DNA of 64,000 nt from Bryoerythrophyllum caledonicum (Eukaryota; Streptophyta; Bryopsida; Pottiales; Pottiaceae): assembly GCA_963971425.1 (NCBI GenBank), contig OZ020525.1, positions 9,531,560-9,595,559 on the forward strand, given 5' to 3'. This document shows, in pieces, positions 1 to 64,000 of this stretch. The position numbers and the translations under genes are program-made. Positions within the stretch are counted from its first letter, which is position 1, and every line of letters starts with the position of its first letter. Under the pieces are notes generated by a model. It was given only the letters and a program-made list of their open reading frames with translations. It made no database searches and was not told the origin of the DNA.

Positions 1-1850
1 CTGAGTCCAGAGAATTCCAGGGTTATTACCCTTGTAGTAGACTAGTTCCGACGATCCCCATGGAAGGTTATCTTGCTCATATGATTTGCTTAATATTAAC
101 TTGTTGTGAGTCTTGTATCTTCTTGGTTTGATTCATTGGGTGTGGTTGTAGTTGGAACCGGAGCTTGTGTGACCGGTTTATCATAACAAGTTCCCGGTAG
201 ATTGTAAAGACCCGTAAACCGACTGCGACCTTCTTAACTCTTTCAAGGTGTAGGGTCAGATTAAGGATATTGTGGCCTCTCGACTACGAGAAGGGGGGGT
301 AGTGACTTTCCAGGCACTCTAAAAACTTACCGGAAAACTACTCTGACGCTCAACAGAGTTTAACTGAAGCACTTGTGGTTACTTGTTACCGGTTACTAAG
401 GTACCGAGGAAGCCATCCTTCGGGATGTGCTGAGGTATTAAGTATGAAGTGTTGTTAAGATTTAAAGAGTTTAATGCACGATAAAAATCCCTGGAAACGA
501 TCTGGTAAGGTGGGCTCCCTTAAGGTTAATTTTGGTTAACTTTGAGAATAACAAACCACTAGACTACGACAATAGGCATGCACCTAAGGCCATGGCCTTC
601 TACGACCTCATCATTTGGCCCACATATGCCCACATTTGCCACAAAAATTCAACGTTTTGCACAAAAAAATGAAATTTATATTTTGTTTGTTTGTTGTTCT
701 TGCAAATTCCTCGTCCATCTCCTTTCTTATTGCAATCAAGGTTTGACTGTGTAGTCCTTCCATTTCGTAGGAGTTGCGTCCTCCTCATGTGATTCTTCAA
801 GTTGAATCACGATTGTCTTCACCTTTTTCTTCGATTTATCCTTCACGGCAGTCTACACTTTTCTTGGACGACCTCTCTTCTTTGAGGTGCTTCGGACACC
901 TTTCTTGCACCTTCCTCTTGTTTCACCTCCAAAATCTCATTTCCTCTTATGAACTCACTATATGGGATTTGGGTGCCAATCTCTTCTAATTCTCTTTCAC
1001 TATGAGGGAGTCTTCTCAAAAAATATGTGGAAGTAGAAACAAATACACTAGGATGCAAATCAAGCAAATTCAGCCCATGCTGAAATTGCACTTCAGCAAT
1101 TCAAGATGGTGCATTACTTGGAGGCAAAAAAATGGTGTTGCAAATTTCATCTATTCAGAGTTTTGGGACCATGTGTGCCCTTTGGAATCTCTACACTCTC
1201 CGTCTACACTATATTCCTCCATTGAAAGAGAAGATAGGGCGAAAAAATCTTGGCAAAAATAATGAAAAAAAACATGAAAAAAAACAACACAAACAGTGCA
1301 TACACAAGAAATTAGAGAAGGTGGAAAACGGGACATACGGCCTTTATTCACTTCTTTTACAATCCGACGGTCTCAAAAAACAACGTCAATAAATAGTATC
1401 CAAATGTCCTACAATAACATGGAAAAATTATGGGAAAAAATAATTAAAAAATAATTAAAATTTTGATTTTCAGCCAATCACTGATTTTCAACCCAACGGT
1501 CTCCGTATTTTCTGTCGAGCCGACCTCTTTGCCTTGGCTCGACGAAAAATCCGTTGGATCAAAAACATTATCCGCTTGGCATAAAATAGCATATTAAGGT
1601 AACCTCAAACTGCGTGATCAATCTCCTTTTTTCAAGGTAGTGTAAAGCGAACTTAGACCGGGACGACTTCCTTGGCCAACCACAAATTTTAGAGGGCCGT
1701 GGTCAATCTCCATGGTCCGTAGTGTAAATCGCCCCAGAGGCTGAGACGTAGATCCTTTTAATGGAGAAGCTCTCTTTGGCGTCGCCTTTGATGGGGTCTA
1801 GAGAGAAAAACGCTTCCCCTTTCAATTAGTCTCGTCTTGGACGAGACGCA
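1..1850. other. No recognisable gene; AT-rich intergenic or repeat-derived DNA
   Basis: Only short open frames (66-86 codons, overlapping on both strands) occur and none resembles a known protein. The stretch has A-runs near 1260-1290 and 1430-1460 and one imperfect hairpin (listed separately). I cannot assign it to a repeat family. Confidence 0.5.
1493..1557. repeat. Imperfect inverted repeat (hairpin-forming)
   Basis: Three paired blocks are visible: CCAACGG with CCGTTGG, TTTTC with GAAAA, and GTCGAGCC with GGCTCGAC, around a loop of about 13 bases. The arms lie at about 1493-1521 and 1535-1557. It could be a MITE remnant or a small-RNA-type foldback; the sequence alone cannot decide. Confidence 0.5.
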
Positions 1851-1859
1851 CTGCTAGAT

Positions 1860-3270
1860 TACTCCGAGGAGGAGTAATGGAGACAAGCACCGTGTTGCCA
1901 GCCTCGTCTTTAGTTGCAGCTATTGTTGTCCGATCTTCATGGGCAGATGTTGTTGTCTACTTTGTCGAGAGCCTCTTTGTGCTAGACCAACTAATCATAG
2001 CCATACTCAAACCGTTTTGTGAAGATTTGAAGTATATCTTCAATGAGACGCCAATTTTGGCGGCCCTTCTCGCAGGCTTCTTAGGTGAGCGAAGTCGCTC
2101 CTTGCAGCAATAGCTTCTTTAATTGAAATCTTCTCCACCCGTCACTTTTCTTTATCCATCAACCATTGTCGCGCAGCCCCGGGGAGGCTAACCATAGGTA
2201 TACCTCCTCCTCCCTCATCGCAATGACTTCATGCGCCAACGGCGCCTTTCGCAGCCGCATCTTCAGTTGGATCAGCTCCCATTCCGTCTTTGGAATGTCC
2301 GTTTATCGCATCCATGAGCGACTCAAGCCTAAGGCATGAACCTGCAGGTGCACCGCAAGACCCTTCTCTACCATTGTTGTCGCTGCCAATAGGCGTACGT
2401 ACCAGGCATTATGTGTTGTACACGGCTGCAGCCACCTCACGTCTAAAGAAAGCCTCCTCCATTTGCCGAAGGGTCATCGGCATTTGGCATATAGGCACAA
2501 GTCATTCACGGTAGCACGAAAGTACCCACAAAGCGGTGATTTCATAAATACTATAAATGACGAACCTCAACTACAAAGAGTGAAATTCGTAGAATGGCGA
2601 ACCTCTTTACAGGACAACGTTGCTTTGTTGATTCGCCAAGCTTCCAAGACATGATCTTGAAGTCGCAGGACGCCATCCGGCAGTATTTGCGAGTCGCAAC
2701 ACTCACCCACCATTCCCCACCATGAAAAGCAACATGAATCCGGCACATCACCAGGCAGCGCATGAAAGAGACGCCGCAACACCAGGCGACAGAGCCTCCC
2801 CGCAGCCTCCAAGCTCTCCAATACAAGGCGAAACCCTGACGCTGCCACCCTGTAGAGCAGTCAAGCAATGGCGCACAATAGTCTTGGAGGAGTATGGCGA
2901 TGGCGCCTAGCCAACATCCGTTGCTAGAGGCGAAGCGCGCAACAAATCTGGAGCTCTTTATTGGCAATTTACTACAATGAGCAATTGTTTGGTCGGCGAC
3001 CCACCACTTGTGAACGGCGCCAAACTGGCGATGAACAACAAGACCAGTTTTTAAATAGAAGGCAATGAGGCAATGGATGGGAGTTGAGTGAGGGTCGTTG
3101 CCAACGTAAAGCTGGCTTCATGAGTAGTGAATCCATCGCCATTTGGCAGCAACTCAATCATAAGCGAGAGCATTTAGGCTATTTTTTTTCATTCCATGTT
3201 TTTTCTCAAAGGGACTTTTGCCATGTCGAAAAAAATTGCAAATTGGCCCCAGATCGCCAAAAAAAAAAGG
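1860..3270. other. GC-richer stretch with weak open frames; function unknown
   Basis: Open frames of 60-138 codons overlap on both strands (for example 1877-2113 plus and 2551-2967 minus). Neither strand gives a protein I recognise, and none stands out by start context or motifs. It may be an old captured gene fragment or eroded transposon. Confidence 0.35.
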
Positions 3271-3326
3271 AGTGCGTATGATCTTGTCAAGTTTTTGATT
3301 ACTTGCGGTTTTTTATTCTTCATTTA

Positions 3327-5304
3327 TTTTGGCCCTTGAATGTTTTTTTTTGTAGTGCAACCAAAGATTTTGTGTAGACAGACTTCAGAATCAGCACTAA
3401 GGGTAGTATGAGAATGAACAAAATGAGTAGAAAGACATGCCCTTCATATGACTCTTTGACTTTTTGAACAATTTCTAATGTTTGTGGATGTAATGGTGGT
3501 GTGTTTTGACTAATCTTCATGATATTCAAAGGCAGATTTGGTTATGGGAGGATGATATTGTAGTTGATACCTTATGTTTTTGTATTGTGCTTTCATGTTG
3601 ACGATTGACATCATATTGTGACATTAACTTATCATGTGTATTTAATTTGCAAGAGTTTGTGATGGTGGCAAATGTTTGATGATTATGTATTTGCATGATT
3701 CACTTAATTCCACAACGTAGGTTTATTTAAGGGACCATGGCAAGATATCAGACAATAATGTTTTGCAACACCCAAAAGGCAAAGATATGACATTGACTAA
3801 AATTAGTCATTATAAATCATATTAAATTTCATTACATAGAAGGTGCAAAATTAAATAACTTATGTATTAAAATTAATAGTATAAAAGAAATCAACTAGCC
3901 AATTGATATAGTAATTGGCAAAAATACAAATATAAATTTTTAATAATATGTAAAACTAAGCATATAAAGTTTTGTATTTCATTGGTGAATCAATCAATAC
4001 AACACCTATATTTTCTATAAACTCTCACAAATTCTTGCCATTTCCTTCTTCATGGATTGTAAAGCATGGACAAGGTCTTTGTTTGCTTCTTTTGTTGCTG
4101 CCAATTTTTCCCCCTTAATCTCATGCATTTTTGCATTGCTTGCAAATTGCATGTTCAACAATTGTTGTTGTAACAATATAGCATCTTCATGTTTTTTTGC
4201 CTCAAATGCCAAGATCTTTTTGTGGCATTTGTCTCCTCGTTCTTTGCCATCAACCATAGCTTCAATAGTCAGCTTTCCACTTGTCTTCATTGTAGTGGCC
4301 AATGCATCAGATACTCTAGACAAAGATTGGCAATGCTTATCCGTACTAGAGGGATCATATGTCCTAGTTGAATCATCCCCTTGGTCTTCCAATTGTTCAT
4401 CTATTATACAAGACAATAAAATATTACTACTTCAAGCATTAATTATATATATTTATATTTATATTGAAAATGTGATCAACATATACACCATTGACATATG
4501 AAAAGGGAAAGTTAAATCATACCATTGTTTGATGTATCTATAATTTTCACTAGATTAGTGGAACGTGATGAAGAAGGCAACCATGAAGCAATGTTGTCAT
4601 AAACTTCCTTGTGCACGACTCCTTTGGTCTTCATAGCCATTTTTTTGCCGGATTCCATCTTTCAAGAATATTTTTTATCACTTGGAATGTTTTTTTCATT
4701 ATCTCACACTTTCTATCAATCAGACCTCAATGCCTCCCTCTTATCCAAACATTGTTGGATTGATCGTTGAACACCTTGGATCCAACACTTCTCTGCTATT
4801 GCAATTCAACATTGATTGTGGTCCAAATGCAAGGCTTGAAATCCTACCATCCCCAGACCAAATGCAACCCAATCATGTTTTCTTGCATCAAATAATATGA
4901 GTACCTCTGACATGTTCCACATGCTCTTCTTGTAAATCCGGGTTTGTTCCACGGTCTCTCAAATTTCATGCAGGGCTTGTGCTTAGACTCCACACATGTA
5001 TGTAAATCGTTTACCTCATTACCGCTAGGATTCTCCGGTTCATCTTCCATTTGAGAATAAAAATTCAAGGAAGAAGAATGTTGAGATGCAAATATTTCAT
5101 TTCTTGACTTCCAATATTTGGAGAAGTGAAATTGTTGACATGTTTAAAGAATCATGTGAAAGGCATGCCTGTCAATATATATAGTTCATTCTCATACTAC
5201 CCTTAGTGATGATTCACAAGTCTGAAGTTTGTTGACTTAAAATATTTTGTTGCACCAAACAAAAAAATTCAAAATACCAAAAAACATGCACTCAAGGGCC
5301 AAAA
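3327..5304 (-). mobile_element. PIF/Harbinger-like non-autonomous DNA transposon with TTA target duplication
   Basis: The ends are inverted copies starting TTTTGGCCCTTGA, and similarity runs about 100 bases inward (both arms share ACTAAGGGTAGTATGAGAA). The trinucleotide TTA directly flanks both ends (3324-3326 and 5305-5307), matching the 3-bp TWA duplication of PIF/Harbinger elements. The only gene found is a spliced Myb-partner-like ORF on the minus strand. No DDE nuclease is present, so movement would need a transposase in trans. Superfamily assignment rests on the duplication and the type of accessory gene. Confidence 0.7.
4015..4658 (-). CDS. Accessory Myb/NAM-associated-like protein of the PIF element (two exons)
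   Basis: The minus-strand ATG at 4658 opens exon 1 (4658-4523); exon 2 runs 4400-4015. The intron 4522-4401 has a GT donor (GTATGATT) and an AG acceptor (TATAATAG), and joining the exons restores one frame of 173 residues. That is good evidence for a real spliced gene. The product is acidic then lysine-rich, with a helical, coiled-coil-like second half (alternating A/K/E/L/M, for example LLQQQLLNMQ). This resembles the C-terminal region of plant Harbinger Myb-like ORF1 proteins, which partner the transposase. I do not see a clear N-terminal Myb/SANT tryptophan pattern, so the DNA-binding part may be lost or in an unseen upstream exon. Confidence 0.5.
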
Positions 5305-7553
5305 TTATTGAAAAATCAAAAACCACAAGAAATCAAGTATCTGGAAGGATCATATACAAAGAGAAGTCGACCATCTTTGGCAAACGTTTTATGGGTGAGC
5401 TGCAGAAAGAAATTGAAGGAAGAAGAAGAAATGGATGGTTAATAATTGCGTTTCCATGAAAGTGAATCTGTCCATAGCGCCAAATCATGTGTCGTCACTT
5501 TTTTACTTTAAAGTCAAACAATAGTTTGACAGGGGCAATACTAATTAGCATATTATTTGGATAGACTGTCGGGTGGTTTAATAGAAGCAATTGACATCCT
5601 TTACTCACTGAATTTCGACGTCACGAAGCTACAATGCTTTTGGATGGGTGGGAAGCGCATGGAATCTCGCCGTTTGAGCTTAAGCTTTCTTAGAGCGTCT
5701 ACATCGCTTTGGACAGTGCAGGCCCCCTCAAAGGTTTTGCTCTAGAGCCGTTCGGTGGACTGGCCAGGGGTTTGTTGACGATTTCCCCACCACGCCCACT
5801 CTGTGCGACCCCGCCCTGAATACAAGAAGTGCCCCAAAAGATGCAATCAGTGACGTGGTCACTGGTGTCAGAAACTTGCAGCAAAATATTCCCCCACATC
5901 ATTTTTGCAACACTCCCACAAACTTGGTGCATGCAAACTTGTTCCCTGTGCATAGAAATCAGCTTCTAGATACAGTCTTTAAGCCAACAACCTTCATCGA
6001 CTAGTATGGTGTTTCTTGAAAACTCAGGCCTAGTTGGAATGAATTTGTATATATTTGGCATCATTGCAAGTTTGGCATGTCAAAAATCCATTGTGGAAAA
6101 GAGCTTCATGTGGATCATACCCGATGCATACTCGTTGGCGTGCCCGTCGAAGGGCCAAGTGCAGATGCTTTGAAGCCCTCAAACAAAAAACATCATTGTA
6201 GCAAGTCAGAGAACAAGGAAATGGCTCTCCACAAACGCCCTCAGACATTAAGTCCCTCTAAAAATAGAGGTCTACTCTTTAGGGAGGCTTTTATTGAAAC
6301 TCAACATCACCTTTTACTCGTTCTTGTCTCTCATTGGCCAAAGAGAAGTTGAGGGCGGGATTTTGAGAATTGATGGGGCAAGCACCTCCAATTCCCTCTC
6401 ACGGCCCATAAGTAGCCCCTATAAAAGCTAGATTTAAAGACCTTCCATCCGCAATTGTTCTTCTACTTGGCAAATGAAAGCCTAAAAAATAGCAAGAAAT
6501 AAAGGAAGATAATGAAAGATGGACTGAGTCTTCAAAGGAAATTGGATATAACATAAATATATCCAAAGGACATGCATTAATGAAATTCAAAAAACAAAAA
6601 ACAAAATATAGTTCCTTGTTTAGCTCTTGATTTTGTAGGTGATTTAACAACCATTTCACATTAGTTGAATGGAGCTATTGAAATCAACACAAGATTTTTG
6701 TTTCTTGTTTTTTACTTGCATATTGGCAATCTTTTAAAGGTAAGGTGTTGTAAGAATTGGTGTTGGATGCAGTTAGGTTGGGTGTTTAAAGGAAAAATAT
6801 GCTACATAGAAGGTTTTGGTGTCAAATGTGACGGTGCATATGTACCCAATTTTCATCAATAATGGGATGCTTTCATCAAAAAGGGCCTATGAAACCTGAA
6901 TCAATTGTTTATGAGAATCCATCACAAGCCTTGCAATCTCGACATCCAATACAAACAATATTTATACAAGAGCCAATACAAGCACAAGATTTGGAGCATG
7001 TAATTTAGAGACAAAACAACCAACAAGATTAACTTACTCTACATTCTCTTTGCTTGCATCAATTTTATTTTTTTCCTGTAGTATTTCTTTGTAGGACTTG
7101 GATTTCACAAAACACCATTCCATATCGGAATATCAGTTTTCAATCAATGGAGCAGAGGTTCCTCTAAGACGCCTTGGTCATTCACGGGTTAACTTGAAGA
7201 TCCTACGATTGTTTCAACGTCTCATCTCAGAGAGGCATCATTGCTTTCGACAAACATGACTGCAAGTACACATCCAACCTACAAGTACGAAACCATAACA
7301 GTGTATCCAAGTCTTTCAAATCAATACCAGATAAAATCACCCAGTGTCTGTGGTCAACACAGGACGTGAAGGTCAGGCTTTCCTGCTCAAAATGCTGGCC
7401 ACTTCCACAGCTTGCAATGCCAGAAAATCATGGTGGGCGTATCCGATCAACTAAGCTCCATCATCGCGGATACATGAAACTCGACCTAACCTATGTACAA
7501 AGGCACTAGGTCGAAACCCACCGCATGACGCCTTCTTTGTCATGAGTTAACGA
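5305..7553. other. No recognisable gene
   Basis: Open frames here (60-91 codons) overlap on both strands and match nothing I know. A CCCCTATAAAAGC string near 6415 resembles a TATA box, but no coding region follows it convincingly. The stretch is probably eroded repeat. Confidence 0.4.
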
Positions 7554-7805
7554 CCGGGAATGGACTATTGTACAAATGCATCTGTGCACCCTGCACCACC
7601 AGGCACCAGCTCGCGCGGCAAACGTGACTCTCACTCCACGATCACCCCACCGCGCGCTCCGGCGCACTGTGCTTCATCAACAGGTACTTCTCACGCGGGC
7701 TGTGCTGCACTCGCCTGCGCGGCCGCAACCCCGCAGCGGTCCCATCGCACCGCTTCCCCGCCACCATCTCTCGCCAAATCTCCCCGTCCTGAACACATCA
7801 ACTAT

Positions 7806-7842
7806 TGTTAGGGTTTCGGGTTTGCATGTTAGGGTTTCTAGA
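7806..7842 (+). promoter_or_regulatory. Two telo-box-like TTAGGGTTT motifs upstream of a candidate exon
   Basis: TTAGGGTTTC occurs twice about 20 bases apart, just upstream of the ATG at 7854. Such telo-boxes are common in 5' leaders and promoters of plant housekeeping genes. The assignment depends on whether the following ORF is a real exon. Confidence 0.35.
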
Positions 7843-7853
7843 CGAAGAAGCTC

Positions 7854-8093
7854 ATGGGTACGGATGTTTACCCGCATGATGTTGCTGTCGGAAGGAGGGC
7901 AGCGAGCAGGCTGGTCGAGATCTACAGGCTCCGAGGGATACTGGATGGCCTCCAGGAGCTCCATGCCAAGGGGGGCGGCGGGGCGGATGCGATTGCCGCC
8001 GACCCGCTCAGCTTCCTGCACACCATCAGGACGAGCAGCGAGCGTGATTCATTTAATGGGAGTTGGCATGGGAGACACAAGGAGTGGTTATAA
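7854..8093 (+). CDS. Candidate first exon of an unidentified host gene
   Basis: The 79-codon frame starts MGTDVYPHDVAVGRRAA and contains a helical leucine-rich run (LVEIYRLRGILDGLQELH). It sits in a visibly GC-rich island (about 7555-8100) unlike the AT-rich surroundings and is preceded by two telo-box motifs. The first ~60 residues look protein-like; the last ~20 (rich in S, H, W and G) look like intron read-through, so a splice donor probably lies near 8030-8050. I found no downstream exons. I do not recognise the family. A truncated gene captured by a transposon is an alternative. Confidence 0.35.
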   Translation: MGTDVYPHDVAVGRRAASRLVEIYRLRGILDGLQELHAKGGGGADAIAADPLSFLHTIRTSSERDSFNGSWHGRHKEWL

Positions 8094-8099
8094 ACTAAA

Positions 8100-9797
8100 G
8101 ATGCGATCCATCACACGTCAGTTATCTTCCCGGTATACTCGCAGACCTATGGCTGAGAAATGCCCCCCCACGCCGCATTCAAGATGAGAATTCGAAACCG
8201 CACAAACGACGAGACTGACGAGAAAGTCCATTAATATGATTCGAAACATAACGGGTGCCTGACAGGATCCTGTTCACGGGCCTTTCTGAAATTAGCGAAA
8301 CGCTCAGTTGCGTTGCTATTCCTGCACCTATGGCCTTCCGTTGATTGTGCAACCTTGGCTTCCGCTCTCTCAGCAATGTCCTTCAAAACTTCGAGACGGC
8401 AAATTAGGTTTCGGGCCATTGTTGTGCGCTGTGACCTAGTGGGCACTACTCCTCCGCGTACTGGTTTCTTGTACGCGTTTCCTCGCCTTCTTCGTTGGTA
8501 AAAAAAAACAACACCTGCCAGTTTTGAAACTATCTTGCATATTGCGGTCTAGGTACACACTAGAGACTGTACATCTTGTTATTAGGCTTAGCATCACATT
8601 CTTGCATGTTGCTATCTTGGTGCATGCGAGAAGCTTATCCTGTTAGATTCAGTTACAATGCTCTGAGAATCCTGACACTGGAAACTCTCACCAACGAGTA
8701 CTCTACACGACAGACTGCAAACTGAGCAGTTCATTACAACGAGAAATCTTGCCCATTCCGGAATTTGAGAACACCGCAACAGAGGTAGAAGTATAATATG
8801 CAAGTTCAAGGGAAGACGAGGCTCTCACCACGAAACAGCGATGTTTCGACCGATGGCTGGACCGCGTCGAGCGCATCAGTATGGCCGCCTCAACCATCTT
8901 CTCCCTCCTGCAACGAATAATACAACCTCCAATTGAGGATTAACATGATCTTCCTCAAAAGCTAGAAAGAAATTTCATCAGACACCGCCGACCAGAAACT
9001 CGACGTCGAAGTTCTTATTTTCCAATTCCTGAAGCAGAACAATGCACACCTTGATGTCGGACACACTTCGTCAATTCTCTAACACTAAACATCAAATTGT
9101 CGACACCGAATCAGGATGAACACGACATGAGCCAGAGGTGCTTCAGCTTTGATGTAGTACCTGAGAGACTAGACTAGCAATGGTACGAACCGTAAGTTTG
9201 CTGTGATGAGTCCTGCAACTGCACAAAACAATGCATGACTTATCTCTGCAAAGTAGTAAGCACACGCACATGTGTGCGTATGAGCCTGCGTTGGGCCTCG
9301 ACGATTGGTGGTGGCCCCACTAAACAAAAGGTAAATTTGGATTAAAATTTAAAAGTATAAATCGGTTCCTAGTGTAAATGCATTGGGAACTCTTTGGGAA
9401 TGGGGGAACGCGTTGGGACCGATGGGGAATGCTAGGGAACACATTTAGGAACACTATGGGGAACTCTAGTGAACAACATGGGAACTCATAGGGAACAATG
9501 GAAATGTTGTGGTAATAATATGGTTCAAAAGGTAAATCAGAATAGGGCAACCAAATGATTTGGTTAGGAACCGTATCACATTTTACCATGAAACTGGTGT
9601 GGGCATGAGGAGCCCAACCCGGACTTTTAGGGACCATATCTGGGAGATGAAGTCCCATATGGTCGCCATGTGCGTGAACTTAATGTAGTAAGACTAGCGG
9701 TTCACTTGGAAGGAGAGAGATTTGACCTCCACAAAACAAAACCATGCATGACTTATCTCAGCAAAGTAGTGAAGCTGTACGTTCAGCTTCACAGTGA
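8100..9797. other. No recognisable gene
   Basis: Short opposing frames occur (for example 8231-8446 minus, 71 codons), with no recognised domain. A run of GGGAAC/GGGAAT words lies around 9390-9500. Nothing supports a gene. Confidence 0.4.
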
Positions 9798-9827
9798 GAC
9801 TTGGCTTCGTTGATTTTTCACAAAGTT

Positions 9828-9980
9828 TTAACCCGTCCATGTCCAAAAACCTTGAATTGAAAGGCAAAAAAAATTGCAACCCGTCCCAAAACCGGTAATC
9901 TCAAAACCAACCCGTCCATGGAAAGGTTAAAAAAAAAACAACCCGTCCCAAAACCGGTTCAAAAAAGAAATACCCGTCCC
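9828..9980 (+). repeat. Left subterminal ACCCGTCC motif cluster of the hAT element
   Basis: Five copies of ACCCGTCC lie at about 9830, 9878, 9909, 9940 and 9971, several followed by AAAACCGGT. The same word recurs at the right end of the element, which marks these as probable transposase-binding repeats. Confidence 0.6.
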
Positions 9981-10086
9981 GTATGTTTATAAAAAAAATT
10001 ATATTAAAAAAAAAACCAAAAAAAAAATACAAAAATAGAACAGGCAGAGCCTACAAGCGGCAGCTGCAGAGCCTGGCCGCTGGCCG

Positions 10087-10140
10087 CTGCAGAGCTTGGC
10101 TTGGCCCGGCTTTGAAGCCTGGCCCGGCCAAGCTCTGCAG
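10087..10140. repeat. Perfect 14-bp hairpin in the hAT 5' leader
   Basis: CTGCAGAGCTTGGC (10087-10100) pairs perfectly with GCCAAGCTCTGCAG (10127-10140) across a 26-base loop. It lies in a GC-rich GCTGCACAGGCT-repeat patch upstream of the transposase start and may structure the leader RNA. Confidence 0.6.
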
Positions 10141-10477
10141 CTCAGGTCGAGGCTGAGGCTGCACAGGCTGCACAGACTGCGAGGCTGCACAGGCTGCAGA
10201 AACAGCGAGGTTCTGTTTTTGGCTCATTTTTTTGGGTCCAGCTCTTGCACAGCTCAGTGGTGCGTTATCAGCCTGGTTGTGATTTTTCAAGGTGGACTAA
10301 AGCTTCAAGACCTAGGTATGTTTGCTTACTTTGATATTTCTTATTTTTTTCAAGTGATAGAGAAGTAATGTATACAAGAAATCAACATAGAGTCTAGGTT
10401 TAGGGTAAGTCACACATTTAGGGTTTTTGTATTTCATGTGTGTGGTGATTGATCTGTTTTGAATATGTATTGCAGTT

Positions 10478-12906
10478 ATGTCTTTGCCAGTGTCTGGAGT
10501 ACCCAAGCAAAGGAGAGATGCCCGGCAACAGAGCATTCTCCATATGTTTAGGGCATCTTCTTCTTCTCAAACTTTGAGTAATGGGAGGAATGAAGTGCCT
10601 GAGTTGTCAGAATCTTCTGTTAGGGGTTCTCCACGTGGTATTCCTGATGTTGAGGTAGAGCAAGGTGGCGTTCAAGGTCATGATCAGATCAGAGAGGACA
10701 TTGAGATGGGGGAAGAGAATGAGATGGGGGAAGACAATGATTTTGATACTAGTGCACATGAGGAGGATAGTGTAGGAGTACAGGTTCCAGCTTATGGTGG
10801 TGGAGGGCAGCCTCCAAGGAGGAGGAAGTTTATGCCTGTATGGCGTTAGGGAAGGCCCTGGTTGATGCACATTGCTCTCCTTAGACAGAAGTCCTACATG
10901 AAGTGTGCAGCATGTCAAGCAGCTGGTCAAAACTCACGATGGGGGACTAGAGGAGAAGGTTGTGAGTCATTGCAACTTTCAGCTGTGAAGGAGCATGAAG
11001 GATCAACCCTTCATGCTCATGCCATGCTCAGGTGGAGACCGGTGAGAGATAACCCTGAGGCACTTGCCATGGCTAGACATGTGGTAAATGCTATTGATGC
11101 AGAGAATGCTAGAATTGTTTGTTGTATGAAGATTTTATACCATTTGGTAGTTAATGATAGAGCTATCAATCAGTATGAGGATATGTGTCAGATAATTAGA
11201 CACCTCAGGGCTCCAGACATGCCTGTCAATGATGAGTACGGTGCTTACACTAGTAGACAATCTGCATATGATTTTTTGTGGGCCATTTCACAGCATTTGA
11301 GGGATGTTGATCTTTTAGAAGTTAGAGATTCACCGGTGATGTCTCTTCTTGTAGATGAATCAACCGATCGTAGTCTAGAGCAGCATTTGATTGTGTATGT
11401 TTGCAGTCTATCTCGTGGTGGCTTAGGCCCTCCACGTATGCAGTATGTTGGTTTGTCTGGTGTTCCACGAGCCACATGAGAGGTATTCTATAGGAATGTG
11501 GTGGATTTATTGGAGGAGTTGCAGTGGCCTCTTGACAAATTAGTGGCTTTAGCTACTGATGGAGCGGCTTCTATGACTGGGGTGAGACAAGGACTAGCAG
11601 GCAGACTTCGGGCAAATGTACCAACACTTGTTAATGTGCATTGCATTGCACATAGGTGAGTCTTTAATTTTAAGTTTTTTAAAATGAATTTCATTATTTT
11701 CTAGAATGTAATATATTCACTAATTAATTCCCGTGTTTATTTAGAGATGCACTGGCAGCCAGCGATGTAGCTGACGCATCACCGGAGCTACAGGTTTTGG
11801 ATGATTTCTCCAACCTTGCATACACGTGGGTGGGCAGGTCATCATTACGGCGGACACAGCTTGATCAGTTGATGCTGGAGTTTGCAATGGATCCATTGGT
11901 TGTTCTCCACATACATGGAGTTCGATGGTTATCCCGTGGACAAGTGATGCAACGGATTTTGGATTGTATGCCCTCGTTTCTGGAGCTTTTCCGTGAAGAA
12001 GAAGCAATGTGGTATCGTAAACTCACATCTTTTCAGTTTCAATTCCTTTTACGGTTACTTGTGGATATTCTTATTGAGTTGAATAAACTCAATAAGCTAT
12101 TTCAGAGTGACCATGTGGATATTACTCAGATTGGAGGTCATTTAAACATTTGTATCACAGTATTGAATAGACGTTTTCTAGCAGCTAGAGGTATAGCATT
12201 TGGAAGAGGTTCAAGGGCATTGTGGCCATTTTTGGAGACCTGTGCAACTTCTATGGAGATGGAGTATCCAGTTGCAGATGGTGGCCTGAGAACCTATCCA
12301 ATGCATTTGGAGAGTGTTACTGGGAGAGCCGGTACTATTGAGGAGTGCAAATTCATTGGGGCAGAGTATGTGCAGAGGGTGGTGGATGCATTGAATAACA
12401 GGTTTCCAGACTTAGGCATCTTCAATGCCTGCAAGCTCTTCAGCCCCAATCTCTATCCTGCAAATGATGATGAGAGGACTCGTATTACTGAAGAGTGGTT
12501 GAAGAGGTTGTTTGTGAAGTTCCAGAGTTCTGAAGAAGAACAAGATCGGTGTCGAGGTGAGTGCTTGGAGATGGTAGAGACCATGAGAGAGATGATCCCA
12601 AATAAGTCTTTATTTGAAGCATGGGAGTTTGCAGGTACAACTCCAGAGTGGTCCATCAATTGGCCTGGTTTGAGTAACTTGTGGAGGAGAGTTATGGTGA
12701 TTCCTGTGAGCACTGCAATATGTGAGAGGGGTTTTTCCAGACAAAACCTGATCAAGAGTCATCTCCGTACTAGGTTGAAGTTGGAGGCTTTAGATGCTTT
12801 GATGCGCATTTCATGTGCAAATATTCCAGTTGAAAACATTAATTGGAATGCAATGATGCTTGTCTGGAGAAACATGAAGGATAGGAGAATTCATCCACTT
12901 GTTTGA
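10478..12906 (+). pseudogene. hAT transposase, two coding exons, two nonsense codons
   Basis: The ATG at 10478 directly follows a likely 5' leader intron (donor GTATGT at 10316, acceptor TTGCAG at 10475). Exon 1 ends at 11655. An 89-base intron (GTGAGT...TTTAG, 11656-11744) interrupts the arginine codon of HCIAHR, and exon 2 (11745-12906) continues in frame, for about 780 codons. Hallmarks in order: an acidic N-terminal region; CAACQA zinc-finger-like residues; LLVDESTD with a catalytic Asp; LATDGAASMTG with a second Asp; HCIAHR; HGVRWLSRG; and the C-terminal dimerisation block WRRVMVIPVSTAICERGFS. In-frame stops at 10847-10849 (TAG) and 11477-11479 (TGA) break it. All other hallmarks are intact, so the decay looks recent. 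The gene resembles the ZNF862/KIAA1586-like hAT branch. Confidence 0.85.
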
Positions 12907-13204
12907 ATGGTAAGTTCTTTCTTTTTTTTTTGTAAAAATTGAACATGTTTATATTAACTAAATTTTTATACAATTGCTTAGTTTACCTTCAATTTAAATC
13001 TTTGACATTGTGTTAAAAAAGTTCTAAATATTGTGGTTGATGAATCAATGTGTGCAGGTGAATCCAACCTTTTGAAGATTGGTATTTTGATTAGGTATTA
13101 GTGGTTTGACTCCATTATGTTTACATTCACATGTCATATATGACATAATGTAATTGATATTTGCATCACTCATTTTTTTGGGAAAAAATTGTCAATTTTT
13201 TTTA

Positions 13205-13315
13205 TTATTAGAACCCGTCCAAAGTGAATTTGACATGTCCAAAAACCGGTTCATTTTAAGAGAACCCGTCCACTGGAAATGTTTTTTTTTTCAGAACATG
13301 TCCCGGGACATGTTA
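13205..13315 (+). repeat. Right subterminal CCCGTCC/CATGTCC motif cluster of the hAT element
   Basis: ACCCGTCC occurs at about 13212 and 13265, with CATGTCC variants at about 13235 and 13298 and a CATGTCCCGGGACATG palindrome near 13297-13312. It is the counterpart of the left cluster. Confidence 0.55.
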
Positions 13316-13347
13316 GGGACCTTGTGAAAAATCACCACTGACTTGGT

Positions 13348-13870
13348 GAAACACGGAAACAGCAAGCTTTACAGTGAACAGTACAGGCGTAGTTAATGAG
13401 GCAGACAAATATAGCTCGCAGAGAGATCAAGTTGGAGTTGTAGGCCCAGATGAAAAGATGTAAAGTTATCGGATCTTGAACACGAGTTCTGATCATGCTT
13501 TCACCGAACTGTAGAGTGGGAAGAGCGTCGTCGATTGCCGATGCTTGCTGGAATCGATGGCATGGCGAGTCTCAGAAAGGTGAAACTTAATGTTTAATCA
13601 AATGAACTGTCTAGATTTGGGTTTCTTTAAAAGGGACATCATGTGGTGTGAGTTTTCGCAAGCAATATTCTACTGTTTCTATTGTTAGGTAGGGAAAGTG
13701 GTGCAAGATAGAGTTTTCCTGAAACTCCTTCGTGAAGAGGAAAGAAATGAAAAAGGCAGGGTGATATTTTAAAATAGAAAGAAAGAGGGCACCAGGAATT
13801 TCATGCTCCATTTTTTTGCACCAATGAAATGCATGGTAATCAATGCTCTTGGGCTCTTCCCAATGTATGC
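13348..13870. other. No recognisable gene
   Basis: A spacer between the hAT element and a TTAA MITE. A 66-codon minus-strand frame (13611-13811) has no recognisable features. Confidence 0.4.
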
Positions 13871-14824
13871 TTAACCCCTAAGGCACCAAGACAGTTTTAC
13901 ACCAAAAACACTTCAAAATTGTTGGATTCTAGTGCAATGAATAAAGACGGTAACAAAGACTTTGATTTTTAGTTCTGACCGTAGGATCTCAATAAAGGCT
14001 TATTAAGTAATACATGTACAAAGTTTCACAAACTTTGACCGCACAGATTGAAAGATTATAGTGTTTGAAGTCAAGCAAATGGTTCATTTTCTTCCCTGCA
14101 TTTAGTGGATCAGCAGACTTTGACTTCACTTGGTGTCAAAAAATTTCACTACACAAGGTCTAAATCTATTACCATCTTGTAAAGCATGATGTTAGCTCCT
14201 TACACACCAATTTTTTAGAGGTAGAGACGGGGTGTAGCATATTCAAAACAAGTGTGCAAGGAGTGGAGGCTCAAAATTTGTTAATTCACACATTAATTTT
14301 TTTTGAACTTAATATGTTTTTGATTGATAATCCGAATGGTTAATAAGAAGGTTTACATTACATATTGTTGTGGAAAAAATAAAAAGTGAAAAATATAAAG
14401 ATAACTAGGTTTTATGTGGAAAAGAAGAAGTTTTTTTGATACCTTGCCCGACAATGAGTGACAATGTGTGAAAATGTTTGACTTGGGTTGGTATGCTATT
14501 TTTCACTAAAGACAAAAACTTTTTTTTGACCATGTGAAGGGAGATAATATTACTTGTGAGTACTGAAAATCTCACTTTCAATAGAGTGTCCTATCAAAAG
14601 TTTTTGGAGGTGCCCGAGGTGCCCGCCCTCCCCATTTAAAATTCAAAACCCTATAACTTTTTCATCAAATGTCCAATTCAGGAAAAAATTGTTTTCCCAC
14701 TAAGATCTTGGTAATGTCTTTCTGTAGTAAAAATTTCAAAGAAGAATGTTGGAAATTGACACCATAGGAACTTGACCAAACTTTCAAAAAGTCCTTTTGG
14801 GACACTTGGTCCTTTAGGGGTTAA
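13871..14824 (+). mobile_element. TTAA-flanked MITE, copy A (piggyBac-like)
   Basis: The unit is 954 bp. TTAA bounds both sides, and the ends are inverted: CCCCTAAGGCACCAAG at the left, CTTGGTCCTTTAGGGG at the right. It has no coding capacity. Closely similar copies lie at 61369-62327 (same strand) and 32635-32696 plus 55348-56241 (inverted, interrupted). More diverged relatives lie at 50209-51137 and 60361-61251. TTAA targets and C-rich ends are the piggyBac signature. Confidence 0.75.
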
Positions 14825-14838
14825 GCTCCGCCATTGTA

Positions 14839-16149
14839 CAGTACCCGGCAAGGAGTACACGTTTATACACGTTTCCACACTACATTGCTGCTAATTTTGA
14901 CATTATCCTGAGGGTTGAAAATTTGTCATTTTACCATGAAATTTTTGACACAAGATCATTTTCATGTTGACAACATGTGTGCAAAATTTCAAGGCCAGAA
15001 GATGAATACAAAAAAAATTATTTAAAATCTACCAACATGTGTAGTTGTGAGCCATTGATAGCTGCCAACTTTGACACCCTCCGTAGGGCTGATTATTTTT
15101 TAATTTACTGTGAAATTTATGGCAAAAGATCAACTCCATGTTTATAACAAGTGTGCCAAATTTCAAGCCACGTGATGAATACAAAAAAAAGATACTCAAA
15201 TTTTTTTCTCATAGTTACATATGTTGGTAGATTTTGAAGATTGTTTTTTATATTCATCTTATGGCCTTAAAATCTGGCACACATTATATGAACATGGAGA
15301 TGATTTTGTGCCAAAAATTCATGGTCAATTAACAATTTTTCAAACCTAGGTAGGGTGCCGAAGTTGGCAATAGTGAAATGGTTTCCCTCATTGTTTCTCA
15401 CAACTACACATGTTGGTAGATTTAGATTTCATTTCTTTTCTTTCGTAAATCTTTTGGACTTGAAACTAAGCACACGTATAATCAACATAGAGGTGGTCTC
15501 ATGTCCAAAATCTCATGGGAAAAAATAAAAATTTTAATCCTTAGAAAGGTGTCAAAGTTGGCAGTTGTGAAATGTTTCTCACATCTACACATGTTGGTAG
15601 ATTTCAAAAATCTTTTGTTATATGTATATTTTAGCCTTCAAATTTGGCACACATGTAATCAACATAGAGATAGTTTCATGCCAAACCTTTCATGAGAAAA
15701 ATAAAAAATCAATCCTTGGAAGTGTGACAAAGTTGGCTAGGAGTGAAATATTTCTCAAAACTACACATATTGGTAGATTTGGAATATTACTTTTTGTGTG
15801 GATCTTTTGCAATTAAATTTTTTGGCACATGTAATCAACATAGAGGTGGTCTCATGCTAAACATTTCATGGGCAAAAAAAATTCTTTTAATCCTTGGAAG
15901 GGTGTCAAAGTTGGCAACTTTGAAACTTTTCTCATAGCTACACATGTTGACAAATTTTGAATATCTTTTTTTGTATTCTTCTGGACTTGAAATTTTACAC
16001 ACATGTTGTCAATATAGAAATGATCTTGTGCCAAAAAATTAATGGTAAAATGACAAATTTTCAGCCCTTAAAAGAATGTCAAAGTTGGTAGCAGTGTAGT
16101 GTGGAAATGTACATAAGCAAGAAGAACGTATATTTATTGTCAGGTACTG
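14839..16149. mobile_element. Tc1/mariner-related non-autonomous element built of ~177-bp repeats
   Basis: The ends are inverted (CAGTACCCGGCAA at the left; CAGTACCTGACAA read from the right) and TA flanks both sides (14837-14838 and 16150-16151). Inside, a ~177-bp unit recurs: two copies forward (starting about 14885 and 15061) and five inverted (ending about 15371, 15563, 15740, 15917 and 16092). Each unit carries GCCAACTTTGACACCCTCC at one end and TACCAACATGTGTAG at the other. The same units form the inverted repeats of the transposase-bearing element at 29311-32089, so this is probably its non-autonomous relative. Overlapping ~64-codon frames are repeat artefacts, not genes. Confidence 0.75.
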
Positions 16150-16655
16150 TACAATGGCCTCCAATATGTCTTACAACCCCATATGTAACTTGGAGGCAAA
16201 TATTTCACTTTTAGAGCATAGTTATGGTATGATACATGTCATATTTGATGGAGATTTTTGGCAAGGGGCAACCTCAGCCATGTAGCGTCTTGTGAGTCAT
16301 GACATGTTTAATACATATCCGCCTGAATGACACCAGGCCCATTTAGAAATTAGTACGTTGAGATTACAAATTCAGTGTTGTACTTGATAATCTCATTGAA
16401 AGAGATCTGAACTCCTAGATTTTAAGAAGCTCTGGGATTGATAAGATAGACAATAGTGCTTGCACCTTTCTGGTGATTTTTATTTGCAGAGAGAGCCTAG
16501 AAGATTTGCGAGAAAAGATTATTATTTGTGTTGGATATTGTATATGTGATATAGCTTGATGTTTTGTAAACAGACTTTGTAAGGTTTCAAGTAGTCTCAA
16601 TTCACTTTGCACCATGACATGAAGTTTTGTGCCAAAGGATGTGCAAAATATGATA
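16150..16655. other. Spacer with no recognisable gene
   Basis: AT-rich DNA between the repeat-array element and the degenerate Tc1 transposase. A 137-codon minus-strand frame (16415-16828) is a shadow of the plus-strand pseudogene and has no domain. Confidence 0.4.
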
Positions 16656-16659
16656 CTTG

Positions 16660-17112
16660 GTATGAGAAAAGTTAGCTTGACATTGAGCAAATTTGGAGAC
16701 ATTGTAGGGAGATCCAAATCAACAATTTCAAGGGTCTTGAAGTGATACAATGAATGTGGCTCTAGCAAGCCTGCAAAGAAGCCCGGTTGGCCACATAAAT
16801 TGAGTGATAAGGGTAGGAGAAGGCTCATGAGAGATATTAGTAGTAACCGCTGCGTTCTTCTTGCAAAACTTTGTGAGAATATTACACCTCATGTAGGCAT
16901 GGTGACTTTTGTAAAGGGATTCATGAGCTTGGTGTTAATAGTTGCATTGCAGTGAAGAAGTTGTTTATGAGTGACATACATAGGCCAAGAGGTTGGCCTT
17001 TGCAAAAAAGCATTTGTTTTAGACGGTTGAAGATTGAAACAATGTGATTTGGACAGACGAGTCATCATTTGAGGTTGAAAAACAATCTTGTCAGTTTTTT
17101 GTATGACAAAGA
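16660..17112 (+). pseudogene. Degenerate Tc1-type transposase (HTH part and first catalytic Asp)
   Basis: Plus-strand translation gives a helix-turn-helix segment (IVGRSKSTISRVLK), then a linker (GWPHKLSDKGRRRLMRDIS), then HELGVNSCIAVKKLF, and after a frame change IWTDESSFEVEKQS, the block with the first catalytic Asp of Tc1 transposases. Stops and frameshifts separate these parts, and the sequence ends before the second Asp and the Glu. It is a different lineage from the Tc1 element at 29.3-32.1 kb. I could not find its inverted repeats. Confidence 0.65.
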
Positions 17113-17690
17113 GTTTACAAAATTATACATATAAATCCTTGAAAAACAAATAAAATAATTCACGAGAAATAGAGTTCCTATTTTTGGACATTGAAATTTC
17201 TCATGTTGGATAAGAATCCATAAAGCCATAGATTAAATAGAATAATTTTGATAGAACACTTCTAAAACATAATCTAAAACAAAAAGTTCAAAGGACTTCA
17301 TTATGGGGTGGCAAGTCATATTGGAGACCATTGTACTCTAAGTTCTCATAGAGTTGACATATAGTTTCCCCACACCTTTTCCAAGCCAAGTCACCATGTT
17401 CATGTCGTCCCACTTGCTAACATCAGGAAGATGAACTCCAGTCCCCGAAAAAAGGCCGGAGTGAATAAAGTGTATGTTTGTTCCACCACTAAGCCTATGT
17501 CCACCAGACATAGGCTTAGTAGAATAGAACTACTTTCCATCTCAAGAGTAAATACTATATAAGCAATAACTAGTAACTAAGGACCCAAGACCAATCAGAT
17601 CCATATGGCTCAATTTGAAGAGATGATATGTAAAGGTTAAATGGGTATTTTTGAGAGGCTTTGAGGGTATCATTTAATTCTGAGAGAGGT
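17113..17690. other. AT-rich spacer with a perfect hairpin
   Basis: No gene is visible. The stretch holds the hairpin at 17488-17520 and leads into the 3' end of the minus-strand LINE. Confidence 0.4.
17488..17520. repeat. Perfect 14-bp stem, 5-base loop hairpin
   Basis: ACTAAGCCTATGTC pairs perfectly with GACATAGGCTTAGT around CACCA. There is no T-run after it, and this is eukaryotic DNA, so a bacterial-type terminator is not implied. It may be a compact MITE remnant or a structured transcript end. Confidence 0.65.
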
Positions 17691-18866
17691 TAGTTGTTTT
17701 CAATTTTTTGTTTGTGTAGAAGTATGGACATTGCATGTTGGATAGCAATGGTATTGATCTTTGTGAATGTCTTTTTAATTGGAATAATGGGGATATTGAA
17801 TGTTTTTCCAAGACTTTTCATGGAGGAGATGAAGGTAGTGGCTCTAGCTCGAGCCGCGATGACAACAAGGGGGTCAGCTTTCCATCCTAGAGTTGTGATG
17901 TCATTGATAAGTGGTTGATATTTACTAATTTTGTTTTCGATTGCTTCTAGGAAAAACCTGTCATTACAATTTTTGGCTTCAATGAATTACGTAGTGAGGT
18001 TTGTAATTGTGTGGTCCGGTGTGGGGTCTTTATATGCTAGTCCTTTGACGCATAGTATGTCTCGTTTAAATCTGACTTTACATTGACATCTTTGGTTTCT
18101 ACATGTGCATGGAAGTAGCTATGGAAGACTATGTTTTCTTGTGGTTTGTTATTGAAGGTTCTAGCGTTCATATGTATGAAGCACCGTAATTTATTGAGGA
18201 TATTCTTAGTTTTTGGATTTCCCATATTTCTTTATTGTGCCTTTTGACGATTAGGACTATGTGATGGTTTTGGCATTTGAGGAGTACATGTAGCCATGTT
18301 TTTGGGTTCGTGGAGGTGCATGTTGAGCATGTTATGAATGGAAATCATTCTATTCCAAAGAAGAGTTGTTTGCGGGCGTTTCCCATATATTGTCCAGTAC
18401 AAAATTTGATAAGGCATATTTTTTGTGAGTCTGTAATTATGGGATTTTCCCAAACATTTCTAGAGAGTTCATTATCAATGTTATTATTACCGGTCTATTT
18501 GTTTATGTAGAAAAACTTCCCGAGATAAACTTGAGGTTGTTATTTAATCCTTCAGAGCCGGAAAGGCCCAAACGTGGTCTCTAGAGGGGTGAAAACACAC
18601 TGTTTCAATCAATAGTGGAAACTACGGCCAAAATATTCTTAACAATGGACGTAGTTTAAGTTACAATGATTCTAATGAGACCATTGCCCCAAATTGATGC
18701 ATGCTTTAGCAAACTGTAATGATTTTTGTGAATTAATGTTGCGGTGGTATGTATTCAATGTGTATATGATGTTCTGCATGATTTATGACAATTGTAGAAG
18801 CTCTTAGGTCTTGTCGGTCATGCTCGGCACTAAAGGGTTTTTTGAGATATTTATCCAGAAATCTTA
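17690..18866 (-). pseudogene. LINE (non-LTR retrotransposon) 3' part, degenerate
   Basis: Minus-strand translation in mixed frames reads like the C-terminus of an RNase H-bearing LINE polyprotein. A zinc-finger-type block has KICLIKFCTGQYMGN, then TCSTCTS and a histidine-containing TWLHVLLKCQN, and is followed by RHNKEIWE. Farther on come KDPTPDHTITNL and KADPLVVIAARARATT. Several stops and frameshifts break it. It continues upstream at 20387-21188 on the other side of a Harbinger-like insertion. Confidence 0.6.
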
Positions 18867-20386
18867 GGGGCGTTTCACACTAAGCCCAAGGGCCGAACTC
18901 CATTGAAGACCAAACTATGCCGAGGGGCCGAGTTTTGGAGTTGTAAAAAATTATTAAAATATTGAATTGGTGGAGTTTGGGTCCTTCTAGTGTGAAACCC
19001 CAAGGGCCGAGTTGAGGAGCCGTGACCCATATCATTTGGCAATTCCCAAGCCCATATTTTCCTCTTGAAGGCACTTATTTTCTGAAATTTTCCTCTCACC
19101 TTCTTTAGCCATGGATTCTAGAAGAGAACACATTTTGTTCTTCTTTCGGTTTTCATGGTTATGACGTATGCCATTGTGGGCATTTTGGCATTGCAATTTT
19201 TGAACAAAATGTTCAAATGATGATGATGGTGGTTTTTATTGTTGGAGGACAACGGAGGGTGGTATCGCAAAAGTCTTCTTGCATGCCATACTTGTCCGAT
19301 TGAACTTTGGGTGCATTGCAAGTAATCTAGCATGTAGCCTAACCCATGTATCGATTCCTAGCATCCAAACCACCAAAAAGCATCAAGAATTGGCCAGCAC
19401 AATAACCCATAGCATTTGTCAAAGTGCAAGTCAATTTCCACAACATATACCCTGGTATGGGGGGAAAGGGAGGCCTGGGGGCCGAGCACGGCGCTCGGCG
19501 GCTACGACAAAGAGGCAAAGATAATGGTAAAAAAAATACCTTGTTTCTTGCCGTTTCTGACAAATTCCGGCTCCATCTCTTCCCGAAGCGCAATCAAGGT
19601 GTGAACCTCTCAATCAAGCCAAGTACGACCTCCTCCGTCTTCTTCTTCGCCTTCAATTTTCATAGTGGTTGATGTTGCCTTCTTCCTTGGTGCCGCCTTC
19701 TTCTTTGGTGACGCCCTCTTCTTTGAAGAATTGACAATAACCACATCATCATCATTATCCTCAATTCTCTCCTCTCTTCTTTCATCCCAATTTTGTGCTG
19801 AAAATTGTTGGAATGCACTATACGAATGTAGCCTCAAAAAGTTCTCCTCATCAACTGAATCTTCCGATTGGCTATGAAAGTATGGGGTGTTGGAATAACG
19901 CTCCATTCTCACAAAATTTGGGAGAAGAAAAAAGGTGGGGTACAACAATCAAACAACCCAAAAAAATTGACAAAAACAAAGAAAACAGCATAAGCAAGAA
20001 CAAAGGAAGATGAGAGAGAGGTTTAGGAGAAATAGAGGGGAACAAAGATGAAGGCAACGGTTCCTTCATTCAAGGTTAAAAAAACTAGCCGTTTCAATCT
20101 AGCGGATGAGATCTAGTCAGATTTTGAATATTTTAATGAGAAAATATTTGGCCCCTCGGCAAGAGTTTGGGTTTCTATTCTTGTTGGACCCAAACTCTCC
20201 TCGACGGGCCGAACTCTTGGCGCCAAAATTCTCAAAAAGTGCTGCCATGTAAGCATTTTGGTGCCCTTCGGCCCTTGACCCTTGGCCCCTAGTGTGAAGC
20301 CCCACGGGCCGATTTTCAGCTCTAGGCCAATCAAATTGCTAGAATTGCTCGGCCCCTCGAGCTCGGCCCTTGGTGTAAAACCCCCC
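18867..20386 (-). mobile_element. Harbinger-like element inserted into the LINE
   Basis: The ends are inverted: GGGGCGTTTCACACTAAG at the left and GGGGGGTTTTACACCAAGG read from the right. Both arms are packed with GGGCCGA words. The flanking trinucleotides are TTA (18864-18866) and TTG (20387-20389), consistent with a 3-bp duplication that has since mutated. The LINE reading resumes on each side. Inside is a Myb-type ORF remnant but no transposase nuclease. Confidence 0.65.
19540..19948 (-). pseudogene. Myb/SANT-like ORF1 of the Harbinger-like element (first exon, one stop)
   Basis: The most likely ATG is at 19906 (MERYSNTPYFHSQSED). An acidic region is followed by a basic SPKKKAAPRKKA stretch, then TWLD, an in-frame TGA (19610-19612), and EVHTLIALREEMEPEF. 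The Trp plus LIALREEM pattern matches the first helices of plant trihelix/Myb-like domains. A GTATTT donor follows at 19539. Later exons are not certain; a 71-codon frame at 19118-19333 may hold part of one. Confidence 0.5.
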
Positions 20387-21188
20387 TTGTAGAGCATTTG
20401 TCTGGGGTGTCTTCCATAGAAGACCAACTTTCTCTTTGGAGGTAGTATGGAGAAGCGTGGGCATGTTCATGTAGGTGTTTGGCATTTCTATGGAGTTTGT
20501 CAGATCCTTCTTTAGCTAATTTATCCGCTTGTTCGTTTCCTTCTGTACTGACATGTGCTCTAATTTTATGGAGGGTTGTGGTCTATGTGCGATTTTGTAA
20601 CATTTGAACAATAGATGTTAATATGGCTAGTTTAGGGTGGCTATTATCGAGGATAAGATGTGTTATTTGTGTGTTTAATAGATACAAGATGCTTATAGAA
20701 TGTGTAAAGATGTGTGCTAGTTCATTAGCGTATTGTGAAGTGATAATTTGGAGGGTTTAATCGAGGGCCATCATTTCTGCTCTGAGAAAATTTTGAAGTC
20801 CATGTAATCTTTTGGATATTTTTATATTTTTGGTGAAGTTATATATGCCATATCCTGCTTTTTCTCTATGCCAATGTCTAGGACTTATTTCTGTTGGTTC
20901 TTTGAAGGAACCATCTGTGTAGTAACAATATGCGGGTTCAAATTTTAAAGGGGTGTATTCAAGATATGTGGGGAGGGGGAATGTTACTTGTAATGGAGGT
21001 AAGTGCAGCAAATTGTTTCATGGTGCCAATATTTTTATTTTGGTGGTATGCATAGTACTTGTATGGTGGATGACTGGAGCCTAGATTTGTTTTTTAGTTT
21101 AGATGGAATAGTAGGTTCTTCATATGGTACCGAGTTTGCCTCAATTAATGCAATGATGTGAGAATCTAAGAATGGGCCTAAGTGTGGG
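20387..21188 (-). pseudogene. LINE RNase H domain, degenerate
   Basis: The open part (20757-21011) contains YYTDGSFKEP with the first RNase H Asp and LRAEMMALD with the catalytic Glu. Beyond a stop, the frame continues through SISILYLLNTQ, LTSIVQML and ends with STEGNEQADKLAKEGS, which has the final conserved Asp. This Asp-Glu-Asp order is diagnostic of the RNase H that follows reverse transcriptase in several LINE clades. The reverse transcriptase itself is absent: the element is cut at 21189 by an LTR retrotransposon. Confidence 0.75.
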
Positions 21189-21346
21189 TGTTAAGCGGAG
21201 AACCAGGATTAGAGGACCCGGGTAGTAATTTTCTTTTTGATCACCGGATAAGTTTTTAGCTCTCTAGTGGATGAACCTAAACAGGCGGATGATTTCCTTC
21301 ATGGACAATTTTTCATCCATTGGACTGGCCGGATGAACCCTGGACA
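21189..21346 (+). repeat. Left LTR, minimum extent
   Basis: The portion matched by the right copy starts TG and ends GGACA. The real LTR may extend farther right, because the right copy stops at a foreign junction. The region 21260-21450 carries at least nine GGATGA/TCATCC words in both orientations, which could be enhancer or protein-binding repeats. Confidence 0.6.
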
Positions 21347-22029
21347 AGCGGATGATTTCCGTCTTGACCAGTTTCATCCGCCAGTTGAATGAACATGTAC
21401 ATCCGGATGACTTTCATCTAGTCCAGTATTCATCGGCCGGATGAAGCCAGTTAGGGTTTGGTGCACATGTGGGGAGAGCTTGGAAGCTCTCTCTCTCTCT
21501 GCAACTTGGAGCTAGAGCATAAACACTAGGTTTTGAGGAGGTTTTAAAGTGCTACTATGCTGGAAGGCTACATTGAGATTGGGAGAGTTGACGATTTACA
21601 AACTATGAGCTAGCCAATAAAATCCGACGTGATCTGAGGTTGTATGTGGTATTTTTGAGCAAATCAGGGTTTCTTTAGGGTTTCTAGGGTTTATGTAGAA
21701 GAAAGTTTATGGATCAACCTCCCTTTAACATTAGCGACCATTCTAGAGATCCACATCCATGAGTTTCGCGGCGGCCCCAACGGCACGCTCCTTTCAGAGT
21801 GGAGCTGGATCAGGGAACAGATTCTAGTCCAGGGTCATGACTGGGAGTAAGTCAAGACCAGGAGCCGAATGAAGATTGTGGAATGGGATAGTGGCCCAGG
21901 TTTAGCTTCAAACAAGAACCCGAGCAGGAGCCACAGGGTAACCCGGGTACAACCTGGCTTGATCACGGAGAGGTAGAGCTGGACGAGGGGGCACGAGATG
22001 GCCGGTAGCGGGAAGATCAAGAGACAAAC

Positions 22030-22270
22030 AAGTTAGAAGGAAAAACGCAAAAAAGAGTAAAAAGAAAAGGTGGAAAGGATCAGCAGGGTAGCCAGCCTAG
22101 AGAAAAACAAGAGAAAAAAAAATTGAAGTACGAGAAAAAGTTGCAGAAAAAGAAAGAGAAAAAGAAAAGTTGCGAGGAAAGAAGAAGGAAAGGAAAAAGC
22201 AGCAGATAAGCGAGCAAAAAAAGAAAAAGAAAAGAAAAAGCAGAAAAAATTGTAGAAATGAAAATCGCGG
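22030..22270 (+). repeat. Polypurine (GAAAAAG-rich) tract
   Basis: About 230 bases of almost pure A/G on the plus strand, with few pyrimidines. It may encode a lysine/arginine-rich tail in the LTR element, or be a simple repeat. Confidence 0.7.
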
Positions 22271-22739
22271 GACAAAAATTCCATTTTTTCATCCACCCAG
22301 AATGAATGTAATCAAGCGGTGATGAAACTCCAACACCACCTGTATAGAGTATGTCTACTCTCTTGGAGTGGTGTTTTTGAAGAGGAGGTGCATTGTGATA
22401 GAAGCCCTGGCAATGGCAAAAATTTTCTAAATTTAGAACATCTTAGAGTTCAGGAGTTGGGTGTGATAGTAGGGAAGTTGAATGGATGGGCCCTGCAAGG
22501 TTTGCACCTTGGGGTTTTAGGGGCGCCTTAGGATTTGCGGCCGCAGAAGGATTTGTCGCACAGGTCAGAAGCGTGGTGGGAGTGGGTAGAGCGCCGGACA
22601 CTGACAATGCCGAGGTGACCGCGGCTGAGGAGTTGAGCACGGAGGAGGATTACCTCGGAGGCGCTGCGGAAGGGTTTGCGGCGGCGGAGGCACAGACAAC
22701 TCCGAAGGAGACGAGGCCGGAAGCACAACAAGCAACGCG

Positions 22740-22950
22740 GAGGCGCTGTGGGGACGCTGGAGGTGCTGCAAAGGTCGTCACAGCCGCGCATCAGGCAACG
22801 CCGATGGTTCAGGTGTGGAGGCGTTGTGGAGGCGGTCATAGCCGCACATCAGGAGACGCCGGAGATTCAAGTGCGGAGACGCTGGAGGTGCTGCGGAGGC
22901 GGTCATTGCCGCACACCAAGTGCTGCCAGAGGTGCGGGCGCAGAGGCACT
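22740..22950 (+). repeat. Imperfect ~66-bp tandem repeat, about three copies, GC-rich
   Basis: Each unit carries GACGCTGGAGGTGCTGC or a variant, then GGTCRT.RCCGC and a CATCAGG-type segment. The flanking 22.5-23.0 kb is GC-rich, and open frames on both strands there are by-products of this composition. Confidence 0.55.
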
Positions 22951-25517
22951 ACGGCGAGGCCGGGGTGTTGGGGAGTAGTTTGCGATTGACGAGACGCCGA
23001 AAGAGCTCCACCAGTAGGAGAAGACCAAAAGTGGCGGCCCAACTTCCAGCCTGACGAGCCGCGATCAACACCATTGGGAGGAAGACTCTACAACCTCAGG
23101 TCTGCCTTTTGATTTTTCCCAAATTTTGCTAAGCCTTAAAGGGGATTTAGGAGAATACACGCGCCATATAAGATGGAATTTTCAATTCCAAATCAAATTA
23201 GGGATTTCAGTCATAGTCACTTCAAGAGCTTGGACCATCTAGGTTGTTGAAACCCAGTCTTACATATCAAAGTATTTGGCACCGATTAGAGGGAGAACCA
23301 ATAACTTGCCTTGGAAAAGAGGATCAGTTGTATCAGTGGGCTGGACTCTAAACATGGGAATACTGGCGAGGTAAGAAGGCACTAACTCTTCAGGATTGGA
23401 TGGAAGATTCTAACCTTGAAAATGCGGCATTTGGTAGGCCCAGGCCTTGGAAGCACGGGATCATCCTAGAGTTCTAGTTGATGAAAATGGTAGAAGCAAC
23501 TGGTGAGACACCCCCACTGCCGGAGAACTATCTCCGGGACCCAGTGATTGAATCATTCTAGTGGAGTCCAGCCACAGCCCGGTCGGAGTCTCTGGATGTC
23601 GTTGTACTTGGACATGGCGCACCACCAGAACTAATCACCCCATGCAATGGACCGTCGGCTTCTCAGCCCGGACTCGTATTATTCTCCTCTCTCAAACTAA
23701 TGGTAGCACCCCGGATAGCAAGGCCAGAGGGTTTCAAGTGATGTGCCATCGGCGGGTGACTAAGTAGAGTCCACCCTGGGCCATTCAATTGTCCTCACCA
23801 GAGGTTGCAACACTTGCTCGACCCGGACGCCAAGCTAGTTTGGCAAGTCTAGGCACGGCGGAGGAGTCTATACCAACCCAGAAGAGGTTTGCCAAGAAGT
23901 ATACCCGGGATCAAACACATGGAGCACAAAGACTGGTCACGGAGGAGCCAACTATCGGCTAGACTTTCACACCTTGGGCTCACTGCTAGAAGCCCTGGAG
24001 GCATACCAGGGATGACAAGTGGGCTGGAGATGTTGGGCTGGGGATTTTGTATGAGTATACTTGGCCGGAACTCCGCCTGGATTTGGTGCAGGAGTTTATT
24101 ATTGGGATGCTCCCGCCGGAGAACAAGTCATGAGGAGCTCTAGTTCCTATTCGGGCCAGGATCAGAGGGCAGGAGGTGGTGTTATCTTCAAAGGTTGTTG
24201 AGGTGTTCGGGTTGACAGGTTCCTGGCGGTTCAAGGCCTACAAGAAAGATGAGGAATAGAAGTCGAGCTTCGCGCGAAGGTTCTCCCTGGTTGACGAGGA
24301 TTTTAGATGGATGGAGTCCGGGTATCCGGATTCCGAGAGCATTACCAGCCACGGGTGAGGGCGCTCCTAGAGGTCTTCTTCTTAATGAAGTCCACTACGC
24401 ATGCTAGCCTGAACGTGGTCCATTATTTATATGAAGGAGCTCGGGTCAAGCAGCAAGCCTTAGACTCAACGCCGTTGCTACTCAGTGGTCAGCAAAGAGT
24501 GCTAGGCCAGGCATGCAAGGGGATGAAGGAGATTCCAGGTGCACCATTGATGGAGGCCATCCTCCGGCGGTGCTTCCCGGCAGGTTGAGACCCCTCTTGC
24601 ACTGGAGCCGGACCTTCCCGAGTAATTTCAGAGTCTGGTGATGACCAGAAGGAGGAGGATGGGAGTCGGAAGACGCATATGGAGACTCTGGCACCTACGG
24701 AGCGGCTGATTACGAGTATCTTCCGGAGTCACAATGACTCCAGGGATCGAAGTGTGATGAAGATAGAGGCATGACCGGGGACGGCACGCTCTACACCAAT
24801 CCCTTCAGTCACTCGGGCCCGAGCAGGGCTTGGGCCTAGAGTACCGGCCCGAGCAGGGCTTGGAGGTCATTCAGGAGCCTGTGACCGCCGGGCAGATCTA
24901 GGCTGGACGCTCTCTGGAGTGAGACCAGTCAGCCGGCCGAGACTCCACAGATGTAATGGACTTCCATGCGCTAGCAACTCTGGAGCAGGGAGTAGTTGAC
25001 TCCGGCCTAGAGTACCTCCAGGAGTCACCATCAAATCAGCCCCCAGCCCCGAAGAGACAGTGTTTGTACCACCATGCCCCTAATGAGGAGACACCGCAAC
25101 AGTTTTTTTCTCTCCTCTGACTCTCGGCCGGAGACCCACTAGTTAACTGGAGTGGTTTTCAGAAGACGACCGGCTAGCGATGCCACGGCCAAGACCGAGC
25201 TGCTTTTTGGAGAGGCCCCGAACACCTTTTCACCACTGTTAGAGGCGGACAGAGCAAACGTTGCCGGCCACACTCCGCGCATCACCAGCCGCCGGCCCTT
25301 GGCTTCACCTTGTGAGTCAACACCTCATGTTGCCGACCCGGTGACGGTTGGTATGCAGAACCTGATTTCCGGTTTGGAGTAGAACCTGATGGCAGCAACC
25401 CAGCTTTGGAGCCTTCATGTTGATCAACAAGCCCAGTCAATGCACAGGTTGGAGCACATCCGGCTCTAGGAGTAGAATAGTTATCTCTAGGATCAGGTCG
25501 GAGCTCTGGAGGCTGAC

Positions 25518-26072
25518 TTGACTCGGAGTCGACAGGAGCTGAAGGCATCTCGACAGGCAGAGGCGGCCAACTGTGCCTCCCGACTACAGCGCCTAAAGAT
25601 AGAGATGTTTGTGAACGCCAGGCTCAAGGCTCATGATCAGTTGGTCTTGGATCACTATTTCTTGATGGAGGACTACCGGAGGAGAGGCCTTACTTCACTG
25701 ACTCACCTAGGTATGCAGTATAGCCACTCATGGAGCCCATCTCACTGGTTGTTGTGGGATTCTTGGAAGCACTATATAGATGATGTGGCCTGGTATCGTC
25801 GGTACCTAAACCGATTCTCAGCGGCCTATCCGGACTTTGAATTTCTGGCTGGCGACGTGGAATGGCAGCCGGAGTCCGGCATTATCTTGACCCAAATGCC
25901 CACGAGTGGCAGTGCTGCAGCCCTTTCAAGGTTGACCTCGGATGGCGACGATATGCCTAGCTATCCTCCACAGGGATGGGAGGCATTCCGCGCTCATTAT
26001 ACACCGACGGTGCCGTCCTGGCCACCTCAAGTTTCTGAGCCCGAAAGTTTTGGTGTTCAGCCTCACTTTTGA
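25518..26072 (+). CDS. Hypothetical protein inside the LTR element, possibly gag-derived
   Basis: The frame has 184 codons. The first third is charged and helical (SRQELKASRQAEAANCASRLQ), followed by an aromatic-rich part (SHWLLWDSWKHYIDDVAWYRRY) and a proline/serine-rich tail. I see no CCHC knuckle or protease motif. Codons and length fit a truncated structural protein. Family unknown. Confidence 0.35.
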   Translation: MTRSRQELKASRQAEAANCASRLQRLKIEMFVNARLKAHDQLVLDHYFLMEDYRRRGLTSLTHLGMQYSHSWSPSHWLLWDSWKHYIDDVAWYRRYLNRFSAAYPDFEFLAGDVEWQPESGIILTQMPTSGSAAALSRLTSDGDDMPSYPPQGWEAFRAHYTPTVPSWPPQVSEPESFGVQPHF

Positions 26073-26482
26073 GGACCGCCGAGCAGTCTTGAAGATAGTC
26101 TTCGACCTACCCTGGGCAGTGTTCAGACTGACGACTCGACTCTCCAGGCTGGCCCTTTTTCTAGGAGCAAAGGTCCGGTGTTAGACTCAATAGGAATATG
26201 TCCTTCTTCCGACAGTGGGATACCTTGCAACATTCTTGGAACAGCGGATAGAGGCACCGCCTATTTGGCGGCAACACTCGGCATTGGAGCAGCCAAAGAC
26301 ATCTCCGGCAACATTTTCTTCACTAGTGGCTAGGAGCATACTAGTGACATTTTGCCCGAAAGGTGTTAGATGGGAGTCCCTTCCTCCCAAGTTTTGTTTT
26401 TTGAAACTTAGACTTTTTCCGGCAACATACTCACGAGGACCCTTGAACATTGGAGGACCGATGTAGTTTAGAAGAAGGATAA

Positions 26483-26640
26483 TGTAAAGCGGAGAACCAA
26501 GATTAGAGGACCTGGGTAGTAATTTTCTTTTTGATCACCGGATAAGTTTTTAGCTCTCTAGTGGATGAACCTGAACAGGCGGATGATTTCCTTCATGGAC
26601 AATTTTTCATCCACTGGATTGGCTGGATGAACTCTGGACA
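26483..26640 (+). repeat. Right LTR, truncated or short
   Basis: It matches 21189-21346 with scattered substitutions and ends exactly where a Helitron helicase remnant begins. No target duplication is found. Confidence 0.6.
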
Positions 26641-26936
26641 TGCAATTTGCACCCCTCAAAACGTCATGCGTTGATCTGCAAAACGTTGTCATTCCGTACG
26701 GCAAGGATGGCACAACCGCTGAAGTACTTAGGCGCATTTGCTTCGACGTCAGCAATTCCTCCATAGACGGCATTGATCAAGCCGTTCAAGGTGTGATTGC
26801 CGACAACCATCGCCCGTGGACACCTGATCATGTCATCCTTCACCTTCTCCAACATGTCCTCCTCCAGCGCCAGGAGCCACTCTGGAAATGTACGATTGCC
26901 CAAATCCACACGACGTTCACCAACAACAACGCGCAC
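26641..26936 (-). pseudogene. Helitron Pif1-like helicase fragment
   Basis: Minus-strand residues NRTFPEWLLALEEDM, DDMIRCPRAMVV, LINAVYGGIADVE, YFSGCAILAVRNDNVLQIN follow the order of the conserved C-terminal part of Helitron Pif1-type helicases (a WLL block, a cis-Pro block, then ILA.N..V..IN). A stop falls directly after VLQINA. Only about 90 codons remain, with no Walker A, Rep or Helitron ends, so it is a dead remnant cut by the LTR element. Confidence 0.7.
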
Positions 26937-26952
26937 ATTCCGGCAAAGTCTT

Positions 26953-26980
26953 AGGTTTAGGGTTTAGGATTTAGGATGGT
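26953..26980 (+). repeat. Short telomere-like TTTAGGG interstitial repeat
   Basis: GGTTTAGGGTTTAGGATTTAGG is about three degenerate copies of the plant-type TTTAGGG telomere word beside the Helitron remnant. It is too short to be a telomere. Confidence 0.5.
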
Positions 26981-26984
26981 GCCT

Positions 26985-27339
26985 CTAGTACTATCATTAT
27001 GGTGGTTATGAAAAAGACCCTATTTTAGATTACATTTTTACTATAGATTAGTATAAAAGCCCTTCATCCATCATATTTAATCTGAGAAGTTGGTTAAAGA
27101 GTCTTTCTTTGTTCCATTTTTGTTCTTCTTTTCTTTGAGCAAAAATGGCCATGAAGACCCAGATGTATTTTTTTTTAAATGTGTTTTGGCTTTCATGGTG
27201 GTTCTCATGCCATTTTTTCAACCGCAGAGCACATATGAGGTTGACCTTGGATTTGTTGAAGGTAGGGGCTCTTATTAAATACATGCCTATGGCCATGGTC
27301 AATGCGTGGTTGCATTGTTTTTTTGGTAGTTATATTATG
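26985..27339. other. No recognisable gene
   Basis: AT-rich spacer. Overlapping 60-80 codon frames on both strands show nothing recognisable. Confidence 0.4.
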
Positions 27340-27349
27340 TAGAGCATGG

Positions 27350-27714
27350 GGCATTTTTTTTTGGCGATTTGGAGCCAAATGGCGGAAAAAATTCCCCAAA
27401 AAAAGTATTCCCGAAAAGTGGGAAAATTATTATTTTAAATCGCCAAAATTGCATTGATGGCCTTTTTCATATCGCCATAATGCTACCAATGAACAGCAGG
27501 GACTCCATTTTGTCGCCAAAAAGGATGTACAAATCTATGTATATGGAGATGGATTCTCCAAAAAAGATATTTATGGATAAAATTTGGTTTTATATGGTTT
27601 TAGGAGAAACTTTGTGTCGCCACATGTGTAGTCTCCAAAAAATTTGTGTCGCCACTCTAGCTAAAATCGTGAAACGAAAAAATACAAAAATACAAAAAAA
27701 CAAAAAAAAACCTA
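27350..27714. mobile_element. Candidate 365-bp MITE with a 10-bp direct repeat at its edges
   Basis: TAGAGCATGG stands immediately on both sides (27340-27349 and 27715-27724). A 9-10-bp duplication is typical of Mutator-like elements. The left end is GGCATTTTTTTTTGGCG; the right end read in reverse begins near GGTTTTTTTTTG, a weak inverted match. TCGCCA words recur at least five times inside. The inverted repeat is poor, so confidence is modest. Confidence 0.4.
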
Positions 27715-27724
27715 TAGAGCATGG

Positions 27725-28335
27725 ACAGTGTATGCATTATAACTTAATAGAAGTTGATACATGACATTCTAACCTAGAATTTTTAAACTTAGGATTTTTG
27801 GCAATAGTAAAGGATGTCCTATTTGGCCTTCCAACATTGGTATTTGACTTGGTGACGTTCCTTCAACCTAACACACAGATTTTATTATGAGGCCTTCCAA
27901 GCCACTTACATTAGAGGTGGCATTAGTGGTCTACCACTTAGTCCATGGATTTTATGCAAGGTCATGAGTATCCTTTATAGTTATAGAAAGTCAATAATTA
28001 TACCCCTACTGTCATTTGCAACCTTACTGGCATTACACATTGAATAATTTCTTGTGGTGATGAGTGGTTTGACTAATATATATCCACTCCCCTTGTGCAA
28101 CTTATTTAACTGATACCATTTGTAGCTTTCAGACAAGGATTAGGTTGTTCTATATGGTAAAGGTCATTGATGATACATATATTCATATGACCACAACACA
28201 TTCTTGTGCTTTGATCCCATGTTTTCAAAAGAAATTGTTGAAAGAAATTGTAAAATATCTTAATTTAGCATATATGTGATTCCTAAAAAAAATTCTATAA
28301 TATTTGTGTAGGGCAACTTTGAAAATACACAATGC
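27725..28335. other. No recognisable gene
   Basis: AT-rich spacer with no supported coding region or inverted repeats that I could see. Confidence 0.4.
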
Positions 28336-28339
28336 TACA

Positions 28340-28480
28340 TAGTTTGAATGGTCCAAATTTACACTAGGTTGTAGATGTGTGAGATTTTACAAAGGTCTAT
28401 TTTTTACTGGTGGTGTGGAGGTTAAACCATACCTATTTGAAGATTCTACATACCATATACCTAGCCTTCGTAGAGAGCAT
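28340..28480 (+). pseudogene. Possible PIF/Harbinger transposase fragment (around the second catalytic Asp)
   Basis: GLFFTGGVEVKPYLFEDSTYHIPS resembles the block of Harbinger nucleases in which PYL.GDS.YPL carries a catalytic Asp. Nothing recognisable continues downstream: the rest of the 146-codon frame (28379-28819) is unlike any domain. A short remnant is the simplest reading, and chance similarity is possible. Confidence 0.35.
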
Positions 28481-28484
28481 GTTT

Positions 28485-29300
28485 CACCATGTTATAGTTG
28501 TGCATTGGAATTATGTACCGAAACCAAACGCTATGAACCTCAATCGATCCGAGAGAGACACAACCTCGCAAGCGTAATGGATCTTGTGTCGTGCTATGCT
28601 TCATTGATAGACCTTGTGCCGGAATTGCAATGTGAATCGGATCCGGTGAGGGTTATGATTTGTGTTGAGATACCATTTCCATCTCCCCCTCATACGCCTT
28701 TGCAATCCTGCTATCACCTCATTTCGTCTTATTTCCGTCTCTTTTCCTTTGTCCTCCTTGTCATTTTGCATTCCCGCTTAGGATTCTGTATGGAGATTTG
28801 TGAAGCGTGTGCTCATTGACCGGCACCTGTGGCGTGTCATGGATCTTGTCGTTGTTTTGCATGCCAAGAGCTTGCACATCGCCAATCTTTCAATCTGCTG
28901 TAGCACAAGCGCGGATAGTAAATTGTGTTACGCTTGAATTTTGTGTGAGGAGCTTGTATACCAGGGGGCACCGAATATGCCACATGCCACGGCAAAGAGC
29001 GCCTCGGTATCTGGGCCTCATCTTTTGTATTATAGAGTAGATTGATCTTTATATGCTTATTAGTCTCAACGTTTCTTCTCATGATATCATTTCATTCCCA
29101 TACAAGAACGACAAAATAAATATTTAAATTTGAAATCTTTATATATATATATATATATATATATATCATTTAAAGAAAATTTTAATCAATTTTTAAAATT
29201 TTATAATATATTATATTGAAGGTTTAGAATTATTAAAAAACAATTTGAGAAAGCTATGGGTCTTATACATGCATTACACATGTATGATATGTATTCATGA
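28485..29300. other. No recognisable gene; includes an (AT)n microsatellite
   Basis: A pure AT dinucleotide run lies at about 29140-29166, and the rest is AT-rich. Open frames overlap on both strands without motifs. Confidence 0.45.
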
Positions 29301-29310
29301 TTTTTTTGTA

Positions 29311-29887
29311 CAATAGGGTGACATTCAAATTGGCCGTTTAGTAGTTCTAGGGATAGTGTCCTACACTGCTGCCAACTTTGACACCCTCCCCAAAGCTGAG
29401 AAATTGTTATTTTACCATGAAAATTTGGGGACAACATCATCTTTATGTTGAAAACATGCATACCAAATTTCAAGTCCAGTAGACTTATATAAAAAAACTT
29501 ATGCAAGATCTACCAACATGGGATAGCTGTGAGAAAAGTGTCACAGCTGCCAACTTTGACACCCTCCCAAGAATTGAGGAAATTTTTTTTGCCCATGAAA
29601 TTTTTGGAGCAAAAACATTTTTATGTTGTTTGCATGTGTGGAAAATTTCAAGTCCAAAAGACCCATACAAAAAATAATATTCCAAATCTACCAACATGTG
29701 TAGTTTTGAGAAACAAAGGGGAAAACCATTTTACTACTTCCAATTTTGACGCCCTCCTTAGGATTGAATTTTTGTTGATACATAGTGAAATTTTTGGCAC
29801 AAGATCATCTCTACGCTGTTAACATGTGGGATAAATTTCAAAGCCAAAAGACATACATAAAAAAAGTTATTCCATATCTATCAACAT
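29311..29887 (+). repeat. Left inverted repeat of the Tc1 element
   Basis: Unit starts fall at about 29378, 29547 and 29735, and the arm ends near TCCATATCTATCAACATG. Mismatches to the right arm are few. Confidence 0.85.
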
Positions 29888-30294
29888 GTGTAACTATGAT
29901 AAACAATTTGAAGGTCATATTGAAAATGTCAAAATATCTTTGACACCTCATGCTTTTTCATTGAACTCAATCATGTGAGTAAGCCACAAAACATATATGC
30001 TTCTCAAAACGATCAATAACATCTAAATGAAGAAGTGAAGAGATGTTCCATGCAGAAGAATCCACTTGGCTATAAAGTGTGCATTAGACACATGACAAAA
30101 ATTTTCTTCTAAATATCTATTGAACACTATATAAAGGGAATGGTGTGTGTGATTTGTGATAGACTGAATGTTGAGACAATCCTCAAAACAGAGAGTGATG
30201 TATTGTGGGATGCATGAGTGTTGATTCACATTGGGCATACATGATGAGTGATTAAGAGCAAAACGATTTTTCATGTATGCATATGGGCTTGTGT

Positions 30295-30490
30295 TTTGGC
30301 GACCCTTCTCTCTCCTCTCTGCTCTAGCGCCTTGGCTCCCTTCTCTCCCCCTTGCTCTGCTCCAGCTCTGTTCTCTTTCCTCTGCCAATTGTCACGTGTC
30401 AATCCTGCAACCCCCTTTGCTCTGCTCTAGCCCCTTGGCCCCCTTCTCTCCCCCTTGCTCTGCTCTAACCCCTACTCTACTGCTGTAGCT
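30295..30490 (+). repeat. Pyrimidine-rich leader with a ~100-bp direct duplication
   Basis: The word CCCTTCTCTCCCCCTTGCTC recurs at about 30339 and 30440 within a C/T-rich stretch just upstream of the transposase ATG. C/T-rich leaders are common in plant and algal 5' untranslated regions, so this may include the promoter or leader of the transposase. Confidence 0.55.
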
Positions 30491-30513
30491 AGCATCATGC
30501 ACTCTATAAGTTT

Positions 30514-31523
30514 ATGATGGCAATTTCAAATGAAATTCGTGCTCGCATCATAGGTTTGAGTGAGGGAGGATTTACAGGAGTTCAAATTGCAGCTACTATA
30601 GGAGTTCCTATTAGAACAGTTACAAGGTTAGTAAAAACATTTAGAGAAGATGGAACCTACAAGCGCAAACCTTGCGGTGGAAGTCACGCTAAAAAGTTTA
30701 GTGATAGAGATGTTCGTAGTATTGTGCATTACTCAAAAATTCATCGTTGCTCTTCACTCTCAGAGATTACCAATGCATGTCCTACTCAAGTGTGTAGACG
30801 TACTATTCAAAGGGTCTTACATAAAAATGGCATTTTTAGTCGAATTGCAGTCAAAAACCTTTTTTGACACCTCGTCACATGTCTCAACGATTAGCTTTTG
30901 CTCAGAAGTACCATGGATGGAGTGCAATAGAGTGGGAGCGTGTCGTTTGGACAGATGAATCTACTTTTGAAATTGGAAAAAATTCTCGGCAAATTCATGT
31001 TTGGAGAAGTGCATACGAGCGTTATTCATCAAGTTATCTAGCTCCTACTTTTAAAAGTGGAAGGACTTCTTTAATGATTTGGGGCGCATTTGCCGGAGGA
31101 CAAAAGTCAGAACTTGTCTTTATGCCTAAAGGTCAACGTTCTGCTAAGGATTTTATAGAAGTGGTTTACGATGCCAAATTGGTTCATTTCATGGGTCAAA
31201 TTCCACAAGGAGTGCTTATGGAAGATGGGGCACCCGTCCATAGGAGCAAAATATGTGAAGAATGGAGACAAAGCCACCTTCTCGAAAAGCTCAACAGGCC
31301 TACAAACTCTCCCGATCTCAATCCAATCGAGAACGTTTGGAGGATGTTAAAAGATGTTGTGCAACATGGCAAACAATGCCTTAGAAGCTTAGATGTGTTG
31401 AAGGTAGTTCTTGAAAAAGAGTGGAAGTTAGTCAATGGTACAAAGCTCCTTCAACTATGTCATTCTATGCCCTCTAGGTTACTAGCAGTGATTGACGCTA
31501 ATGGAGGACATACAGGTTGGTAG
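30514..31523 (+). pseudogene. Tc1-type DD34E transposase with one frameshift
   Basis: The first frame (30514-30867) encodes paired helix-turn-helix DNA-binding domains (TGVQIAATIGVPIRTVTRLV, then a second around CRRTIQRVLHKNG). A one-base change in the AAAAACCTTTTTT run near 30855 shifts the frame. The second frame (30864-31523) encodes the catalytic domain: WTDESTFE (Asp31 of that ORF), LMEDGAPVH (Asp121) and SPDLNPIENVW (Glu156), with 34 residues between the second Asp and the Glu. The stop codon lies about 10 bases inside the right inverted repeat. A single homopolymer indel is the only lesion I see, so a sequencing or assembly error should be excluded. Confidence 0.9.
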
Positions 31524-32089
31524 ATATGGAATAACTTTTTTGTGTACATCTTTTGGCTTTGAAATTTATCTCACATGTTAACAGCGTAGAGATGATCTTG
31601 TGCCAAAAATTTCACTATGTATCAACAAAAATTCAATCCTAAGGAGGGCGTCAAAATTGGAAGTAGTAAAATGGTTTTCCCCTTTGTTTCTCAAAACTAC
31701 ACATGTTGGTAGATTTGGAATATTATTTTTTGTATGGGTCTTTTGGACTTGAAATTTTCCACACATGCAAACAACATAAAAATGTTTTTGCTCCAAAAAT
31801 TTCATGGGCAAAAAAAATTTCCTCAATTCTTGGGAGGGTGTCAAAGTTGGCAGCTGTGACACTTTTCTCACAGCTATCCCATGTTGGTAGATCTTGCATA
31901 AGTTTTTTTATATAAGTCTACTGGACTTGAAATTTGGTATGCATGTTTTCAACATAAAGATGATGTTGTCCCCAAATTTTCATGGTAAAATAACAATTTC
32001 TCAGCTTTGGGGAGGGTGTCAAAGTTGGCAGCAGTGTAGGACACTATCCCTGGAACTACTAAACGGCCAATTTGAATGTCACCCTATTG
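31513..32089 (-). repeat. Right inverted repeat of the Tc1 element
   Basis: Inverted copy of 29311-29887, overlapping the last codons and stop of the transposase. Confidence 0.85.
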
Positions 32090-32091
32090 TA

Positions 32092-32634
32092 CTGTACATC
32101 GGACATGTTAAAAAGGATTCTCAATTCAGCCATGAATACATATTAGTTTTTGAAAATCATTATTTTTCAGGCCATTGTATTCTTGGAGGGTGTGGTTAGA
32201 TATTTCTCAATAAATCCATCAGTCATCCTCACAACACCTACAGTGACTACTCTTATATCTTGTAGGTTTTTTGGTATATATATATATATAAATATATAGT
32301 GTAGTATATTTTTGGTTTTTAATATTATATTTATGTGCTTTGGTTGTGTGTTTTATATATTTGTGTTGATTGTATGTTTTTTTAAAATATGGTTTATATG
32401 TTTTATATGTTTTAGTTAGACTTATATTGATCTGAATCATAAGTTAAATTAAAAATAACAATAAGAAGGGTGGTAGGAGTTAAATCATAATGAAAGAGGT
32501 GTTTATGAAGATGTTAGTCTACGAGATCCTCTTTTAATTATATGATAAATACTTTAAATTATATAGTTAAACCTTGAGCTCTTTTTCAATTGATTATTTT
32601 AATTTGAGAATCTAAAAATTTAAAATACAAAGGA
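32092..32634. other. AT-rich spacer
   Basis: No gene is visible. TATATA runs occur at about 32275-32300. Confidence 0.5.
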
Positions 32635-32696
32635 TTAACCCCTAAAGGACCAAGTGTCCAAATTTGGCTTTTTGAAAAATCGGTCAAGTTCCTATG
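32635..32696 (-). mobile_element. TTAA MITE copy C, first 62 bases (rest at 55348-56241)
   Basis: TTAACCCCTAAAGGACCAAG through GGTCAAGTTCCTATG matches the reverse complement of the right end of copy A (14740-14824). The copy stops at TATG (32693-32696) and resumes, with TATG repeated, at 55348. The intervening 22,651 bp is therefore an insertion. Confidence 0.85.
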
Positions 32697-32728
32697 AACA
32701 CGCAATTAAGCAATTATGCACTTAGCCA
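32697..32728 (+). repeat. Left terminal inverted repeat of the giant element
   Basis: Starts AACACGCAATTAAGC. TGCACTT and AAGTGCA just inside (about 32716-32734) form a 7-bp hairpin, which the right end also has. Confidence 0.85.
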
Positions 32729-32735
32729 AGTGCAC

Positions 32736-33375
32736 TAGTTGGTGGTAGACAGCCGCAAGTTATTTGCTCATAACTTTTTTTTAAATCAAAATTTGGCAAA
32801 AGTTTCGCATGTTTTCTGTCAAATTTTTTTGGTGTTTGTCGTGTTATACCTTGGCATCTTCATGTTCATATCAGTAGTATATTTTTTACATTTGCTACCC
32901 TTTTTTAAAAAATATATGATTTCTAATCTAGTTTACAAATCCTGCTACAAAATTATAATCATGTGCCCAAAGAGATTATAAATTTGTTATGAGTTATTAT
33001 AGGATTTTAGAGTAGTGCACTACAAATTGTACACACTACAATGTGTAAGAGTATACAAAAATATATATGCAATTTCCTAAGACAGTGTAAAGTACCTCAC
33101 TGTATTTTATAATGCAAAAACATACATAATCAAGCAATTCCACACTATTGCTGAGGAATTCTAAAATCAAACATATCATATGGACCACCCAATATATAAA
33201 TATATACCACCCACCGAACGATAGACACATCTCAAACTGCAGTATACTAACGTATTTGCCACCTAAACTGCGTGCATGCTCTACTATAGTATATAGCTCC
33301 AGGGCTCAGAGCTCATCTTCTCGCGGAACGACTCCCTCCACGTGTCCAATGGCGCTACCTACCATAGCGGACAGT
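32736..33375. other. Subterminal region of the giant element, no gene seen
   Basis: AT-rich, with 64-80 codon frames only. It lies between the left terminus and the 3' end of the minus-strand gene. Confidence 0.45.
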
Positions 33376-36033
33376 TCATGATCCCACATCTTCGATGCCA
33401 ATGGACGCACACTCAACATATCGGTAATTGCCAGGAACACCCTCCCGCGTATGCCTTATCCTATCATCATTGTAGAAAAAACCATCCTCTTGATTGAAGG
33501 ACATCTCTCGCTCTAACGAGAAGGCCCCCTGAAATGCAATGATGTCCTCGGATACGCTAGATCTTGGAACGGAAGGCAAACCTGGTCCGATATCACTCTG
33601 AGTACCTCCGAACGTCTCTTGTGTTTTCGATACAGGGTCTGTATGAGAAGGTATCGAAGGCTGTGGAATCCTCCTCTACACCGAAAAAAATTCCAATGAA
33701 TCCAATCCTTCTTCTTCCATCTCCAGCCTAGGACCATCAAATGTACGCCCCCCTCCTGCCCCTGCCGCCAAACCAACATCTACTACACGGGTATCTTGCA
33801 TCCTCTCTGTAGGTGTTGCAGACGTCTCCCCTGAAGTATTTCCCATCCCCTGCTGCGTTGATGGAATCCTCTCTCTTGGAAGAGACTGGTTCACTCCATC
33901 TTCATCGGCGTCTAAACCACTGCGAGATGAGAAATCGTCAATGGTACCTGAACGTGGCAATCTCTCATGTAAACCACCTCCATCCTCATTGTCGTCTTCA
34001 TTCTTCACTCCACCAACCGCCTCTTCGGTCTCAGGTACGATGTTGCAACCAGTACTTGTTCCACCAGTCCTGACCAACAGTTGTCCTTGGAAATTGTCGG
34101 ACAACTCATTGTACAGGAATGAAACTCTGTCTGTATAATCGTCAATGATGAAAACCTCAGATCCCCGGAAATCTCCTTCAAGGATCGTGGGAATGGCCGT
34201 AGATATGTTACACGCCACTAAACCCCAGCCACGGGGCAAGTAAGATCCCACTAGTCTTGCCAGCTCTGATGAAGATCTCTCAAGTGAATCAACTTCAGAG
34301 GGTTGGCGTGCCTCACTCCAATGATCCAAGAAAACAAGAGGAAGTGGAACGTCTCCAGAAACATAATTCGGGCCAGGAGATGTTCCCACAGGGTACTGCA
34401 TACAAATCACAACATCGCCAATCGGTTGTACTACTTGCTCCAGACGCCCATTCTCTTTAAAATCGAGAGCATAGGGAATAACCGAGTTCGGATCAAACGC
34501 CCAACATTCACGTCGCATAGTACATCCCTCTGGAAGCTTCACCTTCATGAAAAACTCTTCGTTGGCATACACGGCCGCTGGTAACAAGAAGATGATGTTC
34601 CATCGTTCAATGTTTGCCATCCATAATGACAGCTGTGCAAAAGCCGCGGATAACTTGGCGTCTCCCCAATGACCCTTTCCATGCCTTCCACCGCCACGTC
34701 GACAATCAATCACCCACAAACATGGTTTCCCCAACTCTATGTAGTCGGTGCAGAATAACCCTCTTCTACACCGAATCGGAAGAAGATTCTCTGTGTCGCT
34801 CTGGCCTGGCCTCTTGACTTCCATCTGCCATTCCCAATTAGCAGTAGCATGTCCTCCCACATCCACGGACAGTCCAATGTATCCACGCCCCCCTGCTGCA
34901 ATGTCACCATAATGAAACCTGATGGAAGGAGGGATGAGGTAGCCTATGTCTTCCAGCTCAGACACCTTCCCCCGCACAGGAGCAGTCCAAGCTTTTTTCG
35001 TGGTAGCATTCAAAAGCTTCCCAAAGGTATCAAGTTGTGCGTTACTCCTCGGAAAATACTTCCCTACACGGATACGGAAGAACTCCTCCATGGAATCAGG
35101 TGTACTTTCCTTGTTCTCCACCATCAACCAACGGATGGAATTGATGACAGCTTCTCGTCTCTGATATCGGTCACAAACACCGGCAATCGTACGAGGATGT
35201 GGATTCTTGTCTTTTACACCGTCGAAGTAGTATGCTTGACGAGGTCTTACTCCATCCTCCGTCACCGGCTTCGCTGCAGTAGACTTTGCCAACCGAAGAT
35301 AATATGGAATCGGAATCCTACCTAACGGCCTCAACCAATTCTGGGTCATCTCCTTTCTTGTTGGTCGTACGTCCACATTTGGATCCAGCTCTTTCTTCCT
35401 CGCCATGTCCTTCCACTTGTCCTCCTCCTCCTTGCTGTAAAAGATAATGCCGTTTTCGTAGTCCTTGCAGACTTGAATGATAGCTTCGAAGCAGTCATTG
35501 CTCGGATTCCATGCATGATTGGTCAGATCCTCCATGTTTTTGGCCAACCTCTTCACCGTGACAACTCCATCCCCTTTGGGCAACTTATGCACTGCACTTG
35601 CCGCACTCACCAAAGCAACAGCCCTGCGTGCATCGTCCGCACGTAGTGTGCTGTCAGGCCTCCCGTATAGATCCCAAATCTGATGGAGCTTCCTCAAATC
35701 CTCCTCCTTGATAGAATACGACTGTCTCTGGAACTCCGCCACGTTGATCCGCGCAGACTTCTCAATGTAAAAGCGACGATCATCATACACTACAAAAGAC
35801 GCCTCCCGCCGCTCGAACGTGTCCAGGTACTCATTTAAAGGCATAGTACCATCTCTCCACTGCTGTTGTGCAAACTTACAAGCTGCTACTATATATTGCC
35901 CATCCACGGGTTCCCAAATGATATGATCGTGAAGCCAAAAATACTGGGATCCAATAGCACCGATCTCTCCGACAGCGGGGTCCGGTCGGACGACTCGACG
36001 CATTTCGACGGCTGAGATCTCGCCGCGTCGCAC
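33376..36033 (-). pseudogene. Large protein of unknown family carried by the giant element (one in-frame TAG)
   Basis: An uninterrupted minus-strand frame of 785 codons runs to a TAG at 33676-33678, then stays open in the same frame for about 98 more codons to 33376. The most upstream codon is GTG; the first ATG is at 36003 (MRRVVRPDPAVGEIGAIGSQ). An N-terminal half rich in charged helices is followed by a block with WVIDCRRGGGRHGKGHWGD, IIFLLPAAVY, LVFLDHWSEARQ and SYLPRGWGLVACNIS. The beta-strand spacing vaguely recalls a Rossmann-type methyltransferase, but no catalytic motif is certain. The last ~150 residues are acidic, Ser/Gly-rich and probably disordered. I do not recognise the family. 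The frame's length argues for recent function; the single stop could be a mutation, read-through or a short unseen intron. Confidence 0.6.
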
Positions 36034-36039
36034 TTCGTC

Positions 36040-36190
36040 GAATCTGACGGTCCAGAAAACTTACTACGGCCTTCGGTAAATGCATTTTACCCCCCCCGGA
36101 CGCTGCGTCCGATGTGACGTCAAGACGTCCTCGTCCTAGGACGCCCTAGGACGCTCTCAGACCCCCAAGGACGTCGGATTGGTAACCCTG
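36040..36190 (-). promoter_or_regulatory. GC-rich palindrome cluster upstream of the large ORF (TGACGTCA, GGACGC repeats)
   Basis: A perfect TGACGTCA (36115-36122), GGACGCTGCGTCC, GACGTC and two CCTAGGACG words are packed in about 90 bases between the ORF and the gypsy LTR. TGACGTCA is a classic bZIP site, so this could be a promoter; it could equally be an exon or simple GC-rich debris. Confidence 0.35.
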
Positions 36191-37643
36191 GCCACAACAC
36201 ACTTGCTCCATCTTCTCTTCTCTTAAAGCCTCAAGTCTTCAATTCTTCCATCCTTCAACTCCAAAGTCTTCAAGTGTTCAAAAACACTAAGAAACTCAAA
36301 AGAAGTGTTCAAAAACACAACAGAAAAGTTTCACCAAGGCTGTAACCTTCAAACAAGTGACACCGATGACTCAAAACTTCAAATACTAAGTGTAATAGCT
36401 CTCTGGAAAGCTAATTCAGACAACTAACACTCCTCCAAATTTCAAGTCAATCTAAACTACTGTCCGAAAGATATACGAGTTCAAAGTTCTGCCCCTCCAG
36501 ATATTCAATCGCTCATAACTTCTTCTTCAAAACTCCAAATCTCAATTGTATTAACTTTTTGAAGAGCTATGACCATGGTTTACGCACCTTCCAATTCTCA
36601 AACAATTCCAAACTACTGTCCAAAAGTTATGGACAATCAAAGTTCTGCCTACCCCTATTCATTGAAATCTCTATAACTTCTTGCTCACAACTCCAAATCT
36701 CAATTGTGATATCTTTCTAGAAAGCTAAGATAGAGACGCATACACCCTCCAAATCTCAAATCAAATTGAGAACTACAGAAAAAGTTGTGGCTCCTCGAAA
36801 CCTCTGCCCCTCAATGGATGGGCTCGGGTTTTCACAGAATGAAAACCTCAATAACTTTTTCAGTACAACTCCGAATTCAAAATTTAAAACGAGTATGGAA
36901 AGCTCTTGAAACAAGGAACAAGATCACAAATTTTCAATTCCATATCATTCAACCTCAACGAGTTACACACAGTCAAAGTTCTGCTCCAAACCCTTGCTCT
37001 CTCACCCGCACTCACACACACACTCACTAAGGAATCTCTTTTCCAACTTTTCCACCTCAAGTGGACGTGGGCACTCCAGCCCATGTCACCCTACCCAAAG
37101 TACCCCACAAGCTACTTCATTACTTTTTTATCCTTTCCACTTTCAACCACATAAAATCCCCTAGTCTTTTATTTATTGGAAGACTAAAAACTTAGACCTT
37201 CCAACCAACAAGATAAGTAAAATAAAAAAATAACAAAATAAAAATAAAAATAAAACTTATCGTAAGATAGCTGATGGTACGGACGTATAAAGGTGTTGAT
37301 TCGCACAACCTGATCGCCAAGTCGTGGACTTGGTTGGCTGGAAATGTCGTGGTCAGTGGCTGCCGCCGGTCCGGGTTCGAACCCAATCGAGCCCGTCGAG
37401 TGGTTCGGCGGCCCACGGCTTGGCTCGCTAGTCAGGCAGGAAAAATACCAGTCAACCCGCTACCTACCCCCTTGAGCAGTGACAAGAACGGTGCAGCACC
37501 TATATGCTAACACCTGCCCAAATCCTCAAACCGTGGTTCTTACCACGACCAACCCCTTTTACCCCAACTCCTTATCTATTAAAATCCACACATATAAAGA
37601 CTAATACTTGTATGTACATGATGGAAGAATTTCCATCAGGACA
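36191..37643 (-). repeat. 3' LTR of the gypsy element (element on minus strand)
   Basis: 1453 bp. Read on the minus strand it starts TGTCCTGATGG. The inner end does not finish in the canonical CA: both LTRs end ...GTGTTGTGGC. Small open frames inside the LTR are non-coding. Confidence 0.9.
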
Positions 37644-37655
37644 TTCACCCTCTCT
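37644..37655 (-). other. Polypurine tract of the gypsy element
   Basis: On the minus strand AGAGAGGGTGAA directly precedes the 3' LTR start TGTCCTG. It primes plus-strand synthesis in LTR elements. Confidence 0.75.
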
Positions 37656-37686
37656 AAACCTGCACATCCTCTAGTATGTGCCAAGC

Positions 37687-38559
37687 TTAGTCATCCTCAC
37701 TATCTTGGTTGTCCTGAACTGCATCTTTTAAATCTTCATCTTCATCTTCAGCTTGGTTATTGTCCTCAAAATGTCGTGGATCGAGAATGTCCTCTAAGTC
37801 TTCAAGATGAAACCTGTCACTCCTTCGAAAGACTTTGATGCGTTTTCCAACCACTGGTATACGAAGAGAAACTCCATCTAACTCTCGAAGTGAATAAGTG
37901 TCATTGAGGTGCACTTTAATCACTACAGAGGGTCCAATCCATCTTTTTGCAAATTTCCGTACCGTGTTGTGTTGATGTTCCAATGTACTATCAAATACAA
38001 GGACCCAATCACCCTCTCTGATCTTCTTTCCCCTCAATCGATGTGTTTTGTCAAAGCGTTATTTGTTGTCCAATCTAGCAGCTTTCATCTTCTCCAAGGC
38101 TATCTCAAGGTCCTCAGGCAATCTTGCCAACTGCTGAATACGAAGCTCCAGCAGTCTTTCCCTACTGATGCCATCTTCCCATGAAAGAAACACCCATGTC
38201 GGCACATCTTCCTCCGCCGGCATGATTGGTTTTTGACCATACATAAGCTCCACGGGCATATAACCGGTAACAGTATTGTGCGTAGTTCTGTCAGCCCAAA
38301 GAGCAAATGGTAGCAGTTTTGGCCACAAGCTAGGCTTTCCTCTGCAAGCCTTGACTAAAGCATGAATGATTAGAGGATGTCCCCTCTCAATCTTGCCATT
38401 AGCCTCAGGGTTGTAAGCTGTTGTCAGCTTCAATTGCACACCATATCGCTTGAAGAATTCTTTGGCTTCAGTGGCGTTCAATTCTCCTCTGTCAGCTCTC
38501 ATCCGGCCAATGCTCCCATACCGACTAAAAATGTCTTCAAGTATAAACCCGGCATACAT
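37687..38559 (-). pseudogene. Gypsy integrase C-terminal half with GPY/F-type tail
   Basis: It continues the integrase core in another frame. RADRGELN holds the second catalytic Asp, and NPEANGKIERG the Glu, with 34 residues between them. After an in-frame TAA (38061-38059) the frame resumes with KKIREGDWVLVFDS and FAKRWIGPSVV, the GPY/F module that binds DNA or chromatin, and ends in an acidic tail. The first Asp is at the end of the preceding ORF (WMIDLVAMP), so a frameshift near 38540-38560 splits the catalytic triad. Confidence 0.85.
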
Positions 38560-40978
38560 TTTCTGTTGTCTTGGTCCTCAAAGCTCTTCCTTCAACAAAG
38601 TTTGAGAGCTCTTCTTGGGCCAAAACAAGGTACTTCATCCCCCACATTGCATTTGGCATGGCAACCAAATCGATCATCCATTGAAAATAGATTGCAATAG
38701 GATAAGTGGGATGCAGTTCATCTCTGTGCCGTACCTTCGATTGTAACTGGCACACCACACAAGAGGCTACAAACTCCTCAACATCTTTGTATAGCCCCTT
38801 CCACCAATACCGCTCCTTGACCTTCGTGTAGGTGGCCCAAATGCCTCTGTGACCGGCCCAAAGTGTATCATGAAACTCTTGTAAAATTTGGGTCTTGGTT
38901 AAAGAGTCTCCCACCACTCTTAATGGCACTTCACTAGCTCTTTTTGCCCTCTTCCATAGAAATCCATCTTTCAACAGATATCCATAAGACTGATGTCTTA
39001 TGTCTTTGAATGCCTTATCCGTCCAACTTCCTTGCCGCTCCATTGTGTTCAAGTAAAGCCCAATATCTCTCAGTTTTCCTTCGTACAGTTCATCCTTGAA
39101 AGGTAATGCTCTATTGGACGAACTTTCACCATCTATGTTCATCACATAGGCTCCGTGTAACAATTCTTCACCATGTTCGTGAGCCATCATCTCATCTTCT
39201 TTGAAATACCTTGCTCTAGACAACATATCGGCAACTGAATTCTTTTTGCCTTCAATGTGAACTAGAACAGGATTCAAAGACTTGATGTAGGCTATCCAAC
39301 GTAACATTGCAATGTCTGGTGAAGAACAATTTGTTATCATCCCCAGCAAAGGCAAGCAGTCAGTTTCTAAAACTACTTCCGCACCAATCAAGTAGTTTCT
39401 ATCCGCTTTTAGAGCTGTAAGGGCGCCCCAGAGTTCTCTTTTAACTTGTGGATAGGCCCTATGTCGCTCTGTCAAGATCCTTGCTCCAAATCGGATATCA
39501 AATCTCTTCCCTTCTTCATCATCTTGTCCAACAGCCCATCCAATTGCAATTGGACTCGTATCAATAGTTACAATCACCGGTCTTCCACAAGTATAACTCA
39601 CTTGTTTAAGAACTGATGGTGACTCCAAGATTCTCTTCAGCTCTATCATAGCTTGATCTTGCTCACATTGCCAAACGAATTTGTTCCTCTTGCGCAATAG
39701 CTTGTAAAGAGGTTCTGATATATGAACAAAATGAGGGATCCAAATTTGGTAGAAGACACAGGCTCCTAAAAACCTCCTTACTTCAGTGACATTGCTACAG
39801 GCCTTCATTCTTCCAATAGCATCCACCTTCTCAGGGTTAGGTTTTCTTCCATAAGAACCACACAAGTGTCCAACCACCAAAATCTCATCAACCCCAAACT
39901 TGGACTTCTCAATGGAGAGAGTCAAATTGACCTCCTCCAATTCGCTCAAGATTTTGGCCACATCTTCAATATGATTACTCACAAAGGCTCTGCAACCATC
40001 ATCTTGGATGGTCAAGTCTTTATCTTTCTCCTCGCACCCCTTCATGGGAATGTCATCCACAAAAGCTATGGTTTTCTGAGGCACAAAGTCTCTTAGGATT
40101 TGATTCATGGCGCTCTGCATATGTGCCACCGAGTTGGTAGCACCTTGAGGCAATGTACACATGCGTACTAATCCAAGTGGAGTTTTCATGGTTGTTAAAT
40201 CTCTGCTCTCAGCAGCTAATTGAAATTGATCATAACCAGAGTATAGATCTCCAATGGAATAAATTGCATGCCCCGCAAATGCTTCAGCTACTTCATCAAC
40301 AATAGGCCCTGAGCCTTTGTTTCTGATTGTCACTCCGTTTGCTGGCTGCATATCTTGAATGAACCTCAATGCTCCCGATTTCTTTGGTACTGTAAACCAT
40401 CGGTTGGAATATGGAGCCATCGAAGGCTCAAGTATGCCCATGCGTGTCTTTTCCTTAAGCAGCTCCACAAGCTTTGGAAGCAGAGCTCGAGGAACTGGAA
40501 TTGGCTTCAAATCCCATGGTATATGTGGTACTGTAAAAATAACCATTGGTGCCACAACACTTGGTTGAACGCACCCAATCTCATCTGGCGAAGAAGCAAA
40601 GGCTTTTCCATGCATAGAAAGCATGTCCTGAAATTTCTTCTTCTCCGGCTCAGTCAAGAAATCATCTCCTCCAATCTTCAAGTTTGTCAAAGTCTCTTTG
40701 GTGAACTTGTGTCCAATCCTTCTTGTTTCTCTCAAACTTGGCTCTTTCTCGGCTTGTTTGATATGATCATCAGTATCAGATGGTAGCTATGTAGCCACTG
40801 GCTTCACTTTCTTGGCCACAGTTTTATATTTTGTATAAACTGCAGCCTCCGGCCTTTGTCCATCAATTTTGAAGTCACACAACCTTGTCATTGCTGTTGA
40901 AATCTCATGATACATTGAACTTGTATGGACATTGACAATGCAATGAGTCTTCTCTTCATCCTTATCTGCCTCTAGATC
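38537..40978 (-). pseudogene. Gypsy polyprotein: reverse transcriptase, RNase H and integrase N-terminus
   Basis: The 732-codon open part starts at 40735, but the same frame extends upstream through a TAG (40789-40787) to a TAA at 40981-40979. Numbering from 40735: RT has Asp163 in SIGDLYSGYDQ, LPQG at 195-198 and the catalytic FVDD at 225-228. RNase H has Asp392, Glu434, Asp459 and Asp503 (NSVADMLSR). The integrase zinc finger is His622, His629, Cys659 and Cys662. The core begins with Asp689 before the frame is lost. RT and RH catalytic residues are all present. Confidence 0.9.
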
Positions 40979-41242
40979 TTACAAAGTCTGCAAGATATCA
41001 TCTAGCATTCCATTTTCTTCGTAAATACCAGAAATGCTTTCATCTCCCTCTACAACCTTCATCTTTTTAAGATTTTTCTCCATCTTTTTCACAAGCTTTC
41101 TACATACAGGGTCCAAGTCTTTGACACCCGTAAATCTTTCAAAGCCACACTTTGTCACACTTAAAAATCCACACTTAACACTAGTATGTACATTGGGGAA
41201 TCTACCAGTCTTAGTTCCCTTAGCACCCGTGGATCCCCACAT
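40979..41242 (-). pseudogene. Gag-pol linker segment, in pol frame
   Basis: 87 codons in the same frame as the reverse transcriptase ORF and in a different frame from gag. Lysine-rich and helical, with no catalytic motif. It ends in a TAA that separates it from the RT frame. It is probably the spacer between protease and RT. Confidence 0.55.
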
Positions 41243-41256
41243 CCCACGTGTGCCCT

Positions 41257-43716
41257 CTAGAAATCCGAGAAGTTCGTAGAAGTTGATAGAGGGATCTCTC
41301 TGAGTTGAAGTCGATGCCTCTCATTATCAGGCCTCACCGTTAAGAACTGCACTGACCTCTTTCCATCAACACTTCGGATACGGGCATAATGAGACCCGTC
41401 ATCCAACACTTTGGTCTCCATTCGTGAAGCGGTGATAAATGGTTGGCCCAAAATTATCGGATAGGCGCTAACATTTTGAACAAAGAAATTTTGTTCAACC
41501 TCTACATCTCCAATCTTCGTGAGTACTACAGGGCAAGCACCATGCAACCGAGTCCGTCCACTATTAGCTGCTCTCATGACCCAGCCATGGTCCGTGTCGA
41601 TTGGCCATTTGCCCTTCTCATAGACATTTCGAGATATTATGTTAATCTCTGAACCATGATCAACAAGGGCTAAAACATGGTCATCGATCCCTCCGAGTTT
41701 TATCTTTGTTTCAGTGGTGGCCCTAGCCCAAAATGGTAGATCGAACTCAATCTTCTTTTCATTTTCTTTCATGTTGGGAAGATCATAAGAGAATTGAAAG
41801 GTTCGCGCTTCCTCTTGTGAAACTTTTTCTTCTTGACCTATTGGCTCACCCATCATAGCAAATACCTCGCCAATCTCTGTCTCTTCATCTTCGGTCATGT
41901 GAGTATCTAAAGCTCTGACCATCACAGCCTCAGCTGTCATCTGCCTCTTCCTCTTGATAATGTCAATGATTAACTCATGGAAATCTTTCTTGGCTATGCC
42001 AAATGCTTCTCTCAATGTAAATTCGATCTTGGCATCTAAGATCCTTTCCTCCAATACCCCTTTCAGGTCAATAGAGGTCTCAATGTCTGACTGGAGCTTG
42101 TAAGCAGGCATTTTTCCCTTGACCTCGGTAGAGTCTCCTTTCTCTTCTCCTCTTTTGCTATCACTGGATTGTTTGCTTGGTCCATCCTTCTCTTTCTCTT
42201 TATTCCTCTCCCACCATTCCTTTGGTAACGGTGCATCACTAGGACGCACAGTATTAGGGTCCGTCGGCTTTGAACGTGTAGGAACCCTCTTTCTCATCTC
42301 CTTTGCAGGCTCATTCTGCACTGGAGATCTTCTCTTTGCTTCTGGCTCAACACCATCATCAACATCAAATCTTACACGTTTTTCTTCAACAGAGGCCTCG
42401 CGGAGCTCATCATTGTCCTTTTCTTCATACATAAATGCCCTGATGCTATTTGCATCAACTGGATCTTCCCATCCAGTTGCATTTCTGATGGCTTGAGTTC
42501 TTCTCTTCATTAATATTTGAGTTTGAACTGATAAAACTTTATCTGAATGGTGCTCGACTTGAATGTGGTAAGTATCAGCTTCATGCACTTGTATGTAGCT
42601 GGATCTTGCCATCTTCTCTTCCATGAGCTTCCTCATTCCTCCTCTTCCAAAATTGGTCCTCAATGGAGAATTTGTTGAGGCATCGTGAATCTTCCCATCT
42701 TTATAGTAGACATGAACATTCTTCAGTGCCTCTTCATACGATTCACAGCCTCTGAGATTGTGCTCAGTCTCCTCATCACACCAAACACACTTCCTTGAAT
42801 ATTTTCTCGCACCTTCGGATGGTTGGGAAGAAGAAGCTCCCCTAGCCTTCTTCAACTCAGTAAATTCCACCCTTAGCTCTCGAAAACCCTTAATAAGTTC
42901 TTCGAGAGCATTTCCTTCGGTGGTCTTGGTGGTCTTCGAGGTAGACCCCGGGTTTATCGATGGTGCTGGAGCAAAAGACACCTTCAAAGACTTTGGTTTT
43001 TGAATAGGCTCAGCATCAAATCTCCCTTCGACTCCTCTTGACCTCACGCGTTGTTGTTTGGCCAAAAGAATCACGGTCTCTTCTACCCTCCTCCAGTCAT
43101 TGGTAAAGCCACCTTCTGTGGTCCGGTCTCCTAGGAGTAGAAGAAGTCTGTCCTCCAATGCAACATCTATTGCTTGGAGAAAAAGCTCTGCCTTCCTGGA
43201 CTCAGGAAGGCGCCTCTCTGCCAAAGGTAATTGGATAAACTTCTTCTCGAAGTCTCTCAACAGCTCGTTGGGACCCATAGAGTTCCCTGGCCGTTGCTCC
43301 ACCCACTCAAGAAAAGATCTCTTTGTCATTCTCTCCAAATCTTCATCGAAATACTCATCCCGCAGTCGTTCAGCAAACTCCGCCCACGAGGTGACCAACT
43401 CGCGAATCTCTTGCACCCGGTCACGAATCTCAGGTACAACCGCCATGTCAAAAGTCCGCATCATTTGATTGTCTTCAACTTGATGCACCTCCATCTCGCA
43501 AACATAGGTTCGCAAGAACTTGGAGATATTCTTGCCGTTGAACCTTCCAATCTTGGAAACAACAGCCTTCAGAGCCTTCGTGGCACCTTGACCACCTTGG
43601 TTCGCTCTATGTTGTTCCATAAACATGGCCAATGCCCCTACAATATCCTCCATGCGAAATTGAACTCGACCGGTGCGTCTCCCACCGCCACCAGCAGCTC
43701 CTTCAAAGTCTCCCAT
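41257..43716 (-). CDS. Gypsy Gag-protease polyprotein
   Basis: This intact 819-residue frame starts at an ATG about 470 bases inside the 5' LTR. The capsid-like helical region (about residues 40-235) includes SKFLRTYVCEMEV and WAEFAERLRDEYF. A zinc-knuckle-like CX2CX5HX4C lies at Cys310, Cys313, His319 and Cys324. An acidic/basic linker follows. The aspartic protease comes near the C-terminus: ALVDHGSEINIIS with the catalytic Asp686, and ILGQPF near 755-760. The usual D-S/T-G is D-H-G here. Gag packages the RNA, and the protease would cleave the polyproteins in virus-like particles. It is the only undamaged ORF of the element. Confidence 0.9.
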   Translation of the reverse strand: MGDFEGAAGGGGRRTGRVQFRMEDIVGALAMFMEQHRANQGGQGATKALKAVVSKIGRFNGKNISKFLRTYVCEMEVHQVEDNQMMRTFDMAVVPEIRDRVQEIRELVTSWAEFAERLRDEYFDEDLERMTKRSFLEWVEQRPGNSMGPNELLRDFEKKFIQLPLAERRLPESRKAELFLQAIDVALEDRLLLLLGDRTTEGGFTNDWRRVEETVILLAKQQRVRSRGVEGRFDAEPIQKPKSLKVSFAPAPSINPGSTSKTTKTTEGNALEELIKGFRELRVEFTELKKARGASSSQPSEGARKYSRKCVWCDEETEHNLRGCESYEEALKNVHVYYKDGKIHDASTNSPLRTNFGRGGMRKLMEEKMARSSYIQVHEADTYHIQVEHHSDKVLSVQTQILMKRRTQAIRNATGWEDPVDANSIRAFMYEEKDNDELREASVEEKRVRFDVDDGVEPEAKRRSPVQNEPAKEMRKRVPTRSKPTDPNTVRPSDAPLPKEWWERNKEKEKDGPSKQSSDSKRGEEKGDSTEVKGKMPAYKLQSDIETSIDLKGVLEERILDAKIEFTLREAFGIAKKDFHELIIDIIKRKRQMTAEAVMVRALDTHMTEDEETEIGEVFAMMGEPIGQEEKVSQEEARTFQFSYDLPNMKENEKKIEFDLPFWARATTETKIKLGGIDDHVLALVDHGSEINIISRNVYEKGKWPIDTDHGWVMRAANSGRTRLHGACPVVLTKIGDVEVEQNFFVQNVSAYPIILGQPFITASRMETKVLDDGSHYARIRSVDGKRSVQFLTVRPDNERHRLQLREIPLSTSTNFSDF

Positions 43717-44172
43717 AGCAAAATCACACCAGTCGCCTCAAAGCTCTCTCAGTGGAAGCACCAAATGTCGTGTAGAGAGGGGAGCGCCTTGAGAATTTGT
43801 AGGGAATCTAGCTGCGACTGGAGATTGTTTACTCGGGAATCCAATCGTATCTTCAAATCTTCAGGTCTTCAGTCTTCAAACTCCTCCCCGTTGGCCTATC
43901 ATGTGGTGGCTCTAAAGGGTTAAGGGTGAAGGTGGGTGATAAGAAACCACGGCCTCGGACGGGTAAAACGGGACGGCCAGACCACAAGCTGAAACCGTCC
44001 GAAAAATTGGCTCCTAAAATTCAAACCCACGGTGACCAGCAAACGTGCCTCACCGGTGGGAACGACATAAACACGACCGTGTGGGCAATTAACCCCACTT
44101 CGCCGCAACAGAGTTTACAAGTACAGAATTGAAATACAACTAGCCTCCAAAGCTGGCTTAGAATCACAAAAA
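43717..44172 (-). other. 5' leader of the gypsy element
   Basis: Between the primer-binding site and the gag ATG, about 450 bases with no long frame in the element's sense. It probably carries packaging signals. Confidence 0.5.
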
Positions 44173-44189
44173 AAGAAATCGGACCACAA
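44173..44189 (-). other. Primer-binding site of the gypsy element
   Basis: Read on the minus strand, the 5' LTR is followed after three bases by TGGTCCGATTTC, which would pair with a tRNA 3' end GAAATCGGACCA. It is not the common initiator-Met site (TGGTATCAGAGC). I cannot name the tRNA. Confidence 0.6.
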
Positions 44190-45643
44190 GCCACAACACA
44201 CTTGTCTCCATCTTCTCTTCTCTTAAAGCCTCAAGTCTTCAATTCTTCCATCCTTCAACTCCAAAGTCTTCAAGTGTTCAAAAACACTAAGAAACTCAAA
44301 AGAAGTGTTCAAAAACACAACAGAAAAGTTTCACCAAGGCTGTAACCTTCAAACAAGTGACACCGATGACTCAAAACTTCAAATACTAAGTGTAATAGCT
44401 CTCTAGAAAGCTAATTCAGACAACTAACACTCCTCCAAATTTCAAGTCAATCTAAACTACTGTCCGAAAGATATACGAGTTCAAAGTTCTGCCCCTCCAG
44501 ATATTCAATCGCTCATAACTTCTTCTTCAAAACTCCAAATCTCAATTGTATTAACTTTTTGAAGAGCTATGACCATGGTTTACGCACCTTCCAATTCTCA
44601 AACAATTCCAAACTACTGTCCAAAAGTTATGGACAATCAAAGTTCTGCCTACCCCTATTCATTGAAATCTCTATAACTTCTTGCTCACAACTCCAAATCT
44701 CAATTGTAATATCTTTCTAGAAAGTTAAGATAGAGATGCACAGTCCCTCAAAATCTCAAATCAAATTGAGAACTACAGAAAAAGTTGTGGCTCCTCGAAA
44801 CCTCTGCCCCTCAATGGATGGGCTCGGGTTTTCACAGAATGAAAACCTCAATAACTTTTTCAGTACAACTCCGAATTCAAAATTTAAAACGAGTATGGAA
44901 AGCTCTTGAAACAAGGAACAAGATCACAAATTTTCAATTCCATATCATTCAACCTCAACGAGTTACACACAGTCAAAGTTCTGCTCCAAACCCTTGCTCT
45001 CTCACCCGCACACACACACACACTCACTAAGGAATCTCTTTTGCAACTATTCCACCTCAAGTGGACGTGGGCACTCCAGCCCATGTCACCCTACCCAAAG
45101 TACCCCACAAGCTACTTCATTACTTTTTTATCCTTTCCACTTTCAACCACATAAAATCCCCTAGTCTTTTATTTATTGGAAGACTAAAAACTTAGACCTT
45201 CCAACCAACAAGATAAGTAAAATAAAAAAATAACAAAATAAAAATAAAAATAAAACTTATCGTAAGATAGCTGATGGTACGGACGTATAAAGGTGTTGAT
45301 TCGCACAACCTGATCGTCAAGTCGTGGACTTGGTTGGCTGGAAATGTCGTGGTCAGTGGCTGCCGCCGGTCCGGGTTCGAACCCAATCGAGCCCGTCGAG
45401 TGGTTCGGCGGCCCACGGCTTGGCTCGCTAGTCAGGCAGGAAAAATACCAGTCAACCCGCTACCTACCCCCTTGAGCAGTGACAAGAACGGTGCAGCACC
45501 TATATGCTAACACCTGCCCAAATCCTCAAACCGTGGTTCTTACCACGACCAACCCCTTTTACCCCAACTCCTTATCTATTAAAATCCACACATATAAAGA
45601 CTAATACTTGTATGTACATGATGGAAGAATTTCCATCAGGACA
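44190..45643 (-). repeat. 5' LTR of the gypsy element
   Basis: 1454 bp and collinear with 36191-37643 at an offset of 8000. It begins (minus strand) TGTCCTGATGG and contains the promoter and transcription start by analogy with other LTRs, though I cannot place a TATA box with certainty. Confidence 0.9.
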
Positions 45644-46139
45644 CTGCTGGTGGGGCTTGAGTTGTCGCACGTGATGGGTCCCTCTCCCGAAATGCTTCAT
45701 ATCTAATATGTTCCTCCATAATATTCTTAGCCTTCAGCACCATCTCCGGTGATTACGCTAAACATGCTAAGACGTTGTTGTGTCTAGCAGTACGTACCGC
45801 AAGTGAGATGTTTAACCAAAACGTCTGCAATGATTTGAGAAATTTCACCTGACCTGGATTTTGAAGAAGATTCAAAGGGACAAGTGCCAAAAGCAACTTC
45901 TTCGAAAGAGAAGTCTTCACCTCTGATTGACCTGAACCCACTGCACAAGTAATGTATACCATATCATCATGTTGAAGATTGAGTGCTTGGATTTTGCCAA
46001 AAGTCTTTCCCAACGCCAATGTACGCTTCCCCAGCTCAAAGGGATAATCCGTCACCCATAAGAAGGCGCTCGACTAATCCACTTCTGCGATCCACCAGCC
46101 GTGGCTCTTCCAGATTCTGTCAATATTTGGTGGTGCCAT
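45644..46139 (-). pseudogene. Protein fragment interrupted by the gypsy LTR, two in-frame stops
   Basis: The minus-strand frame from the ATG at 46139 reads MAPPNIDRIWKSHGWWIAEVD, a TAG, about 106 open codons (DYPFELGKRTLALGKTFGKIQ), a TAA, then SPEMVLKAKNIMEEHIRYEAF up to the LTR edge. The aromatic-rich start and continuity across both stops suggest a decayed exon. It may be the 5' part of the large ORF at 33376-36033, pushed away by the retrotransposon: same strand, facing it, both inside the giant element. The frames do not join directly. Family unknown. Confidence 0.45.
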
Positions 46140-46590
46140 AACGCAACACTCAAAAAACCTGTATATCATTACAAAACGATAGTCACTATTAGTATGGAAT
46201 AAGATTTTTCTTTCATATATAGATTTTTTTCGCAAAGGCATGACAATTACATCAATAGATGATCATTTCACATGAATTGAAAATGTGTATTGATTTAGGG
46301 TAAGACCTTGATTTTAGGGACAATTGTTTTAATATGTTACTTTTTTTTCTATTTGCAAAAATTTGTGTACGTAGAACCAATACTATGGATAATTTGAAAG
46401 TCTAATATGTTAAGCAACAAAATGCATTATCTGTATCCTTCTAGAAACACTTCAAAGTTGTTCATTTTTATTGAAGACCAACTATTGAAAAATTAATCTA
46501 CTTCCATCTTCAACCCTAAATTCCAGTACTACTTCTCTTCCATTAAACACCCTTCATGTACTTGAAAAAATATATGAACAAATAACGAAT
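46140..46590. other. No recognisable gene
   Basis: AT-rich spacer upstream (in gene sense) of the minus-strand fragment. It could contain its promoter, but nothing specific is visible. Confidence 0.4.
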
Positions 46591-46592
46591 AT

Positions 46593-47540
46593 CATGTTGA
46601 ACCCCAAAGGTACCGTGATGGTTTCAAAAATAAACTTCAAAATCCTTGGTTCTAGTACAATGTATAAAAGAAAAAAATATCAGCTTTTATCTCTACTTTT
46701 GACCGTAGGATCTAAATTAAAACTTGTTAAATAACCCATTTACAAAATTCCATCAACTTTGACCGCCCCGATTGAAAGATTATAGTGTTTGAAACAAAAC
46801 AAATGGTTCATTTTATTCCCTATGTTTACCGGATCAAAAGACTTTGACTTCACTTTGTGTCAAATTTTTGCACTCCACAAGATCTAAATCCAATATCAAC
46901 GTGTTAAGCATGATCCTTTTAGTTTTGGTGAAATAGCATATTAATCCAAGTCAATCATTTTCACACATTGTCACACATTTTCGGCCAAGGTACCAAAAAA
47001 TCTTCTACATTTCCACATAAAACTTTGAGATCTTCATATCATTTACTTTTGATTTTTTCTATAGCATTATGTGTTGTAACCCATCTTATTGACCATTTGG
47101 ATTCTCATTTAAAACAATATCAAGTGCACAAAGATATATAACGCGAATTGAGATTTTTTAAACCTCCACTCATTGCGCAATTTTTTTGAATATGCTACAC
47201 TCCTTATCTACCTCTGAAATTTGGTATGTATGGAACTAACATCATGCCTAACATTATGGTAATTGATTGAGACCTTTTTTAGTGCAAAAATTTGACACCA
47301 ATTGAAGTCAAAGTCTGCTGATCCAATAAACGCAGGGAAGAAAATGAACATTTTCTCTACTTCAAACATTATAATCTTTCAATCCGTGCGGTGAAACTTT
47401 ATGAAATTTTTGAAGTATACTACTTAATAAGTCGTTATTGAGATCCTACGGTTAAAACTACAAAAGAAATCTTTATTTTTTCTTCCTTGCTAATTGCACA
47501 AAAACAAGCAATTTTAACGATTTTTGGTTGAGATATTCTC
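46593..47540. mobile_element. Foldback derivative of the TTAA MITE family
   Basis: About 310 bases at the left (ACCCCAAAGGTACCGTG... to AAGCATGATCC) and about 270 at the right (from GTGCAAAAATTTGACACC) are inverted copies of the same MITE end. Between them lies a reversed MITE interior (46905-47270). A normal copy has two different subterminal regions, so this is a rearranged, palindromic form. The terminal TTAA has decayed. Confidence 0.6.
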
Positions 47541-47565
47541 CACATCATTTATGGACCAAGGTACT

Positions 47566-47705
47566 GTGGGTATCAATAGTGCGGGTATCACCACCAGGGT
47601 ATGACTTCCTGAGTACCAATACCCGGTTTTCAATCAGGGTATCAACCTAGGGTATCAACTTAGGGTTTCGGTTTAGGGTTTTGTATTTGCGGGTATCAAT
47701 GAAGG
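47566..47705 (+). repeat. Dispersed GGGTATCA motif cluster
   Basis: GGGTATCA or GGGTATGA occurs about six times in 140 bases, with a TTTAGGGTTTTG telomere-like word among them. Irregular spacing argues against a simple tandem repeat. Confidence 0.5.
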
Positions 47706-47742
47706 ACATCAATTCATTGCACCATTGGGTAGTTGTATGAGG

Positions 47743-47760
47743 GGTGTGCGCGTGCACACC
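47743..47760. repeat. Near-palindromic GGTGTGCGCGTGCACACC
   Basis: An 18-base alternating purine-pyrimidine near-palindrome with Z-DNA-forming potential. A perfect version stands at 48368-48385 on the other side of the assembly gap. Confidence 0.7.
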
Positions 47761-48061
47761 CCAGGCAGTTGTGAGGAAGGCTGAGTGTGAGAGCCTAGGG
47801 TTTGGAGGAGAGAGGGGAATGGAGGGGAGGTGAGAGAGAATTTGAGGGTGGGAGGGAGCCGCCTCGGCTAGGGTTTAGGTGGGAGGAGAATATGAGCGTG
47901 TGAGAGGGTTTGGGTGGGAGGAGAATGGAAGGCGAATGTGAGGAGAATGTGGGTGGGTTTAGGTGTAAGAAATGAGGGTTTGGGTGCAAGAAATGGGTGG
48001 GTGAGTGAGAGAGGGAGGCCAGCCTCCGCGGCAGGCCGCAGGCAGCCTCCCTAACAGGCCA

Positions 48062-48261
48062 NNNNNNNNNNNNNNNNNNNNNNNNNNNNNNNNNNNNNNN
48101 NNNNNNNNNNNNNNNNNNNNNNNNNNNNNNNNNNNNNNNNNNNNNNNNNNNNNNNNNNNNNNNNNNNNNNNNNNNNNNNNNNNNNNNNNNNNNNNNNNNN
48201 NNNNNNNNNNNNNNNNNNNNNNNNNNNNNNNNNNNNNNNNNNNNNNNNNNNNNNNNNNNNN
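48062..48261. other. Assembly gap (200 N)
   Basis: Exactly 200 undetermined bases, possibly a fixed-size placeholder. The flanks are G-rich (GGGAGGGAGCC-type) on the left and hairpin-prone. Open frames crossing it are meaningless. Confidence 1.
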
Positions 48262-48367
48262 GCTGCGTTCCTACGTTGTGTCAAGGAAGGGGAGGTGGGA
48301 TGGAGGTGAAGATGAAGGATGTTTTGGACGACATTTTCGGAGATGAAGGATGGAGCTGCAGGTGGAG

Positions 48368-48385
48368 GGTGTGCGCGCGCACACC
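48368..48385. repeat. Perfect 18-bp palindrome GGTGTGCGCGCGCACACC
   Basis: Perfect dyad of alternating purine-pyrimidine, partner of the motif at 47743-47760. The pair may be ends of a unit that contains the gap. Confidence 0.75.
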
Positions 48386-48475
48386 TCTGGTCTACGAGCT
48401 TCATGGGATCGTCTAGGACTCTATGGGAACGCGGCCACTAGGGTTTGACTTTTTAGGGTTTGTGTTATTGGTTGC

Positions 48476-48580
48476 GGCGGCTAGGGTTTGGGTTGTAGGT
48501 TGCGGCGGCTAGGGTTTGGGTTGTAGGTTGCGGCGGCTAGGGTTTGGGTTGTTGATTGTGGCGGCTAGGATTTGAGTTAG
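48476..48580 (+). repeat. Tandem repeat of ~28 bp, about four copies
   Basis: GCGGCGGCTAGGGTTTGGGTTGTAGGTT-type units, each with a TAGGGTTT word; the last copy is diverged. Confidence 0.75.
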
Positions 48581-48599
48581 GTTGGCGGTTTTTTCTACA

Positions 48600-49600
48600 T
48601 GGCTGCTAGGGTTTAGCTTTGTGGGCTGGTGTGCATAGCTACAGTCACAGATTAATTGTCACGCTATGGACTACCTCACCGTTTTAATTCTCAGTGGTTT
48701 TGAAGCCAACATTTCAGTACTATGCTGTGGACTGCACTCAGTAGTTAATGGCTATTATCATGTATAAGTACTGGACTTCTAATGGATTTGAAATTTTAGA
48801 GATATTGAAGTTGGTGTATTTATTTCTGTGATCAATGATTGCCTCACCTCATTCTATCGTATTGACCTATACTTTGAGTTTCCTAGTTTTGATTCTGCAA
48901 TGAGACAGAGTTAGAGAAGCTTACCAAACTCGCGTGATTTGCCTTGAAGCTCCACTTGTCTCCTCCAATCTACACACCACACAAAGCTAATTGTAATTAG
49001 CAAATGAACTAATGAAGACACTTGGTTTTGATGTTGCAATTTCAGGAGAGCTCACCTTTGAAAGTGGGAAGAGAAGTGAGCATTTAGGTTTGTATGGAAA
49101 CCTTATATGCACGTTGAAACCTTGTGCCTCAAGTTGAACAGTCCAATTTTGACTTCTGGACTTTGGAAATTTTACTTTGTTTTCTATTTGTTTACTTTTA
49201 ACTTATTACATTAAATTATTCTGGTATATAAAATATACCAATACTTGGGAGTTTTCATCGCGTAGTTTCAACAAAGCATTGTATAAATTTTATGCAGGTT
49301 CCGCAAGTAGGAAAGAGTGGAAGAGCATGTCTACCAACAGTAGGGGAATGGTGATTTAATGTTAAGCGCCATCAAATATCGGTGCTTGTATCGCTAATAC
49401 TTGCAACGTATCTTGAGGTGAGAAATTATACTTGCAACATATTTTGAGGTGAGAAATTACTTTGTTATTCATTTTTGGAATTGATTCCCTATCGATCTTT
49501 TGTTTTGTGTTGTTAGAATGAACTACATTTGGAATTAGAAATCCTTTCTTGTATTAGCCGTTGTAACAACTTTCAATGGTGTCAATAATAACAAGTAATA
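48600..49600. other. No recognisable gene
   Basis: Part of the giant-element interior. Only one 60-codon frame (49177-49359) and no motifs. It could hold regulatory or intronic DNA of the plus-strand gene at 51.6 kb. Confidence 0.4.
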
Positions 49601-49602
49601 TT

Positions 49603-50212
49603 ATTTCTACATTAACCCAAGTCAATCATTTGCCCATATGATCACGCATTGTAAGGCAAGGAACCAAAAAAACTTCTTCTTTTCCACATAAAACTTAGAG
49701 ATCTTTTTATTATTTTCATTTTATTTTCTCTCTCAAATGATGTGGTATAAACCTTCTCTTTCACCATAATACATACGGATTTTCATTCTAAGACATGGTT
49801 ACGTCACAAAAAAATAAAGCGCAACTTGGTAAGTTTTGAATCTCTACCCCTTCTACAATGGTTTCGAATATGCTACACCCCTTTTAAACCTCTAAAAATT
49901 CATGTAGAAGAATATAACATCATCATTAATATAATGGTAATGAACTTAAACATTTTGTAGTGCAAAGACTCGACACCAAGTAAAGTCAAAGAAAATTCCC
50001 CTCAACCTAGGAAAGAAAGTTAACCGTGTTGTCTACTTCAAACTTTCATCTTTCAATTCGTGTGGTCAATCTTTATACTTAATAAATATGAACTAAGGTC
50101 GTACGCTTAGACGTATCCATAAAACCTTTTTGTTTCCCACTTTACTCATGGCAATAGAATGAACGGTTTTGAAGAGATTTTGTTGTGGAAATGCTTGTCC
50201 TTTAGGGATTAA
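49603..50212 (-). mobile_element. TTAA MITE copy E, truncated
   Basis: Reverse-orientation family member ending CCTTTAGGGATTAA. Its TTAA is shared with the start of copy D, as when one copy inserts at the edge of another. The outer part is missing. Confidence 0.65.
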
Positions 50213-51137
50213 TCCCTAAGAGACCAAGTGTACGTAAGGGGTACGTTTTAGATCTTGAGCAGGTTACTAAAATTCTAAACTAAATTTTTAAATAATTTTT
50301 TTTATTATACTAGATTGTCCCTGATAAGAGCTCCATGGAGATATTTTTAATTTGCTTTTTGGATTCATGGTGTGAAAGTTAGTACCACTGAAAGTTAGAA
50401 ATGGGGACTCCGGGGAGCTCTAAAATTTTGCTGAGAGTCTCTATTGACATTGAGATTTTCCATACAAGTAGATAATATTACCTTCTTTTAAAATTAAAAA
50501 AAATCTTGTCTGTAGTGTAAAAAATAATTTTAATTGAAGTCTAACATTTTTACACCTTTCGGGCAAGCGGGGAAAAAAACTTATTCATTTCTACATAAAA
50601 CCTAGGGATCTTCATATTTTTTACTTTTTATTTTTTCAACAAGAATATGTGGCATAAACCTTCTTATTGACCGTTTGGAATATCATTCTAAAACACATTA
50701 AATTCTCAAAAGAATATATTGTGAGTTGACAATTTTTGAACATCCACTCCTTGCACACTTGTTTTGAATATGCTACAACCTTTTTCTACCTCTGAAAATT
50801 GGTGTAGTGGGAACTAACATCATGCTTATCACAATGGTAAAAGATTTAGACCTTCTGTAGTGCAAAAATTTAATACAAAGTCAAATCAAAGTTTGCTGAT
50901 CCACTCAACGCACGGAACATAATCAACCATTTTCTTGACTTGAAACACTATAATCTTTCAATCCGTGTGGTCAAAGTATATGAATTTTTTTGAGTATGTT
51001 ACTTAGTAAGTCTTGATGGAGATCCTACGGTCAAAAGGATAAATTTAAGGTTTTATTTCTTTCCTTATCCATTGCACTAGAATGAATAATTTTGAAGTGT
51101 TTTTGGTGTGAAATTGTCACGGGCTTTTAGGGGTTAA
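50209..51137 (-). mobile_element. TTAA MITE copy D, complete (929 bp)
   Basis: Starts TTAATCCCTAAGAGACC and ends GCTTTTAGGGGTTAA. TTAA lies on both sides. The right flank (GTAACATACTC...) is the interior of yet another family copy that has TTAAGTAATAC at the matching place in copy A, so D inserted into an internal TTAA. Confidence 0.75.
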
Positions 51138-51420
51138 GTAACATACTCACAAAGTTTCATAAAATTGACCGCACGGTTTGAATTTTTTTTATTTTTATAG
51201 TAGACAAAATTGGTTCATTTTTCCCCTAAATTGAGTCGATTACCGAAATTCTACTTTACTTGGTTTCAAAAGTTTGAATACATAGGGTCTAGATTCATTA
51301 CCATTATGTCAAGAATGATATTAGTTCCTTGTACATCAATGTTTAGGGATGGAGAAGAAGTGTAGCATATTGGAAGAGACTTTGCAAGGAGTTGACGCTC
51401 TTCAAATATTAAATTTTTTC
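51134..51420 (+). mobile_element. TTAA MITE copy H, fragment
   Basis: Forward-orientation fragment matching about 14008-14275 of copy A (tracts ACAAAGTTTCA, TGTAGCATATT). Its left ~120 bases are not present beyond copy D. Confidence 0.6.
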
Positions 51421-51589
51421 ATTTCAAAGAAGTTCATCAAAAGGTTTAGTATCATCATCATGTGATGAACACTATATATGTGATCAGAAACATATCTTAT
51501 ATCAGATGAATGGTGCTTTAGAGGTTAACAATTAGTATATGTATTTTGACTAATGTGCAACTATGATGTTTTTTTTTTCAATAGTGATA

Positions 51590-52659
51590 ATGGAGAGCCC
51601 CTCGATTCAGACTCCTTCGATACGGCCACACATCCAAAGGTGTAATATGCTTTCCACTAGCTCTATAGGGGCTCGATTAGAACGAGCAGCGCGTGCAAGG
51701 CAAATTCAACAGAGATCTGTTGGGATCATGACATCTGAATTGGAAAGGACAGTAGAATTGCTTTCTGAAAGAGAAGATGTGGTGGGCTTAACAACCAGGG
51801 AGCATGCATTCAAAAGTGGCATGGAATTGAATGGGTCGAAGTTGTTCCCATTTGAAGTGGCGGTGCGTATCACTAGGGTAGATGATGCATTGCATTGGAC
51901 CGGAGAGATTGTAGGAGAACGCCTTGGCATGTGTGTGGGCTTGATCATTCGTTGGCCACGATCTTTGCTACGTGTAGTGGCTGTAGAACCTGATATTATA
52001 AGAGTCCATGGGGACATTGGATCACAGATAGCCCCTACACAAATGATGGCCCCAGAATTTGATTTTCCCGAGTTCATCAACATACGAGGATCCACCGAGA
52101 GGTCTCGACGTAGTAGTCAAGCTTCAAACGCCATTGATGGAAATTCGCCGTTTTCCCAGCCTACTCCTTCAAACATCCAAGATTTGCCCCATGTAGATGG
52201 ATTTGTTTACGTTAGACTAGCACGCCGTCCCTATTCCATGCAAAATAGGAAAAGAAGAGTTTCAAGAGAGCCATCATTGACAGAAGCTGCACCATCAAAG
52301 GTATCACTTAGAAATGTGCAAATTGCAATAGCACAAGGAGGATGCAAACACAATTGTTTGCGGGACGTTCCAGCTAGGTATCTATTGGACATGCGATATA
52401 ATGCATGGGCTACTGAATTTTCAGTTCGAAGTGCGTGGATGAGACAGATGCTGGTTTATTTTTACACAAGGACGGAAGGAACTCGTCGAGACAAGTTTGT
52501 AACAAAGTTAGATGGGAAAGAAGTTTGCAATGCTTGCTACGCTCTTGGGGTTGGATATTCACAGAGGCGTTTAAGCAATTGAAGAAGGACTGTCTAATAT
52601 ATGGAAGAGTGACATCGATTCACGGCAATACCCTTTCAGATCCGATAAGAGAGTACTAG
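51590..52659 (+). pseudogene. N-terminal half of the DUF7869-like putative transposase, frameshifted
   Basis: The ATG at 51590 (MESPSIQTPSIRPH) follows a pyrimidine tract and CAATAG that look like a splice acceptor. An upstream ATG at 51563 in the same frame is less likely. The frame holds HWTGEIVGERLGMCVGLI, a Ser-rich linker, and then RDVPARYLLDMRYNAW, RSAWMRQMLVYFY and GKEVCNACYALGVGYS. The last resembles the cysteine-containing block that precedes the catalytic domain in DUF7869-type proteins. At about 52566 the coding sense moves to another frame (TEAFKQLKKDCLIYGR...), then returns near 52660. Both shifts together imply two small indels or an unusual short intron. Confidence 0.6.
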
Positions 52660-52660
52660 A

Positions 52661-54778
52661 ATGTCTGTAGCAGAGGCTTGTTTTAAATCGTTTGTCGATG
52701 AAGCTGGTTGTCCTCAACCTCATCGTTGTATTCGCCGTAAGAGTGACAACGAAGTGATGCCTCTCATTCTCCTTCCTATGAATACAGCCAAATTTGATGT
52801 ATTCAAATACGTGAATGAGGAGGTCGAGAGAATTTGTAATGGAGAAACCATTTCTATGAGTTCGTTCCGGAGGATGTGGCGCATTAAGTATTCCCACGTT
52901 CAGGTACCTCCATTCTCGAGATTCTCAAAGTGTTATCATTGTTGGGAGTATAAATGTGCCATGGAGGGAACCACCAATGCGGATGCAAGGATAAAGATAA
53001 AGGAGTTGATTATGTTGCATCTGCGCAACCAGATGGAAGAACGTAGGCATTATTGGATATTCAAGAGGTCGTGTTATATTAGCCCTGAGTTGTACATGTG
53101 CATCATAGTAGATGGCATGGACCAAAACACGACCATGGTACCGAGGATGCGGCAAACTGTAAAGAACATTGAACACCGGTTTGTGAAGACCCATCTGTGT
53201 GGTGCTCTTGTAGATGGGATTGGTTTATATTGTGACGTGTGGTTTGGGGCTCACCACAAACACGATAGCAATCAAGTCATGAGTACATTGTTGTACGTGA
53301 TTGGAGATGTGCTGCGGAGGAGGGGCTTTTTGCCACCAACACTGCGAATTCAGGCCGACAACTGCACCCGTGAGAACAAAAACACTTATATGTTTGCTCT
53401 ATGTGCTACACTGGTGGGATTGGGGTTTTTTCAGGAGGTGGAACTATCTTTTCTTATAGTGGGCCATACCCACGAAGATATTGATCAACGTTTCAGTTGT
53501 ATATCAAATACGTTGAAGAGGTCGGACGTGGACTCGTTGAAGGAAATGATTAGTCTTATAGAACGAGGAACATCTCCTACGGAGGCATTCGTTAGCGCTC
53601 GGCTGCTAGAGAATGTATGGGATTGGAAATTGTTCATAACTCCTCACTTACTGACAGGTCAGGATTCATTGGTGGGCATAACATTTACGCACCACATGCG
53701 ATTTTATATGGACAATCGAGAAGGAACTCATGAGGTTCGAGTACAACACAAGCATTATTGCAAGGATCCATGGGGACCGGAGGCAGGGACGAAAACTTTG
53801 AGGTCGTTGCCAAATAGGGATGAACGACCATCGTTTGCGGAAGTATTTGCAGCGGACGAACGGAAGTTGAAGGCATTGGATGACTTCATTGCATCTAAAC
53901 AAAGGTGCATTCAAAGGTTGCAGCATGAGGACAAGAATCGTGAAGCAAAAGTAGAGGCTGAAAGATTGAAACTCTATTTAGCTCAATTTCCACACAAAGA
54001 CCGTAGCAATGAGCATCATACCTCACCGTTTTGGCCTTCAGATTTCACCAACACCGGACGTACAGAGAGTGCATCTTTAGATGTAATGGATGGTGCAAGT
54101 GAAGAAAATCGCGAGATAAATGTCGTAGAGCAGGTAGTGGCCATGCTTCCAAATGCCGAGGCTCGAGGATACTTTGGTCCTCGTAGAGGAAGACCCTCTA
54201 ATCAAGCAGTGCGTAGGGCACAACAAACAGAGCGCAACTGTGTTGAGGAACGCGCCGAAGAAAGAGCAATGTATGAAGGTAATCATGACCCATTTCCACC
54301 ATTTAATCCACAATCTGATATCCATTGTGGACAGTTTGTAGCCTTGAGTGTTGATCGAGCAGAGATAGAAGTCGGTGTACCATTCTATGTGGGGAAAGTG
54401 ATTGAGGAAGGAAAAAACCGATGGAGACTTATGATAAAGGTTTGTTGGTATTGGCCCATCATCCAAAGGGGGGTTGCTGATGGACATGGGTCTTCTGCAC
54501 AACGGTTTGCAAATTGCATGGACTCAATCTGGGAGCCATCTGGGGAGAGTCATAGTTGGGTAGAGAAAGATGCATGCATTTTTTCATGGGTAGACTCTTT
54601 GGAAAGAACCATGTCCGGAGCCAACGGGTGGAGAAAGCGCAATGTATTTGGAGTGCAGGTTGAAAGCAGGATTCGCATTCTTCAATCGGCAAAGGCTCAC
54701 ATCCTACAATATATTGCAATGCAAATCGAAGCTATAGATGACGACCGTTTGCAAGCAGCCCTAAATTCTATGGAGTAG
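52661..54778 (+). CDS. DUF7869-like putative DDE/D transposase, catalytic half
   Basis: 705 codons without a stop. Residues 91-99 form CYHCWEYKC, a possible zinc ligand set. The core follows: IIVDGMDQNTTMVP (Asp151/Asp154), THLCGALVDGIGLYCDVWFG, then LRIQADNCTRENKN (Asp233) and FLIVGHTHEDIDQRFS (Glu272/Asp273/Asp275). Regularly spaced acidic residues after beta-strands suggest an RNase H-like nuclease; the DNC..ENKN and VGHTHEDIDQ blocks are what I recall of DUF7869 proteins of transposon origin. A coiled-coil-like stretch (about 395-445) and an AT-hook-like RRGRPSN (about 505) follow. It sits 540 bases from the right end of the giant element, where an element's transposase is expected. The start at 52661 is probably internal to a longer original gene. 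Confidence 0.65.
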   Translation: MSVAEACFKSFVDEAGCPQPHRCIRRKSDNEVMPLILLPMNTAKFDVFKYVNEEVERICNGETISMSSFRRMWRIKYSHVQVPPFSRFSKCYHCWEYKCAMEGTTNADARIKIKELIMLHLRNQMEERRHYWIFKRSCYISPELYMCIIVDGMDQNTTMVPRMRQTVKNIEHRFVKTHLCGALVDGIGLYCDVWFGAHHKHDSNQVMSTLLYVIGDVLRRRGFLPPTLRIQADNCTRENKNTYMFALCATLVGLGFFQEVELSFLIVGHTHEDIDQRFSCISNTLKRSDVDSLKEMISLIERGTSPTEAFVSARLLENVWDWKLFITPHLLTGQDSLVGITFTHHMRFYMDNREGTHEVRVQHKHYCKDPWGPEAGTKTLRSLPNRDERPSFAEVFAADERKLKALDDFIASKQRCIQRLQHEDKNREAKVEAERLKLYLAQFPHKDRSNEHHTSPFWPSDFTNTGRTESASLDVMDGASEENREINVVEQVVAMLPNAEARGYFGPRRGRPSNQAVRRAQQTERNCVEERAEERAMYEGNHDPFPPFNPQSDIHCGQFVALSVDRAEIEVGVPFYVGKVIEEGKNRWRLMIKVCWYWPIIQRGVADGHGSSAQRFANCMDSIWEPSGESHSWVEKDACIFSWVDSLERTMSGANGWRKRNVFGVQVESRIRILQSAKAHILQYIAMQIEAIDDDRLQAALNSME

Positions 54779-55315
54779 ATAGTGTGCCTTTTTGAGAGTA
54801 TACTAGTTGTGTATGGTAATTGATAGTGTATGTGTAAGAGTAGTATATTCTAAGGGTGATGTAAGACGTTATGTCATTAATCCTTTAGAGTAAACCTGTG
54901 TTTACTATTGGTGCTAAGTCCAATTGTTGAAGCATCTATATTTAGTTTTCACCATTGTATACATTATGTACTATGTAGAATATCTTTTAATCAACTGTCA
55001 ACCCTTGCATAAAATATGTTCTTTTGTAATTACGCCTGTTTATATACTATAATCCTTCAAATCTATCTTTGAAATATTGTGAAACTATATTAAATACACA
55101 TTTATCTAGTATTAACGAGGGGCCACCACAAATTAGTTGAGAATGCCAAAAAATTGCTTCCCATATGAACAACCATGATTGTACGTAATATTGTTGCAGA
55201 AGTTCAATTTTTTTTCCTTTGGAAAATATTTGTTTTCTTTGATTTTTTAATTTTTTTTCCAATTTTGCCACTTTTGTTCGCAATGGCCGCCGTTGTACCC
55301 AAGTGCACTTTTAAA
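54779..55315. other. Right subterminal region of the giant element
   Basis: AT-rich, no gene. Likely 3' untranslated region and polyadenylation signals of the putative transposase. Confidence 0.45.
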
Positions 55316-55347
55316 TGGCCAAGTGCATAATTGCTTAATTGCGTGTT
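55316..55347 (-). repeat. Right terminal inverted repeat of the giant element
   Basis: Ends ...GCTTAATTGCGTGTT, the inverse of the left end. AAGTGCA/TGCACTT form a hairpin here too (about 55301-55327). Confidence 0.85.
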
Positions 55348-56241
55348 TATGGTGTCAATATCCAACATTCCACTTTGAAATTTTTACTATAGAAAGACAT
55401 TACCAAGAGCTCTGTGGGAAAAAAAAAATTCCTAAATTGGACATTTGATAAAAAAGTTATAGGGTTTTGAATTTTAAATGGGGAGAGCGGGCACCACGAG
55501 CACCTCCAAAAACTTTTGATAGGACACTCTATTGAAAGTGAGATTTTGAGAACTCGCAAGTAATATTATCTCCCTTCATGTTGTCAAAAAAAAGTTCTTG
55601 TCTTTAGTGAAAAATAGCATACCAACCCAAGTCAAACATTTTCACACATTGTCACTCATTGTTGGGCAGGGTACCAAAAAAACTTCTTCTTTTCCACATA
55701 AAACCTAGAGATCTTCATATTTTTCACTTTTTATTTTTTCCACAACAATATGTAATGTAAACCTTCTTATTAACCATTCGGATTATCAATCGAAAACATA
55801 TTAAGTTCAAAAAAAATTAATGTGTGAATTAACAAATTTTGAGCCTCCACTCCTTGCACGCTTGTTTTGAATATGCTACACCCTGTCTCTACCTCTAAAA
55901 ATTGGTGTGTAAGGAGCTAACATCATGCTTAACAAGATGGTAATAGATTTAGACCTTGTGTAGTGAAATTTCTTGACACCAACTGAAGTCAAAGTCTGCT
56001 GATCCACTAAACGCAGGGAAAAAAATGAACCATTTGCTTGACTTCAAACACTATAATCTTTCAATCCGTGCGGTCAAAGTTTATGAAATTTTGAACATGT
56101 ATTACTTAATAAGCCTTTAATGAGATCTTACGGTCAGAACTAAAAATAAAAGTTTTTGTTACCTTCTTTATTCATTGCACTAGAATCCATTAATTTTGAA
56201 GTGTTTTTGGTGTACAATTGTCTTGGTACCTTAGGGGTTAA
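55348..56241 (-). mobile_element. TTAA MITE copy C, remainder (894 bases)
   Basis: Begins with TATG, the second half of the target duplication, then GTGTCAATATCC, and runs to ACCTTAGGGGTTAA. It is the reverse-orientation continuation of 32635-32696. The sequence is close to copies A and B throughout. Confidence 0.85.
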
Positions 56242-59200
56242 TGAAGTAAAATCAAAATGGATAGAAGTGTTCTAGATGAGATATATGTTTGCATTTTGTT
56301 GGTGAACAAATATGTATTCATATACATTTATCTTAAAATAATTTAGTACTACACTTGAGTAGTTCGTAGATATGTATGAGAATTTTGAACTAAAATAAAA
56401 CTAACATGTTCAAGTTGTTATAGTTTAATATACCATTCAATAAAGGTTATTTTTGGTACAATATATGCCCAATTGATCTACTGAGCTACCAATTTAACGT
56501 ATTTTAAAATAAAAATTGGATAAAGAAATTTATAACATAAAATCCTTCTTTTTATGATGACAACTTTCAAGAATTGAGATCAACTTTATTTTTGATGACT
56601 ACTACGGAAGCAACTAATCCAAGTATTCTTGATTTGGATCAAATATAATTTATAGATTTGGAACAAGTTGATTCAAGTTTTAAATCTTATCTTACTTACA
56701 CCATCAACTTCTCCCTTAAAATGTCATATTTCTTGATGACATTGCATTTGATCATTGTGGAATTCCTTCAACCTTACGAAAGCAAACACCCCTTGGCGGC
56801 ACTCCTTCACAGAAGCACCCATGGCTTCAACGATATCAAAATAAGCTACAGCATTTTGCTCGCAAACAAATTTCTCGGCAAAATCTATGTAGCCTTTGTG
56901 AGTAGAAAAACTGAACACCTCACTATCGACTTACATGTACATACCCGCCTTGCCGCTTGCCTTTGGAGTGATATACTTATGGTTGCTTGAAGACGGAGAG
57001 TGTTGCCTCATAATTCCTATAGTTATCGTATTTTGACTTTGATGGTTATGATGATTGGAGATTAGCTAGTATTAAAGAATGGTTATTAGTGTGTTGATGG
57101 AGAGTTTGTGAATGATTCGTAATCACTTCTTTGTAGATTTAAGAGCATGTGATGAACTAGTGGAGATGATATGGCATGGGATGTCATTTTCATGGCATTG
57201 TGCCATTAAAAACTAGTGTTAAACTTATTAGAATGGGAAATAGTGTTCAAATTAGTGTGAGTTTAGTACTAAGGACTAAAAGTTCATTAGCAAAGAAAAA
57301 TAATGGTGGAAACCCGAACCTAAAATTATTGTTTCTGTTTGTTTTCCTAAAATTAATATTGTTTATGTTTATATTCTTGAAAATTCTTTTGGCATTTCAC
57401 TTGTGAAGTTTTATTAAGTCAAAGATTTTTTTAAGGATTCCTTAGTAATAGGAATATTTAATTCCATATAGAATTTTATACTAATATTTTAAAGTCTAAA
57501 GTAAATATTAGTAATAAATGTTATACATGTAAGATAAATTTGAAAAATCCTCTTTAAAGTGCAAGAATATTAAAAATATTATTGTTGAATAGTTTAAAAA
57601 GTTTCTAAGATAACTCAACAAATCAAATTATTCTTTTCATTTTGGATTACAAACTTTTTTGAATACAAGTTATTACTCTTAATCTTTGAATGATTGAAAC
57701 TTTATTATAAAAAGTCTCTTCAAAACAAACTCTGTAAAAGAAATTATCGTGGGACTGCTTTGGTCTTGTTTACAGAATAGCTCTCTAGGTCCATCACCAA
57801 TGTTGACATAGACTTGTCAAAGCTCTGTTTTACTGAGCAGTTGCACATCAACCAGAGTGGGATGGGCAGTTGAAAGTCCCGGGAAGTGCTAAATGTGGTC
57901 ATGTCGAAATCGACAATTTAGGTCTAAATCTTGAATTCATCATGTGATGTTCTCCTACAAGCAATCAAGTACGCCCTCATCACTCACTCAAAGTTTGCCA
58001 CTGACCACTTCAAATAAATGCCCAGAATTATACTTTCTCTAAATTCTTCTGGTTAGGATTCAGGATCTAGTCTGGTATAGTCATGGGCAGTGAAGGCTGA
58101 ATTGCAAAATCAGCTTTCTTTTGTTTGATTCCCATAGTCTCGATTTGTCTTATCAGAAGTCTTGCACACATGTTATCAATTGCTTTGCTTGTGTTCACCA
58201 TTAGGTACCTAGATTAACAAAATCTCTCTTGAGAGAACTTCCACTAGTTATTTTTTCTTTCATTCTCCCAACAGTTTATCACAACTCAGGAAGAACAATT
58301 TGCATGCATGTTCAAACATATAAGGGTGAAGGATCCATATCTGCAAAAATTGTATGCTCACCTCGCAGGGATGTGATGTGCGTGTGTAGATTACGATGCT
58401 TTGGCAGAGATTTTCTCAGAGTTGTATGTAGTATACTGGAATATTTTCAAAATATTTTTTGAACTACACTAGAAGACTTTCTGAGATGGCCATGAAACAC
58501 TCAGAGTTGGTTAATCAATTCAGAATCTATAGATCATCACATGTGGAAAACATGCAATTGGGAACATGTTTGCATCGGGTTCCCGTCCGGACATCAAGAC
58601 AATAATGAACCTTTTTTTTCTATGTCAGCTTCTTGTTTTTAGGTAGAGTATGTCACACCACCATAGTCCATAACCAGATCAGTGCAAGATATTATTTAAT
58701 GCAAAGTTTCTTTCTACTGTATTACTTTTGGGGAGTCTCTTGCAGATACTGTTTTGTTTTTAATTGCGTCTAATTCCCTGGCCCTCACCTCCCATCTTTA
58801 ATGGGATATTTGACGTCTTCTTGAAATTATTCACACAATGAAGATTTTCAAAGATGATGGAACCATCATCCACCATGAGGTCTATGTAGCTGTTTGATTC
58901 CATGATGTAACTGCGTTCTTGAATGATGAATGGCTACACACCCAAGCCTATGTATGGGGTACAGCACAAAAGACAAAGAAAAGTCATGACATGACATTGA
59001 GTTCATGCTCAAAGATAATGTGCGCCCTGGAGATTAAGTCAGACAACAAATATTCAATGTTGTTGTGAGGAACAAACAATACACAGTTCCCTGAATATAG
59101 TGTACACTGGACTATTTGAAATTTCCTACACTAATTGAAAATTTACATGCAATTGTCAAATGACACACACTTGTTTGAGAACAAATACCCAATCGGAACT

Positions 59201-59299
59201 TGCCATGTACATGCTTTGATGGAAATCAGTGTGGGTGATCTACATCAAGAAATCCTCTACACTGTATGTACCAGTCCCACTTCATATTGGGCAAAATCA
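56242..59299. other. No recognisable gene
   Basis: AT-rich. The best frames are 110 codons (56658-56990 plus), 76 (57176-57406 plus) and 77 (58229-58462 plus), without motifs. At 59086-59140 is a solo copy of the end of the MITE at 62394-63045 (CTGAATATAGTGTA). Confidence 0.4.
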
Positions 59300-59579
59300 G
59301 GCCCAGGGCAAATTGACCCCCTCATTGGTACTCACCCGAGGGGGCCACGAGGTGGTGGAGTCAAACCTGGCCCCTACTTTGTTTTTGGGTAGGAACCTAT
59401 TTATAGCAAGGAAGGGTCCTCTTGGATAAACAATGCCCGTAGGCCTCAAATTTGTCCAAAAAAATCCAAAAAAGCCTCTAGACCCCCCAAAATAAAAGGG
59501 CCAGAAAAATGCTCCCGTGCAATTAAGAAGGGGCTCACCTCGCGTAAGTACGAATGAGGGGATCAATTCGCCTTGGGCC
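59300..59579. mobile_element. 280-bp foldback MITE, copy 1, with an empty TTAA site
   Basis: The arms GGCCCAGGGCAAATTGACCC and its inverse pair for about 50 bases. AAAATCA stands on both sides (7-bp direct repeat), suggesting a hAT-type duplication. A diverged inverted copy 2 lies at about 60340-62380 and has received two TTAA MITEs. Confidence 0.65.
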
Positions 59580-59609
59580 AAAATCAGGGATCTCTATAAT
59601 CTTGGGCTG

Positions 59610-60334
59610 CTACACTAAAGATGGCTTTTAGTGTAATGATACAAATAGTGAAATTACCCTAGTACACTATTTGTTAACAAGTTGGCCATTTGTGTTAGCC
59701 GCCATTGTCATGAATGTTATCTGTCAATTTAATATATATTTAATGAATATTTAATGGATTTAATATAAATTTCTTATGTATATTTAAAGTGTATTTGAAT
59801 ACTAATAAAAATTTAAAGGATTTCTAATGAATATTTAATTCATATTTAATGATTAACTAATGAATATTTAATGTATATTTCTTTATTTATTGTATATTTA
59901 TGATTTTTTCCTTCTCCAATATTCCTTTCTTTCCTCACTTTACTTCTAATTCTTATTTTTTCAATCTCGTACTTGCGGTTTCATTTTCCTTCCATATGTA
60001 AATTCTACTTTGTCCAATTTTTAAGATTTTCCTTTTGTTCCATATCTACGTTGAATTTTTTCCAACCTTTCTCATGCAAATTCTTGTTTTTCTAAATGCA
60101 CTCAAATATTTTTTTCCTTGATGCAAGAAATGTACCCATAATTATTTTCTAGGTTGCATACACTAAATGTCCACAAGTAAAAAACCTTATATCCCACTAT
60201 TTACTAGAATAGACATTTAATGTAGTAGTTGACATTTAGTGTATAGTTTTGTCACTACACTAATTGTAAACTTTACAATTAGTGTATGGGTTCGTATTTA
60301 GTGTCCACTACACTAAATGCCATCTTTAGTGTAG
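59610..60334. mobile_element. 725-bp MITE with CTACACTAAAGATGGC ends
   Basis: The left end and reversed right end share CTACACTAAAGATGGCWTTT over about 28 bases. The interior is AT-rich, with repeated TTTAATGAATATTTAAT words. No clear target duplication is seen. Confidence 0.6.
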
Positions 60335-60360
60335 TGTCCTCGGGGAGATGGGGCCTTGTC

Positions 60361-61251
60361 TTAACCCCTAAGAGCCCAAGTGTAAGTGGGGCGTACTTTT
60401 TGGATTTTGGTCAGATTCCTACCATTCGTTTTTTTTCTAAAACTCTTATACTGGATTGTCCTTGATAAGAGCTTGATGGAGATATTTTTATTATTATTTT
60501 TGGATAAATGGTTTGAAAGTTAGTACCACTCAAAGTTAGAAATGGGGACTCTGGGCAGCTCCAAAATTTTGCTAGAAGTTCGTATTGACATTGAGATTTT
60601 CCATACGTGCAGAGAATATTACGTTTTTTGAAGATGTCAATCTTTTTTGTCTTTAGTGTAAAAAACATTTTATCACATTTCGGGCAGGCGAGGAAAAACA
60701 CTTCATCTTTTTTCTATAAAACCTAGAGGTCTTCATATTTTTCACTTTTTATTTTTTCAACAACAATGTGTGGTGTAAGCCTTCTTATCGACCTTTAGAT
60801 TATCATTTTAAAACATATTACATTCTCAAAAAAAATTCGTGAATTGACAATTGTTGAACCTCCACTCCTTCCACACTTGTTTTGAATATGCTACACCCCT
60901 TCTCTACCTCTAAAAACTGTTGTATACGGAACTAACATCATGCTAAACACAATGGTAAAAGATTTAGACCTTGTGTAGTGCAAAACTTTAATATCCAACG
61001 AAGTCAAATTCTGCTAATCCACTCAACACAAGGAAGAAAATGAGCCATTTTCTTGACTTCAAACACTATAATCTTTCACTCTGTGCGGTCAAAGTGTATG
61101 AAATTTTTTGAGTATCTAACTTAGTAAGTCATTATGGAGATCATGCGGTCAAAAGGAAAAATATAAGGTTTTGTTTCCTTACTCATTGCACTAGAATCAA
61201 CAATTTTGAAGTGTTTTTGGTGTGAAATTGTCATGGGCTTTTAAGGGTTAA
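60361..61251 (-). mobile_element. TTAA MITE copy F (891 bp)
   Basis: TTAACCCCTAAGAGCCC at the left, GCTTTTAAGGGTTAA at the right. It is inserted in foldback copy 2 at a TTAA that is uninterrupted in copy 1 (AATTAAGAAG at 59521). Confidence 0.75.
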
Positions 61252-61368
61252 TGGCACCCTCCATTTTTTTGGCCCTCTCATTTTAGGGGATCTAGAGGCT
61301 TTTTTAAGGAATAAATTGGAAAATTTTGGGCATGTGGCCCCAAATTACTGTGGAAGGCCCCTTCTACT
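61252..61368 (-). mobile_element. Foldback MITE copy 2, middle segment between copies F and B
   Basis: TTTGGCCCTCTCATTTTAGG and ATCTAGAGGCTTTTTT match the reverse of about 59455-59515. The copy continues at 62328-62380 beyond copy B. Confidence 0.6.
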
Positions 61369-62327
61369 TTAACCCCTAAGGTACCGTGACAGTTTTACAC
61401 CAAAAACACTTCAAAATTAATGGATTCTAGTGCAATGAATAAAGAAGGTAACAAAAACTTTGACTTTTAGTTCTGACCGTAGGATCTCAATAAAGGCTTA
61501 TTAAGTAATACATGTACAAAATTTCATAAACTTTGACCGCACAGATTGAAAGATTATAGTGTTTGAAGTCAAGCAAATGGTTCATTTTCTTCCCTGCGTT
61601 TAGTGGATCAGCAGACTTTGACTTCAGTTGGTGTCAAAAAAATTCACTACACAAGGTCTAAATCTATTACCATCTTGTTAAGCATGATGTTAGCTCCTTA
61701 CACACCAATTTTTAGAGGTAGAGACGGGGTGTAGCATATTCAAAACAAGTGTGCAAGGAGTGGAGGCTCGAAATTTGTTAATTCACACTTTAATTTTTTT
61801 TGAACTTAATATGTTTTTGATTGATAATCCGAATGGTTAATATGAAGGTTTACATTACATATTGTTGTGTAAAAAATAAAAAGTGAAAAATATAAAGATA
61901 GCTAGGGTTTATGTGGAAAAGAAGAAGTTTTTTTGGTACCTTGCCCGACAATGAGTGACAATGTGTGAAAATGTTTGACTTGGGTTGGTATGCTATTTTT
62001 CACTAAAGACAAGAATTTTTTTTTGACAATATGAAGGGAGATAATATTACTTGCAAGTACTGAAAATCTCACTTTCAATAGAGTGTCCTATCAAAAGTTT
62101 TTGGAGGTGCCCGAGGTGCCCGCCCTCTCCATTTAAAATTCAAAACCCTATAACTTTTTTTTATCAAATATCCAATTTAGGGAAAAAAAAATTGTTTTCC
62201 CACTAAGGTCTTGGTAATGTCTTTCTACAGTAGAAATTTCAAAGAAGAATGTTGGAAATTGACACCATATGAACCTGACCAAACTTTCAAAAAGCCCATT
62301 TTTGACACTTGGTACCTGAGGGATTAA
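61369..62327 (+). mobile_element. TTAA MITE copy B (959 bp)
   Basis: TTAACCCCTAAGGTACCGTG to GGTACCTGAGGGATTAA. Very similar to copy A over its whole length. It lies in foldback copy 2 between CTTCTACT and ATAGGTCCCC; copy 1 has GCTATAAATAGG at the same place. Confidence 0.8.
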
Positions 62328-62393
62328 ATAGGTCCCCATCCAATAAGAAAATAGGGGCCATGTTTTACTCCACCCCGCTCATCCAAACGCTGG

Positions 62394-63045
62394 TACACCG
62401 TTCCTTGAATATAGTGTAGACTAGACTATTTGAAATTTCCTACACTAATTTCATTAAACGCAAATTAAAGTGGTCCACTTCAATTTTCCATCCACATCAA
62501 ATCATGTCCATTAGAAATAGTGTGGCTTGTTTCAAAATAAAAGACACGGGAATTGATGTGGATAAGTTTTTACAAGATGTACCCTAAAACCAAAATTATA
62601 ATATAATAACATAATAATAACATAATAACATAATAACAACATAGTAACATAATAAAATAATAACATAATAATATAATAACATAATAAAATAATATAACAT
62701 AATAATATAATAACATAATAATATTATTTTATAACATAAGAATATAAATATAATATTATAATATAATAGAATAGAATATAATATTAACATAATAATATAA
62801 CATAATAACATAAGAATATAATAATAACATAATAATAACATATATGAATAACATAATAACATATATTATAATATTAATATTGTATACAATAATAACATAT
62901 ATAATAATAACATATTAATACTATATTAATAACCAAAATTGATGTGGTCCACATCAATTGTCATCCAAAACTAGAATTGATGTGGTCCACCTCAATTTTC
63001 ATCCACATTACCTATACCTCCACACTATATTCAGTGAACGGTGTA
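62394..63045. mobile_element. MITE with TACACCGTTC ends and a microsatellite core
   Basis: The ends TACACCGTTCCTTGAATATA and, read in reverse, TACACCGTTCACTGAATATA are inverted copies. The interior from about 62597 to 62935 is an irregular ATAATAACAT repeat. GATGTGGTCCAC words flank the core on both sides. Confidence 0.6.
62597..62935 (+). repeat. Degenerate (ATAATAACAT)n microsatellite
   Basis: Almost pure A/T with interspersed C. Tyr/Leu/Ile-rich frames here are repeat artefacts. Confidence 0.85.
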
Positions 63046-64000
63046 GCACACAACTAGAGAGATCCCAAAATCAGTTGTCTTTCACTAATAAACAAATTCA
63101 AAAGCCCATGCTCTCATGACTATACCTGCACTCGTATGACAACATGTGGCAAACATAAGTTGCATCATTGGAAGCTAATGCAAAGATAAGTCACATGACG
63201 TAAACAATTATGACATGATAATGTGTCAATACAGACAACTGTAGTTTCTACATTACCACAGTTTGTAGGTCTCATTGCTCAATCTGAGGGCTGCTGTAGG
63301 CTATGGTGGAGAAGTTCACTGGTCAAGAATTCTAGGGAAATGGAGCAATATGGTTGGAGTAAAATTTGTTCTTCACCAGATGGGTTTAGACTACGGCCAA
63401 GACTTGTAAGGTGGAGAACTTCAACCATGGATGGGAAAATGACATGGCCGCTTATGTGGCAACACTTTTTATAAGAGTTCTTCTCTGGTGGTATAGTTTC
63501 TTGTCAAGCCTCAACCCCCCAAACAAGAAACTGGCCACTGGATAAGAGCAACATCTTCACGCATTATTTTATTGGCTTTCCATCTTGTCCAACATCCCAT
63601 TGGTTGCCTCAAATAACCATTAGTTGACAAGTGGTATCAACTAATGTCATTTGTAGATCTTGTGGATGGAGGAATCTTGGTTTCTTTGTGAAGAGCTTCA
63701 AGAAGGTGAGATCATTGTTGGCTACATCAGAGATGAAGTTCCTGAAGAACTTGTCTGTAAACATTTTGGCCCTAAGTATTTAAAGAGCGGGTGGAAATCT
63801 AATGCTAGAATTACACCAGGTCCGCAAGCCACCATTCTTTTGTTGTATCAGCAAATATATGACGTTTATGAGATGCCTAATAAGGAGATCAGTCTTTAGT
63901 TTGCTAAAGGTTTGAATATGTTGTGCCTGGAGAAGAGTATAATTGGTCTCAATCTTACATTAACATCTTTCAATTGGTGCCTTTATGAATACGCAAAACA
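63046..64000. other. No recognised gene; one unidentified 79-codon frame
   Basis: The frame at 63660-63899 (plus) starts MWMEESWFLCEELQEGE and has a protein-like composition, but I do not recognise it. The neighbouring frame 63223-63474 has no features. The window ends here, so a gene could continue to the right. Confidence 0.3.

Follow-up and report, generated by a model that had tools for sequence, protein, structure and literature searches.

A large two-gene DNA transposon, probably of the Sola type, in Bryoerythrophyllum caledonicum

The 64,000-nucleotide stretch of contig OZ020525.1 analyzed here (the window) holds a 22.65-kb unit bounded by inverted repeats, which raises two questions: whether this unit is a single mobile element and, if so, to which group of DNA transposons it belongs.

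Results

The unit occupies positions 32697–55347 (no strand assigned), a span that includes a nested Gypsy element and a 200-N gap, and it is delimited by a pair of terminal inverted repeats (TIRs), a target site duplication (TSD), and an empty site. The left TIR (32697–32728, plus strand, first bases AACACGCAATT) and the right TIR (55316–55347, minus strand) are inverted relative to each other and identical at 27 of 27 bases, or 31 of 32 over the full 32. The tetranucleotide TATG lies immediately outside both, at 32693–32696 and 55348–55351 (neither assigned a strand). With up to three mismatches allowed, the 27-mer terminus occurs in the window solely at these two TIRs, and the mean over 100 shuffles was 0.00. 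Across the 437-Mb genome, the 27-bp terminus was found 941 times in the forward and 970 times in the reverse orientation (at most two mismatches), with 0 and 0 in the reversed control. The shuffles and the reversed genome control rule out chance repeats as the source of the TIRs.

The target of the insertion is a MITE with TTAA ends (TTAACCCCTAA...TTAGGGGTTAA). Its two minus-strand remnants, placed by alignment to intact copies, lie at 32635–32696 (about 62 bp) and 55348–56241 (the rest of the MITE), and two intact copies are present on the plus strand at 13871–14824, which served as the empty-site reference, and at 61369–62327. When the flanks were joined minus one TATG, the resulting sequence aligned across the junction with both intact MITEs, over 954 columns at 93.6% with 2 gaps for 14824–13871 and over 959 columns at 93.0% with 7 gaps for 62327–61369. 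The sequence from 32697 to 55347 was inserted into a TTAA MITE as one DNA transposon. The initial annotation had described ends exact over 27 bases with TATG at both, and a split MITE from which the empty site could be read; both descriptions are borne out, and the single transposition event that it proposed is supported by the TIRs, the TSD, and the empty site together.

A Gypsy LTR retrotransposon on the minus strand (36191–45643), with LTRs at about 36191–37643 and 44190–45643 that are 99.1% identical, is nested within the transposon as a later insertion and forms no part of it. An integrase zinc-binding domain at 38537–40786 lies inside this Gypsy element. The middle part of the transposon (46594–51400, no strand assigned) contains diverged relatives of the TTAA MITE, of the same family as the target; some of these stretches are common to other copies and were therefore carried along with the transposon. 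The 200-N gap (48062–48261, no strand assigned) falls in this middle part, and two other copies, F2 and F6, have a 200-N gap of their own there. Rfam gave 0 matches in the window. The Gypsy element, the gap, and the MITE relatives had been missed in the initial annotation, as had the known domain of the right gene described below.

Perfect 4-bp TSDs flank 12 of the 15 elements examined in the window's family, their sequence varying by copy, and those of the remaining 3 are one base off. In the related AACATGG family, all 10 of 10 are perfect, and the E53 lineage has AATA/AATA (1/1). The known ends of these elements start with AACAY; the terminus of the E54 lineage, a guess from a single copy, was left out of the results. 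The search proposed in the initial annotation was run, and it recovered further copies that carry both genes and have 4-bp duplications of other sequence. The size of 22.65 kb that it gave to the unit proved to be overstated, as the Gypsy retrotransposon accounts for 9.45 kb and six other full-length copies in the genome measure 12.5–13.0 kb.

Neither gene is intact in the window copy, and the evidence for a working unit therefore comes from other copies. In the 13-kb copy F2, both frames are open, with the 200-N gap between the genes. Of the 60 places where a left and a right gene are paired, 58 have the two genes divergent and 2 have them on the same strand, which supports the two divergent coding regions noted at the outset. 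This count, made from all listed places, supersedes that from a hand-picked subset (52 of the 150 places for the right gene and 67 of the 85 for the left), in which 31 right genes had a left gene within 30 kb and 31 of 31 had a divergent partner. The divergent pair is present across lineages with right proteins as low as 35% identical. In two lineages, the left gene was not found within 9–10 kb upstream of the right gene; the candidates for these lie at distances of 14 kb, in another member of one family, and 26 kb.

The right gene (51554–54778, plus strand) consists of frames 51554–52582 and 52649–54778, with four stops between codons 342 and 364. Its protein comprises about 1063 residues, and F2 carries a single open frame of 1066 codons. 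The protein matches DUF7869 (PF25273) with an E value of 1.7e-49 and 168.4 bits, against a curated cut-off of 26. DUF7869 was the sole Pfam family above the cut-off in the right proteins scanned, and the rows below the cut-off in relatives (E 0.06–0.18) contained no transposase. Among 63 places scored in the genome, 62 besides the window at 93–95% identity, the matched part is free of stops in 48 and additionally lies in an open frame of more than 1000 codons in 41. The dN/dS ratio of the right gene is 0.11–0.25 in 14 of 15 pairs.

In an alignment of ten right proteins with identities down to 35%, D509, D512, D591, D631, and D633 are present in all ten and E630 in nine. The predicted model, a weak one (mean pLDDT 52.7, pTM 0.35), has the strand-helix order of RNase H. 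Because the acidic residues common to the ten copies sit as in an RNase H fold, we read the right protein as a DDD-type transposase, with the DUF7869 domain (53177–53728, plus strand; Pfam match, alignment, and model) as its proposed catalytic core. Foldseek returned Argonaute-type names in 40 of the 50 matches listed, none of them significant and all given without the aligned part of the model; Argonaute-type proteins contain an RNase H-type fold. By fold, the model had no match in the PDB at E 0.001, with low TM-scores. Over the analysis as a whole, sequence searches of the PDB gave only rows of E 0.12 or worse, which we take as chance, and NCBIfam and PHROGs each yielded a single row (E 0.075 and 0.093). 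A search for PF25273 in 14 control genomes gave 0 matches, which says little about eukaryotes because the only control named is a cyanobacterium.

The left gene is represented in the window by a middle part (33676–36060, minus strand) of 794 codons from stop to stop, in which the matches of other copies start at codon 18–32, and by 5' remains beyond the nested Gypsy element (45646–46209, minus strand) that are 92% identical to copy F4. In F2 (L034:1883-5824), the gene is unbroken and encodes 1314 residues starting with MAPPNID, its frame running 129 codons beyond the stop met in the window copy. The dN/dS ratio is 0.24–0.38 in three of four pairs. The left protein (about 1314 residues) had no match in the family libraries searched, and its predicted model is unusable (pLDDT 38.1). 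It contains a VDGQH stretch, which, going by this motif only, may be ParB-like, and it has no DPPY-type motif.

Discussion

We estimate a probability of roughly 80% that the window carries a copy, its two genes both disrupted, of a large and abundant two-gene cut-and-paste DNA transposon, that DUF7869 is its DDD-type transposase, and that the element is most likely of the Sola type, perhaps Sola1. The right protein would bind the termini, cut the element out, and join it to the target at cuts staggered by 4 bp, with a presumed preference for ACAY adjoining the 4 bp. Our guess is that the left protein acts as a DNA-binding helper, possibly with a ParB-like part, which would be kept for transposition or for evasion of silencing. 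Shorter elements with the same ends, as well as copies with intact ends but broken genes such as the one in the window, would be mobilized in trans.

Sola elements are described in PMC10741241 as having a DDD transposase, 4-bp duplications, repeats of 11–1124 bp, and in some cases more than 15 kb of length, and as occurring in a moss; PMC9033089 likewise places Sola in a moss, and Physcomitrella Sola1 is among the closest known systems. The TSDs here have the same length (12/15 perfect; 10/10; 1/1), and the TIR (27 exact, 31/32) falls inside that range. Element size and plant host also fit this description. The right protein, going by its acidic residues and a weak model, may likewise be of the DDD type. 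The 21.5-kb Sola1-1_Ec32 of Ectocarpus (PMC12477816) carries a large accessory gene, for a protein of 1104 residues, on the strand opposite the transposase. However, its product is ParB-like plus a DNA methyltransferase, whereas the left protein here has no family match. The element is most likely best filed as a Sola-like (perhaps Sola1) giant transposon on the fit of TSD, repeat length, and size, set against Sola by description only.

It is possible, if somewhat doubtful, that the DUF7869 transposases instead form a group unrelated to Sola at the superfamily level, with AACAY ends, a 4-bp TSD, and an obligatory second gene; the initial annotation had suggested that a transposon of this size and content could be a new group. 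DUF7869 stands alone above the Pfam cut-off in the right proteins scanned, we found no mention of it in the literature searched, and among the listed places a paired second gene is divergent 58 times in 60; yet Sola as described in PMC10741241 agrees in TSD, repeat length, size, and plant host, and PMC12477816 already describes a Sola1 element whose accessory gene lies on the opposite strand. We hold slightly more tentatively the fuller proposal that DUF7869 proteins act as transposases for a superfamily of large DNA transposons not yet described, in which a second gene of no known family would be obligatory and the divergent pair would be needed for transposition or escape from silencing, with AACAY ends and 4-bp duplications. 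An exchange of roles, with the left protein as transposase and the DUF7869 protein as helper, is unlikely: the left gene is likewise long, widespread, and of low dN/dS, but it is the right protein that has the invariant acidic residues, arranged as in RNase H, and the family and sequence searches of the left protein show no such sign, its model being unusable. An endogenous virus or a Polinton-like element using inverted repeats would share the large size, the inverted repeats, and the big genes. Against this, the Pfam scans made of frames lying outside the Gypsy insertion turned up no viral gene, searches of viral contigs and phages found no relative for the right protein, BFVD gave none by fold at E 0.001, and the duplication is 4 bp as opposed to the 6 bp given for Polinton in PMC10045372; we reject a viral origin and consider this whole class of explanation very improbable. 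Hardly credible is an assembly artefact that brought unrelated solo ends together over the 200-N gap, since, despite the presence of that gap inside the element, TATG is identical on both sides, the MITE halves are complementary, and copies F1, F3, F4, and F5 have the same structure and are gap-free.

Other superfamilies were compared with the element as well. In PMC10045372, Academ (AcademX) has duplications of 3 or 4 bp, a range that covers the 4 bp seen here, but the Academ lineages (AcademH and AcademX) are described with a helicase or nuclease; Pfam revealed neither domain in either of the two proteins, although a diverged one could be missed. Ginger1 and Ginger2, with 4 or 4–5 bp (PMC10045372), are compatible in duplication length. 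However, they are described as highly similar to the Gypsy integrase (PMC10741241), and such a core was not found in the right protein, the only integrase-type domains found being those of the Gypsy insertion. Kolobok and piggyBac share the 4-bp length, but their duplication is given as TTAA in PMC9587614, and they are rejected because the duplications here are TATG and other tetramers; given its TTAA ends, the target MITE may itself belong to Kolobok or piggyBac. Mutator, for which PMC10741241 gives duplications of 7–12 bp, does not fit the 4 bp found here.

Overall, the analysis suggests a function for DUF7869, which Pfam lists as a domain of unknown function, and links another orphan protein to the element. 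Because the family is present in many copies and one of them has both genes open, what an accessory gene does in a giant transposon can be tested directly.

An abundant transposon family represented by a single insertion in the window

The inverted termini of the transposon at 32697 and 55347 are identical at 27 of 27 bases and at 31 of 32 overall, and TATG flanks both. When the flanks were joined computationally minus one TATG, the junction aligned at 93–94% to the two intact copies of the target MITE, a TTAA-ended element, at 13871–14824 and 61369–62327. Because the inverted ends, the TATG flanks, and the rejoined flanks aligning across the intact MITEs all agree, the unit represents one insertion event, as the initial annotation had proposed. 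A Gypsy element at 36191–45643, with LTRs 99.1% identical, is nested within the transposon, and this nesting gives the order MITE, then transposon, then Gypsy element; in the latter, the gag-side open reading frame at 41257–43737, its first long one, matches DUF4100. The unit reported as 22.65 kb therefore stands as a single bounded insertion but not at that size, as it measures about 13.2 kb without the Gypsy element. The middle part of the transposon contains a 200-N gap (48062–48261), as do those of the full-length copies F2 and F6, and so may be hard to assemble. The stretch 46594–51400 holds diverged relatives of the TTAA MITE family, the family of its target here, and these are partly common to other transposon copies. 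Other elements in the window are a Tc1/mariner-like element at 29308–32092 (DDE_3 frame at 30840–31523; inverted arms of ~580 bp, 98.6% identical, with 178-bp tandem units; ends CAATAGGG...CCCTATTG with TA outside) and hAT-like transposase remains at 10850–12906, with two long frames, the second matching Dimer_Tnp_hAT.

Throughout the window's own assembly (437,360,962 bases, 894 contigs), the terminal 27-mer was found at 941 forward and 970 reverse places with up to two mismatches, and the reversed 27-mer, used as a control, gave 0 and 0. The assembly has 58 places matching the chlorophyll a/b binding family and 32 matching the expansin C-terminal family, which makes a land-plant host probable. 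Fourteen more elements were retrieved from about 100 listed places of these 1911 terminus matches, the criterion being convergent ends separated by 3.7 to 13 kb. Perfect 4-bp duplications flank 12 of the 15 elements (window included), and those of the shorter elements S2, S5, and S6 are one base off. The six full-length copies (F1–F6) span 12.5–13.0 kb, with F4 89–92% alike to the others across the longest aligned stretches. Most of the eight shorter elements (3.7–6.0 kb) have their end segments and portions of the middle in common with F4; S5 and S6, which have almost nothing in common with it except one end, look like one locus occurring twice as mirror images. The assembly-wide search suggested in the initial annotation recovered further copies with different 4-bp duplications and both genes; the family of two-gene DNA transposons is real and abundant in this genome. 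Among the places listed, exact 27-mers on contig C1 (65 Mb) lie mostly at 0–13 and 53–65 Mb, and contigs C5 and C13 have no match to the right gene, the left gene, PF25273, the termini AACACCGGTTYCGTTAAAA and AACATGGAATTCGCTAAATATGCACTTGGCC of the related lineages described below, or the chlorophyll a/b binding and expansin C-terminal families.

Coding capacity and arrangement of the two genes

The two divergent coding regions described earlier are indeed two divergent genes, but both are broken in the window copy. Its right frame has four stops (codons 342 to 364), and the Gypsy element interrupts its left gene, whose 5′ remains lie at 45646–46209 and which has a stop 129 codons short of the F2 frame end. 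In F2 (C2:3492886–3505923), both genes are open, and the 200-N gap lies between them. Its left gene spans 1341 codons between stops, or 1314 if counted from the Met that opens MAPPNID, and a second Met precedes that one by 10 codons; the right gene, of 1066 codons, gives a protein of 1063 aa starting at Met. The rest of F1–F6 yielded no other copy in which both frames are long. Genome-wide scoring of 4140 right-gene candidates gave at least 63 matches (the window itself, and 62 others at 93–95% identity); the matched part is stop-free in at least 48, and at least 41 also have an open frame of >1000 codons. For the left gene, at least 57 of 1752 candidates were scored, with 90–93% identity besides the window itself. 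Right-gene dN/dS (Nei–Gojobori) lay at 0.11–0.25 for 14 of 15 pairs; the value of 3.06 in the remaining pair comes from very few changes between near-identical sequences. Left-gene values by the same method were 0.24 (F2 versus the left-gene copy L041), 0.37 (F2 versus window), and 0.38 (window versus L041), and F2 versus L066, another left-gene copy, was saturated. These low ratios fit past selection for function in the copies.

All listed places, merged when <3 kb apart on one strand, came to 172 distinct ones for the right gene and 137 for the left. Sixty right places have their nearest left place within 15 kb, 58 divergent, two on the same strand, and none convergent. The 112 without a left partner within that distance among the places listed carry little meaning as a count; they include the window pair, which the Gypsy element holds 19 kb apart.

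Predicted functions of the two proteins

The right protein matches DUF7869 at 168.4 bits (cut-off 26). D509, D512, D591, D631, and D633 are invariant in all 10 aligned right proteins, and E630 is present in nine. Strands are predicted at 503–509, 517–519, 532–534, 585–591, and 617–623 and helices at 561–579, 596–611, and 637–643, in the order strand-strand-strand-helix-strand-helix-strand-helix. This predicted order is that of an RNase H fold, and the conserved acids fall close to the positions usual for it. The structure model is weak (pLDDT 52.7, pTM 0.35) and gave no PDB match at E 0.001 (best 0.033), with low TM-scores. Of the best 50 PDB rows, 40 were named Argonaute or SPARTA, SPARDA, or SPARHA, proteins that contain an RNase H fold, the aligned model residues not being given; the other 10 comprised eight unrelated proteins and two without a telling name. 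Because the model is weak and the PDB matches fall below significance, we infer with fair strength that the right protein is probably a DUF7869 transposase, mostly from the conserved acids and its being encoded between mobile ends. The literature searched yielded no mention of DUF7869, nor, among the papers listed, of PF25273.

One coding region had been assigned to an unknown family; this holds for the left protein, which had no sequence match in Pfam, NCBIfam, or PDB, the right protein being DUF7869. Rows at E 0.7 (phmmer) and E 0.039–0.14 (single-member Pfam) were taken as chance, and the structure model failed (pLDDT 38.1). L066, a 44% relative, retains WEPVDGQH and LWVIDCRRGG; DGQH-like stretches presumably occur in ParB-like domains, a lead only, and the left protein may be a candidate DNA-binding helper.

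Diverged lineages and target choice

In a PF25273 search of the genome, the best 150 of 3612 candidates were scored, and the ten right proteins aligned show 35–94% identity to that of F2. The E53 lineage (C1:3201200–3215100) encodes a right protein ~36% identical and, on the opposite strand, a left-gene homologue (31% identity at E 5e-21 and 24% at E 1e-12), and has its own terminus, AACACCGGTTYCGTTAAAA, with the duplication AATA/AATA. With up to one mismatch, this terminus occurs at 24 + 16 places (control 0), including four convergent pairs 10.4–12.7 kb apart on C1, C6, C9, and C706; among the gene places listed, three enclose both genes and the C6 pair a left gene. A family with 1087-codon right frames has the terminus AACATGGAATTCGCTAAATATGCACTTGGCC at 64 + 68 places (control 0), with a perfect 4-bp duplication in all 10 pairs picked from listed places by convergent spacing (7.8–17.3 kb). 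A third group ends in AACATGCAATTAAGC, and these termini share the start AACAY. In the E51 and E54 lineages, the 9–10 kb retrieved on the upstream side of the right gene showed no left homologue, a result that counts against the gene pairing; left-gene candidates lie 26 kb off for E54 and 14 kb off for a different member of the family with 1087-codon right frames.

Outside the 4-bp duplication, the first 30 listed ends, all on C1 and some being both ends of one element, have C at −7 in 18, A at −6 in 16, and C or T at −5 in 24. By window base composition, the uncorrected probability is 2e-6 for at least 18 C among 30 and 0.005 for at least 16 A, which suggests an insertion preference for ACAY next to the duplication. 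All six full-length copies and the window copy carry AAGTGCA twice close to the left end and three times close to the right one, and these repeats are possible binding sites.

Relationship to known superfamilies

A tested feature separates the transposon from each of Academ, Ginger, Kolobok, piggyBac, and Mutator. Sola elements, some of them exceeding 15 kb, are described as having a DDD transposase, 4-bp duplications, and repeats of 11–1124 bp (PMC10741241), and are reported from Physcomitrella (PMC10741241; PMC9033089). The account of Ectocarpus Sola1-1_Ec32 gives 21.5 kb and a 1104-aa ParB-like plus methyltransferase gene opposite the transposase (PMC12477816), and the 4-bp duplications of amoebozoan Sola2 elements are described as AT-rich (PMC3627910). 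Judged from these printed descriptions, the transposon is Sola-like in anatomy, and the DUF7869 elements are possibly a new superfamily.
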